From Lytechinus variegatus (lineage: Eukaryota > Echinodermata > Echinoidea > Temnopleuroida > Toxopneustidae), in assembly GCF_018143015.1 (NCBI RefSeq), contig NC_054740.1, positions 72,809,856-72,873,855 of the forward strand: a stretch of DNA of 64,000 nt. Direction: 5' to 3'. Position 1 is the first letter of the stretch, and every line of letters starts with the position of its first letter. The notes under the pieces are model-generated. The model saw nothing but the letters and a program-made list of their open reading frames with translations. It was not told the DNA's origin and did not search any database. A program made the position numbers and the translations under genes. Below are positions 1-64,000 of the stretch, in pieces.

Positions 1-710
1 TATAACTTTCTATCCCCACACTGAAAGTCATCGTGACCTTTGAAAAAAACGATGTCAAATGGCTCAACTTACCCCATATATGGGGTAAGTTGAGCCACAA
101 AAACTATGTACAAAATGTATGAAGGGAGAACCAGCATGTCAATTTTTTGTTTAAAGTCTTTTCACTTGCTAATTCTCTATAAATACTAACATCCTTTAAA
201 AGGAAAAGAGCAGCCATGTAAATTTGCTCCTTTCAGCCAGCATTTCAATCGATTTTTATGGTTTGTTTGTTTTTTAAGATACATTACCATAGGAATTACC
301 ATGGCTCAACTTGCCCCATGCTGTTTGGCTCAACTTACCCCAGTCCGAACTCAGTGCGATAATTTTGTATCCACACATTTATTATGCATCCATCATATAA
401 AAGACTATGACAAGAATGAAGATCCATACCTGGACTAATAATGTTGTTATCATGTCTTTATTATATTTAAAGACGTGTGTGTTTATAAAGCACTTATCTA
501 TTTCACACTCTTTTTTACTTTTTTGGATGAAATTCATATTTTTCCCTCTAAAAAACTACTTTTTGTTTCAGAGTTGAAAACAATATGGTGGGGTTAGGGG
601 TTATGCTATGGGTCATCAATACATGACACCACCACAATGTCTGACTCATTCGTTATTGGCCTGGGGCTGGTGGCTCAACTTGCCCCTATGCTCAACTTAC
701 CCCGCCTTCC
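1..710. repeat. old repeat region with repeated GGCTCAACTTACCCC motif
   Basis: The motif GGCTCAACTTRCCCC recurs here in both orientations (near 61, 82, 302, 330, 670 and 690). Positions 61-96 form a perfect 36-bp palindrome of it. This looks like an inverted-repeat (MITE-like) element whose ends carry the motif, perhaps truncated by the window start. No coding sequence is convincing. Confidence 0.5.
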
Positions 711-711
711 C

Positions 712-1290
712 CTAATGAAATACATCTTTTGAATAACAAAACTAGAATCATGCATGCTTATATTCTGGAAATGGAATGGGATTGGAATACAAAGTGGAGT
801 GCATACTGAGTAATGTGCATAACATGTAATACGGATATGTATAAATATCTGGCTCCCGACATACATGTAAATTGTGTCACTAAAACCAACTCTGTGATAC
901 ATAAATATAAAATACCTGGAATACATATTATTAGACTTATTCGAATACCATTTTCATTTAGTGGCTAGGTCACAAAATACCATTAAGAACTGCTACGAAT
1001 AGACGGTTTTTATACCATTCCGTAGGATTTTCTTAAGAAGGCCTTACGAAGCTACAGTAGCGTTCGCAGACCAATCGTAGGTTCGCAGATTGAGTAGATG
1101 GTCCATTATTGTTTTAAACATCCTAGGAAACCCCTCTTTGTAAGGCAGGCTCCGCATGAATGTCATAAGAACCATGCAAGATTTAAAACTATTACGGTGA
1201 TCGCAAGAACAGCTTACGTTGTTTGTCCAGGGTTCTTACAGCATTTGTAAGAACGCCCTATGAACAGAGGTTAATCATACGGCGCTCTTA
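712..1290 (+). repeat. dispersed repeat, copy 1 (second copy near 35.74-36.32 kb)
   Basis: This segment is colinear with 35738-36320 over about 580 bp, from the shared start near GAAATACATCTTTTGAATAA to the shared end near CATGAACAGAGG, with scattered substitutions and small indels. It contains short internal CGTAAGAA-like motifs in both orientations. No ORF, tail or clear terminal repeat identifies its class. Confidence 0.6.
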
Positions 1291-2020
1291 CGAATGACTC
1301 TTCAAAGACTCATAAGGCATAGACCACAATTTCTGCAACTGTAAACTAAATCTAAAAATAATGACTTGAGATTGCTAGATCATCTTGCAACAGAAATCGT
1401 AAGACTGACAAAATAATTCTTATGAAAAACCTATGAATGTAGGGCTATTGTATCCAAAAATCATTTTGTGTCTCAAGGAGGTCTAAAGTTGATATTAAGA
1501 AGGCTATGAGAACCTATGCCCCAACTACGAACTCAAGTATCCATTTGACCAGTCACCAGTGAGATTCGTATGAAGCTTTGTGACTGTATTTTAAGGCATA
1601 TCGACAGCTAGATATCAGCTCAAAAATTGTTAAATATACCTGTACATGTAGGCGCCTTTCCAAAAGTCAGCACCACGTTTTTCATGCAGAACTCCTGTGA
1701 GGGAATTGCCATTAGAAATCCTCACTGTTCATAATGGACAAAATAATGGGAAATGCACAATGAAACGACTTCTAGTGCCTTCATTGCGGGATTCCTGCTT
1801 CAAGACGTAACTCAGCCTAAAGTTGCTTTAGGCTGCATACAACATATTAGAATCTAAACATTCCCTAACAAAAGCCCTAAAATGTTAAGTCCGGTCTACC
1901 TTTAGTTATGGAGTTCTTGAATACTCGGATATTAACGAGTCTCATGCTAGCCAGTTGCCCTGCTCAGTCATGACATGGGGACAAATCAGGAGGTAAGAGG
2001 TGTTTAATAAATCTGACTAA
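1291..2020. other. non-coding stretch, nothing recognised
   Basis: There is no sustained ORF and no splice-flanked coding segment. Some CGTAAGA-type motifs continue from the preceding repeat, so the repeat may extend further here in degraded form. Confidence 0.4.
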
Positions 2021-2024
2021 ACAA

Positions 2025-2580
2025 GTGGTGGATACAGGGAGGGGTACATCCAGCCGTCCCCCGCCCAACCCCTTCCCCGAGGCACCCCCAAACAATAAAC
2101 AGATACTGAGCAAAAATATTACACAAGACGACACAATGAAAAACAACCGTGAATGCAACTGTAGAAACCCCGCACAATGTCCAACTGAAGGAAAATGTCT
2201 CGCCAAGAGCGTTGTCTACCAAGCCACAGTCGCAAGGGAGGACTGAAACATATATTGGTCACACCGACAACACATTCAAAACGCGATATAACCACAAAAG
2301 CAGCTTCAACAACAAGCAGTATACATGGTATAGGATCGCCACCACCCTCAGTCAATATATGGACATTATGGACATTAACAGCGACACACCATATCATATT
2401 CCATCCATTGGAAAATAATAAGGAAGTGCATAGCTTACCCAAATGCCTCAAAAAGATGTAACCTCTGTATCACCAAGGATATCCCTGGTATCACTGAAAA
2501 GTTTTCCATATGTCACACTGATATAGGTTCTTTAAATAGTAGAAATCAGTTGACGACACCTCGCCGACAAAGGCCTCCTC
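2025..2580 (+). mobile_element. Penelope-like element fragment, GIY-YIG endonuclease end, broken
   Basis: Translated pieces show the pattern CNCRNPAQCPTEGKCLAKS, then VVYQATV, then TYIGHTDNTFKTRYN, and finally a cysteine knuckle of the type RCNLC. This order is typical of the C-terminal GIY-YIG endonuclease region of Penelope-like retroelements: a Cys-rich linker, the GIY-YIG core (here TYIG) and a downstream CxxC. The copy is an old 5'-truncated fossil with no intact reading frame. Assignment is by motif recall, not by alignment. Confidence 0.65.
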
Positions 2581-2789
2581 TATATTAATATCAAATAATA
2601 GCCTTAATCCAATTGGACACCTTGATATTTCAATTCTTCGAACTGTCAATAATAGACTCTAGATCTCTGTAATGCATTGTGTACTGGCCATGCCTCCTAT
2701 TCACAATCTTTCATGAATTTCCCATGAATGAACTTGTATAAGCACTAATTCACTTTCACCTTGTACCTGAAGAGTGGAAGCAGCGTTAT

Positions 2790-2945
2790 TGCTGTTCCTA
2801 CGAAACAGATATGTAGTGCATGGAGCAGGGAAGACAGATACGACGCCGGCTTCAATCATTCGCCCGGGTGCGAATCCACGACCTTTGGTTAGATAAACAG
2901 ACGCTTTACCGACTTTACCAACTACTTTACCAACTACGCTCATAT
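2790..2945 (-). mobile_element. tRNA-derived SINE fragment
   Basis: On the minus strand the segment has TAGTTGGTAAAG (A-box-like) followed about 45 bp later by GGATTCGCACCCG (B-box-like), the layout of a tRNA-derived pol III promoter. Short GTTGGTAAAG units are locally repeated near the A box. No intact tRNA cloverleaf is apparent, so a SINE head is more likely than a tRNA gene. Confidence 0.45.
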
Positions 2946-3800
2946 TGTTATTATTATTTTTGTTTGATTATTTTTGCTTTACATCTGTTTTATCGTTTAT
3001 CTTGTATCATTTCATTTTTTTACTTACTATTTTTATCATTTGTTTTTAAAGATAAATTGTTTGTATTATTATTACCAATTTTACTGGGTGATCCAGGAAG
3101 ATGGGGCAATGCCGGCCCGTCTTGAGAGGCACGATTAATATTTGTAATGTAAAAATGCCCTTTTTTGCTTGTCATTTTTTTTTCGTGGTGGACATACCCT
3201 CAATTTTTTTTTTGCTTGTCAAATCTGTTCTCGTCTTTTTGATTTGTTCTCTTCTTTTGGATGGAGTGATCCTTATCCCTGTTTGACCCCTTCCCCCTTA
3301 ATCTGAAAATATGGGTATTCGCACTGGAAGTGATTCCGATCTGACTAACAGTTTCCTCATGAAGCTTAATGACCAACTTCATGGTGAAGATTTGACGGGC
3401 TGGTTGCTATAGTGTAGGACACTGGCCGGTGTGCATACATATTCATACCCTCACCCCTACCCTCACCACATAAATCGTGTTTTTTTGTCCCATTTACACA
3501 ATGAATTACACATTACACAATTTGATATATTTTTTTGTAAAATAACCATTGCTGCTCTTCTTTATTCATCAAACAAAATGTATTTACAGTGCTAACATTT
3601 GCCTCCATTTCTGGAGGGAAATACATGGTTTTCTGGATTTCACATTTTCTTCTATCTGTAAACGATATCTCAATAGGTAAAACTAAATATTAAACAGCCT
3701 ATGAATTGTTTTTTTTTCCTTTTAGATTCTTTTCCAGCGTAGCATTTATAAAAAGTATATAAAGCATAATTCAAAATTATATACATCATTTTTTTCTTTT
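2946..3800. other. AT-rich non-coding stretch
   Basis: The stretch has long T and TTTTA runs and no recognisable exon or terminal repeat. Short ORFs here are low-complexity Phe/Leu/Ile-rich and not credible proteins. Confidence 0.4.
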
Positions 3801-3803
3801 GAT

Positions 3804-4975
3804 CTAAATGAAATTCCTGATAGTATAATATGGCTGGAAATGATAACTTGGCAAAATATATTTTTGTACATTTTCTTCAACTTTTTTCCAAAATATTATA
3901 ATTATGTTACAAGAGAAAAACATATGACTGCAATCACCTTTTTGATCACAGTAAAAACATTGGTCCTTTTCTGTTAATTTCCATTTAAAAAGGTTAGCTG
4001 GTGTTGCCAAAATATTATACATGAACTTAAATTAAAATTGACCAATACATTGTCCTTAACAAACTTTAACTTGATTAACCAGACATCTATCCAAACTGGT
4101 AAACAGTCAAATACTAACGTATTATTCCAAAATTCCTCTGCTCTAGATTCTTCGCTTTTTACTTTGATCAATTCATCATATATTTTCCTAACCGTCAATT
4201 TACTTAATGAAATAATACTATCAACCAATCTAATATCATTATATACATTAACATTGGATCTAAATTCCGAATACTTATTTTGCAATAAAATTGTACTAGA
4301 AAAAAGACATGTTGCAACATAACTGAATAGCGTCTCTTATACGAGTATATTGACTGTACCACCTTCAATCCTAAACTACTATTTTAGCGCTAATCTTATC
4401 TATAGGTAGAAACCCTTGTCATCCATTAAATCCCCCACGAACAAAATATAAGAGTTTATCCAATTCATATAAAATAACATTTTTCCTTTGTATAAGATGT
4501 CTTTATTTAGCCAAATCATTTCTTTGTGATAATTATGCTGTATATGTGCTTGAATATTTCTTGAATAGTTATACCTTTTTAATAAGAAAAACGTTGATAT
4601 CAAGTTATAATATAAATAGGGTATCCTGTTTTCAAAAAAAAACATTTGTTGTTAATGTTGTATTTACAATTCATAATAACTTTTATACCACACAGTTGCT
4701 GAAACCAGTAATCAAACATACATTTAAATCCAGGGTTTAACTCATTACTCAAATATTTACAAAGCCAAAATAAATTCAACGACGCAACTTTTGTTTCAAC
4801 ATCTAACATATTTTGGCCACCTTCCTCTATTGTGCTAACTACATTAGTTCTTTTAAACTTTGCGGGTTGTCCTTTCCATAGGAAATAAAAAAAAAATAAT
4901 TTATCGAGCTCCTTTACTATTTCTTTAGGACAAGAAAGAACTTGTGTTGTATGAATTATTTTCGACATAATCAAT
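3804..4975 (-). mobile_element. L1/Tx1-type LINE, C-terminal ORF2 fragment, broken
   Basis: Minus-strand ORFs in order encode FFYFLWKGQPAKFKR and EEGGQNMLDVETKVASLN, then a long hydrophobic, Tyr/Lys-rich stretch, then CFYCDQKGDCSHMFFSC. The pattern WKGKPAK...GGLNMxDxE...CxxC...HxFxxC is characteristic of the region after the reverse transcriptase in L1/Tx1-clade ORF2 proteins. The reading frame is split over several overlapping ORFs and the RT and endonuclease domains are absent, so this is a dead 5'-truncated copy. Confidence 0.7.
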
Positions 4976-5640
4976 TACACAATTTGAGATATAAATTATA
5001 TGAATAAGTGAGTTTTATGGACTTAATGGTACATGATTTGAGAAATTTCGGGTAAATTTCCATAACGAGTCAAGGATATTTGTTTTCATACCGAAACTGC
5101 AGGCACAAATGAAAGATTGATAAAACTCTAGAACCGCAAAGAAAGATCAATTACCAAACACCAGCGATTCACAGCAATGGATTATAATGATAAGTGAGGG
5201 TGTATTGAAATATTTAAACTAAATCAAAACTATATGGTAATGTTTTGAACTGTAGGATAATGATAACTTGTACGAAGTCATTGCTTTTCCATGGGGAGAT
5301 CATGGAATTATGGAGAGATAGAGGTAGTGTGTGGGAGGGTGTGTGTGTGTGTGTCCACATTGGCGTGTGTGTGTGTGGGTGTGTGAGTGGGTTGCGGATA
5401 TGCGTCTGCGAGGGTGCGTGTGTGTGTGTGTGGAGGGGGGGGGGGCTTCCATATTAATCTCATCCTCTAGGTTCCCCTCGCTATTGTGTCGTGCTTCATT
5501 ATGAACAGTGGGAAATCCCACGTTGCCTTTGACCTTCGCTCAATACACAACGGATAATAATCATGTGTGAGCAAATATATCTGATACTACATTTCATTTT
5601 ACTCATACAGACTCTACTCACATTAATGGAACAGGGAAGC
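4976..5640. repeat. non-coding flank with (TG)n microsatellite
   Basis: About 5325-5445 is an imperfect GTGTGT/GTGCGT tract ending in a G run. The rest of the interval upstream of the Ig-GTPase gene shows no recognised element. The promoter of that gene should lie here, but no TATA box or other motif stands out. Confidence 0.6.
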
Positions 5641-5700
5641 GCTAACGTTATATTGACTGATTGATACGTCATTTATTTTCATCGAAATCTGAAATTTGTA

Positions 5701-5764
5701 ATGGATGAAATAGGAAAAGCATCTTGGTTTAGCACATTTCTGTTAGTATGTTTCCTTACTAGAG
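5701..5764 (+). CDS. Ig-GTPase gene exon 1: signal peptide
   Basis: The first ATG is followed by MDEIGKASW and the hydrophobic core FSTFLLVCFL, ending in ACTAGAG before a consensus donor GTAAGT. This is phase 1, matching exon 2. The sequence behaves like an ER signal peptide. The next downstream Ig exon in phase is 11.3 kb away, so the join is plausible but unproven. Confidence 0.6.
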
Positions 5765-8700
5765 GTAAGTTATATCTGACGTTTTATGTGTTTTTGGTTG
5801 AACAAGTGCTGCAATGTGTCATTAATGTTTTGTCAATGGTACAGAGGTGTGTAGTCGAATGTAAGTTTTCACAAGCCAATTTAGCTTCCTGATATTGTGG
5901 TTATCGGGTGAGCTATTAAAACCAACGTGTATATTCATTACTCCTTTCATGTTACTTGTTTTTATAGCGAATAACATTGCAATCTGAACCCCCATGGTTC
6001 TTGAGATAATGGGGGAAGGGGAGGGAGTGATGGTTTTCGAGTAAAGAAAACGGTCGACGTTTTGCTGTTGTATTGGAGGGATGGGGCGGGGCTTCCACCT
6101 AGTGCATAGATCCCACAGTGGCCCGTACGGCGGAGAGCGTCAATGTACATGTATATTTGCCCATCAAGAGCATTCATTCATTATTTATTTATTTAATGAA
6201 TAAAGAAAATAAATAATATTTATTTTCTTTATTTATACTGCAGTGTATATGCATGTTCCAGTTATGCAGAAATGCCCCCCCCCAAAAAAAAAATGTAAAG
6301 TGTATACTGCTATCAAACTCAACTGGTCTTACTGGCGTCACTGGCATTTTGCGTTTAGTTTTACGTATATCATGATCGGTGAATTTGTTGTGAAATCTTT
6401 CTGGTTTAATTTTTAAATATGTATTGCAAAATTAATTACACGTTTTCATTGTGAAGTATTTCACACATTTAAATTTATAATATTAAAAAAACAAGTGCCA
6501 TATTGCATGGATATTTTTTTTCTAAATACTGTTTAAAAATGTATTATTATGCAAAAGAGGCAAACCACTGAAATTAGACGAGCTGACTTATCAGGGGAAT
6601 ATATCTTGTTTCATGTCTTAAGCATAACGATAATTAAAATGAAAGTACTGAGTTCTCAAAATGCTTATAAATATATTAATGATAACATTGAAAAGAATAA
6701 TAACAATAGTACTGATAACAATAAATGATAATTACAATATATTTGATAGAATTGGTCTTCACTTGATTTTTACTGGTCCAGTTAAAATCAACTAGCCCAC
6801 TGCAAATATACTGAAACCAGAAAAAAAAATTGCCAAACTGATCCGAGGCAGACACCAGTTTGATGAAAACTCAAAAGTAAACTGGTATTACTACTTTTCT
6901 TGAACTGGTATCAATTTGATGGAATTTGTTTCTAATTGATTTTTACTGGTTCAGTTAACAATCAACCGGCCCAGTAAATATGTAATTGAAACCAGTAGAA
7001 CAAAATACTGGTCATACTGGTCCAGTATACACCAGTTTGATGAAACACAAGTTAGCTAGTGCTTGAACTGGTATAAATTTGATGGAATTTGTTTCCAGCT
7101 GATTTTTACTGTTCCAGTTAAAAATCAACTGGCCCAGTATAAATGTACTGGAAACCATAATAAAATACTGTTCATGCTGATCCAGTATACACCAGTTTGA
7201 TGAAAACAATTTGGCTGGTATTATTAATTTTCTTGAACAGGTATGCCCTTAAGGTACTGCTATCCAGTTGGTTTTTACTGGTCCAGTTAAAAATCAACTG
7301 GCCCACTCAGTAAAAACACACTTGAAACCAGTAAATATGGTAAATAAAACAAAAGAATAAGCCTACTGGTCTAACCGTTTTTTCCCTTCTGTCTGTAATT
7401 CACCATTCAAATTATACACAGTTTGCATATGTTTAGTTTTCACGCCCTTCTTTGATGCACATACACACATACATGCACGCACACACGATCGTTCGCGGTA
7501 CGTTTTAACTCTACTCCATGCAAAGGACCACTGCACTTCAAATGAATGCGTGAGTGCGAATGTTCGAAGCGGGGAATCCTCGGTCCCCTTTGACCTTGTC
7601 TTCTATACATGTATACAGCTGGTGTTAGATGTTCGTAAGGTTCCATGCGGCGCACATTGATGTGGCGTGCGCAAATGGTATGCCCATAGGTTAATTGTTT
7701 GGAAGATATGATTTTGAAGGTGAAAAGCGTAACAGTGAAGAGACAATGAGAGGAGCATTGTGTCTTGACTATCTGATCACATTCCTGATTGCTTACCATG
7801 AGCTTGGAATGAGAAAGTAATTTGCAGATTCCTTTTGTGATTTATTTATTCATTTATTTTATTTATTGGTATATATGCACATAAAAATTGACCAGCAGCA
7901 CAACCTGAAAGGGACAATTTACAAAAATTCATGAAGTACAATACACAGATATAACAAAGCAAATGCATAAAAACATGATTACAGTATTCTACGTCAAAAC
8001 TTATCTCAAACTATTAGATGTATCTCGTAAATAGAAGTTTGAGAAAGAGATAAATAAGCAAAGTGGAAGAGCGAAAGAGAAGAAGAAGAAGAAGAGAGAG
8101 AGAGTAATGGAAAGAGAGAGAGTAATTGAAAGAAAGAGAGGGAGAGAGGGGGTATATCGTCGGCCTTATGCCAAAAGGGCCTTAACTGCTTTTGGCCATT
8201 CCGAGATAATGGCGTTTATAAAGGTTTTGGCCTCTCTAATAATCAAAAGTTTGTGGTCGTTTTTTGCTTTTGAAGCCAATTTCGATAAACGTGTTAAGTT
8301 ATTAAGTTTTACATGAAATGTGTTAAATTTATTATAAAATATTCAGAACCCTAAAATCGGGTTAAGGCCCTTTTGGCATAAGGCCGACGATATGTCCTCC
8401 AAATAGAAAGAGAAAATTGATAGAGAGAAAAAACAAAAAGTAGTGAAGAAGAGGAGGGTGACATGGAGAACATAGAAGTCAAAATACTGTAAATTATGAT
8501 TGACAGTACATAATAAAGATATGAATCCTACATGTATATGAGATACAAAATGATTTATAAATAAAAAAAATAGATTCAACATAAGAACAAATAATATAAT
8601 ACATTTTAGCAAGACAATAACTGTAATCATTTCAAATTTTCCATGTACATAGGCCTAACCTACAAAGAACCGATAGAAAGCTAAAGAAAGGATGTATAGA

Positions 8701-11700
8701 AAGAAAGAGGGACAGACAAGAAAATAAAAAGAGTAAAGTGTAAGGGACAGGACTCAAAAAGGTAAAGAGAATATTACTATAGGAAAGGGAAAGAAAGAGA
8801 AAAGGGGAGAAAAAAATAAGGTACACTGTAAGAGAGTAAGTTTACATTGTAACAACACTAACAAAAAAGAGACAGAAGGATTGTGTCAGCCGACGATCAT
8901 TTTTTTTTTGCTTGTCAAATTTTTTGGGTTAGCCACTCCTAAAATTTAGGTTGATAACATTTCTTTCTTTTTTTTTGGGGGGGGGGCTTGTCCAATTTTT
9001 TACCTGTGTCCATCCCCAAATTTCAGGTGGACTGCCCTAGATTTTGGGGCTTTGAATGAATGAATGAATCTTTATTTCGCTTCAAATCCGATAACAAACA
9101 ACAACAACAGTAAATCAATGTGATACAAGCAAATAGCAAAGAACAGAAAGTAAATATTACAGGATAATATACATAATACATATAATATACTTGTAACACC
9201 CATGAGAATAGATGGAAATGAAACGTGGTGACCTACTAAAAAGCTTAGCTTGTGGACCATAGGCCACCAGAATATTAAAAACTTACATTAGCAATCGTAT
9301 AAAACATCATAGAACAAACAAACAAAAAATTGTAGTAACCAAGGTACAGATATACATATTTACAAAAGATACACTAAAAAGTAACAGAAAATGAAATGCA
9401 GAATGCAAACAAATCCTATTAGACCTAAACTATAAGAATCTAAAATTCAAAAAGAAGAAAGAAAAGAAGAAAAAAAAAGAAAATAGGCAGAGCTCTATTT
9501 TTGCATATATAATTGTGGAAAGAATACAATTTATAAAATTAGACAAGATATAACAAGCAGGCATTCGTTTACTGATCTAAGTATTTCTTAAGCAAATCGG
9601 TCTTTAACTTGTTTCTAAAAACACTGAGGCTAACTGATTGCTTCAAAGAAGAAGGAAGGGAGTTCCATAATTTTGGCCCGGTATAAACAAATGTATTTAG
9701 CCGAAAACTAGTTTTGACTAATGGCAAGTGGAGAAAAGAAACTTGTCTTGTATAGTAAGAATGGATTTGGTCATTTCTAACACATAATGAATAAATTAGG
9801 GCAAGAGGAAGTTTTCTTTTATTTAATTGATACATAATGCAACCGAGGTTGAGATCAAATATATCATGTAAATTAAGAAACTTGTTTTCATGAAACAAAA
9901 TATTAGTGTGATATCGTGAACTAACTCCACATACTAGTCTAATTACCCTTTTCTGCACTTTTAATAACCAAGCCAAATGAACTTTAGCAGCGTTACCCCA
10001 GGCAAGGATGCAATAATTCAAGTAAGGCAAAATGAGAGTTGAGTACAACATGCATAAAATATGTTTTGGAATATACTCTTCAATGAATTAATGACTCCTG
10101 AATTTCTGGAAAGTAGTTTACATAAATGAGATATGTGAACTTTCCAATTCAGCTTACTATCAATGTATATCCCAAGGAATTTTGTACTCAATACTTCAGT
10201 AATCTGAACATCATTAATTTAATATTATCTGGCAAATGTTGTAGGGTATTACTGAATAACATGTAGTTTGTTTTAACAAGATTTGAGGAAAGCCTGTTAG
10301 CAATGATCCATTCGTTAACAGAAATTAATTCTGAATTGATAGTTTGCAATAAATTGCAGGGGTTCTTTTCAGAAAAAAATATGCTTGAGTCATCTGCAAA
10401 CAGGATAAATGAAAGGATTTTTGATGACTGAGTGAAATCATTAGTATATATGAGAAATAATATAGGTCCAAGGAGTGAACCTTGTGGCACTCCACATGTA
10501 ATTGACTGCATAGATGACTTAACACCATTTAAAAATACAAACTGTTTTCTATCAGAGAGGTAGCTCTTGAACCACTCCAAAGCCTTACCCCGGAATCCAT
10601 AGAAAGATAGTTTATACAAAAGAACGTCATGGTCAATCGTGTCAAAGGCTTTGGAGTAGTCCAAGAATATACCGACAGTATGGAGCCCATTATCTCTTGC
10701 AGAAGAAATTTTGTCAATGAAATGCAGCAGAGCATGAGAGGTAGTGTGTTTTTCACGAAAACCAAATTGTTCAGGAGCGAGAATATTATTGATTTTCAAA
10801 AACTTCATAACACGAACAGAAATTATTTTTTCAAGAATTTTAGAAAATCATGTAAGAAGAGAGATGGGCCGGTAGTTTCCAACTTCCTGAGGATTTCCCT
10901 TTTTGTATATCGGCACAACTTTGGCTATCTTCATACTCAAAGGAACGATTCCATGTACAATAGATAAATTGAATATATGGGTAATAGGAGAAACAATATC
11001 AATGACTTCTTTAATAAGCTTGTTAGATAGTCCATCAGTGGCGTACCGTGGGTTACAGCATTGGGGGGGCACCAGCAAAATTTCGAGTCACTTAGGGAGC
11101 GCGCGAAGCGCGCTCAGTTGTCAGGTATTCTGACCTAACAGAGATATTTTAAGGACATGCAGGATATGTATCTCACTGATTAAATAATGCGAGCGCGAAG
11201 CGCGAGCTGAAAATTTTTGATATTCAGAGCTAAAAAGGGACATTATAAGCAATTTTTTTGTAATCATGATATGTAACTGTGTCGCTAAACAAACAATGCG
11301 AGCGCGAATTGCGAGCTAATTTTTTTTTATATATTGAACCTAATTAGAGAAATTTTTAGGACTATTTCAAAATCCATAAAGAGTATAAATATCTCACCAC
11401 AGTCATCTAATGCTAGTGCCATCCTTTGCTGATTTTGTTAGAATTACATCTAAACACAGTCATGAAACACCTTTTGTAGTCACTGTAATCATGATTATCA
11501 TACGCATTTAACTAATCAAATACTGCAAGCGCGAAGCGCGGGATAAAAATTTAGGAAATTTAGACCTGAAGAGGGGCATTCTAAGGCTTGTTTGTATGTA
11601 TTCCCTAAGACCGAATGTATTTCACTAACCAAATGATGCGAGCGCGAAGCGCGAGCTTAATTTTTTTATTTATTGACCCCAAACATGGATATTTTAAGGA

Positions 11701-14700
11701 CTATGCTTTTTGTGAATCCATTAAGAGTATACCAATCTCACTATAGTCATCTATTGCCAGTGCCAAGCGCTTGCCGATTTTGTTACAATTACATCTAACC
11801 ACATGAAGTACTTTTTGAAGACATCATTGTTATCATGAGTATCATACGCATCTCACTAATCAAATACTGCGAGTGCGAAGCGCGAGCTGAAAATTTAGGA
11901 TATTCCGACCTGAAGAGGGGCATTTTAAGGCTTGTTTGTAGGAATTCACTAAGACCCTACGTATTTCACTAGCCGAATGGTGCGAGCGCGAAACGCGAGC
12001 TGAAAATTTTTGATATTCAGATCAGAAAAATTGACATTTTAAGGACTGATTTAAGGAGTTCATGAAGAGCAGAAATCTCACCAATTCACTTATGCGAACG
12101 TTAGCACGGACAGGAAATGTTTTATATTAAGACCTTAAAATAGGGCAATCACTTTAAGTAGTCATGAAAAATAAGAATATGTCACTACATAAAGCAATAA
12201 TAACTCGAATTGCGAGGAAATATATTTGTGTATATTAATTTGAAAACGGGAGGTTTTAGTACAACAGGATTATATATCTCGTAAAACAGTCTATGCGAGC
12301 ACCAATGAAACAAATAATTTTTCATAAAGTAATGAAAAAATGCTTCTTATGTAATATAACATACATGTACAATATAATATAATATAACATTATAATGAAC
12401 AATAATTTCTTCTTTCCCCACTACGTTTCTCCTCCCTTTTCCCTCTTTTTCTCCCTTTCCCCGTTTTTTTTTTTTTTTTTTTTTTTTTTGGCAGCCGATT
12501 GGGGGGGCACGTGCCCCCCCATGCCCCCCCTCCGTAGTTACGCCACTGTAGTCCATCATACCCAGCAGCCTTATTTGTTTTCAAATTATGAACAATGTCA
12601 ATCACTTCTTTTTCAACGACAAGAGTAAAGAAACATGAACAGGGAAGTCGACTACCAAGGTAATCATGGAAAAGTTTTTGACTAGCGGGAAGACTAGATG
12701 ACAAATGATTTCGTCGCCAATGGTTATACATGATTTTTTCCAGTCATTCGGGAATGTGCCTTCCTGCAGACATTGATTGAATATATATGTTAGCGGTTCA
12801 GCAAGTTCCACTGCAAACTCTTTGACTAGACGAATTGGTAAAGCCCCTTTTACACCTTCACGGATGCAACACGGATCATCACGGATCTCAGTCCGTGATG
12901 ATCCGGGGTGCCAAATTTGTATTTTTCTAGCATTCCCGGAGTGAGTACGGAGTTAACTGGTTATTAACACGGATATGTACGGAAAAGTACGGAGTCTACA
13001 AGGATAGGCAAGGTAGCAAGAGGGATCCTGTTTCATATGCTCCCTGAGCCCACACGGAATACCCGGATGATCACGGATGATACTGGGTCTTTTACACGGA
13101 CCTTCACGGTTGCTCATATTCTGTACTGGGATATATCTTGCTAGAATGAAGTTTCGTCCCTTTTTGCAGCATCTGGAGCATGCTCGTGCTTGGTTATATG
13201 AATACGAACTATTGTTCATGTACGCAAACAATACAAACATTTGACCCGGATAAAGCCGGTATCAACAAGGATCACCCGGTTCTTACAAGGAGCCTCCCGG
13301 ATGCATTCGGTAGCTACACGGATGTACAAGAAGGCTACAAGGATGAACACGGATGATTATCAGTCCGTGTACTCCGGGATGAAAAATTGAACATGTTCAA
13401 TTTTTCTCCCGGACATGCCGGTACATCAAGGATGGCGCCGGATGAGTAGCCGGAGTGTACACGGTAGTCCCGGACTGTACACGGATGACCCCGGATTGAC
13501 AATCCGGGATGATCCGTGTTGCTTCCGTGAAGGTGTAAAAGGGGCTTTTGCCTTTAGTTTCCTCAGAGCACATAGAACATGCCCCTGGTAAATAATCGGT
13601 GGAGGGGAATCTGCAGGTAAATAAGCTGAAAGTAGGTTTAAGTCAAGAGGAGGTAATTGGTTACAAATTACAGCAAAGTGGGTATTAATGGAGACAGGGT
13701 CATCGTCAAAACCAGGGATTTCTACTTATTTAGAACATAGCTTACACAATTTCTTTATGTGTTTGTGCCACTTTCCAGGTTGTGAATTCTTAAGATCATG
13801 TACGGTTTGTGCATAATACTCTACCTTTTACTTTCTTATTTGCCATACTTGCCCGGGGGGCGGGGGCACTTCCATTGACGAGTGGATACCATGCGCGACC
13901 AAGGGGTCTTGAAAAACACCCTAAACAGGTATTTTCCATATTTTGAAAATGCACCCCTTAACAAGTATTGGAAACGAATACTATTGGCAAGTAATCACAG
14001 AACTAAGCGCCTAAAAAATACAGCGATGTAATTTCCATATTCTGAAAATGAACCCCTTAACAAGTATTGGAAAACAAAACGATACTCTTAAGTATATCAA
14101 GTATTCCCTGAAATGAACCCCTAAACAAGTACAGAGATATTTTATTTTTATGTCACGCGTCCGTTCGTCGTCGGTTTTACCTTTATTCCCGACCTTTCGT
14201 TTGAGGACGCGCACGCTTATTTTACAACGGTAGTTGATTTTGGAAGAGACTTGTTGGGCCCGTCATCATGGTCGTAAAACTCGGTCCTGCACTGCAAATT
14301 GTGTGACATGAGATTTTTTTTCGTTTCGCATCTGCGAAGCAAACATTCAATATGCGTTTCGTGTGCAAAATTCTGGTTGCTACTATGGTAACAGCGATAT
14401 ATCCGATTGAGGACGACTTTCCAAAGCCACATTTGAGTCCTCCTAGAGCTCGAGAGGCCGCCCGGTGGGCCCACTTCCATTGATTAGTGGATACCAGGAG
14501 CGACCACGCGTAAAAGAGACAGAGTGGGCAGGTACGTTACGTATAGGCCTATGTAACGTTATCAGGGTGTCAAAACGATGTTTAAAATGCTGAAAAAAGG
14601 GATATATATCCAATACTTGTAGGGTTTCACAAGCCAAATACTTGTTAAGAGATGCATTTTCATATTCTGGAAAAGAATTGCTTCCCTTGCTTAGGATAGT

Positions 14701-17700
14701 TTTCGAACCCCCATGGTCTTGCCTGATATCCACTCATCAATGGAAGTGTTCCCCCCGGAATTTGAATCTAATCCCCCATTTCTGGGGAAAGTAAAACATA
14801 ATGCCCATTACATTGTGTGCGAGAGGCATATCGTTTGCGTAGAAGGAGCAAACAAAAGAAACAAAAGGAAACGTATAGCATATATGCTGTGTACATATCA
14901 ACGCATGCGAAATGTTCGGCTGGAGAGGTTGATCTGACCCATGAAATCAATTATTGCCAGTGATCCACCAATAATCCACATTAAATGTAATATCGATTCG
15001 ATGGACTTTAATGATCTATATCTAAGCCTTCATTCAGTAAGTTTTTCCTCACTCAATATGTACTCGATTTGTTTGAAAAACCACTTTCTTATCCATGTCA
15101 TAATCTATTTTAGGTCCTGCATTTCGAATATCTCCAGCCATCAGTCGTAATATACAGTCAGACTGCAGGTCCCAAGAAAGTGGCTTCTTTCATCCAAGTG
15201 ATATTCATGACTTGAGATGTTTTGCATATTTAATGGGCTTGATGCGGACCAAAGCACCTCTTTTCATTCGGTCATTGCTGCTCTAATTATGCATTGTAAA
15301 GAAGAAGAATCACTCTTTCAGATCATGTGTTTGGATTTATTCAAATATTTTGTAATATAGGTTAAAATTTTTATCTAAAATATGCTACAAAATAAATATT
15401 TTCACCTGACAAAAGCGGCTATTTTCACACTTTATTTTTGTTTGAGCCCAAATGATTTTTATATCATGATAAAGCTGAATAGGTATGCTTTGAAATGATA
15501 TAGGTTTCAAAATAAGGATTGGTTTAATCGGGTCAAGATCAAACTTTTCATTTGCCAAGTACATAAAGCAATTTGAAAACAAGAATACTGCACTCTGATT
15601 GGTCAAAGAGACCACACAATGGCAAATTCCAACGGTCCCAGTGCCTGGGTTCGTGGGAAGGTCACACTTCCCATGTGGTAATCTCCTCAAATACACCGCG
15701 CCTGTTGTTCTGTGAACCTTATCCAGCCAATCAGAACTCTGGATTTCATGCAAGTACAACATTTCAGAAATCTCGTCTTGTACCTTGGTGGGAAAAGTGT
15801 GATCTTGACCCGATTAAAAGAGTGGCATTGTGAGAAAGTACAGAAGTTCAGCTTTATGGTGATATAGATATCATTGAGGTTCAAAATAAAAAGTTTTGCA
15901 GAATTTGCAAAAGAAAACAGAGGAAGAAAATTCAGTTTTGAGGCACATTTTCAGGCCAGAAATTTACTTATTTAACAAAATATTGTATACAAAATAAATG
16001 ACCAATATGAAAGAGTAATATTTACTCTATCTGATGGTGCAATAATATTTCATTTAACTTGAGGTTAAAACAGGTAAATTCTTAGAGAAAGAAAATCTCA
16101 CGAATCACGAGATTTTGCAAGGAGGATTCAGCCACGAGATGATTTGGATGAATCTTGCCTTTTTGCTCATTAGCATAGGGACCTGCGGTCTGACTGGATA
16201 CATGCATGTATGGTGCGGGTGTCGCGGAAAAGTATTTTGCACACGAAAAGCAGATCTGTAGGACCTGTAACCCCCTGTAACACAAAGCTTAGCATTGATT
16301 GTAGAGCAGTTTTCTACGTTTGATTCTATTGACTATAATGCACAATCAATCTTAAAAATCAGGTGCATGATTAAGCGTTAACTTTTGTGTTAGGGGACCC
16401 TAATACTAGCGTCCATGAGGATTGCGAAAGGTCCCAATTTTGGTTTAGTACGGCCCCACCTTCCACACCTCGCGCAAATCGGACTCTAAACACGTAGTGT
16501 TGGGGCAAAAAGGACGTCCTTCAGAAAACATTTTGATTTTGTTTTGTCATTCCTGCATATTTGATCCTAAAGATATTTGATCCTAAACACGAAATAGATA
16601 CCCTTTTTTCAATATTTTTGTTGTTTTGACACCCTTATCACGTTACGTACGTAACGTGCCCTATCTTGAAAAAGACATCATTTTTACGGGGTTTTGGGGG
16701 GTCGCGCATGGTATCCACTCGTCAATGTAAGTGGCCCCCGGGCAGTGATGTAAAATTTGATTTATTACTATAGGAAAGTAAGGCGTGACTGCAATGACTG
16801 CATCTGGATTCAAGGCGTGACTGGATTCATTCATTGCAGTCATGCCTTACTTTGGCGTGACTGGATTCATTCATTGCAGTCATGCCAAAGTAAGGCGTGA
16901 CTGGATTCATTCATTGCAGTCATGAGTGTGTGAGAGAGTGACCCACCTTACAAAGAATGCACTGCCAATGAATCATTTCGTTTTGCTCAATAATAATAGT
17001 CAATGACTCTTCATTTAGAATACAATATCACCTTTCTCCTCTCACTTTTTTTTCATAGGTTGTTTGGCCAGGGTATATACTGAAAAACATGCAATAGGAT
17101 GGTTTGGTGAGACGGTACGTCTCCCATGTGAATTCCTCTACACGGATGTCCTTGCATTGTACTGGATGAACAGCAGTGGTGAAACAAAAGTATCGTATTT
17201 CAAAGGCGAACTTGTGAGCTTCGATGAACGGTTTCGTTTGAACGACGACTATTCAGTCGATATCCTGAATTTAACGGTGTCAGACGAAGGAGAATACACT
17301 TGCAGATTAGAACTTGATTCTGGAGATAGTTACCTTAATAGTTCCGAACTCACCATCTACGGTAAGTAGTCTTCATGTGCATACTTGATAGTCAGCCGAT
17401 TAAGGTTTGTTGGGGGGGGGGGGTAAGGGTAGGGTGATCAGGGACTGCATCATTAACAGGGGTGCCCTTTTTTTTAAATAAACCTCAAATGAAATAACGG
17501 ATGACATTTTTATCTATTCAGAATGTTTTTAAAGATTTTAGAATATAAGAAGTTATAGAGGCTATACCACCTTAGTTAAAGCGAAAAAAGAAACGTGATT
17601 TTTTGAAATGGCGTCCCAAAGGAAGGTTAATATGTCAATATGTGACATAATCTTGGGAATGAGGGCAAATAAACGAAATTTCTTGTACTTTCCGTTTCTC

Positions 17701-20700
17701 GAAACTCGGTCTCTTTTCCATTACACAGCGTCTCCATCGATGCCTCAGGTAACAAATTGTGACCCTCAGTCAACAAATAACCCATACCAACATCTGTGCA
17801 TCGTTGAAGCAGCCAACACATATCCGTTTAACCTAGAATGTGTTGTCAGTGGCTTCAAACCCGATGTAACCCTTGAATGGACGTCATCTGGTAAAGTGAA
17901 GCAACCCCTTGGAGATCCATCCCAGAGGACATTGCCCGATGGAAGATATGAAAAGGAGGCGACCATCACTGTGGCTGCTAAAGAAGACGAAGAACAAAAT
18001 TTCACCTGTACGGTAAGGGGCAATGCAACCAATGGCACTGACAGGTCAACAACCGTTACTGTGCTGGTTCCACCTCCGTCGACAGGTATAGAACAATAGT
18101 GAATACTATATATATTATATATACTCTATATTACCCACTTAGTTTTTATTCCCGGTTTCGGCATATTTTTTTACCAATAGTTGTGAGGGCAGCATGTTAC
18201 CCAGGCTTGGTTAAACGTTGGGCATTTAAAAAAAAACTATTTAAAATGTTTTAATAGTTTGGTATATACTAGAGTTGTCCAAATGAGAGCCCATGTTTAC
18301 TGGTTAAGTGTTCCTGTTACCATCGAGCTCTTTGAATCGAATGCAAAAATAAAACCTAGTTCAGGCATGGATCCTTGCCTCCTGGAAATCGAGTTCTCAA
18401 TCTGTTTGATTACTGGCTAGGGATGAAGCCCATGTTTTAAAAAGAAATAAGCAGACAAGGGAAACTGGACAGGAGGAAAACAACTGAATCTATTAAAAAA
18501 AAACTCAGTCTGTCATGTCTGTATAGGATATCGCACCAAAAAGAGAAACCCTAAATTTCGAAAGAAAGTTAATATACTCAAAACACACCATGTGTCAATA
18601 CTATTCTTTAGGTATCACAGGCCTAATTCATTCCCCATAGACTCATGTGTTAAATTGGCACTTTAAAAAATTCATACAAAATAAGGATGAAATTCGGGGG
18701 TCGAATGTTTACTACCAGTGGATAGGATATATATCTGGCAATCCATATCTGATCAGAAAAGGGTCCCTCTACCGGCTCATTTTAAAAATAAATTGGCGTG
18801 TTTGAAGACACCTTCGGGGGGGGAGCAGATTCATCACCTCAAACAGCAAAATAGCCCTAATCCTTCCGCCAGTGAAAATATAGTCCAAAATTGGTGATAT
18901 TTCTTCCCAATTTGGGAAAAGGAAGTTCAGTAATTACCAAAAATATAATCAGTGTTAGATGGACAATCATAATTATGCATACACTCTGTCAATCAGCCAT
19001 ATCAAAATAAAAAAATAGCAATGGGTTGGCTCGAATGAATATATATGGCCTGCCACTAGTGATTAGGTCCGTGTAACCTGTACTTTTCTGAAATGATTAT
19101 TATTATGTTATTTTCAATTTGATCTTTTTTTTAAATTTCTTTGATGCAGTGATCGTTGAACCTATGAGGAGTGGACTTTCAGTTGGAGTCAAGGTTGCGA
19201 TATATATCTTTGTTATACTGCTATTGATAGCCATTGGAATAGTCGCTTTATTTGTGACTTTGCTGGTTCTAAGGAAGAAGAAAAGACTATCGCCCCTAGG
19301 TATTTGACTTTATATCATTCATCAAAGATAAATCAACATAAAAAGAGAGAAAGCCCCTAAAAAATCTGAGATGATTGGTAAAAGTTTTAACATAGAAAAA
19401 CTTTAAGCTGTATGTGCGTGGGCCTACATCACTTTGTAATCACCCTATATATTGATCATATTTTGTTTATTGGCACATTTGATGGTATATTTCTTTATTT
19501 CATGATCCGGTGAGAAAGTTGTAAATTGTAATATTAGTTTTTGATACATTTTGTTGTACAAAGTAATTCTATTTATATTACCTTTATACTTCATTTTCCT
19601 TTCTCTTTACCGCTTAGAGGCAATTTTGTGATTTTATATAAAATTGCAATTGTATATAAAATTGTTATTATTATTATTACATATATACTAACATGAATTT
19701 TAAGTAAACTGTAAACACGGTAAAGGTCTCCTTTATTTATAATATGCAAACAAAAAGCAAGTAATGAAAAGAAAAAATAAGTAGAAGAAGAAGAGTAATC
19801 ATGTTTAACGCTAAACTAAAAATTCAAAATGATATTTTTCTTTTTTGTGAACCTATGACAACATCCTATCGATGTTATACAAGTCATTTTTTTTACAATT
19901 ACATGACATGTCCTTCGTTGCCTTGATTTACCACTTGCATTTGCTTCATTTCTCAAATATACACGGTTCACTTATTCCCCATTTTCCCATTTTTTTCTTA
20001 AACCAAAATCAGTTTTGCTACTATGATTGAATTTCTATTTACAATCGCCGGGTTTATAAAAAAAAAAAAGTTCTAAGACCTAAACTCAGAGCGCTCTATG
20101 TAATTTTATTGCGATCCGAATAAATTGTAATAACATTTGACTCCCATCCAATAAAGTCTTGGCGATCAGAGTTCAGAATAGTGGTACGAAAGAAATCGAA
20201 ATTCAGTCTAGTTTGAGCCTCCCTGTATAGGACTAAAAGAAAATTCATTTCCAAATCGTAATGACGTCATCATCTGCTGCAACTTGAAGCCGATTTGGAC
20301 TTTACTCCGACCACATGGCTTGCCGCAAATAAAACATATGATTCATTATTCCTAACATTATGCCGAGCTTCAAATAGAATTATTTCACTTTTTGGAACTT
20401 TCATATTTAATGCGAAATGTGATTTATTAAAGAAGGAAAATCATGTCATATCGGATCGCGTAGTGCGCTGGGCTTAAAAGAATGGTCCCACTGCACTGCA
20501 AAGCGGATGTAAAACGTAAATTAAATCTTGTCTTCCGTTGGAAGACGCTTTACATCTGCATAAATACGTGTTACTTACGCTCTATCCATCGAGGATCCGT
20601 CCACTGTGATTTCATCCGCACAAACAGTTTGAGTGTGCACCAAACTTAAGGTTTGGTCCCACTGGCCGACGGACACAACGCATTGATTTCGTGGTGGCTC

Positions 20701-23700
20701 CATCCGTTTTTATCCGCTCCAGACAATAGACTAAATGGGCGAACGATGAAATCACAGTGGACGGATGCTCGATGGATAAAGAGCGTATGAAACCGTATGC
20801 AAAGAGTACACAACGGATACACAACTGTTAACATTTTCCTGCGGATGGCAAGAATTTTCCGTTTTGCATCATCTCTGCATCCGTAAGTGCAGTGGGACCA
20901 AGCCTTGAACGGATGAACTTTCCGCCGGTATGATCCGCAACATATACGAGCAACAAACGTTCCATGTCCGTTATCATCCGTGAAACATCTGCTGTATCCT
21001 CTCTGCATCATCGCAACTCAGATCCACTGAAGCTGAACGGCGGAAATAGGGAGGAAAAATAAGGAACATGGAACGTCTATACATCGTATAGACACGGGAA
21101 TAGAAAGGATGTAAGCGTATGCATCTCGTAAATAAAGTATTCAAAATCCCCTCGTTCATGTCGTTTGAAGCTGTCATCCGCTTCCATCCGTTTTCATCCG
21201 CATGGTTTTAACATCCGCGCTTCATACGTGCACCACCCATGTCCATTCTTTTGCGTTGTGTTTTCGACAACCTTGTCCATTTAGGAACGGATGAAAATCG
21301 AATGGATCCACCCGCGATATGTTGCTCGTCCACTGTGTCCTTTATGAATTCGTTTTGTATACGTCAGCCAGTGAGACCAGGGATGAGAAAATTCACATAG
21401 ATCTTATGCCTTTCTCTATAGTAGACACCAACTCGCGCATCTGCCGTGGAAAACACAAAATTAAGACCCCTTGTTTTTCCTTTTTTAAAAGGTGAAGTAG
21501 TCTTGAATGTCATTCCTTGTCTGAGATCAGTATACTCGATGCCTATACCAGATCCAGAAGAAGTGAGATTACGTGAGTATTGCATTCAAATTTCATTTTT
21601 GTGGATGCATGCTGGATATAATGATTCCCTGGTAAATGATACTTCAAGAACTATAATAGTTTCAGGGTGAATGTCCGAATTCCAGGTTTCTTTAGATGTT
21701 TAACAGGGCGAACATTCGATTGTATAATATCATAAGCCAAATCTTATTCAAATCATTGCAAAGCTTAAATGCAACAAAAAAGTGAAAATTTTTTAATGCA
21801 ATGGTGACCCTTTGATTGATTATGACTAATATTACTAACATATATAGTATTCATTGATGAACATCTTTCCGCGATCATTATTTTTTTTAATTCGAGACCC
21901 TTTTGCATGCACATTTCAGAAAATATCAAGGAAGAATTAGCTGATCTACGTAAACGTTTACTGGACTTCAAATTTAAGCGAGATGGATCCATGGTGAAGT
22001 CAGCACACATCGGCTTGTTTGGAGAAATGGGAGCTGGAAAGTCGTCCTTCATAAATTCTCTTGAATTTGCACATACAGGTTAGGCTCTACGATCATACAC
22101 AGCAAAAACTGTGGTGTTAACCAGTTTTACACCTATAGGTGTTATTACAACACCTTTAGTTGTTACATTTACACTCTTTGGTGTTATGTTCAATCTCTAG
22201 GATGTAATTTTAACACCTCAGGGTGTGGTCCTCTATTAACACCAATTTGTGACAGTTTTAACGCCACAGCTTTTACAGTGTATGGCATACCATTATGAAC
22301 AAAGAAGGTGCGAACTGATAAGAAGGAGAGAGAGAAATTGAAAAGATCGTTTTTAGATTAGCGATTGATCGCTAATTTGGAAGAAAAATTCTGATTGTTC
22401 ATCCCAGTTAGTCTCCTGAGCGAAATGCGCATGCAACGATGATCTTGATAGGCTAATTCATTTAGCTATTAAATGGATAGTCCAGGCTGGAATATTTATC
22501 TCTCAATAAATAGAGTAAAATTTACAGAGCAAAATACTGGAATTTTGATCAAAATCGGATAACAAATAACGAAGTTATTGAATTTAAAAATTTGCATTAT
22601 TCCGGTGAAACAGTCCTAAGCATGTCTTTTTGAATATTCATTAGGCAGGTTGATGATGTCACATCCCCACTTATTCTGTTGTATTTTATTATACAAAATT
22701 ATGTTTATTCATTTTTTTTCTAGCAAGAACTAAAACAATTGGATTGACAAGTGATTAAGTGCATTAGTTTTTTTTGCCGCAACTTATTTCATCATAATGG
22801 AGACACATCATTTACACATGTATGAAAAAATGAAACATTTATCATTTCATTCACAGGAAAAAGGAAAGTGGGGATGTGACATCATCAGCCCACCTAATGA
22901 ATATTCGTGACGATGTGCATGTAACTGTTTTCACAAAATATTGATAAACTTTAAAATTCAAGAACCTCGTTATTTGTTATCCGATTAGACGAAATTTTCA
23001 GCATTTTTCTCTCTGAATTTCGCTTTATTTATTCAGATATGAATATTTTCAGCCCGGAACATCCCTTTAATCGCTATTAAACCTTTGTGTCATATTACGC
23101 GGCCCTGGTGATCTTAATGACTTCACTTAAGCAATAAGAAAATGAATGCGTATAATGGTCTTGGCCATTTTGGGGGCGATTTACAAACTTTATTTCAACG
23201 GTCTGAAACATCATTTCCTTGCCAAATAGAGGTTTTTCTACTCTCATCAAACAGGCAAATATAAAGAGAGTCAGGTGGTCGGTGACCTGGAATCTGGTGG
23301 AGGAAAAACCATTGCACGCACTGTCCTAAAGCTCACTAAGAGCATTCATATTTTCGACAACCGAGGCATGGCCGACTTCCAGAAAAATTACCTGACTGAA
23401 GTAACCGCTCAGATTCGTAAGTTATACTATCCTTTAATCAAATCTTTAGATCGTCGCTTCTGATTTTTAGCAATATCTGCAGCCATTGGTGACAGATCAA
23501 CCATTATTTTAATATCTGAATACTTGTTTCTTGAGAGAATGGCAATCAATCACAACTATTTGCAGAAACCTTTAAATTAACTTACAAAGATGACATCTGG
23601 CAAAAAAAGAGAAGACAATTTGAAGTGAAATCGGGTGTGAAAATTGCACATAATTTTTTTTTACGAATGAATTTGACTATTTTATTCCTAATAAAAAAAG

Positions 23701-26690
23701 TAATAATTTTCAGACTTTTTATTGGCGTGTAGTTTTTGTGGTAAATAATGCGCGAAATAAATTTCGGCGCGAACGGCGGCCGAGATACATCTCAAATAGC
23801 CCAGTCCTTTTTAGGGTTAACATTTTTTAAAACTAATATTTGATTTAAACTAAGTGACCATGCAAGTCCGAATGTTTTATTTTTCTCACCCAAAAAGGAT
23901 TTTTCTTATACTATCTTTAAATCCAATCAAGATTTATACATAAAATATTGCATTAATTATACTGGCAGGTGGAGAACGCGGACCAGACATAGAAAAAATC
24001 AAGCCAAGTGAACAGGAAGAAATACATTGTGCTGTCTTTGTGTACAAAAAGTCGTAAGTCAATTTCATTCTTCATTAGAAATTAAGCACATTTGGTTTAT
24101 GTCAAATTCAAAAGGCCTCCTATACTCCAACTTAGATATGTATTTAGCGTATGCGGATCCAGGGGGGCGAGGCCCCCCCCCCCCCCTATTGGCAGAAAAT
24201 AAAAAGAATCTTTCATGTCACTATATAAATTTTTCGCTCGCGCTTCGCGCTTGCGTTGCCTCTAGGTGATTTTCATATCTTGTTCAATATGGAGTTTGAA
24301 TATCAAGTTTGGATGTCAATATAGAAAACCCGGGATATATAACATATTTCACCTCGGAAATCGAACTTTCATTATTTTGTGTGATTTACAAATTTATTTT
24401 AAAAAGTGCTCTGTAAAAATGTCAGTTTTATGGCCTGATTATCAACATTTTCTGGTCGGGCTGCGCGCTCGAAAATTTTGATTAATCAGGTAAGTATAAT
24501 TTTCTTGTAGTCCATCAAGTTTTCAAAATATTTCTTTTCAGGTCTGATTGTCAAAACGTATCAGCTAGCGCACCACGCTCGCATTTTGTTTGGCGAGTTA
24601 TGTATGTTTCAATACTGATTATACAACAAACTACTTAAAATCCCATTTTCATGACAGGTTATCAAAAAATTTTGCTTGCGATTTGCTCTGGCATAAATGG
24701 TTAAAAATATATTAATTGATGCATCCTATTTATGATTACAACATGCTTGAAATGTCCAGTTTTTAGGCCGTAATATCATCAAATTTCGTGCCCTCAATAT
24801 GCATTAACGAATAAGATATTATTTTAGAAATTAAATTGTCCCCTTTGTTTTATCTCGCGCTTCGCAAGAGCAATAGGAAGATAGTCATCGTTTTCATAAT
24901 GATAACATGTCCTAAGGACATTATACATTCTATTCTAAAGTATTTGTACTAACAAAAATATCTTTTTTATCTAGTCCATTCAGTTGGCAATACGGACTTG
25001 CATTCATTGGGGACTTCGCCAAGGAGGTCAGGCAACACACTGGTATGTAGGTTTATTTCCAATTTCGTCTAATGCCAATTTGTCCAATTGCCAACTCGTC
25101 TACTATCATTATTTTGGTCTACCATCAGTTCATCCACTCAACACATGGTCTACTTTAATTTAGTTTAATTACATTTCGCCTTATAATCAGTTGGTCCAAT
25201 AGCCATTTAGTCCATACACCATGTGGTCGCATTGGACTTAGTGTTATATTGTGCAACATGAATGAAAAAGAAATGGATATTAAACCTACTGGTCATGAGA
25301 CGAAAGTGTCATGGACGAAATGGTGATTTGACGAAGTGATGACTGGATCAAATGGTTGTTAGACGAAATGTTGATGGACGGAATGGCATTAGACTACATG
25401 AAAGTATACCATGTGGTGAGTGGACGAGTTGGCAGTAAATGAATTGGCAATTTACCGGTATGGTATTGTTACTCTCGACACCCTGAAACCGTTGAGGCAT
25501 ATGGCACTCAAAATGTATTTGCATTGTCGACATAATATGTCGACAATGCAAATTAGCCCCGCAGCTGGTATCTCATTCATGAATCACATGTAAGATCTTA
25601 TAAAAAAAATCTTACTGAAGGGTGGCAAAGGCAATCAAGCAACCTCAGTGATTATTCGACAAGATCTGATGTTAACGATCGACTTAATAATGAGGTCTAC
25701 TTGACTATAAATAAGCATCAAGTTGTTTGTAGCATGATAAAACTATGCTCCCCTTAAAACATATAACATACCTTTTTTCAACAAACATCGAGTAAATTAT
25801 CATTTGGTAGAAACTCTAGTTTTTTTGGGGAAAATGTAATTGATCCATGTTCGTGTCAGGAGCGACGTCCTTGCATTAAGGACTTTCACATGAGGGGAAT
25901 GATTCGTGTGCTGAAACCATTGTAAACATTTCTGCTTCCTTACTATGTTTATTGATTTATTGACACAATTTTTAACCTCTTAAGATTTTACAAAATGTTA
26001 TCTTATTTTGCCTACAGATACATGCTTTTTTCCTTATTTTATCAACACACTATCCATAGGCTAATGGATTTTTAGTTTGAAGGATCGATGCGTGATGAAT
26101 CAGCCACCGAGGAAATTTGGTAGCGTGTAGAAGCATTATAGGCCTGTATCTATCACGCTAGAATTGTGTGTTATTTTCGTTATCATTATTAAATGTTCGT
26201 AATATTGGTCTAAAAGAAAAGTTTGAAATGGGTAATCAGGAGTGGTTTAACGAGTGATCGGGGGGGGGGGTCGACCAAACGATGTATAATAAATAAAAAA
26301 AGCGACACAGAATCCAGTTTTTTCCTCCAATTCTATTTTCCTTAAGGTTTGGAAACAACAGTCATCATTTACATGGCTAAAGTCTATAAAACCAGTAACT
26401 AATGAATAATTATGATTTCTAGAAATACAAAGTTAGTGTTTTTGTGTGTGTTCATTCCAGGTCATCCCCCAATGATCGTCATTACCCATGCAGCATCGCT
26501 TACCGAATCGGAAAGATACGACATCAAAACAGAACTTGCTACCCAAGATGTAAATGAGAACGTGTACTTTTTCGAAAATTACACGAAAAACAATTGCTTG
26601 GAAGATGAAGAAAAAAGTGTTGAGTTGCTGAAGTTCCTTGAAGATGCTCTCAGCAATTCTGGAGGTAAGGTGGCGCACAAAGACAGATAA
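5701..26690 (+). CDS. Ig-domain single-pass membrane protein with cytoplasmic IFI44-like GTPase domain (10 coding exons)
   Basis: Gene model joined from 5701-5764, 17059-17361, 17729-18085, 19150-19299, 21492-21572, 21920-22078, 23255-23416, 23969-24053, 24975-25042 and 26461-26690: all GT-AG, phases compatible, one frame, about 552 aa. Order: signal peptide (about 1-22); V-type Ig (about 22-122; C in LPCEF, W in LYW, YTC); C-type Ig (about 130-230; CVVSGFKPDVTLEW, NFTC); transmembrane helix (about 252-277) followed by RKKK stop-transfer; linker; GTPase-like domain (about 318-552). The last has Walker A GEMGAGKSS, DNRG where G3 is expected, IHCAVFVY, THAA where the G4 TKxD is expected, and ENYT near the end. 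IHCAVFVY and the ENYT region resemble the corresponding parts of human IFI44 (IHCVAYV, GNYA). All introns are phase 1 except one phase 2, as expected for shuffled Ig exons. Function (surface recognition coupled to a cytoplasmic GTPase) is inference. Least certain are the 11 kb link from exon 1 to exon 2 and the C-terminus. Confidence 0.68.
6199..6233. repeat. 35-bp AT-only-plus-G/C-spot perfect palindrome
   Basis: Two 17-bp arms (AATAAAGAAAATAAATA and its exact reverse complement) flank a single A, so the segment can extrude as a hairpin. It sits next to ATTT repeats. Confidence 0.8.
6755..7335. repeat. tandem repeat with ~165-bp unit rich in ACTGGTCCAGTT
   Basis: About 3.5 diverged units start near 6757, 6937, 7096 and 7270. 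Each carries TTGATTTTTACTGGTYCAGTT, AATCAACYGGCCCA, a block like ACACCAGTTTGATGAAA, and TTCTTGAACTGGTAT. ACTGG and CCAGT motifs occur in both orientations within a unit, so each unit is itself partly palindromic. Confidence 0.75.
8040..8150. repeat. (GA)n-rich low-complexity tract
   Basis: Imperfect purine run GAGAGAGA/AAGAAG abutting the left end of the following MITE. Confidence 0.8.
8154..8393. mobile_element. MITE with ~33-bp perfect terminal inverted repeats
   Basis: The left end ATATCGTCGGCCTTATGCCA and onward is exactly mirrored at the right end (TGGCATAAGGCCGACGATAT), giving a 240-bp non-coding element, probably with a TA target duplication. The superfamily is not assigned; a Tc1/mariner-like origin is possible. 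Confidence 0.75.
8400..9050. other. AT- and purine-rich non-coding stretch
   Basis: Only low-complexity AAAGAGAAA sequence and T/G runs (8900-9000) are present; no gene or terminal repeat is recognised. Confidence 0.4.
11036..12548. mobile_element. hAT-type MITE nested in the LINE, 8-bp TSD
   Basis: Ends are CAGTGGCGTA...TACGCCACTG, flanked on both sides by TAGTCCAT (11028-11035 and 12549-12556). CAGTG ends with an 8-bp duplication fit the hAT superfamily. The LINE reading resumes exactly across the duplication. No transposase is seen. The interior is a diverged minisatellite in which AATGCGAGCGCGAAGCGCGA-type palindromic blocks recur every 115-230 bp (near 11175, 11295, 11525, 11635, 11868 and 11980). 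Confidence 0.85.
12840..13548. mobile_element. inverted-repeat element made of CACGGATG-type units, nested in the LINE
   Basis: The terminal inverted repeats begin AAAGCCCCTTTTACACCTTC and extend through ACGGA...GATCATCACGG, matching the right end near 13500-13548. The interior is built from short GGATGA/ACACGG/CCCGG words in both orientations. No transposase is present. It interrupts the decayed 5' part of the LINE. Confidence 0.75.
14459..14757. mobile_element. second, internally deleted CCCGGG-ended MITE
   Basis: Ends CCCGGTGGGCCCACTTCCAT and ATGGAAGTGTTCCCCCCGG match the family of 42519-43071, with the diagnostic GTGGATACCA and TGATATCCACTCA blocks just inside. The middle is shorter than in the intact copy. 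Confidence 0.65.
15155..16196. mobile_element. long-arm fold-back MITE with CAGTCAGACTGCAGGTCCC ends
   Basis: The left end CAGTCAGACTGCAGGTCCC matches the right end GGGACCTGCGGTCTGACTG. Inside, long imperfect arms pair, for example TTTAATCGGGTCAAGATCAAA (15521 on) with GATCTTGACCCGATTAAAAG (15800 on), and TATCATGATAAAGCTGAA with TTCAGCTTTATGGTGATATA. The whole 1.04 kb can fold into a hairpin. No transposase. Confidence 0.7.
16776..16925. repeat. short tandem/inverted repeat of GGCGTGACTGGATTCATTCA
   Basis: The block GGCGTGACTGGATTCATTCATTGCAGTCATG occurs three times (near 16813, 16854 and 16894), joined by GCCTTACTTT or CCAAAGTAA. It lies 135 bp upstream of Ig exon 2. Confidence 0.8.
17059..17361 (+). 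CDS. Ig-GTPase gene exon 2: V-type Ig domain
   Basis: The exon lies between a pyrimidine-rich acceptor (TTTCATAG) and donor GTAAGT, both phase 1. It encodes 101 residues with the Ig V pattern: Cys in RLPCEF, Trp in ALYWMN, and DEGEYTCRL as the C-terminal D-x-G-x-Y-x-C motif. Three N-glycosylation sequons are visible (NSSG, NLTV, NSSE). Confidence 0.85.
17362..17728. other. Ig-GTPase intron 2
   Basis: Ordinary short intron with a G10 run; no element recognised. Confidence 0.7.
17729..18085 (+). CDS. Ig-GTPase gene exon 3: second Ig (C-type) domain
   Basis: The exon is 357 nt, phase 1 at both ends, with acceptor TACACAG and donor GTATAG. It encodes CVVSGFKPDVTLEW and, about 50 residues later, NFTCTV, the Cys-Trp-Cys core of a C-set Ig domain. 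Two extra cysteines near the start (NCDP, HLCIV) could form an additional disulphide. A Pro-rich hinge (VPPPST) ends the exon. Confidence 0.85.
18086..19149. other. Ig-GTPase intron 3
   Basis: A 1.06 kb intron without recognised exon, terminal repeat or RNA gene. Confidence 0.65.
19150..19299 (+). CDS. Ig-GTPase gene exon 4: transmembrane segment
   Basis: The exon is 150 nt, phase 1/1. It encodes a short juxtamembrane stalk, then VAIYIFVILLLIAIGIVAL continuing to FVTLLVL, followed by RKKKR. A helix of this length with a basic cytosolic flank predicts a type I single-pass membrane protein. Confidence 0.85.
20483..21382. mobile_element. TGGTCCCACTG-ended MITE cluster in Ig-GTPase intron 4
   Basis: The left end TGGTCCCACTGCACTG and the right end CAGTGAGACCA mirror imperfectly. 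The interior is filled with CGGATG/CATCCG words in both orientations. A second, better-preserved copy lies inside at 20650-20907. The preceding intron part (19300-20480) has an ATT-rich stretch near 19660 but nothing else recognised. Confidence 0.55.
20650..20907. mobile_element. nested TTGGTCCCACTG-ended MITE
   Basis: Ends GGTTTGGTCCCACTGG and CAGTGGGACCAAGCC are near-perfect inverted repeats, giving a 258-bp element of the same family as the sequence it sits in. Confidence 0.65.
21492..21572 (+). CDS. Ig-GTPase gene exon 5: cytoplasmic linker
   Basis: The 81-nt phase 1/1 exon follows acceptor TTTTTTAAAAG and precedes donor GTGAGT. It encodes EVVLNVIPCLRSVYS and MPIPDPEEVRL. No known motif is recognised. 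The exon is supported by the flanking splice sites and phase agreement, but it is short and therefore less certain. Confidence 0.6.
21920..22078 (+). CDS. Ig-GTPase gene exon 6: P-loop (Walker A) exon
   Basis: The exon encodes an amphipathic, possibly coiled-coil start (ELADLRKRLLDFKFKR) and then HIGLFGEMGAGKSSFINSL, a clear GxxGxGKS P-loop preceded by a hydrophobic beta strand. In IFI44 the P-loop is likewise preceded by a charged helix and followed by SFxNSI. Phase 1/1. Confidence 0.85.
22094..22284. mobile_element. 191-bp MITE, ends CATACACWG...
   Basis: The left end CATACACAGCAAAAACTGTGG pairs with the right end CCACAGCTTTTACAGTGTATG. The interior repeats AACACC/GGTGTT words. It lies in Ig-GTPase intron 6 directly after the P-loop exon. 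Confidence 0.7.
22469..23070. mobile_element. fold-back MITE, TTAAAGGGA-type ends
   Basis: The left end TTAAATGGATAGTCCAGGCT pairs with the right end AGCCCGGAACATCCCTTTAA. Long arms also pair: AATCGGATAACAAATAACGA (22553 on) with TCGTTATTTGTTATCCGATT (22968 on), and internal GATGATGTCACATCCCCAC with GTGGGGATGTGACATCATC. 602 bp, non-coding, in Ig-GTPase intron 6. Confidence 0.75.
23255..23416 (+). CDS. Ig-GTPase gene exon 7: G3 region
   Basis: Phase 1/1 exon encoding SQVVGDLESGGGKTIARTV, then SIHIFDNRGMADFQ. The hydrophobic strand plus DNRG occupies the place of the G3 DxxG motif of IFI44-like GTPases (DTMG in human IFI44, from memory). The Thr in KTIAR may be the G2 switch I threonine. Confidence 0.8.
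23700..23816. mobile_element. piggyBac-type MITE end fragment
   Basis: The sequence ending CAAATAGCCCAGTCCTTTTTAGGG/TTAA matches the right end of the element at 57700-58381 (GAAATAGCCCAGTCTATTTAGGG/TTAA), including an upstream GGCCGAGAT block. The other end was not found. It lies in Ig-GTPase intron 7. Confidence 0.45.
23969..24053 (+). CDS. Ig-GTPase gene exon 8
   Basis: The exon enters in phase 1 and leaves in phase 2. It encodes GERGPDIEKIKPSEQEEIHC and AVFVYKKS. The stretch resembles the IFI44 segment SPSLKDRIHCVAYV, which is the main reason for preferring IFI44 over other P-loop families such as the AIG1/GIMAP or IRG GTPases. Confidence 0.75.
24150..24900. mobile_element. hAT-like MITE relative in Ig-GTPase intron 8
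   Basis: It starts near GCGGATCCAGGGGGGCGAGG followed by a C run. Blocks such as CGCTCGCGCTTCGCGC (24235) and CTCGCGCTTCGCAAGAG (24854) resemble the interior of the hAT MITEs at 11036 and 46535. Both ends are eroded and no target duplication is identified. Confidence 0.4.
24975..25042 (+). CDS. Ig-GTPase gene exon 9
   Basis: Short 68-nt exon, phase 2 in and phase 1 out, bounded by TTTATCTAG and GTATGT. It encodes SPFSWQYGLAFIGDFAKEVR and QHTG. By position it corresponds to the helix between IHCVAYV and the G4 strand of IFI44. Confidence 0.65.
25055..25460. repeat. inverted repeat built from GTCTAATGCCAATTTGTCC-type words
   Basis: The left part (CCAATTTCGTCTAATGCCAA, CCAACTCGTCTAC) is mirrored by the right part (GTGGACGAGTTGGCAGT, GAATTGGCAATTTACCGG). 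The interior contains many TGGACGAAATGG and CCATTTAGTCCA words. Probably a fold-back MITE in Ig-GTPase intron 9. Confidence 0.55.
25521..25549. repeat. 29-bp perfect palindrome
   Basis: GCATTGTCGACAT, AAT, ATGTCGACAATGC: 13-bp arms around a 3-nt loop, with two SalI-like GTCGAC sites. The rest of intron 9 (25550-26460) shows nothing else. Confidence 0.75.
26461..26690 (+). CDS. Ig-GTPase gene exon 10: G4-like region and C-terminus
   Basis: The exon follows acceptor TTCATTCCAG and encodes PPMIVITHAASLTESERYDI, later ENVYFFENYTKNN, then LLKFLEDAL. THAA stands where a TKxD/THxD G4 motif would be. The frame ends at TAA at 26688 after KVAHKDR. A consensus donor (GGAG/GTAAGG) at 26665 suggests an alternative spliced end, and a Lys/Glu-rich ORF (26705-26835) follows in another frame. 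Confidence 0.7.
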
Positions 26691-26704
26691 AAAAGGTAAC
26701 GCCT

Positions 26705-26835
26705 ATGAAGTCAAAATCCAAGTCAAAGAAAGAAAAGAAACATAAACAGGAAGAACAACCGTCGACAGTAACTACGAGAGACCCAGTGCTGATAATGCTC
26801 ATGAAAACAAGTAGTCAAGTCAAGAACCCCAACAT
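26705..26835 (+). other. Lys/Glu-rich ORF just 3' of the GTPase stop
   Basis: The reading frame gives KSKSKSKKEKKHKQEEQPST, then VTTRDPVLIML. It is offset in frame from exon 10 and cut off by the left end of the following MITE. It may be an alternative basic C-terminal tail of the Ig-GTPase, reached through the donor at 26665, or simply 3' UTR. The only nearby acceptor-like AG would make an implausibly short 22-nt intron. Confidence 0.3.
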
Positions 26836-27632
26836 CACCGTCAAGTTGGGTATGACTACATTTTTTTTGCTGGAAGTTGTAGTATAGGGTGTCTACTCCC
26901 AGAATCCGATGGGTTCCACCTTGGCACCCTTGGGCATTTTTATTGACGTCATAGGCCACGCCCACTTTCTCACATACCTCTTATATATGATTTTCATATT
27001 TTACAGAATTTACATGTCCTGTTTGGTATCAAATAAAAGCTAATGAAAAATCAAATGCAAATATATGAATTACTGGGAATTTTAATTACGAAAAGGTCAG
27101 TTATAGGTCGTTTAAGGTCATGAAAGGTCAAATTGTCTTACAAATAAAAGTAAGACATATAATGCGGAACATACCATGCTTTAAATACAAACAAGTTAGG
27201 TATTAGATGCATTTTTTGCAAAGGTTAAGTCAGAAATAGAAATCGTCAAAGAGTGAGGAGGTAGAACTCTATACACACCAAATATATCTCAACCAAACAT
27301 GAAATATTTCACATTATATGTTGCATTAATTACATTTGTGGCCCAGTTTGACCTTTTATAACCATAAAATGACCTTTAATTGTCCTGGAATAAATGCCTG
27401 GTGATTCATATAAGTGGATTTTATTTTGAATTTGATTCAATTCGATATCAAATATGATATGTTTATTCCGTTAAATATTTAAGAGGAATGTGAAAAAGTG
27501 TCTAGCCTATGACTTCAATAACAAAAAAATGCCCAAGGCGACCCAGTTGGCATCCATCGGATTCTTGAAGTAGACACCCCATACTACAATTTCCAGCAAA
27601 AAAATCGCAGTCATACGTAACTTGACGGTCAT
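26833..27632. mobile_element. ~800-bp MITE with ~130-bp terminal inverted repeats
   Basis: The left arm CACCGTCAAGTTGGGTATGA...GTAGTATAGGGTGTCTAC...GACGTCATAGGC pairs with the right arm ...GTAGACACCCCATACTAC...CGTAACTTGACGGTCATG. No transposase frame. It abuts, and may have truncated, the 3' end of the Ig-GTPase gene. Confidence 0.75.
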
Positions 27633-27823
27633 GCAACAATTTTGATCATATCTACCCGACGAAAGGGATTCTTTGGAAGGATCTTAGATTGGGTGTGGGG
27701 AAAAGGACTTTTCCACCCCTTTTTTTGTACGTGAGATTTAGAGTTTAATGATTGGTGTGTGCTTGGTTTATACGGAATGATGTTTATTAGCACAAAAGGC
27801 CCTCGGACAAACCCATTTTTTGT

Positions 27824-28315
27824 CTCGCCTGCAGAGCAAAGCGAGACTACAGGTGCTACTTTTCCGACGGCGACGGCATCGTCAACATTTAAATCTTAAC
27901 CCAAAGTTGAGTTTTTGAAATGTCATTATATGGACCTAGTTCATGAAATTTGGGCATAAGGATGATCAAGTATCAGTGAAAAACCTGCATAAGTTGCAGG
28001 TCGCATGACCGAGGTCAAAGACCATTTAAGGTCAATAAACTTTGGCCATATTGGGGTATTTGTTAAATTGCCATCGTTACTTTAAGTGTTTATAGATGTA
28101 TATCGTTCATAGAGAGTGGACATAGGGGTAATCAAGTATCACTGATCATCTTGCACAAATTTTAGGTCACATGATCAGGTTCAATGTCACATATCATCAT
28201 TATGAATGGTGTTTTGTGAATAGCTAGTGTACAGCCGTTATCAAGGCCGTTATCACTGCTGCTACATTGAATCGCGTAATGCAGGCGAGACTGCCAGAGG
28301 CGCTCCGCTTGTCTT
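27824..28315 (+). repeat. dispersed repeat with CTCGCCTGCA ends (relative of 56117-58470)
   Basis: It opens with GTCTCGCCTGCAGAGCAAAG and closes with GCAGGCGAGACTGCCAGAGG. The inside has AAGGTCA/CATGACC words of the family that occupies RPS8 intron 2 in reverse orientation. Unclassified. Confidence 0.55.
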
Positions 28316-28830
28316 GCAGTTCGTTCACGGTCATGGTCAGCCATATGAAAACATAAAGTTTATCACAATTATCTAACATGCATCAGTATAATAATTGGCA
28401 CCAAAGGCGGCATTTATTGTTATAGATCAATTTACAGACAGATGAATGTTAAGTAAAGAGAGACACTTGAAAGAATAATGATAATATTAATATATGCAAC
28501 ATTTATATTGCGCTTAATATGTTATTATGTTACTATGCTATATATTTTCAACAGATACTGTTAATAATTGTTTTTTTCAAAGCATTTCATTACCGCAAAT
28601 GCAAGTCTTATATGAGGTTTAGAATAAACTTACTAGAGATGATGAAGCCGTATTTATGTAACTTTCTACTCAAGGAAATAGTTGGAGAGTCCATGCATTG
28701 TAAAAGACAACTGAAAATGAATGCTTTTAGTCTTTTTTAAACTTGTCCGTCTGACATTAAAACTTTCCTTGATATAAGAATTTACGTGTTATTAACATGA
28801 TGGTTTATACTCTTACAAGTCGCAATTACC
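28316..28830. other. non-coding stretch, nothing recognised
   Basis: Moderately AT-rich; the short ORF at 28519-28740 has no recognisable domain or splice context. Confidence 0.4.
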
Positions 28831-28831
28831 T

Positions 28832-30195
28832 TAATGGTATATGGATGGCTTGTTACGATCGTTTGCGTTCGCGGAGTGGGGATGGCCGCATCCTTTCTGG
28901 AAAACTGGGGGAGCTTTTCTCGAAAGGGTGGGTTAATTGAGGGAGGGGAGTCAAATAAACACACCTTTCGGGACAACCGCTGGAGCCTTTCACGAAAGCC
29001 TGTGTTTAATAGTTTTCTATGAAAATTATAACATAGAATAATAACAATATGATATCAAATATTATTAGACTATTGGTAGAGGTGCACAGATGGGGGGGCT
29101 CGGGCGCCCCCCCCAAAAAAAAAATGACTAAAAATAAAAGAAAAGAAAAGAGAGAGAGGTGAAATAAATCTCTTTAAAAAAAATATTTTTATGTCAAAAT
29201 CTGATACAAAATTTGTTTTTTTTTACATGAAAATATTTTATTGAATTTTTCCGATCTGACATGACCTCTCAAAATTTTGGGCTCATATCACGCCACTGAT
29301 TATTAGGGGGAAAAGAAGAGAGCTTGCAGTTTTTGTGATTTTGAATAGACTTGCATATTAATGAAGTAATTCTAGACCCCCGATAAATGAAAATGAAAAT
29401 ACCAGAAAGTCATATAAAACAATGGAATTATTCTATTCTGAATAAATTAGCATTTGCATAGAAGTGTTATGAAACAAATCAGTGTCGGAGTGAGCCACAG
29501 ATTTTGAAGGGGCTAGATATGACGTATCGGGCAAAATAAAAAAAAAGATGTGAGCGAACATATATTGAGAATTTTTTATCTTAAAAAATATCCAATTATG
29601 ACATGATATAAAGAAAAAAATAAATTTCACCATTCTATCTTTCCCTTTCTTTTTTTTTCATGGTCGTAATTTTTTGTTGTTGCGGAGGGGGGAGTAAGCG
29701 CCAAACCCCCACCCCCTTCATCTGTACATCAATTACTTAGAAACTGGCTTTCCTTCGCAAGCTGCTAACTAGTAGTAAAATAAAAATGGCAGAACCCGCC
29801 GAGACTATTGAAAATAAATAAGCCTAATGAAAATGCGAAAACATTGTTCTTTTCTTCCTCATTCTTTCCTTTTTTTAAAGCAAATATCGGATCGAAGTGT
29901 TCTAAAGATGACACACATGCATCTACACACACCCCCACACTGTAAACCTCACCTCATATGCGGCCTCAACCTCACATAAATTTACACGGATACACAAATA
30001 AACAACTGGTACAAGAGACTACTCAGTACTGCCTTTCGTGAAAAGCTCCCCCGGTTGTCTCGAAAAGGTGCGTTATTTTGACTCCCCTCCCTCAATTCAC
30101 CCTTTCGAGAAAAGCTCCCCCGGTTTTCTCGAAATGGTGCGTCCACCCCCGCTCCATCCCCACTCCGCGAACGCAGACGATCGTAACAAGCCGTA
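28832..30195. repeat. inverted pair of ~175-bp arms around ~1 kb
   Basis: Arm 28832-29005 (TTGCGTTCGCGGAGTGGGGA, CTTTTCTCGAAAGGGTG, GAGGGAGGGGAGTCAAATAA) is mirrored at about 30020-30195 (TTATTTTGACTCCCCTCCCTC, CACCCTTTCGAGAAAAG, TCCCCACTCCGCGAACGCA). It could be a transposon with long terminal inverted repeats. The spacer has no transposase, only low-complexity sequence and a likely hAT-like fragment near 29085-29300. Confidence 0.65.
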
Positions 30196-30603
30196 TAATG
30201 GATGGATGTTATAAACATTTCGTAGAGGGGGGGGGGGGAATTCCCCACTTCTCATCCCCGCTGAATGCGACCATGGACGTCATGTATAATAATAATATGT
30301 ATAATTTTTGGTGGTGGTGGTGCATCGAAATTTTACACATGCACTTATAAACACAATGTCAAAGTTTTTCTCCAATGCTTATATGTTTTCTGTGCTAAAG
30401 CCATGACCACCACGATGGGATCAAACAATAAATTGTGTTGATGCATAAGAGATATTTAAGTGTTGGTGATATATTACTACTTTTACCTTGATCCATGTGT
30501 GTATACATGTACTTAAGTTGACTTAATTCCAAATGTATTTATTTGACACTATGTGTACTTAAGATTTATGTACTTTGGAATGCTACAGCCACACCCTGCA
30601 TGG

Positions 30604-30882
30604 GGGCCCATGCCGCCCATCTTACAAAGACTTGATTGATCCGATCAATCGCAACTATGGAAAGCCAGCAACATAAACATCTAGCATTTTTGTTCAAAAT
30701 ATTTTGTCAATAGAAATGAAGTGTATTCATACATTCACTGTTTTCTTGACAATTTAGGATGATTTTCTTTGCTTTGAAAGGACATTGAGCAAATTTCCTG
30801 AAGAATGAAATTATGACATTGATGGATTTCCATAAGATATTGATCGCCTCTATCGGAACTCTTTGTAAGACGGGGCCCTGGA
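30604..30882. mobile_element. 279-bp MITE, ends GGGCCC...TCTTACAAAG
   Basis: Left GGGCCCATGCCGCCCATCTT...ACAAAGACTTGATTGATCCGA pairs with right GATATTGATCGCCTCTATCGG...CTTTGTAAGACGGGGCCC. The GATTGATCCGATCAATC palindrome and TATGGAAAGCCA are typical of a MITE I recall as widespread in marine invertebrates (from memory, not searched). Confidence 0.65.
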
Positions 30883-31552
30883 GTAGAATATCATGGTGTG
30901 TTAAAGCAGTGAACTATGTATTTGATAATTATTGTATTTGATAATTATGTGCAGCTTGGCTTAAACTTCTTAAGTGGTGTAATAAAGTTTCAATTGCAAA
31001 GGACCCAAGGATCAACCGTGTATCATATCGTTGTGATTCACTATTGTCTTAAAATTGCCTCCACCACCCCCCCCCCCCCCATCATTGCCATTATCCAAAT
31101 CCACCCCTCCCCTTCTCACCTCTTGAGCTCCCACTTCTATCAATCCCCTATCTTCTCTTCAGGTCTTTCTCCTGTGTTCTCTTTCAATTAAACGTTAAAA
31201 AAGTATTGAATTTTAAGTTTAGAGATGTAGGTTAGACAAAAATTTACGCCTCTATGTAAATATTATTTTTCAATGCCAAGAGAGTAAGACGTCAACAAAA
31301 AGTAAATAATCATTTTAAAAAAAGTTAAGGCTATAGCTTAAAAGACGTTCACAACCCAAATTTGGTGGGAGTCCGTCCATAGGGGCCCAGAATGCGGCAT
31401 ATGAATACCTATTAGCCCCATTGAAATGAGTGTAATTGGCCTATTTCAATCTGTTTGGATCTCCTCCCCTTTCTCTTCCGTTCTATTTTTTTTTTCTCTG
31501 TCGCCAGAAAAAAAAATCGTTTTAATACTACTTGCATAGATTCTGAATATTG
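30883..31552. other. non-coding stretch
   Basis: A C13 run near 31068 and AT-rich sequence; nothing recognised. Confidence 0.4.
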
Positions 31553-31803
31553 TATATATATAATATATATATATATATATACACATATATATATGTATAT
31601 ATATTTAGGAAAATACATATATTGACATTTTGTCCTCCCAGATGGGGGAAAAATGATTGATTACTGATTTATTTAATGCATGAATGAAATAATTTTCAAT
31701 ATTATTTCATACATGTATGTAATATTATCTAATTTATTTAATTCATGCATAAAATAAATCAGTAATCAATTGTTTTTTCCCATCTGGGAGGACAAAATTT
31801 CAA
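31553..31803. repeat. (TA)n tract followed by ~180-bp palindromic element
   Basis: TA repeats at 31553-31610. Then 31626-31801 folds on itself: ATTTTGTCCTCCCAGATGGG...TGATTACTGATTTATTTAAT pairs with ATTAAATAAATTAGATAA-type sequence...CCCATCTGGGAGGACAAAAT. A compact hairpin MITE. Confidence 0.75.
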
Positions 31804-31859
31804 TAAATGTAATTTCCTTAACAAATACAAAACAACAACTGGGTATCTGAATTCATCAG

Positions 31860-32340
31860 CCTGCCCATTGTATATTCATAAAGACAGGCATAACTATTTC
31901 ACCTTAATAATGCAAAACTTTAAAATGCCAGCCCATAATTTGTCTTATTTTGAAGAACATTTTCTGTGTTTTGTTTGTCCGATTCTTTGTTATCTGTTCA
32001 AATCGTATAATTTTCAGCCTGGAGTTTCCCTTTAACATTCAACACACAATGATGACAATAACACAACAGGAGTAGGTCAGTCAAAATAAATATTCTCGAA
32101 AAACACACAATTACCATTATCATCCATATTTATTAAGTTAGTACTGTGTCGCAATTTTGCGTACTGTTGGGCAATACAAAGGTTCATCATAACGTTCTGA
32201 ATTTAAAAAAAAAACAATAACATTTCAACAAACAAATGTTTTAAGTAAAAGTATCTGCCTTGAGAAGGGTATCCAAACATATTCACATTAAAACGTGAGA
32301 CAACAAATTTAATCTACTCTCACAACAATTAATAATACAT
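31860..32340. other. MITE end remnant and AT-rich sequence
   Basis: TCAGCCTGGAGTTTCCCTTTAA (ending near 32036) is the right end of an AAAGGGAAACTCC-type MITE like those at 22469 and 56434; the left end is missing. Nothing else is seen. Confidence 0.4.
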
Positions 32341-32344
32341 GTAT

Positions 32345-32535
32345 GCATCACTTAAATAGCCTTTAATACAATGTTTTTAAGTGCTGCATACTATTACCCC
32401 GGCTTTAGCACGACTACCCTGACCAGGTGCCCACTTACAACACCTGGGTGGAGAGTGGCAAATGCAGTGGGAATCGAACCATGGACCTTGTGGTTCAAAG
32501 CCTGGAGACTTACCCACTGGACCACACCTCTACAA
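32345..32535 (-). mobile_element. tRNA-derived SINE
   Basis: On the minus strand TGGTCCAGTGGGTAAGTC (A box) is followed by ATGGTTCGATTCCCACTGC, containing a perfect B-box core GGTTCGATTCC. Then comes a non-tRNA body with CACCTGGTCAGGGTAGTCGTG. Box spacing is about 40 bp and the 3' side lacks a tRNA acceptor stem, which favours a SINE over a tRNA gene. Confidence 0.7.
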
Positions 32536-32639
32536 ATACAAGTTCACCTGTGAAACATGAAATGCCTGCAGTGCAAATGTACGAAAGAAACCAATTACCA
32601 ACAAAGTACAGGCAGCTCAAGATAAAACTGGGGTAAGAG

Positions 32640-34920
32640 TAGCACCATATAAATCCAACTTTTATTACTATTATTTACTTTGGAATGGATCATACTGGAA
32701 CAGGATTTATGAATTAAAATATGGAATACATGCATGTACTGTAACACTATATCACAATAAAAAAAATACATTTAAGAAATTCAATGAGCAGCATACCTTA
32801 GTTCAAAGTTTTCATAATTACCAGTTTCTGTTAGATGTAAGTGCTATATGCAAACGGACTAAGGAGAGGGCACAGGAAGCGCGCTAGATTGTTATTGGCC
32901 TAATCATTATTACCATCAATACAATGTTTGTCACTAATATCATCATCATTATGTGATTTTCTATATTATTATTATCAACATCATCAATATCATTACTATT
33001 GTCACTGAACTTGGTTGAAATCATGTCTTTACCGAATCCAACATACATGTAAGTACATGTTAACACATCTACAGGTCCATGTTTCTATTCTGAATATCAC
33101 TATAATCATCATCACCATCATAATTTGTTCTTATCATTACTTTTGTCATTCTTATTATTATCATTAACATTAAATCATTAAAACTGTAATTTTCATTAAA
33201 TCATCATCACCATCATTCTTCTTTTATCCCCAATACAATTTACCCCTTTCACTTCTGAAGGAAGTGATGTATGTATCCCTATCTTCTGGGATAATGCAGC
33301 ACACATAATTAAAACGAATTGCAAATCTGATGTATTCACAACACTTTACATACACATTTATATAAAACACCTTCAACAGACATTACTGTGGTACACATGT
33401 TGAAATAAATACCAATGACAATAAAAACAAAATCTCTACATGGATCCATATGCATGTTCCATATTATTAGCATGATTTTTTTTTTTGGGGGGGTGGTACT
33501 ATAAGACATATACATTACAAAGACACATGTAAAACAAGAAATTTCATTGTTATTTCATAATGATATTTGGTTATTGAAAATTTGTAAAAATAGATTATGT
33601 GTTGGCAATTATATCTACAAAACAGATGCTTCTTGAAATAATTTCAACTTTAGTGTTCTTCCAGATCTTAAGCACATCCATCCTTGCTAGGGTTACATAA
33701 AAAAATAGTCAAAGAATAGTATATATATATATATTCCAATACATGACAAAATTATACAAGTACACAAATTCTTGAATAAATACATATTGGTAAATATCAA
33801 TACACAATAATCCAATACAAGGAGATACAAGATATGACAAACAAAACACATGAAAGACTTTAATTTTCATTCATTAATATTTGTCATAACTTTTACTTAT
33901 GTTTTTCTCCAGCTAAATTCCTTTTAATTTCTTCAATAGTCTTATGTTTTTAGGTTATTAATTACGCAAAAAGAATTCAAAGTTAGTTTTAGCTTAATAT
34001 CAACAGAGTTTACCACAAGTTTATGCTCTATACTAAAAAAAAAGATAGAGAAGAGGTCTAAGGTAACAGCCCCCACAAGTTATTGCAATCACTCTGCAAA
34101 ACATTTTTTTTTATGTTTGCTGAGACTTCATTGCTGTTTTTTTTTTAAACCTTGGCACCTAGCACATATTTTGACTTTTTAATTCTATTAGAACTGTAAA
34201 AATCAGGTACATGGTTTCAGAAATTATAAAATAATATATTTCTGTGATGCGCACCCCAAATAAAAATATTTTTACCTGTGGTTTTTTTTATTTATTAAAG
34301 GTAAAGTCCACCCCAGAAAAATGTTTATTTGAATAGAGAAAAATCAAAGAAGCACAACACTGAAAATTTCATCAACATCGGATGTAAAGTAAGAAAGTTA
34401 TGGTATTTCAAAGTTTTGATAAATTTTCACAAAACATTTATATGCACAACACTCTGTAATATGGAAAATCTTGACTCCCAAATTTGCATGTTCATGTATG
34501 CATAATTAATCAGATATATATTTTACAGTAAAAACAAATAAAATATGACAAATTTGATTCCTCCAATGCCATCTATAACATGTTGACTTAATTTAAAAGA
34601 GCTAAACAAACTTGCTGAAAATAATAAAGCAAATGGGAAACATTAGAATTTCATGAAAATCTTTACATATATTTGCATATACATGTACAAGTAATAAGTT
34701 ATTCATAAATAAATAGTCAAACAATATAGCGCAAAGCTGACATTGTTGAAGTTAAGTGATAAGCTACATTTGCACCAAGATTTGGGAACTTTGACAATAA
34801 ACTGCCAAAGTGGTCAGGTTTGATGTTATATTTCTTAAGCTATGAATCTGAATGCCGTTTTGTAACATTTTTTCCAATTGGAAGAATGGGCTACATATAC
34901 TATATACAAAACTTGATTAA
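32640..34920. other. AT-rich gene-free stretch with ATC/ATT microsatellites
   Basis: Imperfect (ATC)n/(ATT)n runs lie at about 32905-33225, with a TA tract near 33722. A single MITE-like end, TTAAAGGTAAAGTCCACCCC, lies near 34297 without a partner in view. No coding exon is recognised. Confidence 0.55.
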
Positions 34921-34924
34921 AAAG

Positions 34925-35565
34925 ACCCCACTAGAAAACATTAGTGAATTGACTTTTGCAATTCACTTTTATATTGCCTGCCTGAAAAAGATATAAGAAA
35001 GATACAAATAGTGCAAAACAGAAACAGCGCAGCCAGACTTATCATGCGTGCTAAAAGGTAAAGATCCCATTACGCCCTTGTTGTCGCACTTGCATTGGTT
35101 GCCTGTACAGAAGAGGATTGTTTTCAAGATAATAGCGATATGTCATAAAACATTAGTTAGTAAGTCCCAATTGTACCTATATAATCTGATTGTTGAATAT
35201 GTCCCACAAAGGAATCTCTGTTCTTCTAGCCAGAATTTATTAACTGTACCAACATCTAAAACATGTTCGTTTGATGATTGTGCCTTTCAGTTAGCAGCAC
35301 CTGTACTGTGGAATAAACTGCCTAATAATCTGAGGGCCATCACATGTACTTCCACCTTTCTCAAATCTTAAAAAAAATAGTTGTTCTCATGTTAGATTAT
35401 TGGTTTAGAATACGTGTTGCAATGTTTTGTTAATCTTTAATTTAGTATTTATGTACTTTATTCTTTTAGTATATACCTGAATTACCTCCCTTGTAAAGCA
35501 CATAGAGATTCTGTAGAATATTATGTGCTATATAAGCATCTACTATTATTATTATTATTATCATT
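34925..35565 (+). mobile_element. LINE 3' end, CR1/L2-like, with (ATT)n tail
   Basis: The translation contains LPEKDIRKIQIVQNRNSAAR, then ITPLLSHLHWLPVQKRIVFK, then LAAPVLWNKLPNNLRA, the usual C-terminal motifs after the RT of CR1/Jockey-group LINEs. The 3' UTR ends GCTATATAAGCATCTACT followed by ATTATTATT. The 5' part is missing and the frame is interrupted before the first motif. Confidence 0.75.
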
Positions 35566-35737
35566 AGTGAACCTGCACACAATAATAATTGACACTATTT
35601 TTAGTACTTCTTAAACTTCACACAAATATGAGTAAAAGAGAATGTTTTGAAATATACATTATATTGGCCTATATACAAATTACATAAAAAGAGTATGTAT
35701 CCATATATAAAATGCAATATCAAGTAATAAATTAAGT

Positions 35738-36320
35738 AATGAAATACATCTTTTGAATAATCACAACAAAATCATGCATGCTTCTATTCTGGAAAAGGAA
35801 TGGGGTTGGAATATAAAGTGGAGTGCATACTGAGTACTGTGGTTATAAAATCATAATACTTGTATTATATATAAATATCTGGCTCCAGACATAAACTGTG
35901 TCATTAAAACCAATTCAGTGATACATAAAGATAAAATACCTTGAATACATACTATTAGACTTAATTGAATACCATTTTCATTTTAATAATGGCTACATGT
36001 AAGTAACAAAATACCACTTAGAACTGCTCCGAACACTGTATGGATGATTTTTATTCCATTCCGTAGGATCTTCTCAAGAAGGCCGTACGAAGCTGGTGTT
36101 CGCAGCTTGAGTACATGGTCCATGCTTTTTTAAAAATCATAGAAAACCCCCTCTTTGTAAGGCAGACTCCACACAATTGTCATAAGAACCATGCAAGATT
36201 TTGTAGGATTGAGAGACAATTCTAGAAGACTTAAAACTATTACGATGATCATAAGAATGGCTTAAGTTGTTTGTCAAGGGCTCTTAATAGAGCAGTTGTA
36301 AGAGCGCCTCATGAACAGAG
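35738..36320 (+). repeat. dispersed repeat, copy 2 (see 712-1290)
   Basis: Same order of blocks as copy 1: AATGAAATACATCTTTTGAA, AAGTGGAGTGCATACTGAGT, ATTCCGTAGGAT, GTAAGGCAGACTCC, CATAAGAACCATGCAAGATT, CATGAACAGAGG. It has several indels relative to copy 1. Same orientation, 35 kb apart. Confidence 0.6.
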
Positions 36321-36743
36321 GTTTATACGTTCAAACATGAAAAAACAACACCAGTTTGCATCTTGGTCTTTCATCTTCAAGCTGCTGATCATGTACATAA
36401 CAAATGCAATAGGTGTGAAAACCTCTCAATCAGATGATCGCACAGCCCTTTAATAGACAAATGCCACATGAGCATACTTTACAGTCCAAGTGAATCACTA
36501 CCATTGGATCAAGTGACCAGAAGAGGCATGCCTGGTCCACCTTATCAAGTCTGCATTGGCTGAACAAAATTACTTGTGACTTTGGGGACAATTAGACATC
36601 AATTACCTAATGGTGTGTCCTTCCCACAAGCTCCATGCACGCCAACACTCTGAAGGTTTCTCAAAGCGAAAGCAAGATGATGTGTTCCACACTGGTCATC
36701 GAGAGGTAAATCCAGAAGAAAATAATTGATGCTTCAAGATTGA

Positions 36744-36854
36744 TCACAAGTTGGTCTGTGGTAGAAAATAGTTGTTGTTTGACTTTGGTTCATCCCCTAA
36801 GAACACTTCCTCAAATCCAAGATTGTCCATGGCTTGCATGTCCATACTATCTTC
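36744..36854 (-). CDS. mucin-like gene, terminal exon
   Basis: A phase 0 exon encoding EDSMDMQAMDNLGFEEVFLG and DEPKSNNNYFLPQTNL, then TGA. The acidic conserved-looking end may be a binding motif; none is recognised. Confidence 0.75.
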   Translation of the reverse strand, partial: EDSMDMQAMDNLGFEEVFLGDEPKSNNNYFLPQTNL

Positions 36855-39271
36855 CTGCAATACAAAAACAGTAAAGGCCTTGTATCATCAAAATGGTATG
36901 TTCAATTGGCCACGGATTGACCACTACTATGGTGAAAGCGTTTTTGTATTGCTCATTACTGTAAAAATTATCCCCCTAATCAATGCTACTACTGTTTACA
37001 GCAGATTGGTTTAAATCTAATCTACTTTTTTAAAAATACGGAAACCACTTCATAATGTATTCTTGATCAAACAAGCTGTAAGGATTCATCAAACACATAG
37101 GACATCCCATTGGAAGTCTGTGAAAACGAAATCAGTCTCAAATATATTGATATATATATAATAGACAACATCCCAAGGGGACATTTCTTGAAGGATCTTA
37201 TCAGATATTGCCATCAAAAGCTGTCATAAGCTATCAAAATCCTTGCATCTGATTGGCTGACAGCCGATTTCTTTGTTAATTTGTGAAAGACTGCCCTGAA
37301 GTACAACTGAAAAGTCAAAAAATTTTCTTGCCCAGATGATTCCATTTGAACTTACATGAGGAAGTTCTATATGCGTTGCCATGGCATCCAATGCCAGGCT
37401 GTTCCTCCATGAGCTAATGCGGTCGTTCCGATTACTCTGTGAGAAATCTAATATTTCCTTCTTCATCTCTTTCTTTTGTTTCCTAATGGCACGTTGCCTG
37501 AGTTGGTAGCAATGGAAGAGCAAAACTGGAACACAAAATGAAAAATATTATACTCAGTCATGGCATCATTACAAGCACACACATTTAAAGATACTAAATT
37601 ATAATCTTTAAAATATTACATCACCATTTTAAAAGTTATTCTCTCTACTACGATTTGAAACCTTTTCTCTTTTCACTATACACTATTCAAGCCTTTTCAA
37701 GTGCCAAATTTTACCATGCTTCTATTGACAAAAACTAAGGGGTATGATGTATAAAGAAACTCTTCATAAAATTTTGAAATTACACAAAATTATTGCTTAT
37801 ATTCTGCTCTAAATATGATACTTTAGATGTATCTAGGCCAGGGAAAGATTTACAAGTAACTCTGACAAGAACTCAAAGATCTCAAGCAGTAGGTAAAACT
37901 AAGCCAATACTCACAGAAAATGAACAATACTGCAGCCCCTCCTACTGCAATGCCAAACCATTGTAGGATGGACAGTTGGTCTGGTCCAGCTGTGGTCAGA
38001 GGAGGTTGGGTGGGAGGATCCACTGGAGGTGATGGGGTAGGAACAATGTGAGTTGAACTGAGGGACTGAGTTGTGGTAAATGCAGCACTTGATGATGGTA
38101 AAACTTCATTTACTGAGTTGGAAGATGGTGATGCCATGTAAGATGATGGAAAGGAAGATGGGAACAGTGACTGTGATGGTGATGGCGATAGAGGTGATGA
38201 TGAAGGTGATAACGATGAGACTGGAAAAGTTGTTGACATGGGAACAGATGGTGGCATCGATACTGATGGAGTTGACTTTATAAATGTTGTACCCAATAAA
38301 GAGGATGGTGAAGACGAGGATTCCATAGAGGATGGTGACAAATATTCCAGTACAGATGATGTCAGAAGCACCCCTTCCGTTGAAATCACAGTTTGCGATG
38401 CTATCGGACTCACCAAACTTTGTGATAATGAGGATGTCCGTGACATAGGAGTTACTGGTGTAGACATTATTGTTGGATTTAACATTGTGGAAACAAGACC
38501 AGAGGTTATTTCAGTATACATTGTGACATCACTAGTCCATATTTGAGATATTCCAGATGGAGTAGGAGATGGGTATACGGCTGTAGAGGGTGTCATATTG
38601 AAAGAAGATTCCACCAAGGATGATGGTTGTGATGACGGTGTAGGTGTTGTTATAGATGTAGATGGAATGAACATTTCTATGGTGGAATTAGTAATGAATA
38701 TAGTGGTGTACTCAAACTCCATAGATGTAGTCACGTTGTTGCTGTCCGTCTGCGTAATACTAGCCAGCAGCATCAAGAGATCTGTGAATGAATACAAAAA
38801 AAATCACTCAGTATAAATAATGTTTAACATAGAAACTCCAAAGTAAAGTGAACACCAAGAAGAAGTACATGTAAGTGGTAAAAGACTGACTTTCAAAACA
38901 CACTGTACTGTGACATTCACAAAATTCTGTGACATCTAGAATTAAGTAATCCCCGATTTTCAATGCTGTGTATTAAAAACACACAAAAAAATTAATAGAA
39001 TAATGAATTAATAGCATTTTAAAGAAACTTGATCTCTCATAAGAAAAATTTCAACAAAGAATTGTCTTTTTAGAAAATAGAAAACTAGACTTAATAATCT
39101 ATTTGTAAAAATATGTTAAGAATGAATGGATTCATTTAGATCTACAGAAATTCATCCTTATTTGTGAAATAGAACACTAGAACATTGTACTTTCACCTTT
39201 TTTGCACATGTAAAGTAGCACATTCCAAACATTTAGTGAATAATTTGGGACTTACCTTGCATCAAAGCCAT
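36744..39271 (-). CDS. mucin-like type I membrane protein (4 coding exons, complete CDS)
   Basis: Joined, in transcript order, from 39271-39256, 38781-37915, 37525-37356 and 36854-36744; all GT-AG and in frame, 387 aa. The N-terminus MALMQDLLMLLASITQT acts as a signal peptide. About 250 residues of extremely Ser/Thr/Pro-rich, cysteine-free ectodomain follow (e.g. SPSSSPLSPSPSQSLFPSSF), then a single helix WFGIAVGGAAVLFIFFLL and a cytoplasmic tail of about 85 residues. The tail is first basic (RQRAIRKQKKEMKKE) and ends in an acidic, Asn-rich motif (FEEVFLGDEPKSNNNYF). The ectodomain should be densely O-glycosylated; NVTT, NSTI and NMTP are N-glycan sequons. No homologue is recognised. The architecture resembles sialomucin-like surface proteins. 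A possible non-coding 5' exon lies at 39476-39619. Confidence 0.8.
37356..37525 (-). CDS. mucin-like gene, exon 3: end of transmembrane helix and basic tail
   Basis: Acceptor TTGTGTTCCAG and donor GTAAGT; phase 1 in, phase 0 out. It encodes FLLFHCYQLRQRAIRKQKKE, then SQSNRNDRISSWRNSLALDA and ELPH. Confidence 0.8.
37915..38781 (-). CDS. mucin-like gene, large exon: Ser/Thr/Pro ectodomain and transmembrane start
   Basis: The 867-nt exon begins after acceptor TATTCATTCACAG and ends inside the transmembrane helix at donor GTGAGT. Repeats are irregular rather than true tandem mucin repeats. The opposite strand shows GATGGT-rich low complexity, which explains open frames there. Confidence 0.85.
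39256..39271 (-). CDS. mucin-like gene, first coding exon
   Basis: Only 16 coding nt (MALMQ plus one base) before donor GTAAGT, phase 1. It was chosen because it supplies the ATG and completes a signal peptide with LLMLLASITQT of the next exon. Confidence 0.65.
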
Positions 39272-40890
39272 AATTGAACATTGAAAATACATCAAGTATT
39301 CATACCCTATGCAATACCATACATTGAATGTATGGTATGGCAAAGAATCTTGACAACATATTTAAGCAAAAGGGATATGATTCAATTTTGCAGCTGAACG
39401 CTGTCTTCCCTGCATTGCAGATAGGTATCATATTACCTGAAACGGAATGTACAGGAATTTTAAAAGAAACTTACAAATACAGAACCCTTGCACCCTTTGG
39501 CATCTGAAAACACTGCCAGACGTTTTCCTAGGGAACAATGTCCATGCAAGCAATGCCATCTTGAGCCGACTCAATGCAACGCTTCTTCATCTCAGAAGAG
39601 AACACAGTGCTTTTGTTGGATGAACATCTGGAAACGATAAAGATTGGTGACATTACTTGCAGGTAAGGATTTGAATGGTGGTGAATGATAACTGACCACA
39701 CATTAACATATTCTCCAACGATTTTGATATGATACTTGAAGGTCAAAAATTCGATAAAGCAACAAGAATTGGAAATTTTGGAATGTGAAATAGATCTTAT
39801 AGCATTTTAATTAGCTTAACATGCAGAGATGTACAACATGGGCAGTATACAGTTTGAAAACCGATCATTCGCACTGTTTCACTTTAAGTTTGGTATGGCC
39901 ATGTGTCTTGAACTCGTCCGATTTGTGTCTCTGAAATCTAAGCGTACCCATTGATCAGCATAAAAATGGTCGTAATTTCAAATATATTTCCTGTACATCC
40001 ATACAAAAGCATGCTTTTTCTGAAAGGAATTTTCATGATTCCAAAATTGACATTAGAAATGAGAAAGGGTGAACAACTCAAATATGAGTGAAAATGTTTG
40101 ACTTTTTAGGACCCCAACTATACTTCAATTCAAACATCCATGGATATTATTTTTCTTTTCCCCTACCATTAGTTACTTGTCACCATACTTGGATTGCTCA
40201 TGAAATTTCTTTTCAGATGATATACTGTATATTTTAAATTCGTTCATTTCATAAAGGTTATTTTGATATATGCAAATTTATGTAAATTTCAAAATGTTAT
40301 TTTTTGGAAAAAATTTTACTTGAAATTCCACACAAATCATATTCAATAAATTATTCTACAATGTGTATACAGGCATTTTGTTCTACTGTAACTGTAGTAT
40401 GTACCTTGTGAAACGAGACCAAAACCAAAGGTTATGCATGTTTAATAGTTTACAAAATCACAATCCCATAGAGTCACATGTAATGCGTACTGCTTTAACC
40501 ACCTCTCATTACCCTTGTTTTTATTCTTTACATCGAGTGCAGAGTCGCAAAAGTGTGCACATATATGCCTATAGTATAATATGAACCCTAATACAGCTAA
40601 TGCCAAGCTTAACATTTTTTACGTACTTATAAATAATTTTTAGTATTTAAACAATTATTTATAATTACGTAATAAATTTTGATATTTAAAAAAATAATTT
40701 TTATCTATAATAATTTTTAATATCGTTTTTCAAAACGGCATCGCTAGCAGGAAGTACGTCATACATAAGCAGTTCAAGGGTCAACGCTATATTGTATTTT
40801 CGTTGTTTACATGTGGATCGAGGGGTCTACGCAGCATCAGTTAGGTAAGAAACCTTCATTTTTTTTACATTTTTATTTAACATTTTTTAA
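39272..40890. other. 5' flank of the mucin-like gene
   Basis: 39476-39619 on the minus strand is bounded by acceptor TATCGTTTCCAG and donor GTAAGT but has no frame open throughout, so it may be a 5' UTR exon. On the plus strand, GCATCAGTTAG/GTAAGAA at 40842 is a lone donor-like site. The rest is AT-rich with no recognised gene. Confidence 0.35.
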
Positions 40891-40892
40891 AA

Positions 40893-41438
40893 CCTTCCTA
40901 CGCATTTAGGCGTAGGCACTCATTCAATGAACAAGGTTATGATATAACCTTGTTCTCAGTTATATCTCCATGTGTGGCAAAATAAGGGTGGCAATGTTTG
41001 GCTTATTTTCTCTTTTTCTTTGGGGCAAATGCTTGATTTTTTTACACTGAAAGTTTCCATTACACCTATTATTCATACAACTTGACTCTTATTTAAATTT
41101 GATTCTTTAAATTATTTTTTTCTTAATTAAAAATAGAGATCAAAAAATGAAAATTTTCTTGCCATATTACTTTCCACCAATAGAGGGCGTACAAAAAATA
41201 TGCCCAAAATTCAAGTTTTTGAGCGCTCTGGTGAATACAAAAATTATTCCCAAGTTACTAATGAAAAATAAATTGCAACTGTATGGAAATTAGTAATTTT
41301 GGTCACAAAAGTGATATTTTAATGACTTTTTAAAGTGTGTGCTCTGTACAACATTGGCATACCATAGTCCTACCTGTAGATTCCCCACAGGCAGGGTGGT
41401 AGCAGTGAACAAGTGGGCGTAGGCACTCTAGGCGACAC
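40893..41438. repeat. repeat with CCTTCCTACGC and TAGGCGACA ends
   Basis: The left end CCTTCCTACGCATTTAGGCG and right end GGGCGTAGGCACTCTAGGCG share words with the short segment 44887-44955 (GTCGCCTATGAGGTCC...GGGCGTAGGAAGG), which looks like an internally deleted copy in the other orientation. It contains the hairpin AACAAGGTTAT/ATAACCTTGTT near 40931-40955. Confidence 0.4.
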
Positions 41439-41592
41439 CGCAATACTTACCCGTGTTAAGAAACTGAGACTCCACTCACGCGCATTTGGGCAGCCCTAGC
41501 TTGGAACTAAGCTTTCTTTCCGTAAAAAATCTTTATTGTTATGATTCAATAAATGTTAATGAATATATAATTACTCTTAAATCGGTACTCAC

Positions 41593-41665
41593 CGGTTCTT
41601 TTCTTGAATTTTCTGCCAAATTCCCACGCTTCTGGCTTCAATTCTGCGATGGATTCTGTTGCCAT
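41593..41665 (-). CDS. orphan first coding exon (MATESIAELKPEAWEFGRKF...)
   Basis: On the minus strand an ATG in good context (GCTGTCTATGG) opens MATESIAELKPEAWEFGRKF and KKRT, then a strong donor CG/GTGAGT, phase 1. Composition is protein-like and hydrophilic. A TATAAATA at 41687-41694 lies only 22 bp upstream of the ATG, too close for an ordinary TATA-driven leader. Downstream exons were not identified. The mucin-like exon at 38781 is also phase 1, so splicing to it is formally possible but would remove the signal peptide. Most likely it is the start of another gene whose remaining exons I could not recognise. Confidence 0.45.
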
Positions 41666-41819
41666 AGACAGCTACACATGCAACTCTATTTATAAATGGA
41701 GCGCCCCTTACGAGAGTTGTTAATGCCGCGGAAAAATTGTTAGGCATTTTGGCCTGTGGTCAAGGCGTTCTTTTGTTCTATTTTTTTTATAGGTATGAGA
41801 TCGAAATCACAGCGACTAT

Positions 41820-42518
41820 TCACACTGTTCCATAATGATTCCGAAAGGAGGTGCAGCACCCCCCACCCACATGGGCGCAAATCCCAGGGGGACACTTCCC
41901 CCTAACCCAAAATAGTAGGGGCACATTATCAAATGTCCCCCTACTATATGATGGAAAGAAATAGGCCTACATCATTTAAATCGAAGTAAAACATGTATTT
42001 TGGACGAGACGACCTTCTTTTGGGGGTGATAAACCTTCCTTTTTTTTTTTTGTTAGTTTGTTTTTGTTTTTTTTTTTGCCTGTTTTCCAGCCCCTGGTCC
42101 CCTACCTTAGATTTCCACCCTTGCCTCCCACTACTCTTGATATTGTTTGCGAATCTGTTTTGTAAATTAAAGGGGAATTTCACCCTGATAAAAAGATGAT
42201 GAAAATATGAGAAAAATCATTTCAAAATATCGATGAAGGTGTTATTTGACAAAAAATGGAGTTGATAGAATTTAGAATGCTTGATTTATTGTGACGTCTA
42301 TAACGAGCAGTTGCTCTATCCTAAATATAAAATGCCCAAATTTCCCATTTTTAATGGTCCGTAACGACCCACTTTTTTCTTTTTGATAACAAGTATGAAT
42401 TGATATAGGCCTACTAAAATGTACCATAAAAATCATTATCATGTATTTCTTGACATTTCATTTACTTTTTTACCATAATAATAGCTGCTTGCAAAGGCCT
42501 ACGCCGTCACAAAAAAAA
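41820..42518. other. repeat-derived non-coding stretch
   Basis: GGGGCACATTATCAAATGTCCCC, poly-T tracts and an AAAGGGGAATTTCACCCT-type MITE end near 42170 are visible; no exon. Confidence 0.4.
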
Positions 42519-43071
42519 CCCGGGGGGGGGGGGGGCACTTACATTGACGAGTGGATACCATGCGCGACCAAAAAAAAACGTAAAAAGGATAGGGCACGTT
42601 ACCTACGTAACGTGATAAGGGTGTCAAAAACACAAAAATAACGAAAAAAGGGTATCTATTAATTCGCTAGGAAAACCGTCGTGTTTAGGGTCTAATTTGC
42701 GGGGATGATAAAACAAAATCAAAATGTTTTATAAAGGATGTCCTTTTTGCTCCAACACTTCGTGTTTAGAGTCCGATTTGCGCGAGGTGTAGAAGGTGGG
42801 GTCGTACTAAACCAAATAAGGTAAAGCCGACGACCGATCGAAGGACCCGTAACAATAAAACATTCCTGTACTTGTTTAGGGGTTCATTTCAGGGAATATT
42901 TGCCAAGAGTATCGTTTTGTTTCCAATACTTGTTAAGGGTAGGGTTTCACACGCCAATACTTGTTAAGGGGTGCATTTTCAGAATATGGAAATTACGTGT
43001 TTAGGGTGCTTTTTGAGACCCCATGGTCGCGCATGGTATCCACTCCTGAATGGAAATGTCCCCCCCCCGGG
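42519..43071. mobile_element. CCCGGG-ended MITE, intact reference copy
   Basis: The left end CCCGGGGGGGGG...CACTTACATTGACGAGTGGA continues to TACCATGCGCGACC. It is mirrored by GGTCGCGCATGGTATCCACT...GAATGGAAATGTCCCCCCCC. It contains ACGTTACCTACGTAACGT, a near-palindrome, just inside the left arm. 553 bp, non-coding. Other copies lie at 13853-16745 and 14459-14757. Confidence 0.8.
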
Positions 43072-43214
43072 CAAAAAAAAATCTTACCTTTGAAAAAGAT
43101 TGGTGGGGGATGGATTTTCCTCGAACGCATACCAATTTTTTTTCTGCTATTTTCATAATAAACTTTAAATGAATTCAACTTTGCACTACTTAATTTTTTC
43201 AAAGACAACATAAC

Positions 43215-43335
43215 AAAATTACATCTCGTCATCATCATCATCACCACTATCATTAGCATCACCATCATCATCACCACAACCATCATCATCACCAAGATAA
43301 TTTTCATCATCGTCATTGCCATCATCATCTTTTTT
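43215..43335. repeat. (ATC)n/(CATCAC)n microsatellite
   Basis: Imperfect CATCATCATCACC repeats; the Met-rich antisense ORF across it is an artefact of the repeat. Confidence 0.85.
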
Positions 43336-43789
43336 TTTCTTTATTTTTTCCCCATCCCTTCTTTTTTTTTCTTCCAATATTCCTCCTTTTTTTTAGAGCG
43401 GCACACCGTCATGCTCCCTCACTGATTATCCGCCTCTATATGCTTGGTGTTGTATAAATTGGCGGATACCTGAATGAAATACTGAAGAGAAAATAAGGAA
43501 AGGGAAAAAGTAAGAAGAAAAAGAAGATGAGGAGAAGAAAAAAAGAAAGCCAAACAAATGAAACAAAACAATGTCAAAATTTCGTAATAAAGTCTTCTAC
43601 GTCAGTTTAATAATGTTTTCATTGAAATGAGAACATAAAAAAATGAAACAAGTAAGATGGGCTATACATCGTAGCAAAGAAATAGAGGGAAGCTCCGAGA
43701 CAATAAAAAGGGTGAGAAAAAGAAAAGACTTTGAAATACTCACAACACGAGCATAATAAAAAAATATGGAATAAGCAAGGACAAGTAGC
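43336..43789. other. non-coding purine-rich stretch
   Basis: AAGAAAAAGAAG-type low complexity; nothing recognised. Confidence 0.4.
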
Positions 43790-44453
43790 TGAGGGACACC
43801 CCCCCCCCCCCTCTCTCTCTAGTTATTTATGTATCAAACTCGCATACACAAGAATTTCTTACTAATCAAAATATTGCGAGCAAAAAGCACGAGCTGACAT
43901 TTTTTTAAATATTCAAAACTGATAGAGAGACACATTTTAAACAATTCATGAATCATAATAATTATACAACCAGCTTACCAATCGAATCATTCGATTGCGA
44001 CAAATGATCTGAGAATTAATGCTTTTAGGAATTCATTAAATTAAAGCAAAGTATCTCAACATTAAAATAATTAAGGCGGGCGCAAGGTATCAGCTAATAC
44101 ACCGATAATTTTTTTTGGACATTTGAGGTATTTTCGGTAATCATGAAAAAGATTAATATTTCATGAAAGCTCAAATCCCGAAGAGCGGAATATTTTTATT
44201 AATTGACTTTTAAAAAAAATGTTCTAAGCTCCATTTAATATTTGATTATAAGTCGATGCATTAAAAGCTGAAAAAATAAAGTATTTTGTGTTCCTCTATC
44301 ATAATTGTCTTTCTCTTTAACCCTGGTTCTTTTTTTCTGGGGGGAAGCATTTTGGTTAAAAAAAGAGAGAAAAAAGATAATTGCTGGCTTGTGGACGCCC
44401 GTGTGGACGGTGGTAGGGACACCCCCCCCCCCTCCGTAGTTACGCCAATATGG
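43790..44453. mobile_element. eroded hAT-type MITE
   Basis: The right end CCCCCCCCTCCGTAGTTACGCCA matches the 12548 end of the hAT MITE in the LINE. Interior blocks TTGCGAGCAAAAAGCACGAGCTGA and TCAAAACTGATAGAGAGACA are diverged unit remnants. The left end starts in GGGACACCCCCC. No target duplication is visible. Confidence 0.55.
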
Positions 44454-44639
44454 GACCAAATGATCCTAAATGTCCGAGGCGAAACTTGTGCAATCAAACG
44501 TTATTTCTGAATAAATTAAAGCTTGCGCTGTTCAACTTCAATCTCTTTCAGCTAAATTTGCGATGAACGCTGCGTTATGAAATATATAATTATCAACATC
44601 TGGCGAAAAGAATAACCGACCGATCACCTGACGAGAACG

Positions 44640-44725
44640 TGTATACGTGATCTGCATATCAGGTCCGATCGAGAGTCAGAAGTGAAGGACAACTGCCAAG
44701 AAAATCAGGAAAAAGTCGTCAAAAT
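44640..44725 (+). promoter_or_regulatory. possible first exon ending in a split start codon (AT|GTAAGT)
   Basis: A GC-balanced stretch (CACCTGACGAGAACGTGTAT...CAACTGCCAAGAAAATCAGG) ends AAAAAGTCGTCAAAAT, followed by a perfect donor GTAAGT. A next exon starting with G would complete ATG in a good context. I found no matching downstream coding exon before the RPS8 gene, so this may be a leader exon of an unrecognised gene or chance. Confidence 0.25.
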
Positions 44726-46534
44726 GTAAGTTCCCCTTCATTTCTTTCAATTTTTTTTTACTTAATGAAGCATAAATGTATCATTAAAGCAAAATTTCAA
44801 CAAAAGCCTCAAATTTAGCTAGTACTTTTGTTGAAATTACAATAAATTTAGATCCACATAAATCTCTAACCCAATTTTAGCACTGATGTCGCCTATGAGG
44901 TCCATACATGTAATGTTTGGACCTCATTGGTACTAGGAGTGGGCGTAGGAAGGTGCAGAAATTAATAAACATATTTCGCGTGATCCTGTTATTGTTAAGT
45001 GTTATGTCAGATGGATTTCCTAGCTTGCCTAGGGAAATCCATTCCATCTTTGTTTACTACGTTCTCTTACATGTCTATGAAGGCCTGTTCAAGACGTCAA
45101 TGATGAAGAAGTATATGACAGGATTTTAAAAAGTTATCATCATTGCGTCCTCAAGACTGGTTGGAGCCATGGCGAGTATAAACTGAATTGACTTGAATTG
45201 AGCCCGCTTGAGCTCCGCTACCGAAAACCGAGCACACGTTTGTCAATATATGGGCCTGTGCTGTAGTACGGTACTAGTACCGTACTACTAACTGTTAGGC
45301 CTTAGGCCTATCTCCATAAAATGCATTCTAAACAGATTGGCAAAAAGCAAAAAAGAAAAACAAGGCGATATAGGCATAAACTCACATCATCACATGTCTC
45401 GTCTAAGAGCCTGCTCATTTTTCAAATATCCTCTGGTTTTTAAAACAACGAAATATTATCAGTGATCAGTGCAGTGCGTGTCACTAACTTGTCACTGTGT
45501 CAGCGATTGTGATCAGGAAATATGGGCGGGGTCAGATCGAGGCTCCTAGATCCTCGGCCTCGCGATCATTTTTACTCTATTTGGGAGCCTCCTGCCTGGC
45601 TAGTCAAAATGTAGTACCGTAAATCAATTCAAGGAGAGAATTATGTCTAAGGAAAAAAAGGAGATTAAAATGCCAGCTAGCTAGCTAACTTTCATGAGGC
45701 TTTTTTTTCTATAAAAAAAATAATTGGATCTATAAAAGTTGGTGGGTTAATAATTGCCCTTTCCACTACTCGTATCACCCGACATTAGTAATGAATGTTA
45801 ACCGATTAGCGGGCCGATTCTTCTTCAGCAATTCGGAACGATTTTTAAACTAAGGTTTTCAGTAGAGTTTTAATTTCAGATTTAAAAAAAAATGACATCC
45901 CCCCCCCCATAAAAAAAATTCAATGAAGATGGACCTTTGGTGAGGAAAATTTTTGATAAGCAAAAAAAAATAATAATAAAAAAATGATTCGACCTGTATT
46001 GCTCCTATTCGGTTTTGTTTTTATTTATTCATTTATATTATTATTATTATTGCTTGCCAACCTGACTTCCAGGGCAGGGGCGGATCCAGCCTTCGCCAAT
46101 GGGGAAGGGCGGATTCTTTTCAGCCAAATTTTTCCTGATCGGTCGCTTGAATTTGATTTTTTTTTCGTTTCTTTGAAGGGGTAGTCCTAATAGCCACTTA
46201 TATAAGCTTTCTCATAAATGAATGAATATATTAATCTCATAAGCCGTATTTGGATAGTGCGAGCTATTTTTTCTTTTATATATTTTCCTAAAATTCTAAC
46301 ATTCTGGGCAATGTTGTGAACATAAACGAGATGTGTATCCAACTAAATAATGCGAGCGCAAAGCGCGAGCGGAAAAGTCAAGATTTACACCTAAAATGGG
46401 ACACTCTACTCATGTTTTGTAAATCATGTAAACTTGTAAAGGATGAGTTATTTGAAATCTTCTTATATGGGAAACAGCCCAACCCCAGGGCCCAACCGCT
46501 CGAAGGGCTTTTATATGAATAGAACAAATGGAGC
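44726..46534. other. gene-free repeat-rich stretch
   Basis: Contains the 44887-44955 mini-repeat; an end fragment (about 45530-45605, GGGAGCCTCCTGCCTGGCTAG) related to the fold-back element at 61551-62040; a GGGGCGGATCCAGCC hAT-like end at 46078; and CGAGCGCAAAGCGCGAGC near 46352. No exon is recognised. Confidence 0.45.
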
Positions 46535-48246
46535 CAGTGGCGTAACTACGGGGGCATGGGGGCACTTGCCCCCCCCCCCCCCCATCGGCTGGCCAAAAAA
46601 AGGGGGAAAGGGAGAAAAAGAGGGGGAAAGGAGGAGAAACATATTGGGAAAGAAGAAATTATTAATTTTATATGATAATATAATTATGTTATATTACTGT
46701 ATATTACATAAACAAACATTTTTTTCATAACTTTATGAAACATATTTTGCCTATGGCTTCATTGTTCCTGGTGTTCACATTCTCTGTTTAACTAGATGTA
46801 ATACAGTAATAGATCAAAAAAAATTCGGAATACTATAGTTTTCCAGTATATTTTAGAGACATGACGTTGTCAAATCAAAATCAATTTATAGCAAATATGT
46901 TTCCTTGCAGCTATTGTTTTATGTAGCGACATATGCTTCTTTTCATGACTACTTAAAGTGATCTTAATATAAAGTATTTCCTGTTCGTGCTTACGTTCGC
47001 ATTAAAGGATTGGTGAAATATGTCGGCTCTTCATGAATTACTAACATCTTCAAATGTCCATTTTTTCTGATCTGAATATCAAAAATTTTCAGATCGCGCT
47101 TCGCGCTCGCATCATTTGGTTAGTGAAATACGTATGGTCTTAGTGAATTCTTACAAACAAGCCTTAGAATGCCCCTATGCAGGAATGAATTTCTATATTT
47201 TCAGCTCGCGCTTCGCTCTCGCAATATTTCATTAGTGAGATGCGTATAATAATCATGATTACAATGACTACAAAAAGATCATCATGTGTTTAGATGTAAA
47301 TGCTAACAAAATCAGCAGGCGCTTGGCACTCGCATTAGACGAATATGGTGAGATAGTATACTCTTAATGGATCCTTTAAAAAAAGTCCTCAAATACCCCT
47401 TTTTTCTGAAATGAATATCAAAAATGTTCAGCTCGCGCTCGCATTATTTGGTCAATGATATACGTATGGTCTTAGCGAATTCCTACAAACAGGCCTTAAT
47501 GTCCCTCTTCAGGTCTGAATTCCCTAACTTTCAGCTCGCGCTCGCAATATTTGATTAGTGAGATGCGTACGTTATATTTATTGTTATATATATACACACA
47601 GAAAGCATTTGTAGTCATTGCAATCATGATTACATTGACTACAAGTGCGTTCTGTGTTTAGATATAATTCTAACAAAAAATAACATGCGCTTGGCTTGGC
47701 ACTCGCATTAGAAGAATATGGTGAGATAATAAGTATACTCTTAATTGATTACTAAAATATAGTCTTAAAAATGCCCCTGTTCGGGGTCAATATATATTGA
47801 GCTTCGTTCTCGTATTGTTTATTTAGCGAGACAGGTACATAACATAATGACAAAAATCTGCTTATAATGTCCCTTTCTAGATCTGAATATCAAAAATGTT
47901 CAGCTCGCGCTTCGCGCTCGCATTATTTTGTCAGTAAGATACATATCCGGGGGGTGTTTCATCAACATTTTTGTCCGACAAGTTGTCAGATCTGACATCT
48001 TTCCTTGATTTTGATTGGCTGAGAAACACTGTCACTATGGTAACTGTCGGATAAAATGGGACTTGTCGGATAAAACGTCCGACATGTCCTTTCATGAAAT
48101 GCTTCCCCCGTTTAATGGCACTGTCCTTAAAATGTCTATTTTAGGTCAGTATACCTGGCAACTGAGCGCGCTTTGCGCGCTAACTAGGTGACTCAAAATT
48201 GTTGATGGTCCCCCCCCCCAATGCCGTGGCCCACGGTACGCTACTG
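46535..48246. mobile_element. hAT-type MITE, second copy, 8-bp TSD
   Basis: Ends CAGTGGCGTAACTACG and CGGTACGCTACTG, flanked by AATGGAGC (46527-46534) and AATAGAGC (48247-48254), an 8-bp duplication with one later change. It is reversed relative to the copy at 11036. The interior has GCTCGCGCTTCGCGCTCGCA blocks at about 47095, 47205, 47433, 47535 and 47900. A smaller MITE is nested at 47948-48110. Confidence 0.8.
47948..48110. mobile_element. 163-bp MITE nested in the hAT MITE
   Basis: Left CGGGGGGTGTTTCATCAACA and right TTTCATGAAATGCTTCCCCCG are inverted repeats. The inside has TTGTCCGACAAGTTGTCAGA paired with TGTCGGATAAAACGTCCGACA. Confidence 0.75.
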
Positions 48247-48272
48247 AATAGAGCCATATGCCTAAATATGTC

Positions 48273-48442
48273 TAATACCTTGGTCACATTTGCTCTACGG
48301 CTGCCGTACGTCCAGTAAAAAAACAGCCGTTTTATTGATTTGAATTCAAACTATGTATATGTAGTTGGACAAAAAATCTTAAAACGGCCGTTTTCGACTC
48401 GCCGTACGGTCACCGTATAGAGCAAATGTGACCAAGGTATTA
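48273..48442. mobile_element. 170-bp MITE, ends TAATACCTTGGTCACATTTG
   Basis: The left end TAATACCTTGGTCACATTTG plus CTCTA is an exact mirror of the right end TAGAGCAAATGTGACCAAGG plus TATTA. CGTACG/CCGTACGG blocks lie inside. Confidence 0.85.
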
Positions 48443-49280
48443 AGGGGCGTGAAGGCGTTAATATAGACATGGACAAACGGCGTGGACGAACTAGGACGAT
48501 TATCTGCCAACGGCTGTCTGTATTCAAAGGTTTTTTTTTTTCAGAAGAAAAAACAGAAGCTTGGGGTAAGGGGCGGGGTGAAAGACCTACTTCATCCACA
48601 CAATCCCCGACCAGCGTATCAAAGAGCTAATTAAAACCAAAAAAAAACCTTCTTATTTGTGTGTTATTTTTTTTTTTTTTGGGGGGGGGCTGGTCTCCTA
48701 AAGATTGAAGGTGTATTCTAGCTTTGCTTTTTAAACTGAAAAAAAAAAAATAATTTCATAGGGGCTAAATGAATGAGAATGCGAGGTAACATTTTTATTG
48801 TAGGTCTATATCTACCTGAAATAAAGGACCGGTCGTATGGACTCATGAAGATACTCTCGCTAATCAAATAGTTTAAGGGCAAAACTGAACTTTAAAAAAT
48901 GACAGTATTTGAGTCCGTTTTATAACAAAGAATAGGAGTTGAAATTTTGTTTATGAAATTGAAAGCTCGAAATGTGAGAAGAAATATATATATATTTTGC
49001 ATAATTTTGGACTTTTTGAACATACCAAAACTATTAAGTTGATTTGGTTTTGAAATAATTGAGATGGACACTACCAATTGTTAGCGAAAAATTTCTTTTT
49101 TTTTATTTCTTCCCAAATGTATTTTCTTCATGTTTCCAATTGTAATATTTTCCAACTCGGCAAATTTGGAAAAGTTGTAAAGCCTTATATTTACACCAAT
49201 GGTAGTGTGCTTGGAAGAATAAGTTTTCTCCAAAATACAATTTCTTGTAAAATTAAAGGACACTCTTTAGGAGCCACATG
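48443..49280. other. non-coding stretch
   Basis: Poly-T/poly-G runs and AT-rich sequence; nothing recognised. Confidence 0.4.
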
Positions 49281-49281
49281 C

Positions 49282-49409
49282 AGACGAGATTATCTGCCAG
49301 ATCGTCCAGATGAATGAATTGGCAAGTGAAGAGTTCCTCATCACGTTCCAATACACCGATACTGGTGCCACACTCGTGTTATCAGATCACCTCGCTACAA
49401 GACTGCTCC
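49282..49409 (+). other. exon-like ORF segment of unknown origin
   Basis: After the acceptor-like ACATGCAG, one frame reads EIICQIVQMNELASEEFLIT, then FQYTDTGATLVLSDHLATRL, up to CTCCC/GTATTT. Amino-acid composition is protein-like and it is less AT-rich than its surroundings. It may be a lost host exon or a transposon fragment; I do not recognise it. Confidence 0.25.
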
Positions 49410-50066
49410 CGTATTTTATTCACCTTCTCTTTCTTTCTCCCCTAGTTCTTTCCTCTATTTTATTTTGGCTGCCAATCGAGAGAGAGGGGGGGGGGGGGTG
49501 TGACCAACCGCCCACTCCCCTTGAACCCGCCTATGAAACAGTGGAACCCACATGAATAATCATTTCGTCAATTCAGATATTTTCACCTGTTCTGGGGAGT
49601 AGTTCACGTCTCAACCATCTTCAAGCCCACATCCACACACACGGGTGAGACATCATCAAGCTGCACACTGCCTACCACTATGGCCAGTGACTCTCCGAAC
49701 CAACTCTCTGAACCAAACCGAAAAGTAGATCACATATGAATGTGCTATGGACGTTAACTAATTTTCATAATTGGGGAACTCAGGGCTGAAAAAGATTTTG
49801 AACAGATTAGACAAACACTCAAAATTAAATTGCAATTTGACAAAGGATTAAAATGTGAAGATATTTGAACAATTTTATGTTATTTCAGTGAAACAATTCG
49901 AAGCTCGTCTGCATTAATATGCAATGTGCGAGCTGATGCAATTTCATTCTTTTTGCACTTGATTATATAAAGTAGTATTTATTATTTCGATTAATGAAAA
50001 AATTGAATCAACTACTGATTAAGAGTGTAAGATAATCATCTAAACTGAAAAACTTATTTTGTTTAA
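49410..50066. other. non-coding stretch
   Basis: A G12 run and AT-rich sequence; nothing recognised. Confidence 0.4.
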
Positions 50067-50842
50067 CCCTATCTAGGCCGGGGTATTTTGGGAGTTCCTA
50101 TGGCTGGGGGGGGGGGGGTGGCCTCCCAGGCCCCCCCCCCCAAGATCTCAGCCGTCGACTGCGCGATTGCGCCGAAAATTGGCACGCGGGTTGCCTGGGG
50201 CATAATCTACAAGATTGTATAGTAATTTTTTCATGCGAATCGCTATTAAGTGATTATGCTAATTTATGCGTAATTAGTATGCGAAATCATACTTTTCCCT
50301 CTTACTCCCTAAATAAAGCTCTAAATGTACTAATTTTTGGTATAGAAACTCTTTGTGGTGTCCTTAGCAAGCGTACATGAAAAAATTGTGATATCGAATC
50401 ATTTTCTTATGTATTATATTGTTTTTTGCAATTTCTTATGTATTTCTTTGTTTTTTGGACCTTTTGTTTTTCATTGTTTTTTCAATGAAATTTGTTGGGG
50501 ACTCTTCTGTGATCATAAAAAGCATAAAATGAATACATTTAGACTAAAAAAACAATAAATAATCATACATTTATGAATTTTGGTTGAAAACACAATTTGC
50601 ATTGACTTTGTACACGAAATCACGTTTTTGAGCAATTTTCGGTCTGACATGCACTTACATAATGTTGCGTAATTTCGGAACCACGTAACTGGGTGATGCA
50701 AAATTGGTCTCAAAAGTTGCGCAAGACTTGAAAGTAAAAAGTCAGCGAGCGGCGCGGCCAAAAAATTTCGCACGCCGAAAATATCGCACGATTCGTTGAG
50801 GGGGGCCTCCGAGGCCCCCCCCCCTCCCTGGCCTAGATAGGG
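50067..50842. mobile_element. piggyBac-type MITE, copy 1 (TTAA target site)
   Basis: The element CCCTATCTAGGCCGGGG...GGCCTAGATAGGG sits between TTAA (50063-50066) and TTAA (50843-50846). TTAA duplications with CCC...GGG ends are the signature of the piggyBac superfamily. Subterminal GC palindromes GGCCTCCCAGGCC and GGGCCTCCGAGGCCC lie just inside both ends. It has no transposase; short ORFs are spurious. Confidence 0.85.
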
Positions 50843-51064
50843 TTAAAGGGAGACACATTCAATTAACAATTCAATTATCAAATTCAACAAGATTTCATGC
50901 AATATCATAAGGGATGTTTTCACTCTGCTTATTTTTATCCTGGAGTACCCCTTTAGAGAGGCATTGATTGCCACCAAGCACATATGCAGAGCACATCCAT
51001 CCTAATTTTGTACAAACAAAATGTAACAGGAAACTTGAAAGTTATATGCTACATTTAGTTTTAA

Positions 51065-51835
51065 CCCTATCTAGGCCGGGGTATTTTGGGAGTTCCTATG
51101 GCCGGGGGGGGGGGGGGGGGGGGGGGGGCCTCCCAGGCCCCCCTAAGATCTCGGCCGTCGACCGCGCCGAAAATTGGCACGCGGGTTGTCTGGGACATAA
51201 TCTACAAGATTGTATAGTAATTTATTTCATGCGAATCGCTATTAAGTGATTATGCTAATTTATGCGTAATTAGTATGCGAAATCATACTTTTTCCTCTAA
51301 CTCCCTAAATAAAGCTCCAAATGTACTAATTTTTGGTATAGAAACTCTTTGTGGTGTCCTTAGCAAGAATACATGAAAAGAATTGTGATATCAAATCATT
51401 TTCTTATGTATTATATTGTTTTTTGCAATTTCTTATGTATTTCTTTGTTTTTTTACCTTTTGTTTTTCATTGTTTTTTCAATGAAATTTGTTGGGGACTC
51501 TTCTGTGATCATAAAAATCATAACATGAATAAATTTAGACTAGCAAAACTAAAAATAATCATACATTTATGAAGTTTGGTTGAAAACACAATTTGCATTG
51601 ACTTTGTACACGAAATCACGTTTTTGAGCAATTTTCGGTCTGACATGCACTTACATAATGTTGCGTAATTCCAGAACCACGTACCCGGGTGACGCGAAAT
51701 TGGTCTCAAAAGTTGCGCAAGACTTGAAAGTAAAAACTCAGTGAGCGGCGCGGTCAAAAAATTTCGCACGGCGAAAATATCGCGCAATTCGTTGAGGGGG
51801 GCCTCCGAGGCCCCCCCCCCCGGGCCTAGATAGGT
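51065..51835. mobile_element. piggyBac-type MITE, copy 2
   Basis: Nearly identical to copy 1, same orientation, only 222 bp downstream. Flanked by TTAA (51061-51064 and 51836-51839). The last terminal base before the right TTAA differs from copy 1. Low divergence between copies implies recent activity or local duplication. Confidence 0.85.
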
Positions 51836-51839
51836 TTAA

Positions 51840-52127
51840 AAATGCAATGCTGCAACATAAGGCTGGCAGAGACTATCAATTGTGATCCCTTTTTTTTATA
51901 CAGAATGTCTCACACATACTTACAAAGGCCAGGGTAAGGTAAAAAGTCTCCTCCCCCCCCCCCTTGTGTTTCTTTCCACTTGTGCACTTCATATTCAATT
52001 TAGATCTTCATACTTAAGCAATTGGTATAAGAAATACAAACATTTTCACAAAAATAATCCAAATCATTGAGACAATCACACAAGAGAAATGAAACGAGAA
52101 TAGGGCATTTTCAATTTTTATGACATT
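51840..52127. other. intergenic stretch 3' of RPS8
   Basis: No feature except a C10 run near 51953; RPS8 transcription should end near its right side. Confidence 0.5.
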
Positions 52128-52133
52128 TTTATT
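52128..52133 (-). terminator. RPS8 polyadenylation signal AATAAA
   Basis: The minus strand reads AAAAAATCAATAAAAATGTC about 68 nt after the RPS8 stop, a canonical hexamer with a short 3' UTR as usual for ribosomal protein genes. Confidence 0.75.
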
Positions 52134-52200
52134 GATTTTTTGTTGTTGCTGCTGCTTCTGGATATTTTACAGTACTCCCACGAGAAGAAAGGCTTTAGAC

Positions 52201-52310
52201 CTATTTGCCTTTCTTGGCACGCATCTTCCTCATATAGAAGTCGAGCTCCTTGCCTTCTAGGATGTAGCCATCGGCACGGCCGCATTGGCCAGGTCTTGAA
52301 GCAATGCATG
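52201..52310 (-). CDS. RPS8: RPS8 exon 6 and stop
   Basis: 110 nt encoding [16 protein letters not shown] to RKMRAKKGK and TAG; acceptor GTACGACACAG. Confidence 0.95.
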
Positions 52311-55300
52311 CTGTGTCGTACATAAAAAAACAAGACAGAGATTATAAATTATATGTGAATTGACTCAAAGAAAAAACACAAAATCAAACAGGAAAAAAGT
52401 AATGTGGCCTAAACAAATTATGAAGTTAATAACTTAAGAACATTACATTTACGAATGCAGACCACAGAAAATGTGACATTCAATTAGCCTGTTGATTTTC
52501 AATTTCATTCTTCAATAGCTCATCAGATGTAGTTTGCAAACCAACCCCAATATATACCAGCGATTTGAATGAATATTCAGCACAAGAACTTACCAAGGAG
52601 ACGGCCAGTACCGAACTGCTCTTCAAGGGCTGAGGCAACCTTTGCAGTCTTCTTGCGTTCCTCAAACTTCTTTTGAACCTTCTTGGAACCTGACACAGTC
52701 AAAGCCTTCTGTTCATCTTCAGTCTGTTGATGATGAAAAGAGAAATTTAAAATTTAAAAAGGTACTCTGGGTCAAAATTGTAAAATTCTATTACAAAATA
52801 TGACAGAATCAATTCAGAATCATTAGAAGCACAATTTAGTCTCCTTTTTTGAGAAAAAAAATTACTTGCAGGAATTGCAAAGTTACACACAAAACCAATG
52901 GTCAATCTATATTTGGAGCAAAAAGTTGAAATTATTTGAATTTTCTATGAATACAAAATAAAAATAGTAAGATACCACAAAGCTTTCTTCAAATTTCATT
53001 GCATGAATGAAAACAAGACAAATGTCACGAAGAAATACCTCAAGCAAATATCTACGGATGGCAGAGGCAGAAAAAAAATGACTTGAAGTTTATTGGAGTC
53101 AAAGCAAATAGATACAACACAGAATTATTTCACTACTCTGTTTTGAACTCATATTTTGTCAAGAAGCTTTTAGAATTTTTTTTTTAAAAAACAGTACAAC
53201 ACAAATCTACATTTTTACATGCTGCAAAAAATATCACAAGGCATATAGCAGTCAGTGTAACTATGACTTGTCTCCATAAGGCTGTGTCAATGTCAAGACG
53301 ACTAACAGCCTGTCAGAAAGACTAATCTTCAACATCATTCTGCTACACCTTCAGTGTCATTATTGGCCACGACCTTTCACTTTTTGCTGATCTATTGAGT
53401 TGCTCCATTTCGTGGGGCACGAAGAAACTCACCAGCTTAGCTCCCTTCTTCCTGGCAAGAGGTAGAGCATAGTGTGCCTCATACCACTGACGGAATGGCG
53501 TGGAGTCAATCTGAACAATGGCATTCTTGACCAGAGTCTTGGTACGCACCAACTCATTGTTGCTTGCATTGTACACAACATCAATGATGCGGGTCTTGCG
53601 GGTAGTGTCTGGAAGGGGAAGAAAAACCAAAAGGGACAATAAGGACACAGTTTTATTTTGTGTTGTAAATGCATATTGCATACATGTAGTGAATTATACA
53701 CAGAATGCAGTCAGTGTAACTATGACAATGGTCTTCACCAAGGGTCTATCCCTTCAGAAAGACTAATCTTAAGGCATCATTCTGCACTCCATAACAAACT
53801 ATGGCTCTTATCAAATTCAATTATGAATCACTGTATTGTAAATGTAATGATAACAAATGTAATGAGAGGAAAACCAAAGACTTGTATGAAAATATCAATG
53901 ATGGGAACCACCACATTCTAATTCTGCATTATATCAAAATTGAAAATCACCCTTTTGCTTGAAAAACATGAAGACATAACACCAGTGAACAGTCAAGTAA
54001 AGAGCAATCTAGGAAATGCAAAACAGTTGAGAACCGTCTCATCATACAGTATGGGCAGTAATTGCATAGGATCATCTTCAAGCACATCGGTGCCCATTAA
54101 AGAATGAGTTGCAACAAATCATAACTCAAAAAATTCAAATGCAGCATGACTTTCATCCAATCAGTGGAAGGCATTTTGTTGTAATTTTTAAATTCTTTGT
54201 TGCGTTTTGTTGCAACTCTTTCAACAGGCTTCAGAGGGTACTTGGAAGACTCTACTTACGTTCTGATCCCCAGGAGAAGTTTCCTGTGTCCAGACGCAGA
54301 GCACGGCGTTTGATGTTACCTCCCATGCATCGTACAAGATGTATCCTCTTGACTCCAATCTACAATGAAAAAAAAAAAGAATCACTTTCCCGTAACTTGT
54401 GTGCATGAAGGCATATTACTCAAAGTGGACTACCATTATTATCCATTATAAGCAATCAGTCAACAGATTTATATTCAAACAATAGCAATACTTTTGTACA
54501 AAACAAAATAAATTAATAACACGATATCCTTCCTTATGACAAAACTGAGGAACTCTAATAACTGCATGACAGAGGAGAAATATTGATAAAAGAAATAATA
54601 TAACAGAGAAAAGCCCCCCCCCCCCACCAAAAAAAAAAATAATAATAGCAATAGACAACTAGCACATCAATGATGTGGAGCTCATTCTGCATCTCGCAAC
54701 ACAATTTCACACAATTTTCATTTCAGCCCAGTTGACACTGTAGTGAATTATATTGGTGACATAAATTGAGGATATAGAATTGAAATTGATGAATGACATA
54801 GAAGCATTTTTTGTGATGTATCATCTATGAATAAATTTCATATGAAGTATTAATTATTATCTAGTCAAAGTTTCTTTACTCTGTGTAGAACCTTGGTGAA
54901 CCTAATGTAGCTCTCAGATGGAACAAAAATACCGGTAACCAAAATCAATCAACAAATAAGTAAGCAATTTTTGTGAGTTTTGAAAATATATGAATAAATA
55001 GCAGATTCAATGAGTTTCAAAATTCTATGTTTAAATTTTGTATCACCACCTCGAGCTATCATATAAAGCAAACAAAACTGAAATTTATCAACAAATGAAG
55101 AAAAAACATTTTTTGTGATTTATGAATAAATTTTTCATAAATTAGAATAAATAATTTTCCAGACAAAATTTCAAAATTTTGTGTACAAGTTTGGTGAACC
55201 TCATGCAGCTCTACCAGATGGAAGAAAAAAATCAAAATCTGTCAACAAATAAAGAAGAGGAATTTTCTGTGATTTATGAATACATTTCGCATAAATAAGC

Positions 55301-58300
55301 ATAAATAATTTTCTACTGAAAATTTTCAAAATTCTGTGTAGAAGTTTGGTGGGCCTCATGAAGTTCTACCGGATGGAAGAAAAAATATCAAAATCGGTCA
55401 AGAAATAAAGAAGAGGCATTTTCTGTGATTTCTGAATAAATTTTGCATAAATTAGCATAATTCTACTGAAAATTTCAAAAATCTGTGTAGAAGTTTGGTG
55501 AACCTCATAAAGTTCTACAAGATGGAAGAAGAAAAAAAGGGAAAAATCGGTCAACAATTGAAGAAAAAGCATTTCATGTGAAATTTTAGAAATATGAATA
55601 AATTAATTTCGAATTAGCATAAAAATTGTTCTAGTCAAAATTTCAAAATTCTGCGTACAAGATTGGTGAACCTCATGAAGCTCTACCAGATGGAAGAAAA
55701 AAAAATCAAAATCGGTCAACAAATAAAGAAGCATTTTATGTGAATTTTTAAAAATATGCATAAATTAGCATAAAAATTGTTCTGGTCAAAATTCTGTGTG
55801 GAAGATTGGTGAACCCCATGAAACTCTACCAGATGGAAGCAAAAAAAAATCAAAATTGGTCAACAAATAAAGAAGAAGTATCATTTTTGTGAATTTTGAA
55901 AAATGCGCATAAATTACATGTAGCATATTTAATAAATTTCAAAATTCTGTGTAGAAGTTTTGAATGCCCCACCTAGTGCTATCATATAAAGCAAACAGAA
56001 TTGAAATCGGACTTGAAATGGCGAAGTAATACCATTTTGAAATTGTGGACGGACGACAGACGACGGACGCCACGCCACGGCATAAGCTCATCTTGCCCTT
56101 CGGGCCGGATGAGCTAAAAAGAATAAGTGGAACACCTCTGGCAGTCTCACATCATGCATTACGGGATTTGATACAGCAGCAGAGCTGACTTTGAAAACGG
56201 CAATTAAATAATTATTAACAGAAAACACTCGTATGATAATAAAATACTAAGACCATTGACCCAACATGACCTTTGAACATGATCATGTGACCTAAAACAT
56301 GTGCAATACAATCATTCATACTTGATTACCCTTATGTAATTCATGAACTATGTGTACATGTGTAGATCCATAAACTATCTAAGTTATGATGCCAATCAAC
56401 AATACCCCCAGCACAGCCCAAGTTCATAGACCCTTAAAGGGGAATCCAACCCAAATAAAAACTTGCATTTAAAAGGAAAAGAAAAATCAGACAAGTTGAT
56501 AGGTGAAAGTTTGAACAATATTGGACAAACAACAAGAAAGTTATGAATTTTTAAAAGTTGTAAATATTGGTAATCACTTTACCCATGGAGACTTCAAATT
56601 GGCCGCATATGGGATGTCACAGTGATGTAAGGCAAGGACTACTCTTCCATGTACTCCAATACATTTCATAGCTAAAATGTCATTTTTCCCAAAAGTATTA
56701 TTTCAAATGATATTTTTCTTTTATGAGGACATAAAACAATATACTACCAGGGTTATATTTAGATTACTGCCCCAGGGGAATGGGTACTTAGGAGAAAACC
56801 ACAAATCCCTGATAATAAAGTACATGGCCTATGGGAAAGTAGTCCTTGCCCCTTGTCATAATTTACTTACCCAGTTGCCAATTTGAAATCTACATGGTAT
56901 TAGTGATCTCAATTTTAAAGCAGCTATAACTTTCTTATTGCTTGTCCGATTTATTTCAAACTTTCACCATTCTGTTTAATTTATTTTTCTCCTTCCCAAC
57001 ACAACATTTTTTGGCCAAGGCTGGATTCCCCTTTAATGACCTTCGATTTTGGTCATGTGACCCAAAACACGCACAAGATATTAAGGGATAAATGACAAAG
57101 GTAACCCTCATGTCCTACATGTAAGTTTCAGGAACTAGATCTATAAACTATGTGATCAATGACTATTCCCCAAATACCACCAATTTTATCAAAGTTTGTT
57201 GGCCCTAAATGACTTTTGATCTTCGTCATGAGACCTAAAACTCGCACAGGATGTTCAGGGATACTGAATTGCTCATGTCCAAGTTTCATGAACCAGATCC
57301 ATAACATTTTAAAGTTAGGACAATTCCACAAATACCCCAAACAAGGTCAGAGTTTGTTGACCCAAAGTGACCTTTGACCTTGGTCATGTGACCTGAAACT
57401 CAGGAAGCATCTTCAGCGATACACTATCACCCTTATGTCCAATTTTCATGAGCTAGGACTGCTAGGTGACCTAGGTCATAAACTTTCGAAGTTATAGCAA
57501 CATTTCATATTAACCTTAGTGGTAAAGATTTTGATATTGATTCCCCCAACATGGTCTAAGTTCATAGACCCTAGATGACCTTTGACCTTGGTCATGTCAC
57601 CTGAAACCCAAGCAGGATATTAAGTAATACTTGTTTTACTGTAGTGTCCAAGTTTCATGAACCAGATCCATGTACTTTTTCAGCTATGATGACATTTAAT
57701 CCTAAAAAGACTGGGGGGGGGGGGGGGGGGGCTGATTCAGCCCCCCCCAACATTTTTCGCAATAAATCCGCCGCGCCAAATTTTTAGACAGCGTCACTCG
57801 CTGACTTTCTTTTTTCAAGTCTCGCGCATCTTTTGAGACCAAAATTGTGACCCCTGGGTACGCGATTCCGAAATTACACAAATTTTCGTAAGTGCATGCA
57901 GACCCAAATTTACTCAGAAAACGTGAATATGTGTACAAATCCAATGCAAATAGTGTTTTAGCCAAAATTCATATATCATCATTTTTCCTTTTACTGCTTA
58001 AAATCAATTTCAGTTTTTTTTATTTAAAAAAAAAAACCCTGACAAGTTTCATTGAAAAAACAATAAAAACAAAGAAATAAATAAGAATTTTAGAAAACAA
58101 TAGAATACATTATAAGAAAATAATGTAATTTTGAAATTTTTAAAAAATAAATTCGATCAGATGCCTATATATATAAGTATGTGAAACAAAAATTAGCATT
58201 TTAGGGGCATTATTTCATTAATTAGAGCATACTTATGATTTTACGCATAAATTAGCATAATTAATGAGCAATGAGATTTTTCGAAATCGCGCGATCGACG

Positions 58301-59062
58301 GTTGAGATCATAAGGGGGGCTGATTCAGCCCCCCCCCCCCCCCGTCTCCTTAGGCGTTGAAATAGCCCAGTCTATTTAGGGTTAAAAAACTTAACCTTGA
58401 TTAAGATTTCGATATTGATGCCGCCGTTGAAAAAGCGGCGCCTTTAGTCTTACTGTGCAGGCGAGACAATAAATGATAAAACTGATAGAAAATTTAAAAA
58501 TCAATCAAAACATACTGATAATTTTTTTTTTCAACAGATAAAACCAAATAGAATGATAAAACCAATAGAATATCAAAAATCAATCAAATGAAATGAATAG
58601 GATGAGAATCAGAGACTGCAGTCAGTGTAACTATGACAAAGTCAAATCCACAATGCTGATGTATGTCAAAACGACAATCAGCCTGTCAACAAATGAAAAT
58701 TAACATCATCCTGCATCTCCCTTTCCTAATATCCCATTGGTGACTGAATTACTGAAGGACAAAAGCCTACAAAAAAATACAAAAACAAGTGGGAGTTCAA
58801 CATTTGTTGTATTTTTTACCATTCATCTATAATTTGACATTATTCATTGAGGTAATACAAGGTTTTCATTAAGCATCAATGTCTAGTTTTGGCAAATGAA
58901 GTTAATTACTACTGAAACATTTATGATTGACAAGTTAACATCAAAATAGCAGTACCTTTGTGAGTGCAGGTGGACGACCCAGCTCAAACTTTCGCTTCAT
59001 GCGAATAGGAGGACATCTTCCCCCAGTCTTTCGTCTTTTGTGCCATCTATCACGTGAGATAC
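52201..59062 (-). CDS. RPS8: 40S ribosomal protein S8 (eS8), coding exons 2-6
   Basis: Joined, in transcript order, from 59062-58956, 54359-54260, 53608-53433, 52723-52594 and 52310-52201; all GT-AG and in frame. The product begins [20 protein letters not shown] and includes [60 protein letters not shown] and [20 protein letters not shown]. It ends KMRAKKGK, and length and sequence fit eS8 of animals (about 208 aa). eS8 is a component of the small ribosomal subunit and is needed for 40S assembly. Exon 2 starts with the last two bases of the Gly2 codon, so exon 1 holds only the 5' UTR and ATGG. It is not securely located (see 63987). Introns 2, 3 and 4 each carry a box C/D snoRNA, matching the snoRNA-host role of RPS8 in vertebrates. 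Confidence 0.96.
52594..52723 (-). CDS. RPS8: RPS8 exon 5
   Basis: 130 nt encoding [15 protein letters not shown] to [10 protein letters not shown]. The start (TEDEQ versus TPEEE in human) and middle are the least conserved region. Confidence 0.95.
53245..53345 (-). ncRNA. box C/D snoRNA in RPS8 intron 4 (SNORD46-like, two guides)
   Basis: Minus-strand order: stem TAGCAG, box C AUGAUGU, D' guide GATTAGTCTTT followed by D' CUGA, an internal C'-like region, guide GTCATAGTTACA, box D CUGA, closing stem CTGCTA. The box D guide complements the conserved 28S helix 69 segment GTAACTATGAC. The D' guide complements the conserved 28S segment GAAAGACTAATC. By the +5 rule both would methylate an adenosine. 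Vertebrate RPS8 hosts SNORD46, which from memory targets 28S A3739 in helix 69. Confidence 0.8.
53433..53608 (-). CDS. RPS8: RPS8 exon 4
   Basis: 176 nt encoding [14 protein letters not shown] to ARKKGAKL. Most conserved part of the protein; donor CTG/GTGAGT. Confidence 0.96.
53705..53786 (-). ncRNA. box C/D snoRNA in RPS8 intron 3 (SNORD46-like, two guides)
   Basis: Paralogue of the intron 4 snoRNA: stem TGCAG/CTGCA, box C AUGAUGC, the same D' guide GATTAGTCTTT plus CUGA, the same box D guide GTCATAGTTACA plus CUGA. The middle is shorter, so the RNA is about 80 nt. Outside the guides and boxes it has diverged, which argues for maintained function of both guides. Confidence 0.8.
54260..54359 (-). 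CDS. RPS8: RPS8 exon 3
   Basis: 100 nt encoding [14 protein letters not shown] to GNFSWGSE; donor GTAAGT, phase 1 out. Confidence 0.95.
54860..56116. repeat. ~150-bp tandem repeat array with hairpin terminus in RPS8 intron 2
   Basis: About seven to eight diverged units carry TCTGTGTAGAAGTTTGGTGA, CCTCATGAAGCTCTACCAGA and AAATCGGTCAACAAATAAAG (starts near 54880, 55178, 55333, 55481, 55650, 55793 and 55947). The right end is a GGACGGACGACAGACGACGG run followed by a hairpin GCTCATCTTGCCC/GGGCCGGATGAGC and TAAAAA. A 3' hairpin and internal tandem units suggest a Helitron/Helentron-derived non-autonomous element, but this is not shown. Confidence 0.6.
56434..57036. mobile_element. 603-bp MITE, ends TTAAAGGGGAATCC
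   Basis: TTAAAGGGGAATCCAACCCA at left pairs with CTGGATTCCCCTTTAA at right. Further inside, GAAAAATCAGACAAGTTGAT pairs imperfectly with TTGTCCGATTTATTTC. Same structural type as 22469-23070. Inserted in the GACCTTTGACC repeat. Confidence 0.75.
57700..58381. mobile_element. piggyBac-type MITE, diverged copy 3
   Basis: Ends TCCTAAAAAGACTGGG and CCCAGTCTATTTAGGG, between TTAA (57696-57699) and TTAA (58382-58385). It carries subterminal palindromes GGGGGCTGATTCAGCCCCC near both ends and interior blocks shared with copies 1 and 2 (GCGTCACTCGCTGACTTTC, CAAGTCTCGCGCA, GCATAAATTAGCATAATTA). Confidence 0.8.
58616..58716 (-). ncRNA. box C/D snoRNA in RPS8 intron 2 (SNORD46-like)
   Basis: Stem GATGCAG/CTGCAGTC, box C AUGAUGU, box D guide GTCATAGTTACA plus CUGA as in the other two. 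The D' region differs (AATTTTCATTTG before UUGA/CUGA-like boxes), so only the helix 69 guide is shared. It lies 240 bp downstream of exon 2 in the 4.6 kb intron. Confidence 0.75.
58956..59062 (-). CDS. RPS8: RPS8 exon 2
   Basis: 107 nt encoding [15 protein letters not shown] to LGRPPALTK. Acceptor TTCTTTACACAG, donor AAG/GTACTG, which departs from GTRAGT. Confidence 0.95.
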
Positions 59063-59181
59063 CTGTGTAAAGAATGAAAAAATGTATTAGTTTTATTGCC
59101 TTGAAAACGAACCCAAAAAGGTTTTTCTTAAATAAAATGTTAGTCTAATATAAATATTGTCTATGAAAGCGAGTCATAATA

Positions 59182-60253
59182 CAGCGCGTCCCAAAAAAAA
59201 TGTCCCTCTGATATGCGGCTTAATAACTTCCAAAAATAAAAATTATTCTCAATGAAATGTACGGATATAGGAAGCCCATCTCATGTTCTACCTTCTATAA
59301 AAATTTCATTGGTCTTGCTTCAGTGGTTTTGAATACACAGCGTATTATGCAACAGTGGTGCTTTTCAACCCATTCCAAGTTTATATGCATGCAACACTGC
59401 TTTGTGTTCTGCACTTTCTTGCATATCAACCCCCTTGTACCATTCTGACCAAGGAGATATCACCTCTATCTCCTTGTTCTGACCAAGGAATTCCCTGATC
59501 TGACCAGGGAAATCTCTATGATCTAACCAGGCTCATCAAATCACAACCTTGAGCATGTTCAGAAGGGCAAAAACAGTATTTGACAGTTCATTTCATGTTT
59601 GATAAACGGGAGATGCACAATGATTGAGACAACGGGTCATGTCTGTTTCATGCATAATTCCAACAATACTGCATTTTTGTTTTCATTACTTTTTTTTAGT
59701 TAATTAGCTACTGAGGTCAAGTTCAATAATTCAGTGTAACTTTTTAAAAGAAAAAAGTCGAAATTTACTTTGGTATAGTTCCTTTTTGCAAAGGGTGATT
59801 AACTTGTTGATTCCCCCTTTTTCAGCTTATTTTACTCATCCATCATTCACATTTTCTTTCAAGTTGGTGCACTGATTCCCCTTATCAATCATCAAACAAA
59901 CTTAATTTTTTATGTTTCTTGTCCTTCTGAACATGCTCAAGTTTATGATTTGATGAGCCTAGATATGATTAGGAAATTATCCCTGCTCAGATCCTGGATG
60001 TAAGAATGGGGGTTAACATGCCATAGACAATGAAGAAATGCATTAATGCTGCAAACTTGGAATGAGCTAAAATGCACCACTGTTACGTAACAGAGTGTGT
60101 ATTCAAAACTGCTGAAGCACGACCAATGAAATTTTCATAAAAGTTAGAACATGAAATGAGCTTTCTACTCATGAACATTTATTTGAGAATCCTACCACAT
60201 TTTAGAATTAATTCAGTCCTATGTCAGAGGGACATTTTTTTTGGGACGCGCTG
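59182..60253. mobile_element. 1.07-kb fold-back MITE, TA target, CAGCGCGTCCC ends
   Basis: TA/CAGCGCGTCCCAAAAAAAAT at left mirrors ATTTTTTTTGGGACGCGCTG/TA at right. The arms pair imperfectly along almost the whole element (for example GCAACAGTGGTGCTTTTCAA with GCACCACTGTTACG, and CTTGAGCATGTTCAGAAGG with CCTTCTGAACATGCTCAAG), so it is a single long hairpin. TA duplication and the GTCCCAAAA end suggest a mariner-type origin. It lies 120 bp upstream of RPS8 exon 2. Confidence 0.75.
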
Positions 60254-60499
60254 TACAGCAATATTAACACAATAACAGCATACATTTAACTTCACTCAAT
60301 CTTGTCCTACATTCTTGGATAATTTATTCTTTACATTCCTGTTTATAATCATAAATCTTAAAATAATAAATTTCAATTTGAGAAAAAAAAATTACAATAT
60401 CAACTACCGGTATAAATTTTCAATAGGAACTCTGTTAACAATACTCGTATCATTGTAAAGAATAATCATGACAAGTGACAGGCTGGTAAATTGAACTCT

Positions 60500-60977
60500 A
60501 ATATGCTTTTCACACTGCACTTTTTGTCCTAAATTGGTGAGGCTAAGGGGGATCTTAGCCCCACCAATTTCCCAAAGTTAAGCTTAGCCCGCTTCGTTTT
60601 CACACTACGTTTTAGCAAAGTGGGCTAGCACGGTAAATAGTACGGTACTATCTGGCCCTGCAAAAAAGCAGGCTTAACCGGCTTATTGTGGTGCTAAGAG
60701 ATGCAGTGTGAAAACGAAACAGGGCTAAGGAAAGTGGGGCTAAGCATTAGCCAATCACAGAAGTCGAATTGCACGTTTATCACGCTCTGTTTGGTAAAAC
60801 CATCAATATTCATGAGCTGAGGGATAGTCCGGGGTTAAGGCATTAACCATGGTTGAGCAGATAGTATGGGGGTTAAGAAAGACAGTGTGAATCGAAAAAA
60901 AGATAGTATTGGGTTAAGAATAGTCCGGGGTTAAGGATAGTCCAGGGTTAAGGAAATGCAATGTGAAAAGCATATTT
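60500..60977. mobile_element. ~478-bp MITE, ends ATATGCTTTTCACA
   Basis: ATATGCTTTTCACACTGCA at left pairs with TGCAATGTGAAAAGCATAT at right. The interior consists of GGGGTTAAG/CTTAGCCC-type short words in both orientations. Confidence 0.75.
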
Positions 60978-61550
60978 CAAAACTGAAATTGTAATTCAAA
61001 GGTGACATTGACCATGTTGACACCGGTGTCAATGTTACTGATTTCCTCTATTTTTAGTGAATTGTTGTAAAGAACACATGCTGCCTCTCAACATGAAACA
61101 ATTTTTCTTTTTAATATGATTGGCTCCAACATTTGTACATTATTGATTTCATTTTTAAACAGATTCATTTAAAAGCAGAGAAAGGTATTGTGAGAATGTG
61201 AGAAGAAAAAACTTGTCAAATTCATGTCGCCATCTCTTTGTTGGTAGCTACAAGATGCATAGCATAAAGAGGGTGCCAACATCATGAATATTTGTTTAGA
61301 ATGAAATCAATAATGTATAACTATTAATGTTGATGTCAGAAAAGAAGTTTTAGCCTATTTACTCTATTTTGGTCCAGAAATTTTACAGGGAAAGTAGAAA
61401 TTGGCGTGGCAAACATTTGAACTTTGCCCTTCCTATGCACACGTGATCTAGTATTCTAGGCACAATCCGTGGCTCCATGGAATTCACACATTAGTTAGTG
61501 ATAAATTCTAGGTGCCTCCGAGTCCTGGCTAGATTTATCGTGGCTATGGC

Positions 61551-62040
61551 TTGCCTAGCCAGGAGGCTTCTTGAGAGTAAAAATCATTTACTAACGTAAG
61601 GTTACTCTCATACGAAGCCAGGTCTTCTTTTCTATACATTTGATTTCTACTTTCTCTCTAAAAGATCTTGCCCGATGTTTACGCCGCCATCTTGTTTTCT
61701 ATTGTTCTTCACCCACGTTACGCGACGCAAGCGTCCATATAGAAACCAAGATGGCGGCGTAAACATCGGGCAAGTCTCTTTCTTCTTTTCATGATATTTT
61801 TCTCATTTTTTGATAAATTATTGTATAAAGAAAAATTCCTTAGTGTAGAAATGATGGAAATGAAGTTGTATCCCATGTACATGATTAATTGCTAGATCTA
61901 AGTGTAGAAAACTCGGGGGCGAAAGTTTCAGGTTTTTGGTGGTACACACAAATGTATAGAAAAGACCTGGCTTTGTACGAGAGTAATATTACGTTAGTAA
62001 ATGATTTTTACTCTCTAGAAGCCTCCTGACTAGGCTTGCC
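61551..62040. mobile_element. fold-back MITE containing a nested 108-bp hairpin MITE
   Basis: The left arm CCTAGCCAGGAGGCTTCTTG, AGAGTAAAAATCATTTACTA and ACGTAA is mirrored by TTACGTTAGTAAATGATTTT and TACTCTCTAGAAGCCTCCTG at right. CCAGGTCTTCTTTTCTATAC also pairs with GTATAGAAAAGACCTGG further in. A related end occurs at 45530-45605. Confidence 0.75.
61667..61774. mobile_element. 108-bp hairpin MITE with perfect 28-bp arms bearing YY1-like motifs
   Basis: CTTGCCCGATGTTTACGCCG then CCATCTTG is exactly mirrored at the right end. Each arm carries CAAGATGGCGGC (or its complement), which equals the vertebrate YY1 consensus AAGATGGCGGC. The centre has CACGTTACGCGACGCAAGCG. Confidence 0.75.
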
Positions 62041-62044
62041 TATG

Positions 62045-63986
62045 CACGTTTCATGTATGGCAAGTTTCCCCAAGCATGCCAAGTCTGCGCAGTCCCCCTT
62101 GTCAGCGCACATGCGTATCTGCGCGATTCTAGTAAAAGAAGATACGCAATGACTGAATGAGCACAAACTTTACACATGCAATACATAGACAGGTATTTAA
62201 ATTCAACTCAAAATGGTGGAAAAATAATGAATTTAGAGCATATCATGTGAGGGCCTCAAAATGCGGCCTTTCTCCTTAACATCCCTGAATCATGTGCAAA
62301 GTGAATGAGTGCGCGGACATGGTGTACCATTTTTTTTCAATCTGAAAATGACTGCCCAAGGTTTTATTAAAAAAATCCTTTATTTTCTTTCATTTTTCAA
62401 TTGGTACACTCACAATTATACAACTTATATTAAAAGGAACATTATCATCTGAAAGATTTTGTGAAATAAGAAATTCATGTTATACAATTAATGCATGCAG
62501 CCGAGTGCGTTAGTGGAAATGCAGAGCACGCGAGGTTTCTTTACTTTACTTTAGATAGGTGCCGCACTGTGCACGAGCCGCTGGCGGTGAGTGCACTGTG
62601 CAGTGTGAATCATCTGAAGAAACCGAGCTTTCTCTGCATTTACTTTTACGCACGACAGAGCAAGTGCATTGTTTTAAAAAATTGCAACACAGAAACAAAT
62701 TCTTGAAAGTTACAGTAGTTTTGTTGGACTTCTCCTGGAACTTAGTTCTACCGCACTGGTTTGCTCGAGCGTGCAATGCCAATTTCGTTGCGCTCCTTTA
62801 GCACTGCCGTGCAGTGCACCAAAAAAGTTGGATGTCACGTGATGCGTATTGGCCAATAACATTAGCAATGCTTGAAATTATACACCTATTTTATAATAAA
62901 CAGAAGATCTAGAGGCGCACGGCCAATATTGGAGACTGTCTCCCATGAGAGAGATTATCTCCAATATCAGACTTTTGTAAAGAATTTGGGTAGCCCCTAT
63001 CCAATTTCAGAGACAGTCTCCAGTTTGGGAGACTGACTTCCTTCGTTTACATTTGCTTCAAAAGGATTACCTTGGCGGCAGATAAAAATGTGATACTGAT
63101 AAGCAGATTCCTCATGAAAATTAGGGGCCTACCCCTTTTCACTGTCTACTTTAAAAATTCACCGTCTACTTTTGTTTTGACAAGGATTTTTGTTCTTGTC
63201 ATCCACACACAAAACGAATGGGCTTCTGACCTGGAAAAAATCATGCTTTTGTTGGTGGTTTCTTTTGTTCTTTTGCAAAGCAAGTCTCTAATAGTAATAT
63301 GGGAGATTATCTCCCACATTGGAGAGAGTCATAATCCATGCCTCTTCTCCAAAAGCCTTCCGCCTGAGACTGGCGGAAGGCCAGAGCTAAATCTGATGGG
63401 ACTTTATACTTGCACCTGTATATTTTGCACTGCACACCTAAACCTGGCCATACGCACATGTCAAATAAACCATCTGCAAGAATCTTTAATCCTGAAGGAG
63501 GCAGATTTAACCTGAAGAAGAAGAGTCTCCCATGCCCATGGCCATGCCATTGCCTTGGCCGTGCGCCTGATGTGTGTGCGCAGACTTTGGGCCGCATACA
63601 TGACCATTACTCTGCCTCTGGTGATTTCTAGTTCAGCGTTCGGTGTTGAAAGCGTGAAATAGCTACTGAACCCAGGTCAAACACCGAGCTGGGTTCAGCC
63701 CTAGAGAAACGATAGGCCTACACGATGGCAGATTATATAGAACAGATATAGCATATCGTCAAACTTCCATAGATGCATACCGTACGTTATGGACCGAACA
63801 TCACAGGGAATTCCACACTATTTTCAACAGTATTTCTCGATTAAATAACATAGGATTTAAATCATATCTTGTCTATTATGTGTAGCTAGTATTTGAAATG
63901 TATTAACATTTATCTAGAATCCTGATAAATAAACGGGAAGGGCGATGTTTTAAGATTCTACTAAAGAGTTATAGAAATTATCGTAC
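62045..63986. other. 5' flank or intron 1 of RPS8, no secure gene
   Basis: Local inverted words occur (GGAGACTGTCTCC at 62931, GGGAGATTATCTCCC at 63300, and CACCGAGCTGGGTTCAGCCC with upstream GAACCCAGG). The ORF at 63072-63515 is the longest here, but it lacks a recognisable domain, spans these repeats and has no splice support. Confidence 0.45.
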
Positions 63987-63990
63987 CCAT
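63987..63990 (-). CDS. RPS8: candidate RPS8 exon 1 (ATGG before a GT donor)
   Basis: RPS8 exon 2 requires an exon 1 ending ATGG/GT. The only ATGG/GT I found on the minus strand between 59063 and 64000 is TACAAAATGG/GTACGA here, whose donor is weak. The true exon 1 may instead lie beyond the window. No oligopyrimidine start can be seen because the sequence ends 10 bp further on. Confidence 0.2.
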
Positions 63991-64000
63991 TTTGTACGGC

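What the first reader, a model, noticed from the sequence alone, without database searches (positions are those of the whole stretch)
5701..26690. Ig-domain surface receptor fused to a cytoplasmic IFI44-like GTPase
Seen: ten GT-AG exons in consistent phase encode signal peptide, V-Ig, C-Ig, transmembrane helix, basic stop-transfer, linker and a P-loop domain (GEMGAGKSS, DNRG, IHCAVFVY, THAA, ENYT). Known: vertebrate IFI44/IFI44L are soluble interferon-induced proteins with this GTPase-like domain and, as I recall, no Ig or membrane segment. Inference: an invertebrate immune-type receptor in which ligand binding by Ig domains could directly control a GTPase, a single-chain design I do not know to be described.
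Basis: partly seen in the sequence, partly recalled or inferred. Interest (0 to 1): 0.88.

Follow-up and report, generated by a model that had tools for sequence, protein, structure and literature searches.

The report
Ig receptor with IFI44-like tail
This animal gene appears to encode a cell-surface protein with two antibody-like domains outside the cell and, on the same chain, a nucleotide-binding domain inside it that distantly resembles the vertebrate antiviral protein IFI44; the fusion is predicted from DNA only, and a comparable sea cucumber receptor uses a different inner domain.

Summary
Ten GT-AG exons on the + strand (5701-26690) chain in frame to 552 aa: leader, V-type Ig, C-type Ig, one transmembrane helix, basic stop-transfer, linker, P-loop domain. 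The Ig domains are certain (Pfam). The P-loop domain passes no Pfam cut-off. It matches a two-sequence IFI44/IFI44L profile, built from human sequences I recalled, better (27.4 bits) than any of 177,635 PDB sequences does (best 14.6). The signal lies mostly in the P-loop and the helix before it. No TLDc domain was found and G4 has lost its Asp, so I call it IFI44-like, not a member. 'GTPase' is unproven. Exon 5, between membrane and P-loop, is one of only 3 strong phase 1-1 candidate exons on both strands, all 3 in this gene, which favours one gene over two. But the exon 4 donor and exon 6 acceptor are weak, so transcript proof is needed. Exon 10 has a very strong internal donor at 26665, so the C-terminus is doubtful. 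Sea cucumber AjNLRC4 (Ig-Ig-TM-NACHT) is a precedent for the design. Ten literature searches listed no Ig-TM-IFI44 paper. Verdict: new variant of a known kind.

The parts
5701..5764 (+). exon 1: start codon and hydrophobic leader (signal peptide judged by eye)
   Evidence: donor GTAAGTTA in top 0.1% of GTs
17059..17361 (+). exon 2: V-type Ig domain, phase 1-1
   Evidence: (V-set 2.1e-10)
17729..18085 (+). exon 3: C-type Ig domain, phase 1-1
   Evidence: Ig_3 1.6e-11, C1-set 1.6e-5
19150..19299 (+). exon 4: transmembrane helix and RKKKRL stop-transfer, phase 1-1; weak donor GTATTTGA
21492..21572 (+). exon 5: 27-residue juxtamembrane linker, phase 1-1
21920..22078 (+). exon 6: helix and P-loop GEMGAGKSS; weak acceptor; an in-frame ATG lies just upstream in the intron
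23255..23416 (+). exon 7: G3-like DNRG
23969..24053 (+). exon 8: PS-EEIHCAVFVY, the IFI44-like motif
24975..25042 (+). exon 9
26461..26690 (+). exon 10: degenerate G4 (THAA), ENYT and last helix; probable internal donor after 26664, alternative stop 26688-26690
26833..27633 (.). fold-back (MITE-like) element just downstream of exon 10; may interrupt the original 3' end
   Evidence: arms 26833-26941 and 27525-27633, 84% complementary

Best explanation
One gene encodes a type I single-pass surface receptor. Shown from sequence: two Ig domains, one membrane helix, a basic stop-transfer, a short linker and a P-loop domain distantly related to that of IFI44, all in one frame. Inferred: the Ig domains bind a microbial, self or cell-surface ligand and cluster. 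Clustering then brings the P-loop domains together at the membrane, where nucleotide-dependent self-association recruits effectors, perhaps cytoskeletal or phagocytic as in AjNLRC4. The lost G4 aspartate suggests a nucleotide-loaded scaffold rather than a classical GTP switch. There is no ITIM-like tyrosine motif, and the only charged residue in 255-281 is K256 at the outer edge, so signalling through the attached domain is more likely than through tyrosine motifs or an adaptor.
For: Gene chain, phases and frame. Pfam Ig domains; the Ig part alone matches 838 PDB sequences at E up to 1, best 2.1e-11. Cytoplasmic part against a recalled IFI44/IFI44L profile: 27.4 bits, E 2e-5 at Z=177,635, best of 1000 shuffles 5.0; best PDB sequence with the same profile 14.6 bits. 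In the other direction, recalled IFI44 scores 26.9 bits summed over two stretches (best one 20.0) and the best of 400 shuffled IFI44/IFI44L sequences 3.0; the best PDB sequence scores 20.4, also summed over two stretches (233-residue query). Exon 5 is 1 of 3 strong phase 1-1 candidate exons on both strands, all 3 in this gene. No Pfam hit at E up to 0.1 in the three + frames of 18086-22062 and none at 0.01 in the three - frames of 18-28 kb. No ITIM-like motif. Working precedent for the layout in AjNLRC4.
Against: No transcript and no second genome could be examined. Exon 4 donor (0.0 bits, top 11.1% of GTs) and exon 6 acceptor (-0.1 bits, top 13.1% of AGs) are weak; exons 4 and 6 do not appear in the candidate-exon scan even at its loosest cut-off of 0/0. 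In-frame Met codons in exon 5 and just upstream of exon 6 would allow a separate start. IFI44 similarity is about 26% and concentrated in the P-loop half (21.8 bits); exons 7-10 alone score 3.9, no better than the best shuffles. Recalled IFI44L alone scores only 13.7 bits, E 0.38, less than the best PDB sequence with this query. The IFI44 sequences were recalled, not fetched. The frame scan also failed to flag the P-loop exon it contained, so its silence on TLDc is weak evidence.
Confidence: 0.68

Rival explanations
1. Two adjacent genes: an Ig-Ig-TM protein with a very short tail (exon 4 read through ends LSPLGI-stop) and a separate soluble IFI44-like P-loop protein starting in exon 5 or just before exon 6.
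For: Weak exon 4 donor and exon 6 acceptor. In-frame Met in exon 5 and upstream of exon 6. AATAAA sites in the gap at 20119, 20150, 20328 and 21131, though such sites are common throughout this AT-rich region.
Against: Exon 5 has both a good acceptor and a good donor, is phase 1 at both ends and is open, which fits an internal exon downstream of a phase-1 donor such as exon 4. A free-standing IFI44 would be expected to bring a TLDc domain; none was seen in the three + frames of the gap (limited sensitivity).
Confidence: 0.2
2. The gene makes both forms by alternative 3' ends: a short Ig-TM receptor and a long one with the P-loop domain. This does not exclude the best explanation.
For: Weak exon 4 donor with an in-frame stop right after it, and polyadenylation-like sites in the intron.
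Against: No transcript data. AATAAA is too common here to carry weight.
Confidence: 0.3
3. The P-loop domain belongs to another GTPase family (RsgA-like, GIMAP, IRG, septin).
For: Sub-threshold Pfam hits for the P-loop part alone: RsgA_GTPase 2.1e-5 (24.8 bits, cut-off 30), Septin, MMR_HSR1, IIGP. A mouse IRG protein at 16.1 bits in the PDB, above recalled IFI44L alone at 13.7.
Against: Recalled human IFI44 gives weak sub-threshold Pfam hits to some of the same models (RsgA, MMR_HSR1, IIGP), so they mark the shared P-loop. The IFI44 profile puts this protein above every PDB sequence, GIMAPs included. PS and IHC are shared with both recalled sequences.
Confidence: 0.15
4. A decayed gene: the fold-back element and the doubtful 3' end mark a pseudogene.
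For: Fold-back element at 26833-27633 right after the last exon; unclear last exon.
Against: All ten exons are open, no frameshift or stop in 552 codons, P-loop and Ig cysteines kept.
Confidence: 0.07

Closest known systems
[quoted passage not shown] reported as a membrane receptor that binds microbes and promotes phagocytosis (abstract and passages).
   Different: Its inner domain is NACHT and it has two predicted membrane segments; here the inner domain is IFI44-like with no NACHT hit and one membrane helix.
AjNLR-new of the same animal (PMC13133943)
   Same: Ig, TM and NACHT on one chain, reported as a phagocytic receptor (passages).
   Different: Reported with the NACHT domain outside and the Ig domain inside; 1197 aa.
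Vertebrate IFI44 / IFI44L
   Same: P-loop half with the preceding helix, and the PS..xxIHC motif (human sequences recalled). PMC6712396 calls IFI44 a cytoplasmic protein with a GTP-binding domain but no homology to GTPases, and detects it in cytoplasm and nucleus (passages).
   Different: Recalled IFI44 carries TLDc, no Ig domain and no known membrane helix (the latter two recalled); G4 is THVD/TKVD in the recalled sequences, THAA here.
Cnidarian Ig-TIR receptors (PMC5094078)
   Same: Ig domain combined with a signalling domain in one gene (passages).
   Different: The partner is TIR, not a P-loop NTPase.

Membership tests
IFI44/IFI44L | IFI44-type P-loop and preceding helix | tested here: met
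   27.4 bits against a recalled two-sequence profile, best PDB sequence 14.6; exons 5-6 alone 21.8 bits. Against: recalled IFI44L as a single sequence gives only 13.7 bits, E 0.38
IFI44/IFI44L | similarity continuing through the rest of the nucleotide-binding domain | tested here: inconclusive
   exons 7-10 alone 3.9 bits; P147 S148, I153 H154 C155 and T194 invariant with both recalled sequences, but ENYT is not aligned to their NY motif
IFI44/IFI44L | N-terminal TLDc domain | tested here: not met
   no TLD hit in the protein or in three + frames of 18086-22062 (limited sensitivity); recalled IFI44 hits TLD at 1.5e-8
IFI44/IFI44L | G4 motif with Asp (THVD/TKVD in the recalled pair) | tested here: not met
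   THAA here
IFI44/IFI44L | induction by interferon or virus | not testable with these tools
   no expression data
AjNLRC4-type Ig-TM-NACHT receptor | two Ig domains outside | tested here: met
   outside position follows from leader and RKKKRL, not tested
AjNLRC4-type Ig-TM-NACHT receptor | membrane segment between Ig and NTPase | tested here: met
   one hydrophobic peak, windows starting 254-265; AjNLRC4 has two
AjNLRC4-type Ig-TM-NACHT receptor | NACHT domain | tested here: not met
   no NACHT among Pfam hits up to E 1
AjNLRC4-type Ig-TM-NACHT receptor | microbe binding and phagocytosis | not testable with these tools
   needs protein
ITIM/ITAM Ig receptor | cytoplasmic tyrosine motif | tested here: not met
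   no [SIVL]xYxx[ILV] in the protein; the one Yxx[LI] is in the Ig part at residue 142

The most novel reading that the evidence does not exclude
A lineage joined a paired-Ig ectodomain to an IFI44-like nucleotide-binding domain, making a one-chain surface receptor whose signal-giving part is the antiviral effector domain itself. This would mean IFI44-type domains can act as membrane-proximal, nucleotide-regulated signalling modules, giving a natural test of what the poorly understood IFI44 domain does when clustered.
Probability: 0.55. Interest if true: 0.66.

Novelty: new variant of a known kind. Interest (0 to 1): 0.52.

Why it matters
To my knowledge (recalled) it is not settled what the nucleotide-binding half of IFI44 does; PMC6712396 describes a GTP-binding domain with no homology to GTPases (passages). 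A natural receptor that clusters this domain at the membrane would give it an input (ligand) and a place to act, and would extend the pattern, seen in sea cucumber AjNLRC4, of Ig ectodomains being joined to P-loop NTPase domains in animals without antibodies.

Tried and rejected
Whole-genome search: no genome is held for this window, so no paralogue count or wider synteny. Relatives in viral and prokaryote contigs: none confirmed (1 stretch matched a pattern, 0 confirmed; 28 stretches, 0 confirmed); a single-sequence query reaches close relatives only. Phage tblastn gave 2 records at E=1, not meaningful. A second copy in the window: none found by tblastn. Structure prediction of the two Ig exons from single sequences was poor (mean pLDDT 58.2 and 57.6), and the Foldseek search of the first gave no match at E<=0.001 among 635 at E<=10; I draw nothing from it. 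The spliced P-loop domain was not folded, because structure prediction takes only proteins read letter for letter from the DNA.

Downstream exons: after the strong donor at 26665, the scan of 26720-34000 for phase-1 acceptors scoring 4 or more with at least 15 open codons gave 2 candidates, at 27007 and 29881. The first lies inside the fold-back element and encodes 20 residues; I do not accept either. Pfam scans of the three + frames gave no hit at 0.01 in 26460-35461, 35460-45451 or 45440-55431, nor in intron 1 at 5765-15366. These scans are blunt: one search found the split S8e gene, but one search did not flag the P-loop exon and one search did not flag exon 10. Not scanned in this way: + strand 1-5764, 15367-18085 (its Ig exons were tested) and 55432-64000, and the - strand outside 18-28 kb, 50-60 kb and the single ORFs.

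NCBIfam gave only sub-threshold P-loop hits. Rfam at gathering scores and ARAGORN were empty. Literature: ten searches listed no title or abstract about an Ig-TM-IFI44 protein. I saw only the capped lists, and passages of seven papers. The library holds open-licence papers only, no gene database, and supplements could not be opened, so this is weak evidence of absence.

Full report
What was checked. No whole genome is held for the window; the split, intron-bearing genes show it to be eukaryotic, and the species could not be tested. The two other frames of the joined exons hold 36 and 37 stops. A tblastn of the protein against the window finds its own ten exons and otherwise nothing better than E 0.038.

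The outside half is certain. Pfam gives Ig_3 at 1.6e-11, V-set at 2.1e-10, I-set at 3.3e-8 and C1-set at 1.6e-5, all above their cut-offs. Both domains keep the Cys pair and a Trp. The twelve most hydrophobic 19-residue windows start at residues 254-265 and RKKKRL follows at 283, which predicts that the P-loop part is in the cytosol. Six of the seven N-glycosylation sequons lie in the Ig part. The leader (TFLLVCFL core) is judged by eye. Single-sequence folds of the two Ig exons were too poor to use.

The inside half is a P-loop domain of uncertain family. Seen alone it hits RsgA_GTPase at 24.8 bits, below the cut-off of 30, and a spread of other P-loop models more weakly. As far as one search shows, Pfam has no IFI44 nucleotide-domain model to be hit: recalled human IFI44 itself gives TLD at 1.5e-8 and then only weak sub-threshold P-loop hits. 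BLASTP aligns 195 residues to IFI44 at 26% identity. phmmer gives IFI44 26.9 bits (best stretch 20.0) but IFI44L only 13.7, E 0.38; the best of 400 shuffled copies is 3.0. A two-sequence profile scores the cytoplasmic part at 27.4 bits, E 2e-5 at Z=177,635; the best of 1000 shuffles is 5.0. The same profile gives at most 14.6 bits to any of 177,635 PDB sequences, with GIMAPs at 11-13. Against this reading, exons 5-6 alone carry 21.8 bits and exons 7-10 only 3.9, the single-sequence PDB search has a best of 20.4 bits, and the IFI44 sequences were recalled. G1 (GEMGAGKSS) and G3 (DNRG) are present; G4 is THAA where the recalled pair has THVD/TKVD. No TLDc domain was found in the protein or in the three + frames of 18086-22062; that frame scan also missed the P-loop exon, so it is not very sensitive. 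I file the domain as IFI44-like, not as a member.

One gene or two. Exon 5 links the halves. On a simple splice matrix, open exons of 60-400 bases, phase 1 at both ends, with acceptor at least 4.4 and donor at least 2.4 number 3 on the + strand and 0 on the - strand of the whole window: exon 2, exon 5 and exon 10 ending at 26664. At looser cut-offs the counts (+ and -, overlapping variants included) grow to 5 and 2, then 12 and 11, then 26 and 26, so the contrast depends on the threshold; exons 4 and 6 do not appear even at the loosest. Because exon 5 is symmetric, exon 4 would also join exon 6 in frame without it. Against a single gene, the donor of exon 4 (0.0 bits) and the acceptor of exon 6 (-0.1 bits) are weak, and in-frame Met codons in exon 5 and just upstream of exon 6 would permit a second start. 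I put the single gene at about 0.75 to 0.8, with alternative 3' ends quite possible.

A correction to the model. The donor GGAG|GTAAGG inside exon 10 ranks in the top 0.1% of GTs in the window, so exon 10 probably ends at 26664 and the printed end of the tail may not be used. An 801-base fold-back element, 26833-27633, follows, and a Lys-rich open frame lies between. I could not find a convincing next exon.

How it most likely works. Shown: order of parts and predicted topology. Inferred: ligand-driven clustering of the Ig domains concentrates the P-loop domains under the membrane, where they act as a nucleotide-loaded scaffold that recruits effectors. No ITIM-like tyrosine motif exists in the protein and the only charged residue in 255-281 is K256 at the outer edge, so the attached domain is the likely signalling unit. 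The loss of the G4 Asp argues against a strict GTP switch.

What is known. In sea cucumber, AjNLRC4 carries Ig-like and Ig domains outside and NACHT inside, sits in the membrane, binds microbes and promotes phagocytosis (PMC8699970, abstract and passages). AjNLR-new combines the same domains, reported in the opposite orientation (PMC13133943, passages). IFI44-named genes appear in invertebrate immune studies: Nematostella (PMC13319465), oyster (PMC8917759) and Aplysia (PMC9334734), each seen as passages only, with no Ig fusion in the passages shown. Ten literature searches listed no Ig-TM-IFI44 paper (capped lists, titles and abstract starts). So the single-chain Ig-TM-NTPase design is a known kind, and the IFI44-like domain in that position appears to be a new variant.

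Noticed in passing
26669-26887 +: Lys-rich open frame (KSKSKSKKEKKHKQEEQ...) directly after exon 10 in another frame, running into the fold-back element; only a sub-threshold Itfg2 hit (E 0.05). Possibly the remains of the true 3' exon or just A-rich UTR.
   Followed up: partly
26833-27633: Fold-back (MITE-like) element, terminal arms 109 nt at 84% complementarity, with further nested arms.
   Followed up: partly
about 53487-53624 - (further exons within 50-60 kb): Ribosomal protein S8e gene on the minus strand, 1.1e-27 over three stretches; a neighbour useful for synteny and a positive control for the frame scans.
   Followed up: partly
10191-10847 -: Reverse transcriptase ORF (RVT_1 9.6e-28) on the minus strand in the 11 kb first intron, a retroelement insertion.
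   Followed up: partly
37850-38803 -: 317-aa Ser/Thr/Pro-rich ORF ending in a hydrophobic membrane-like stretch, mucin-like by eye, no Pfam hit.
   Followed up: partly
1974-2418 +: ORFs that look by eye (recalled) like a Penelope-type endonuclease; no Pfam hit at 0.01.
   Followed up: partly
11100-12260: Runs of a short GCGAGCGCGAAGCGCGAGC-type repeat in intron 1, seen by eye.
   Followed up: no
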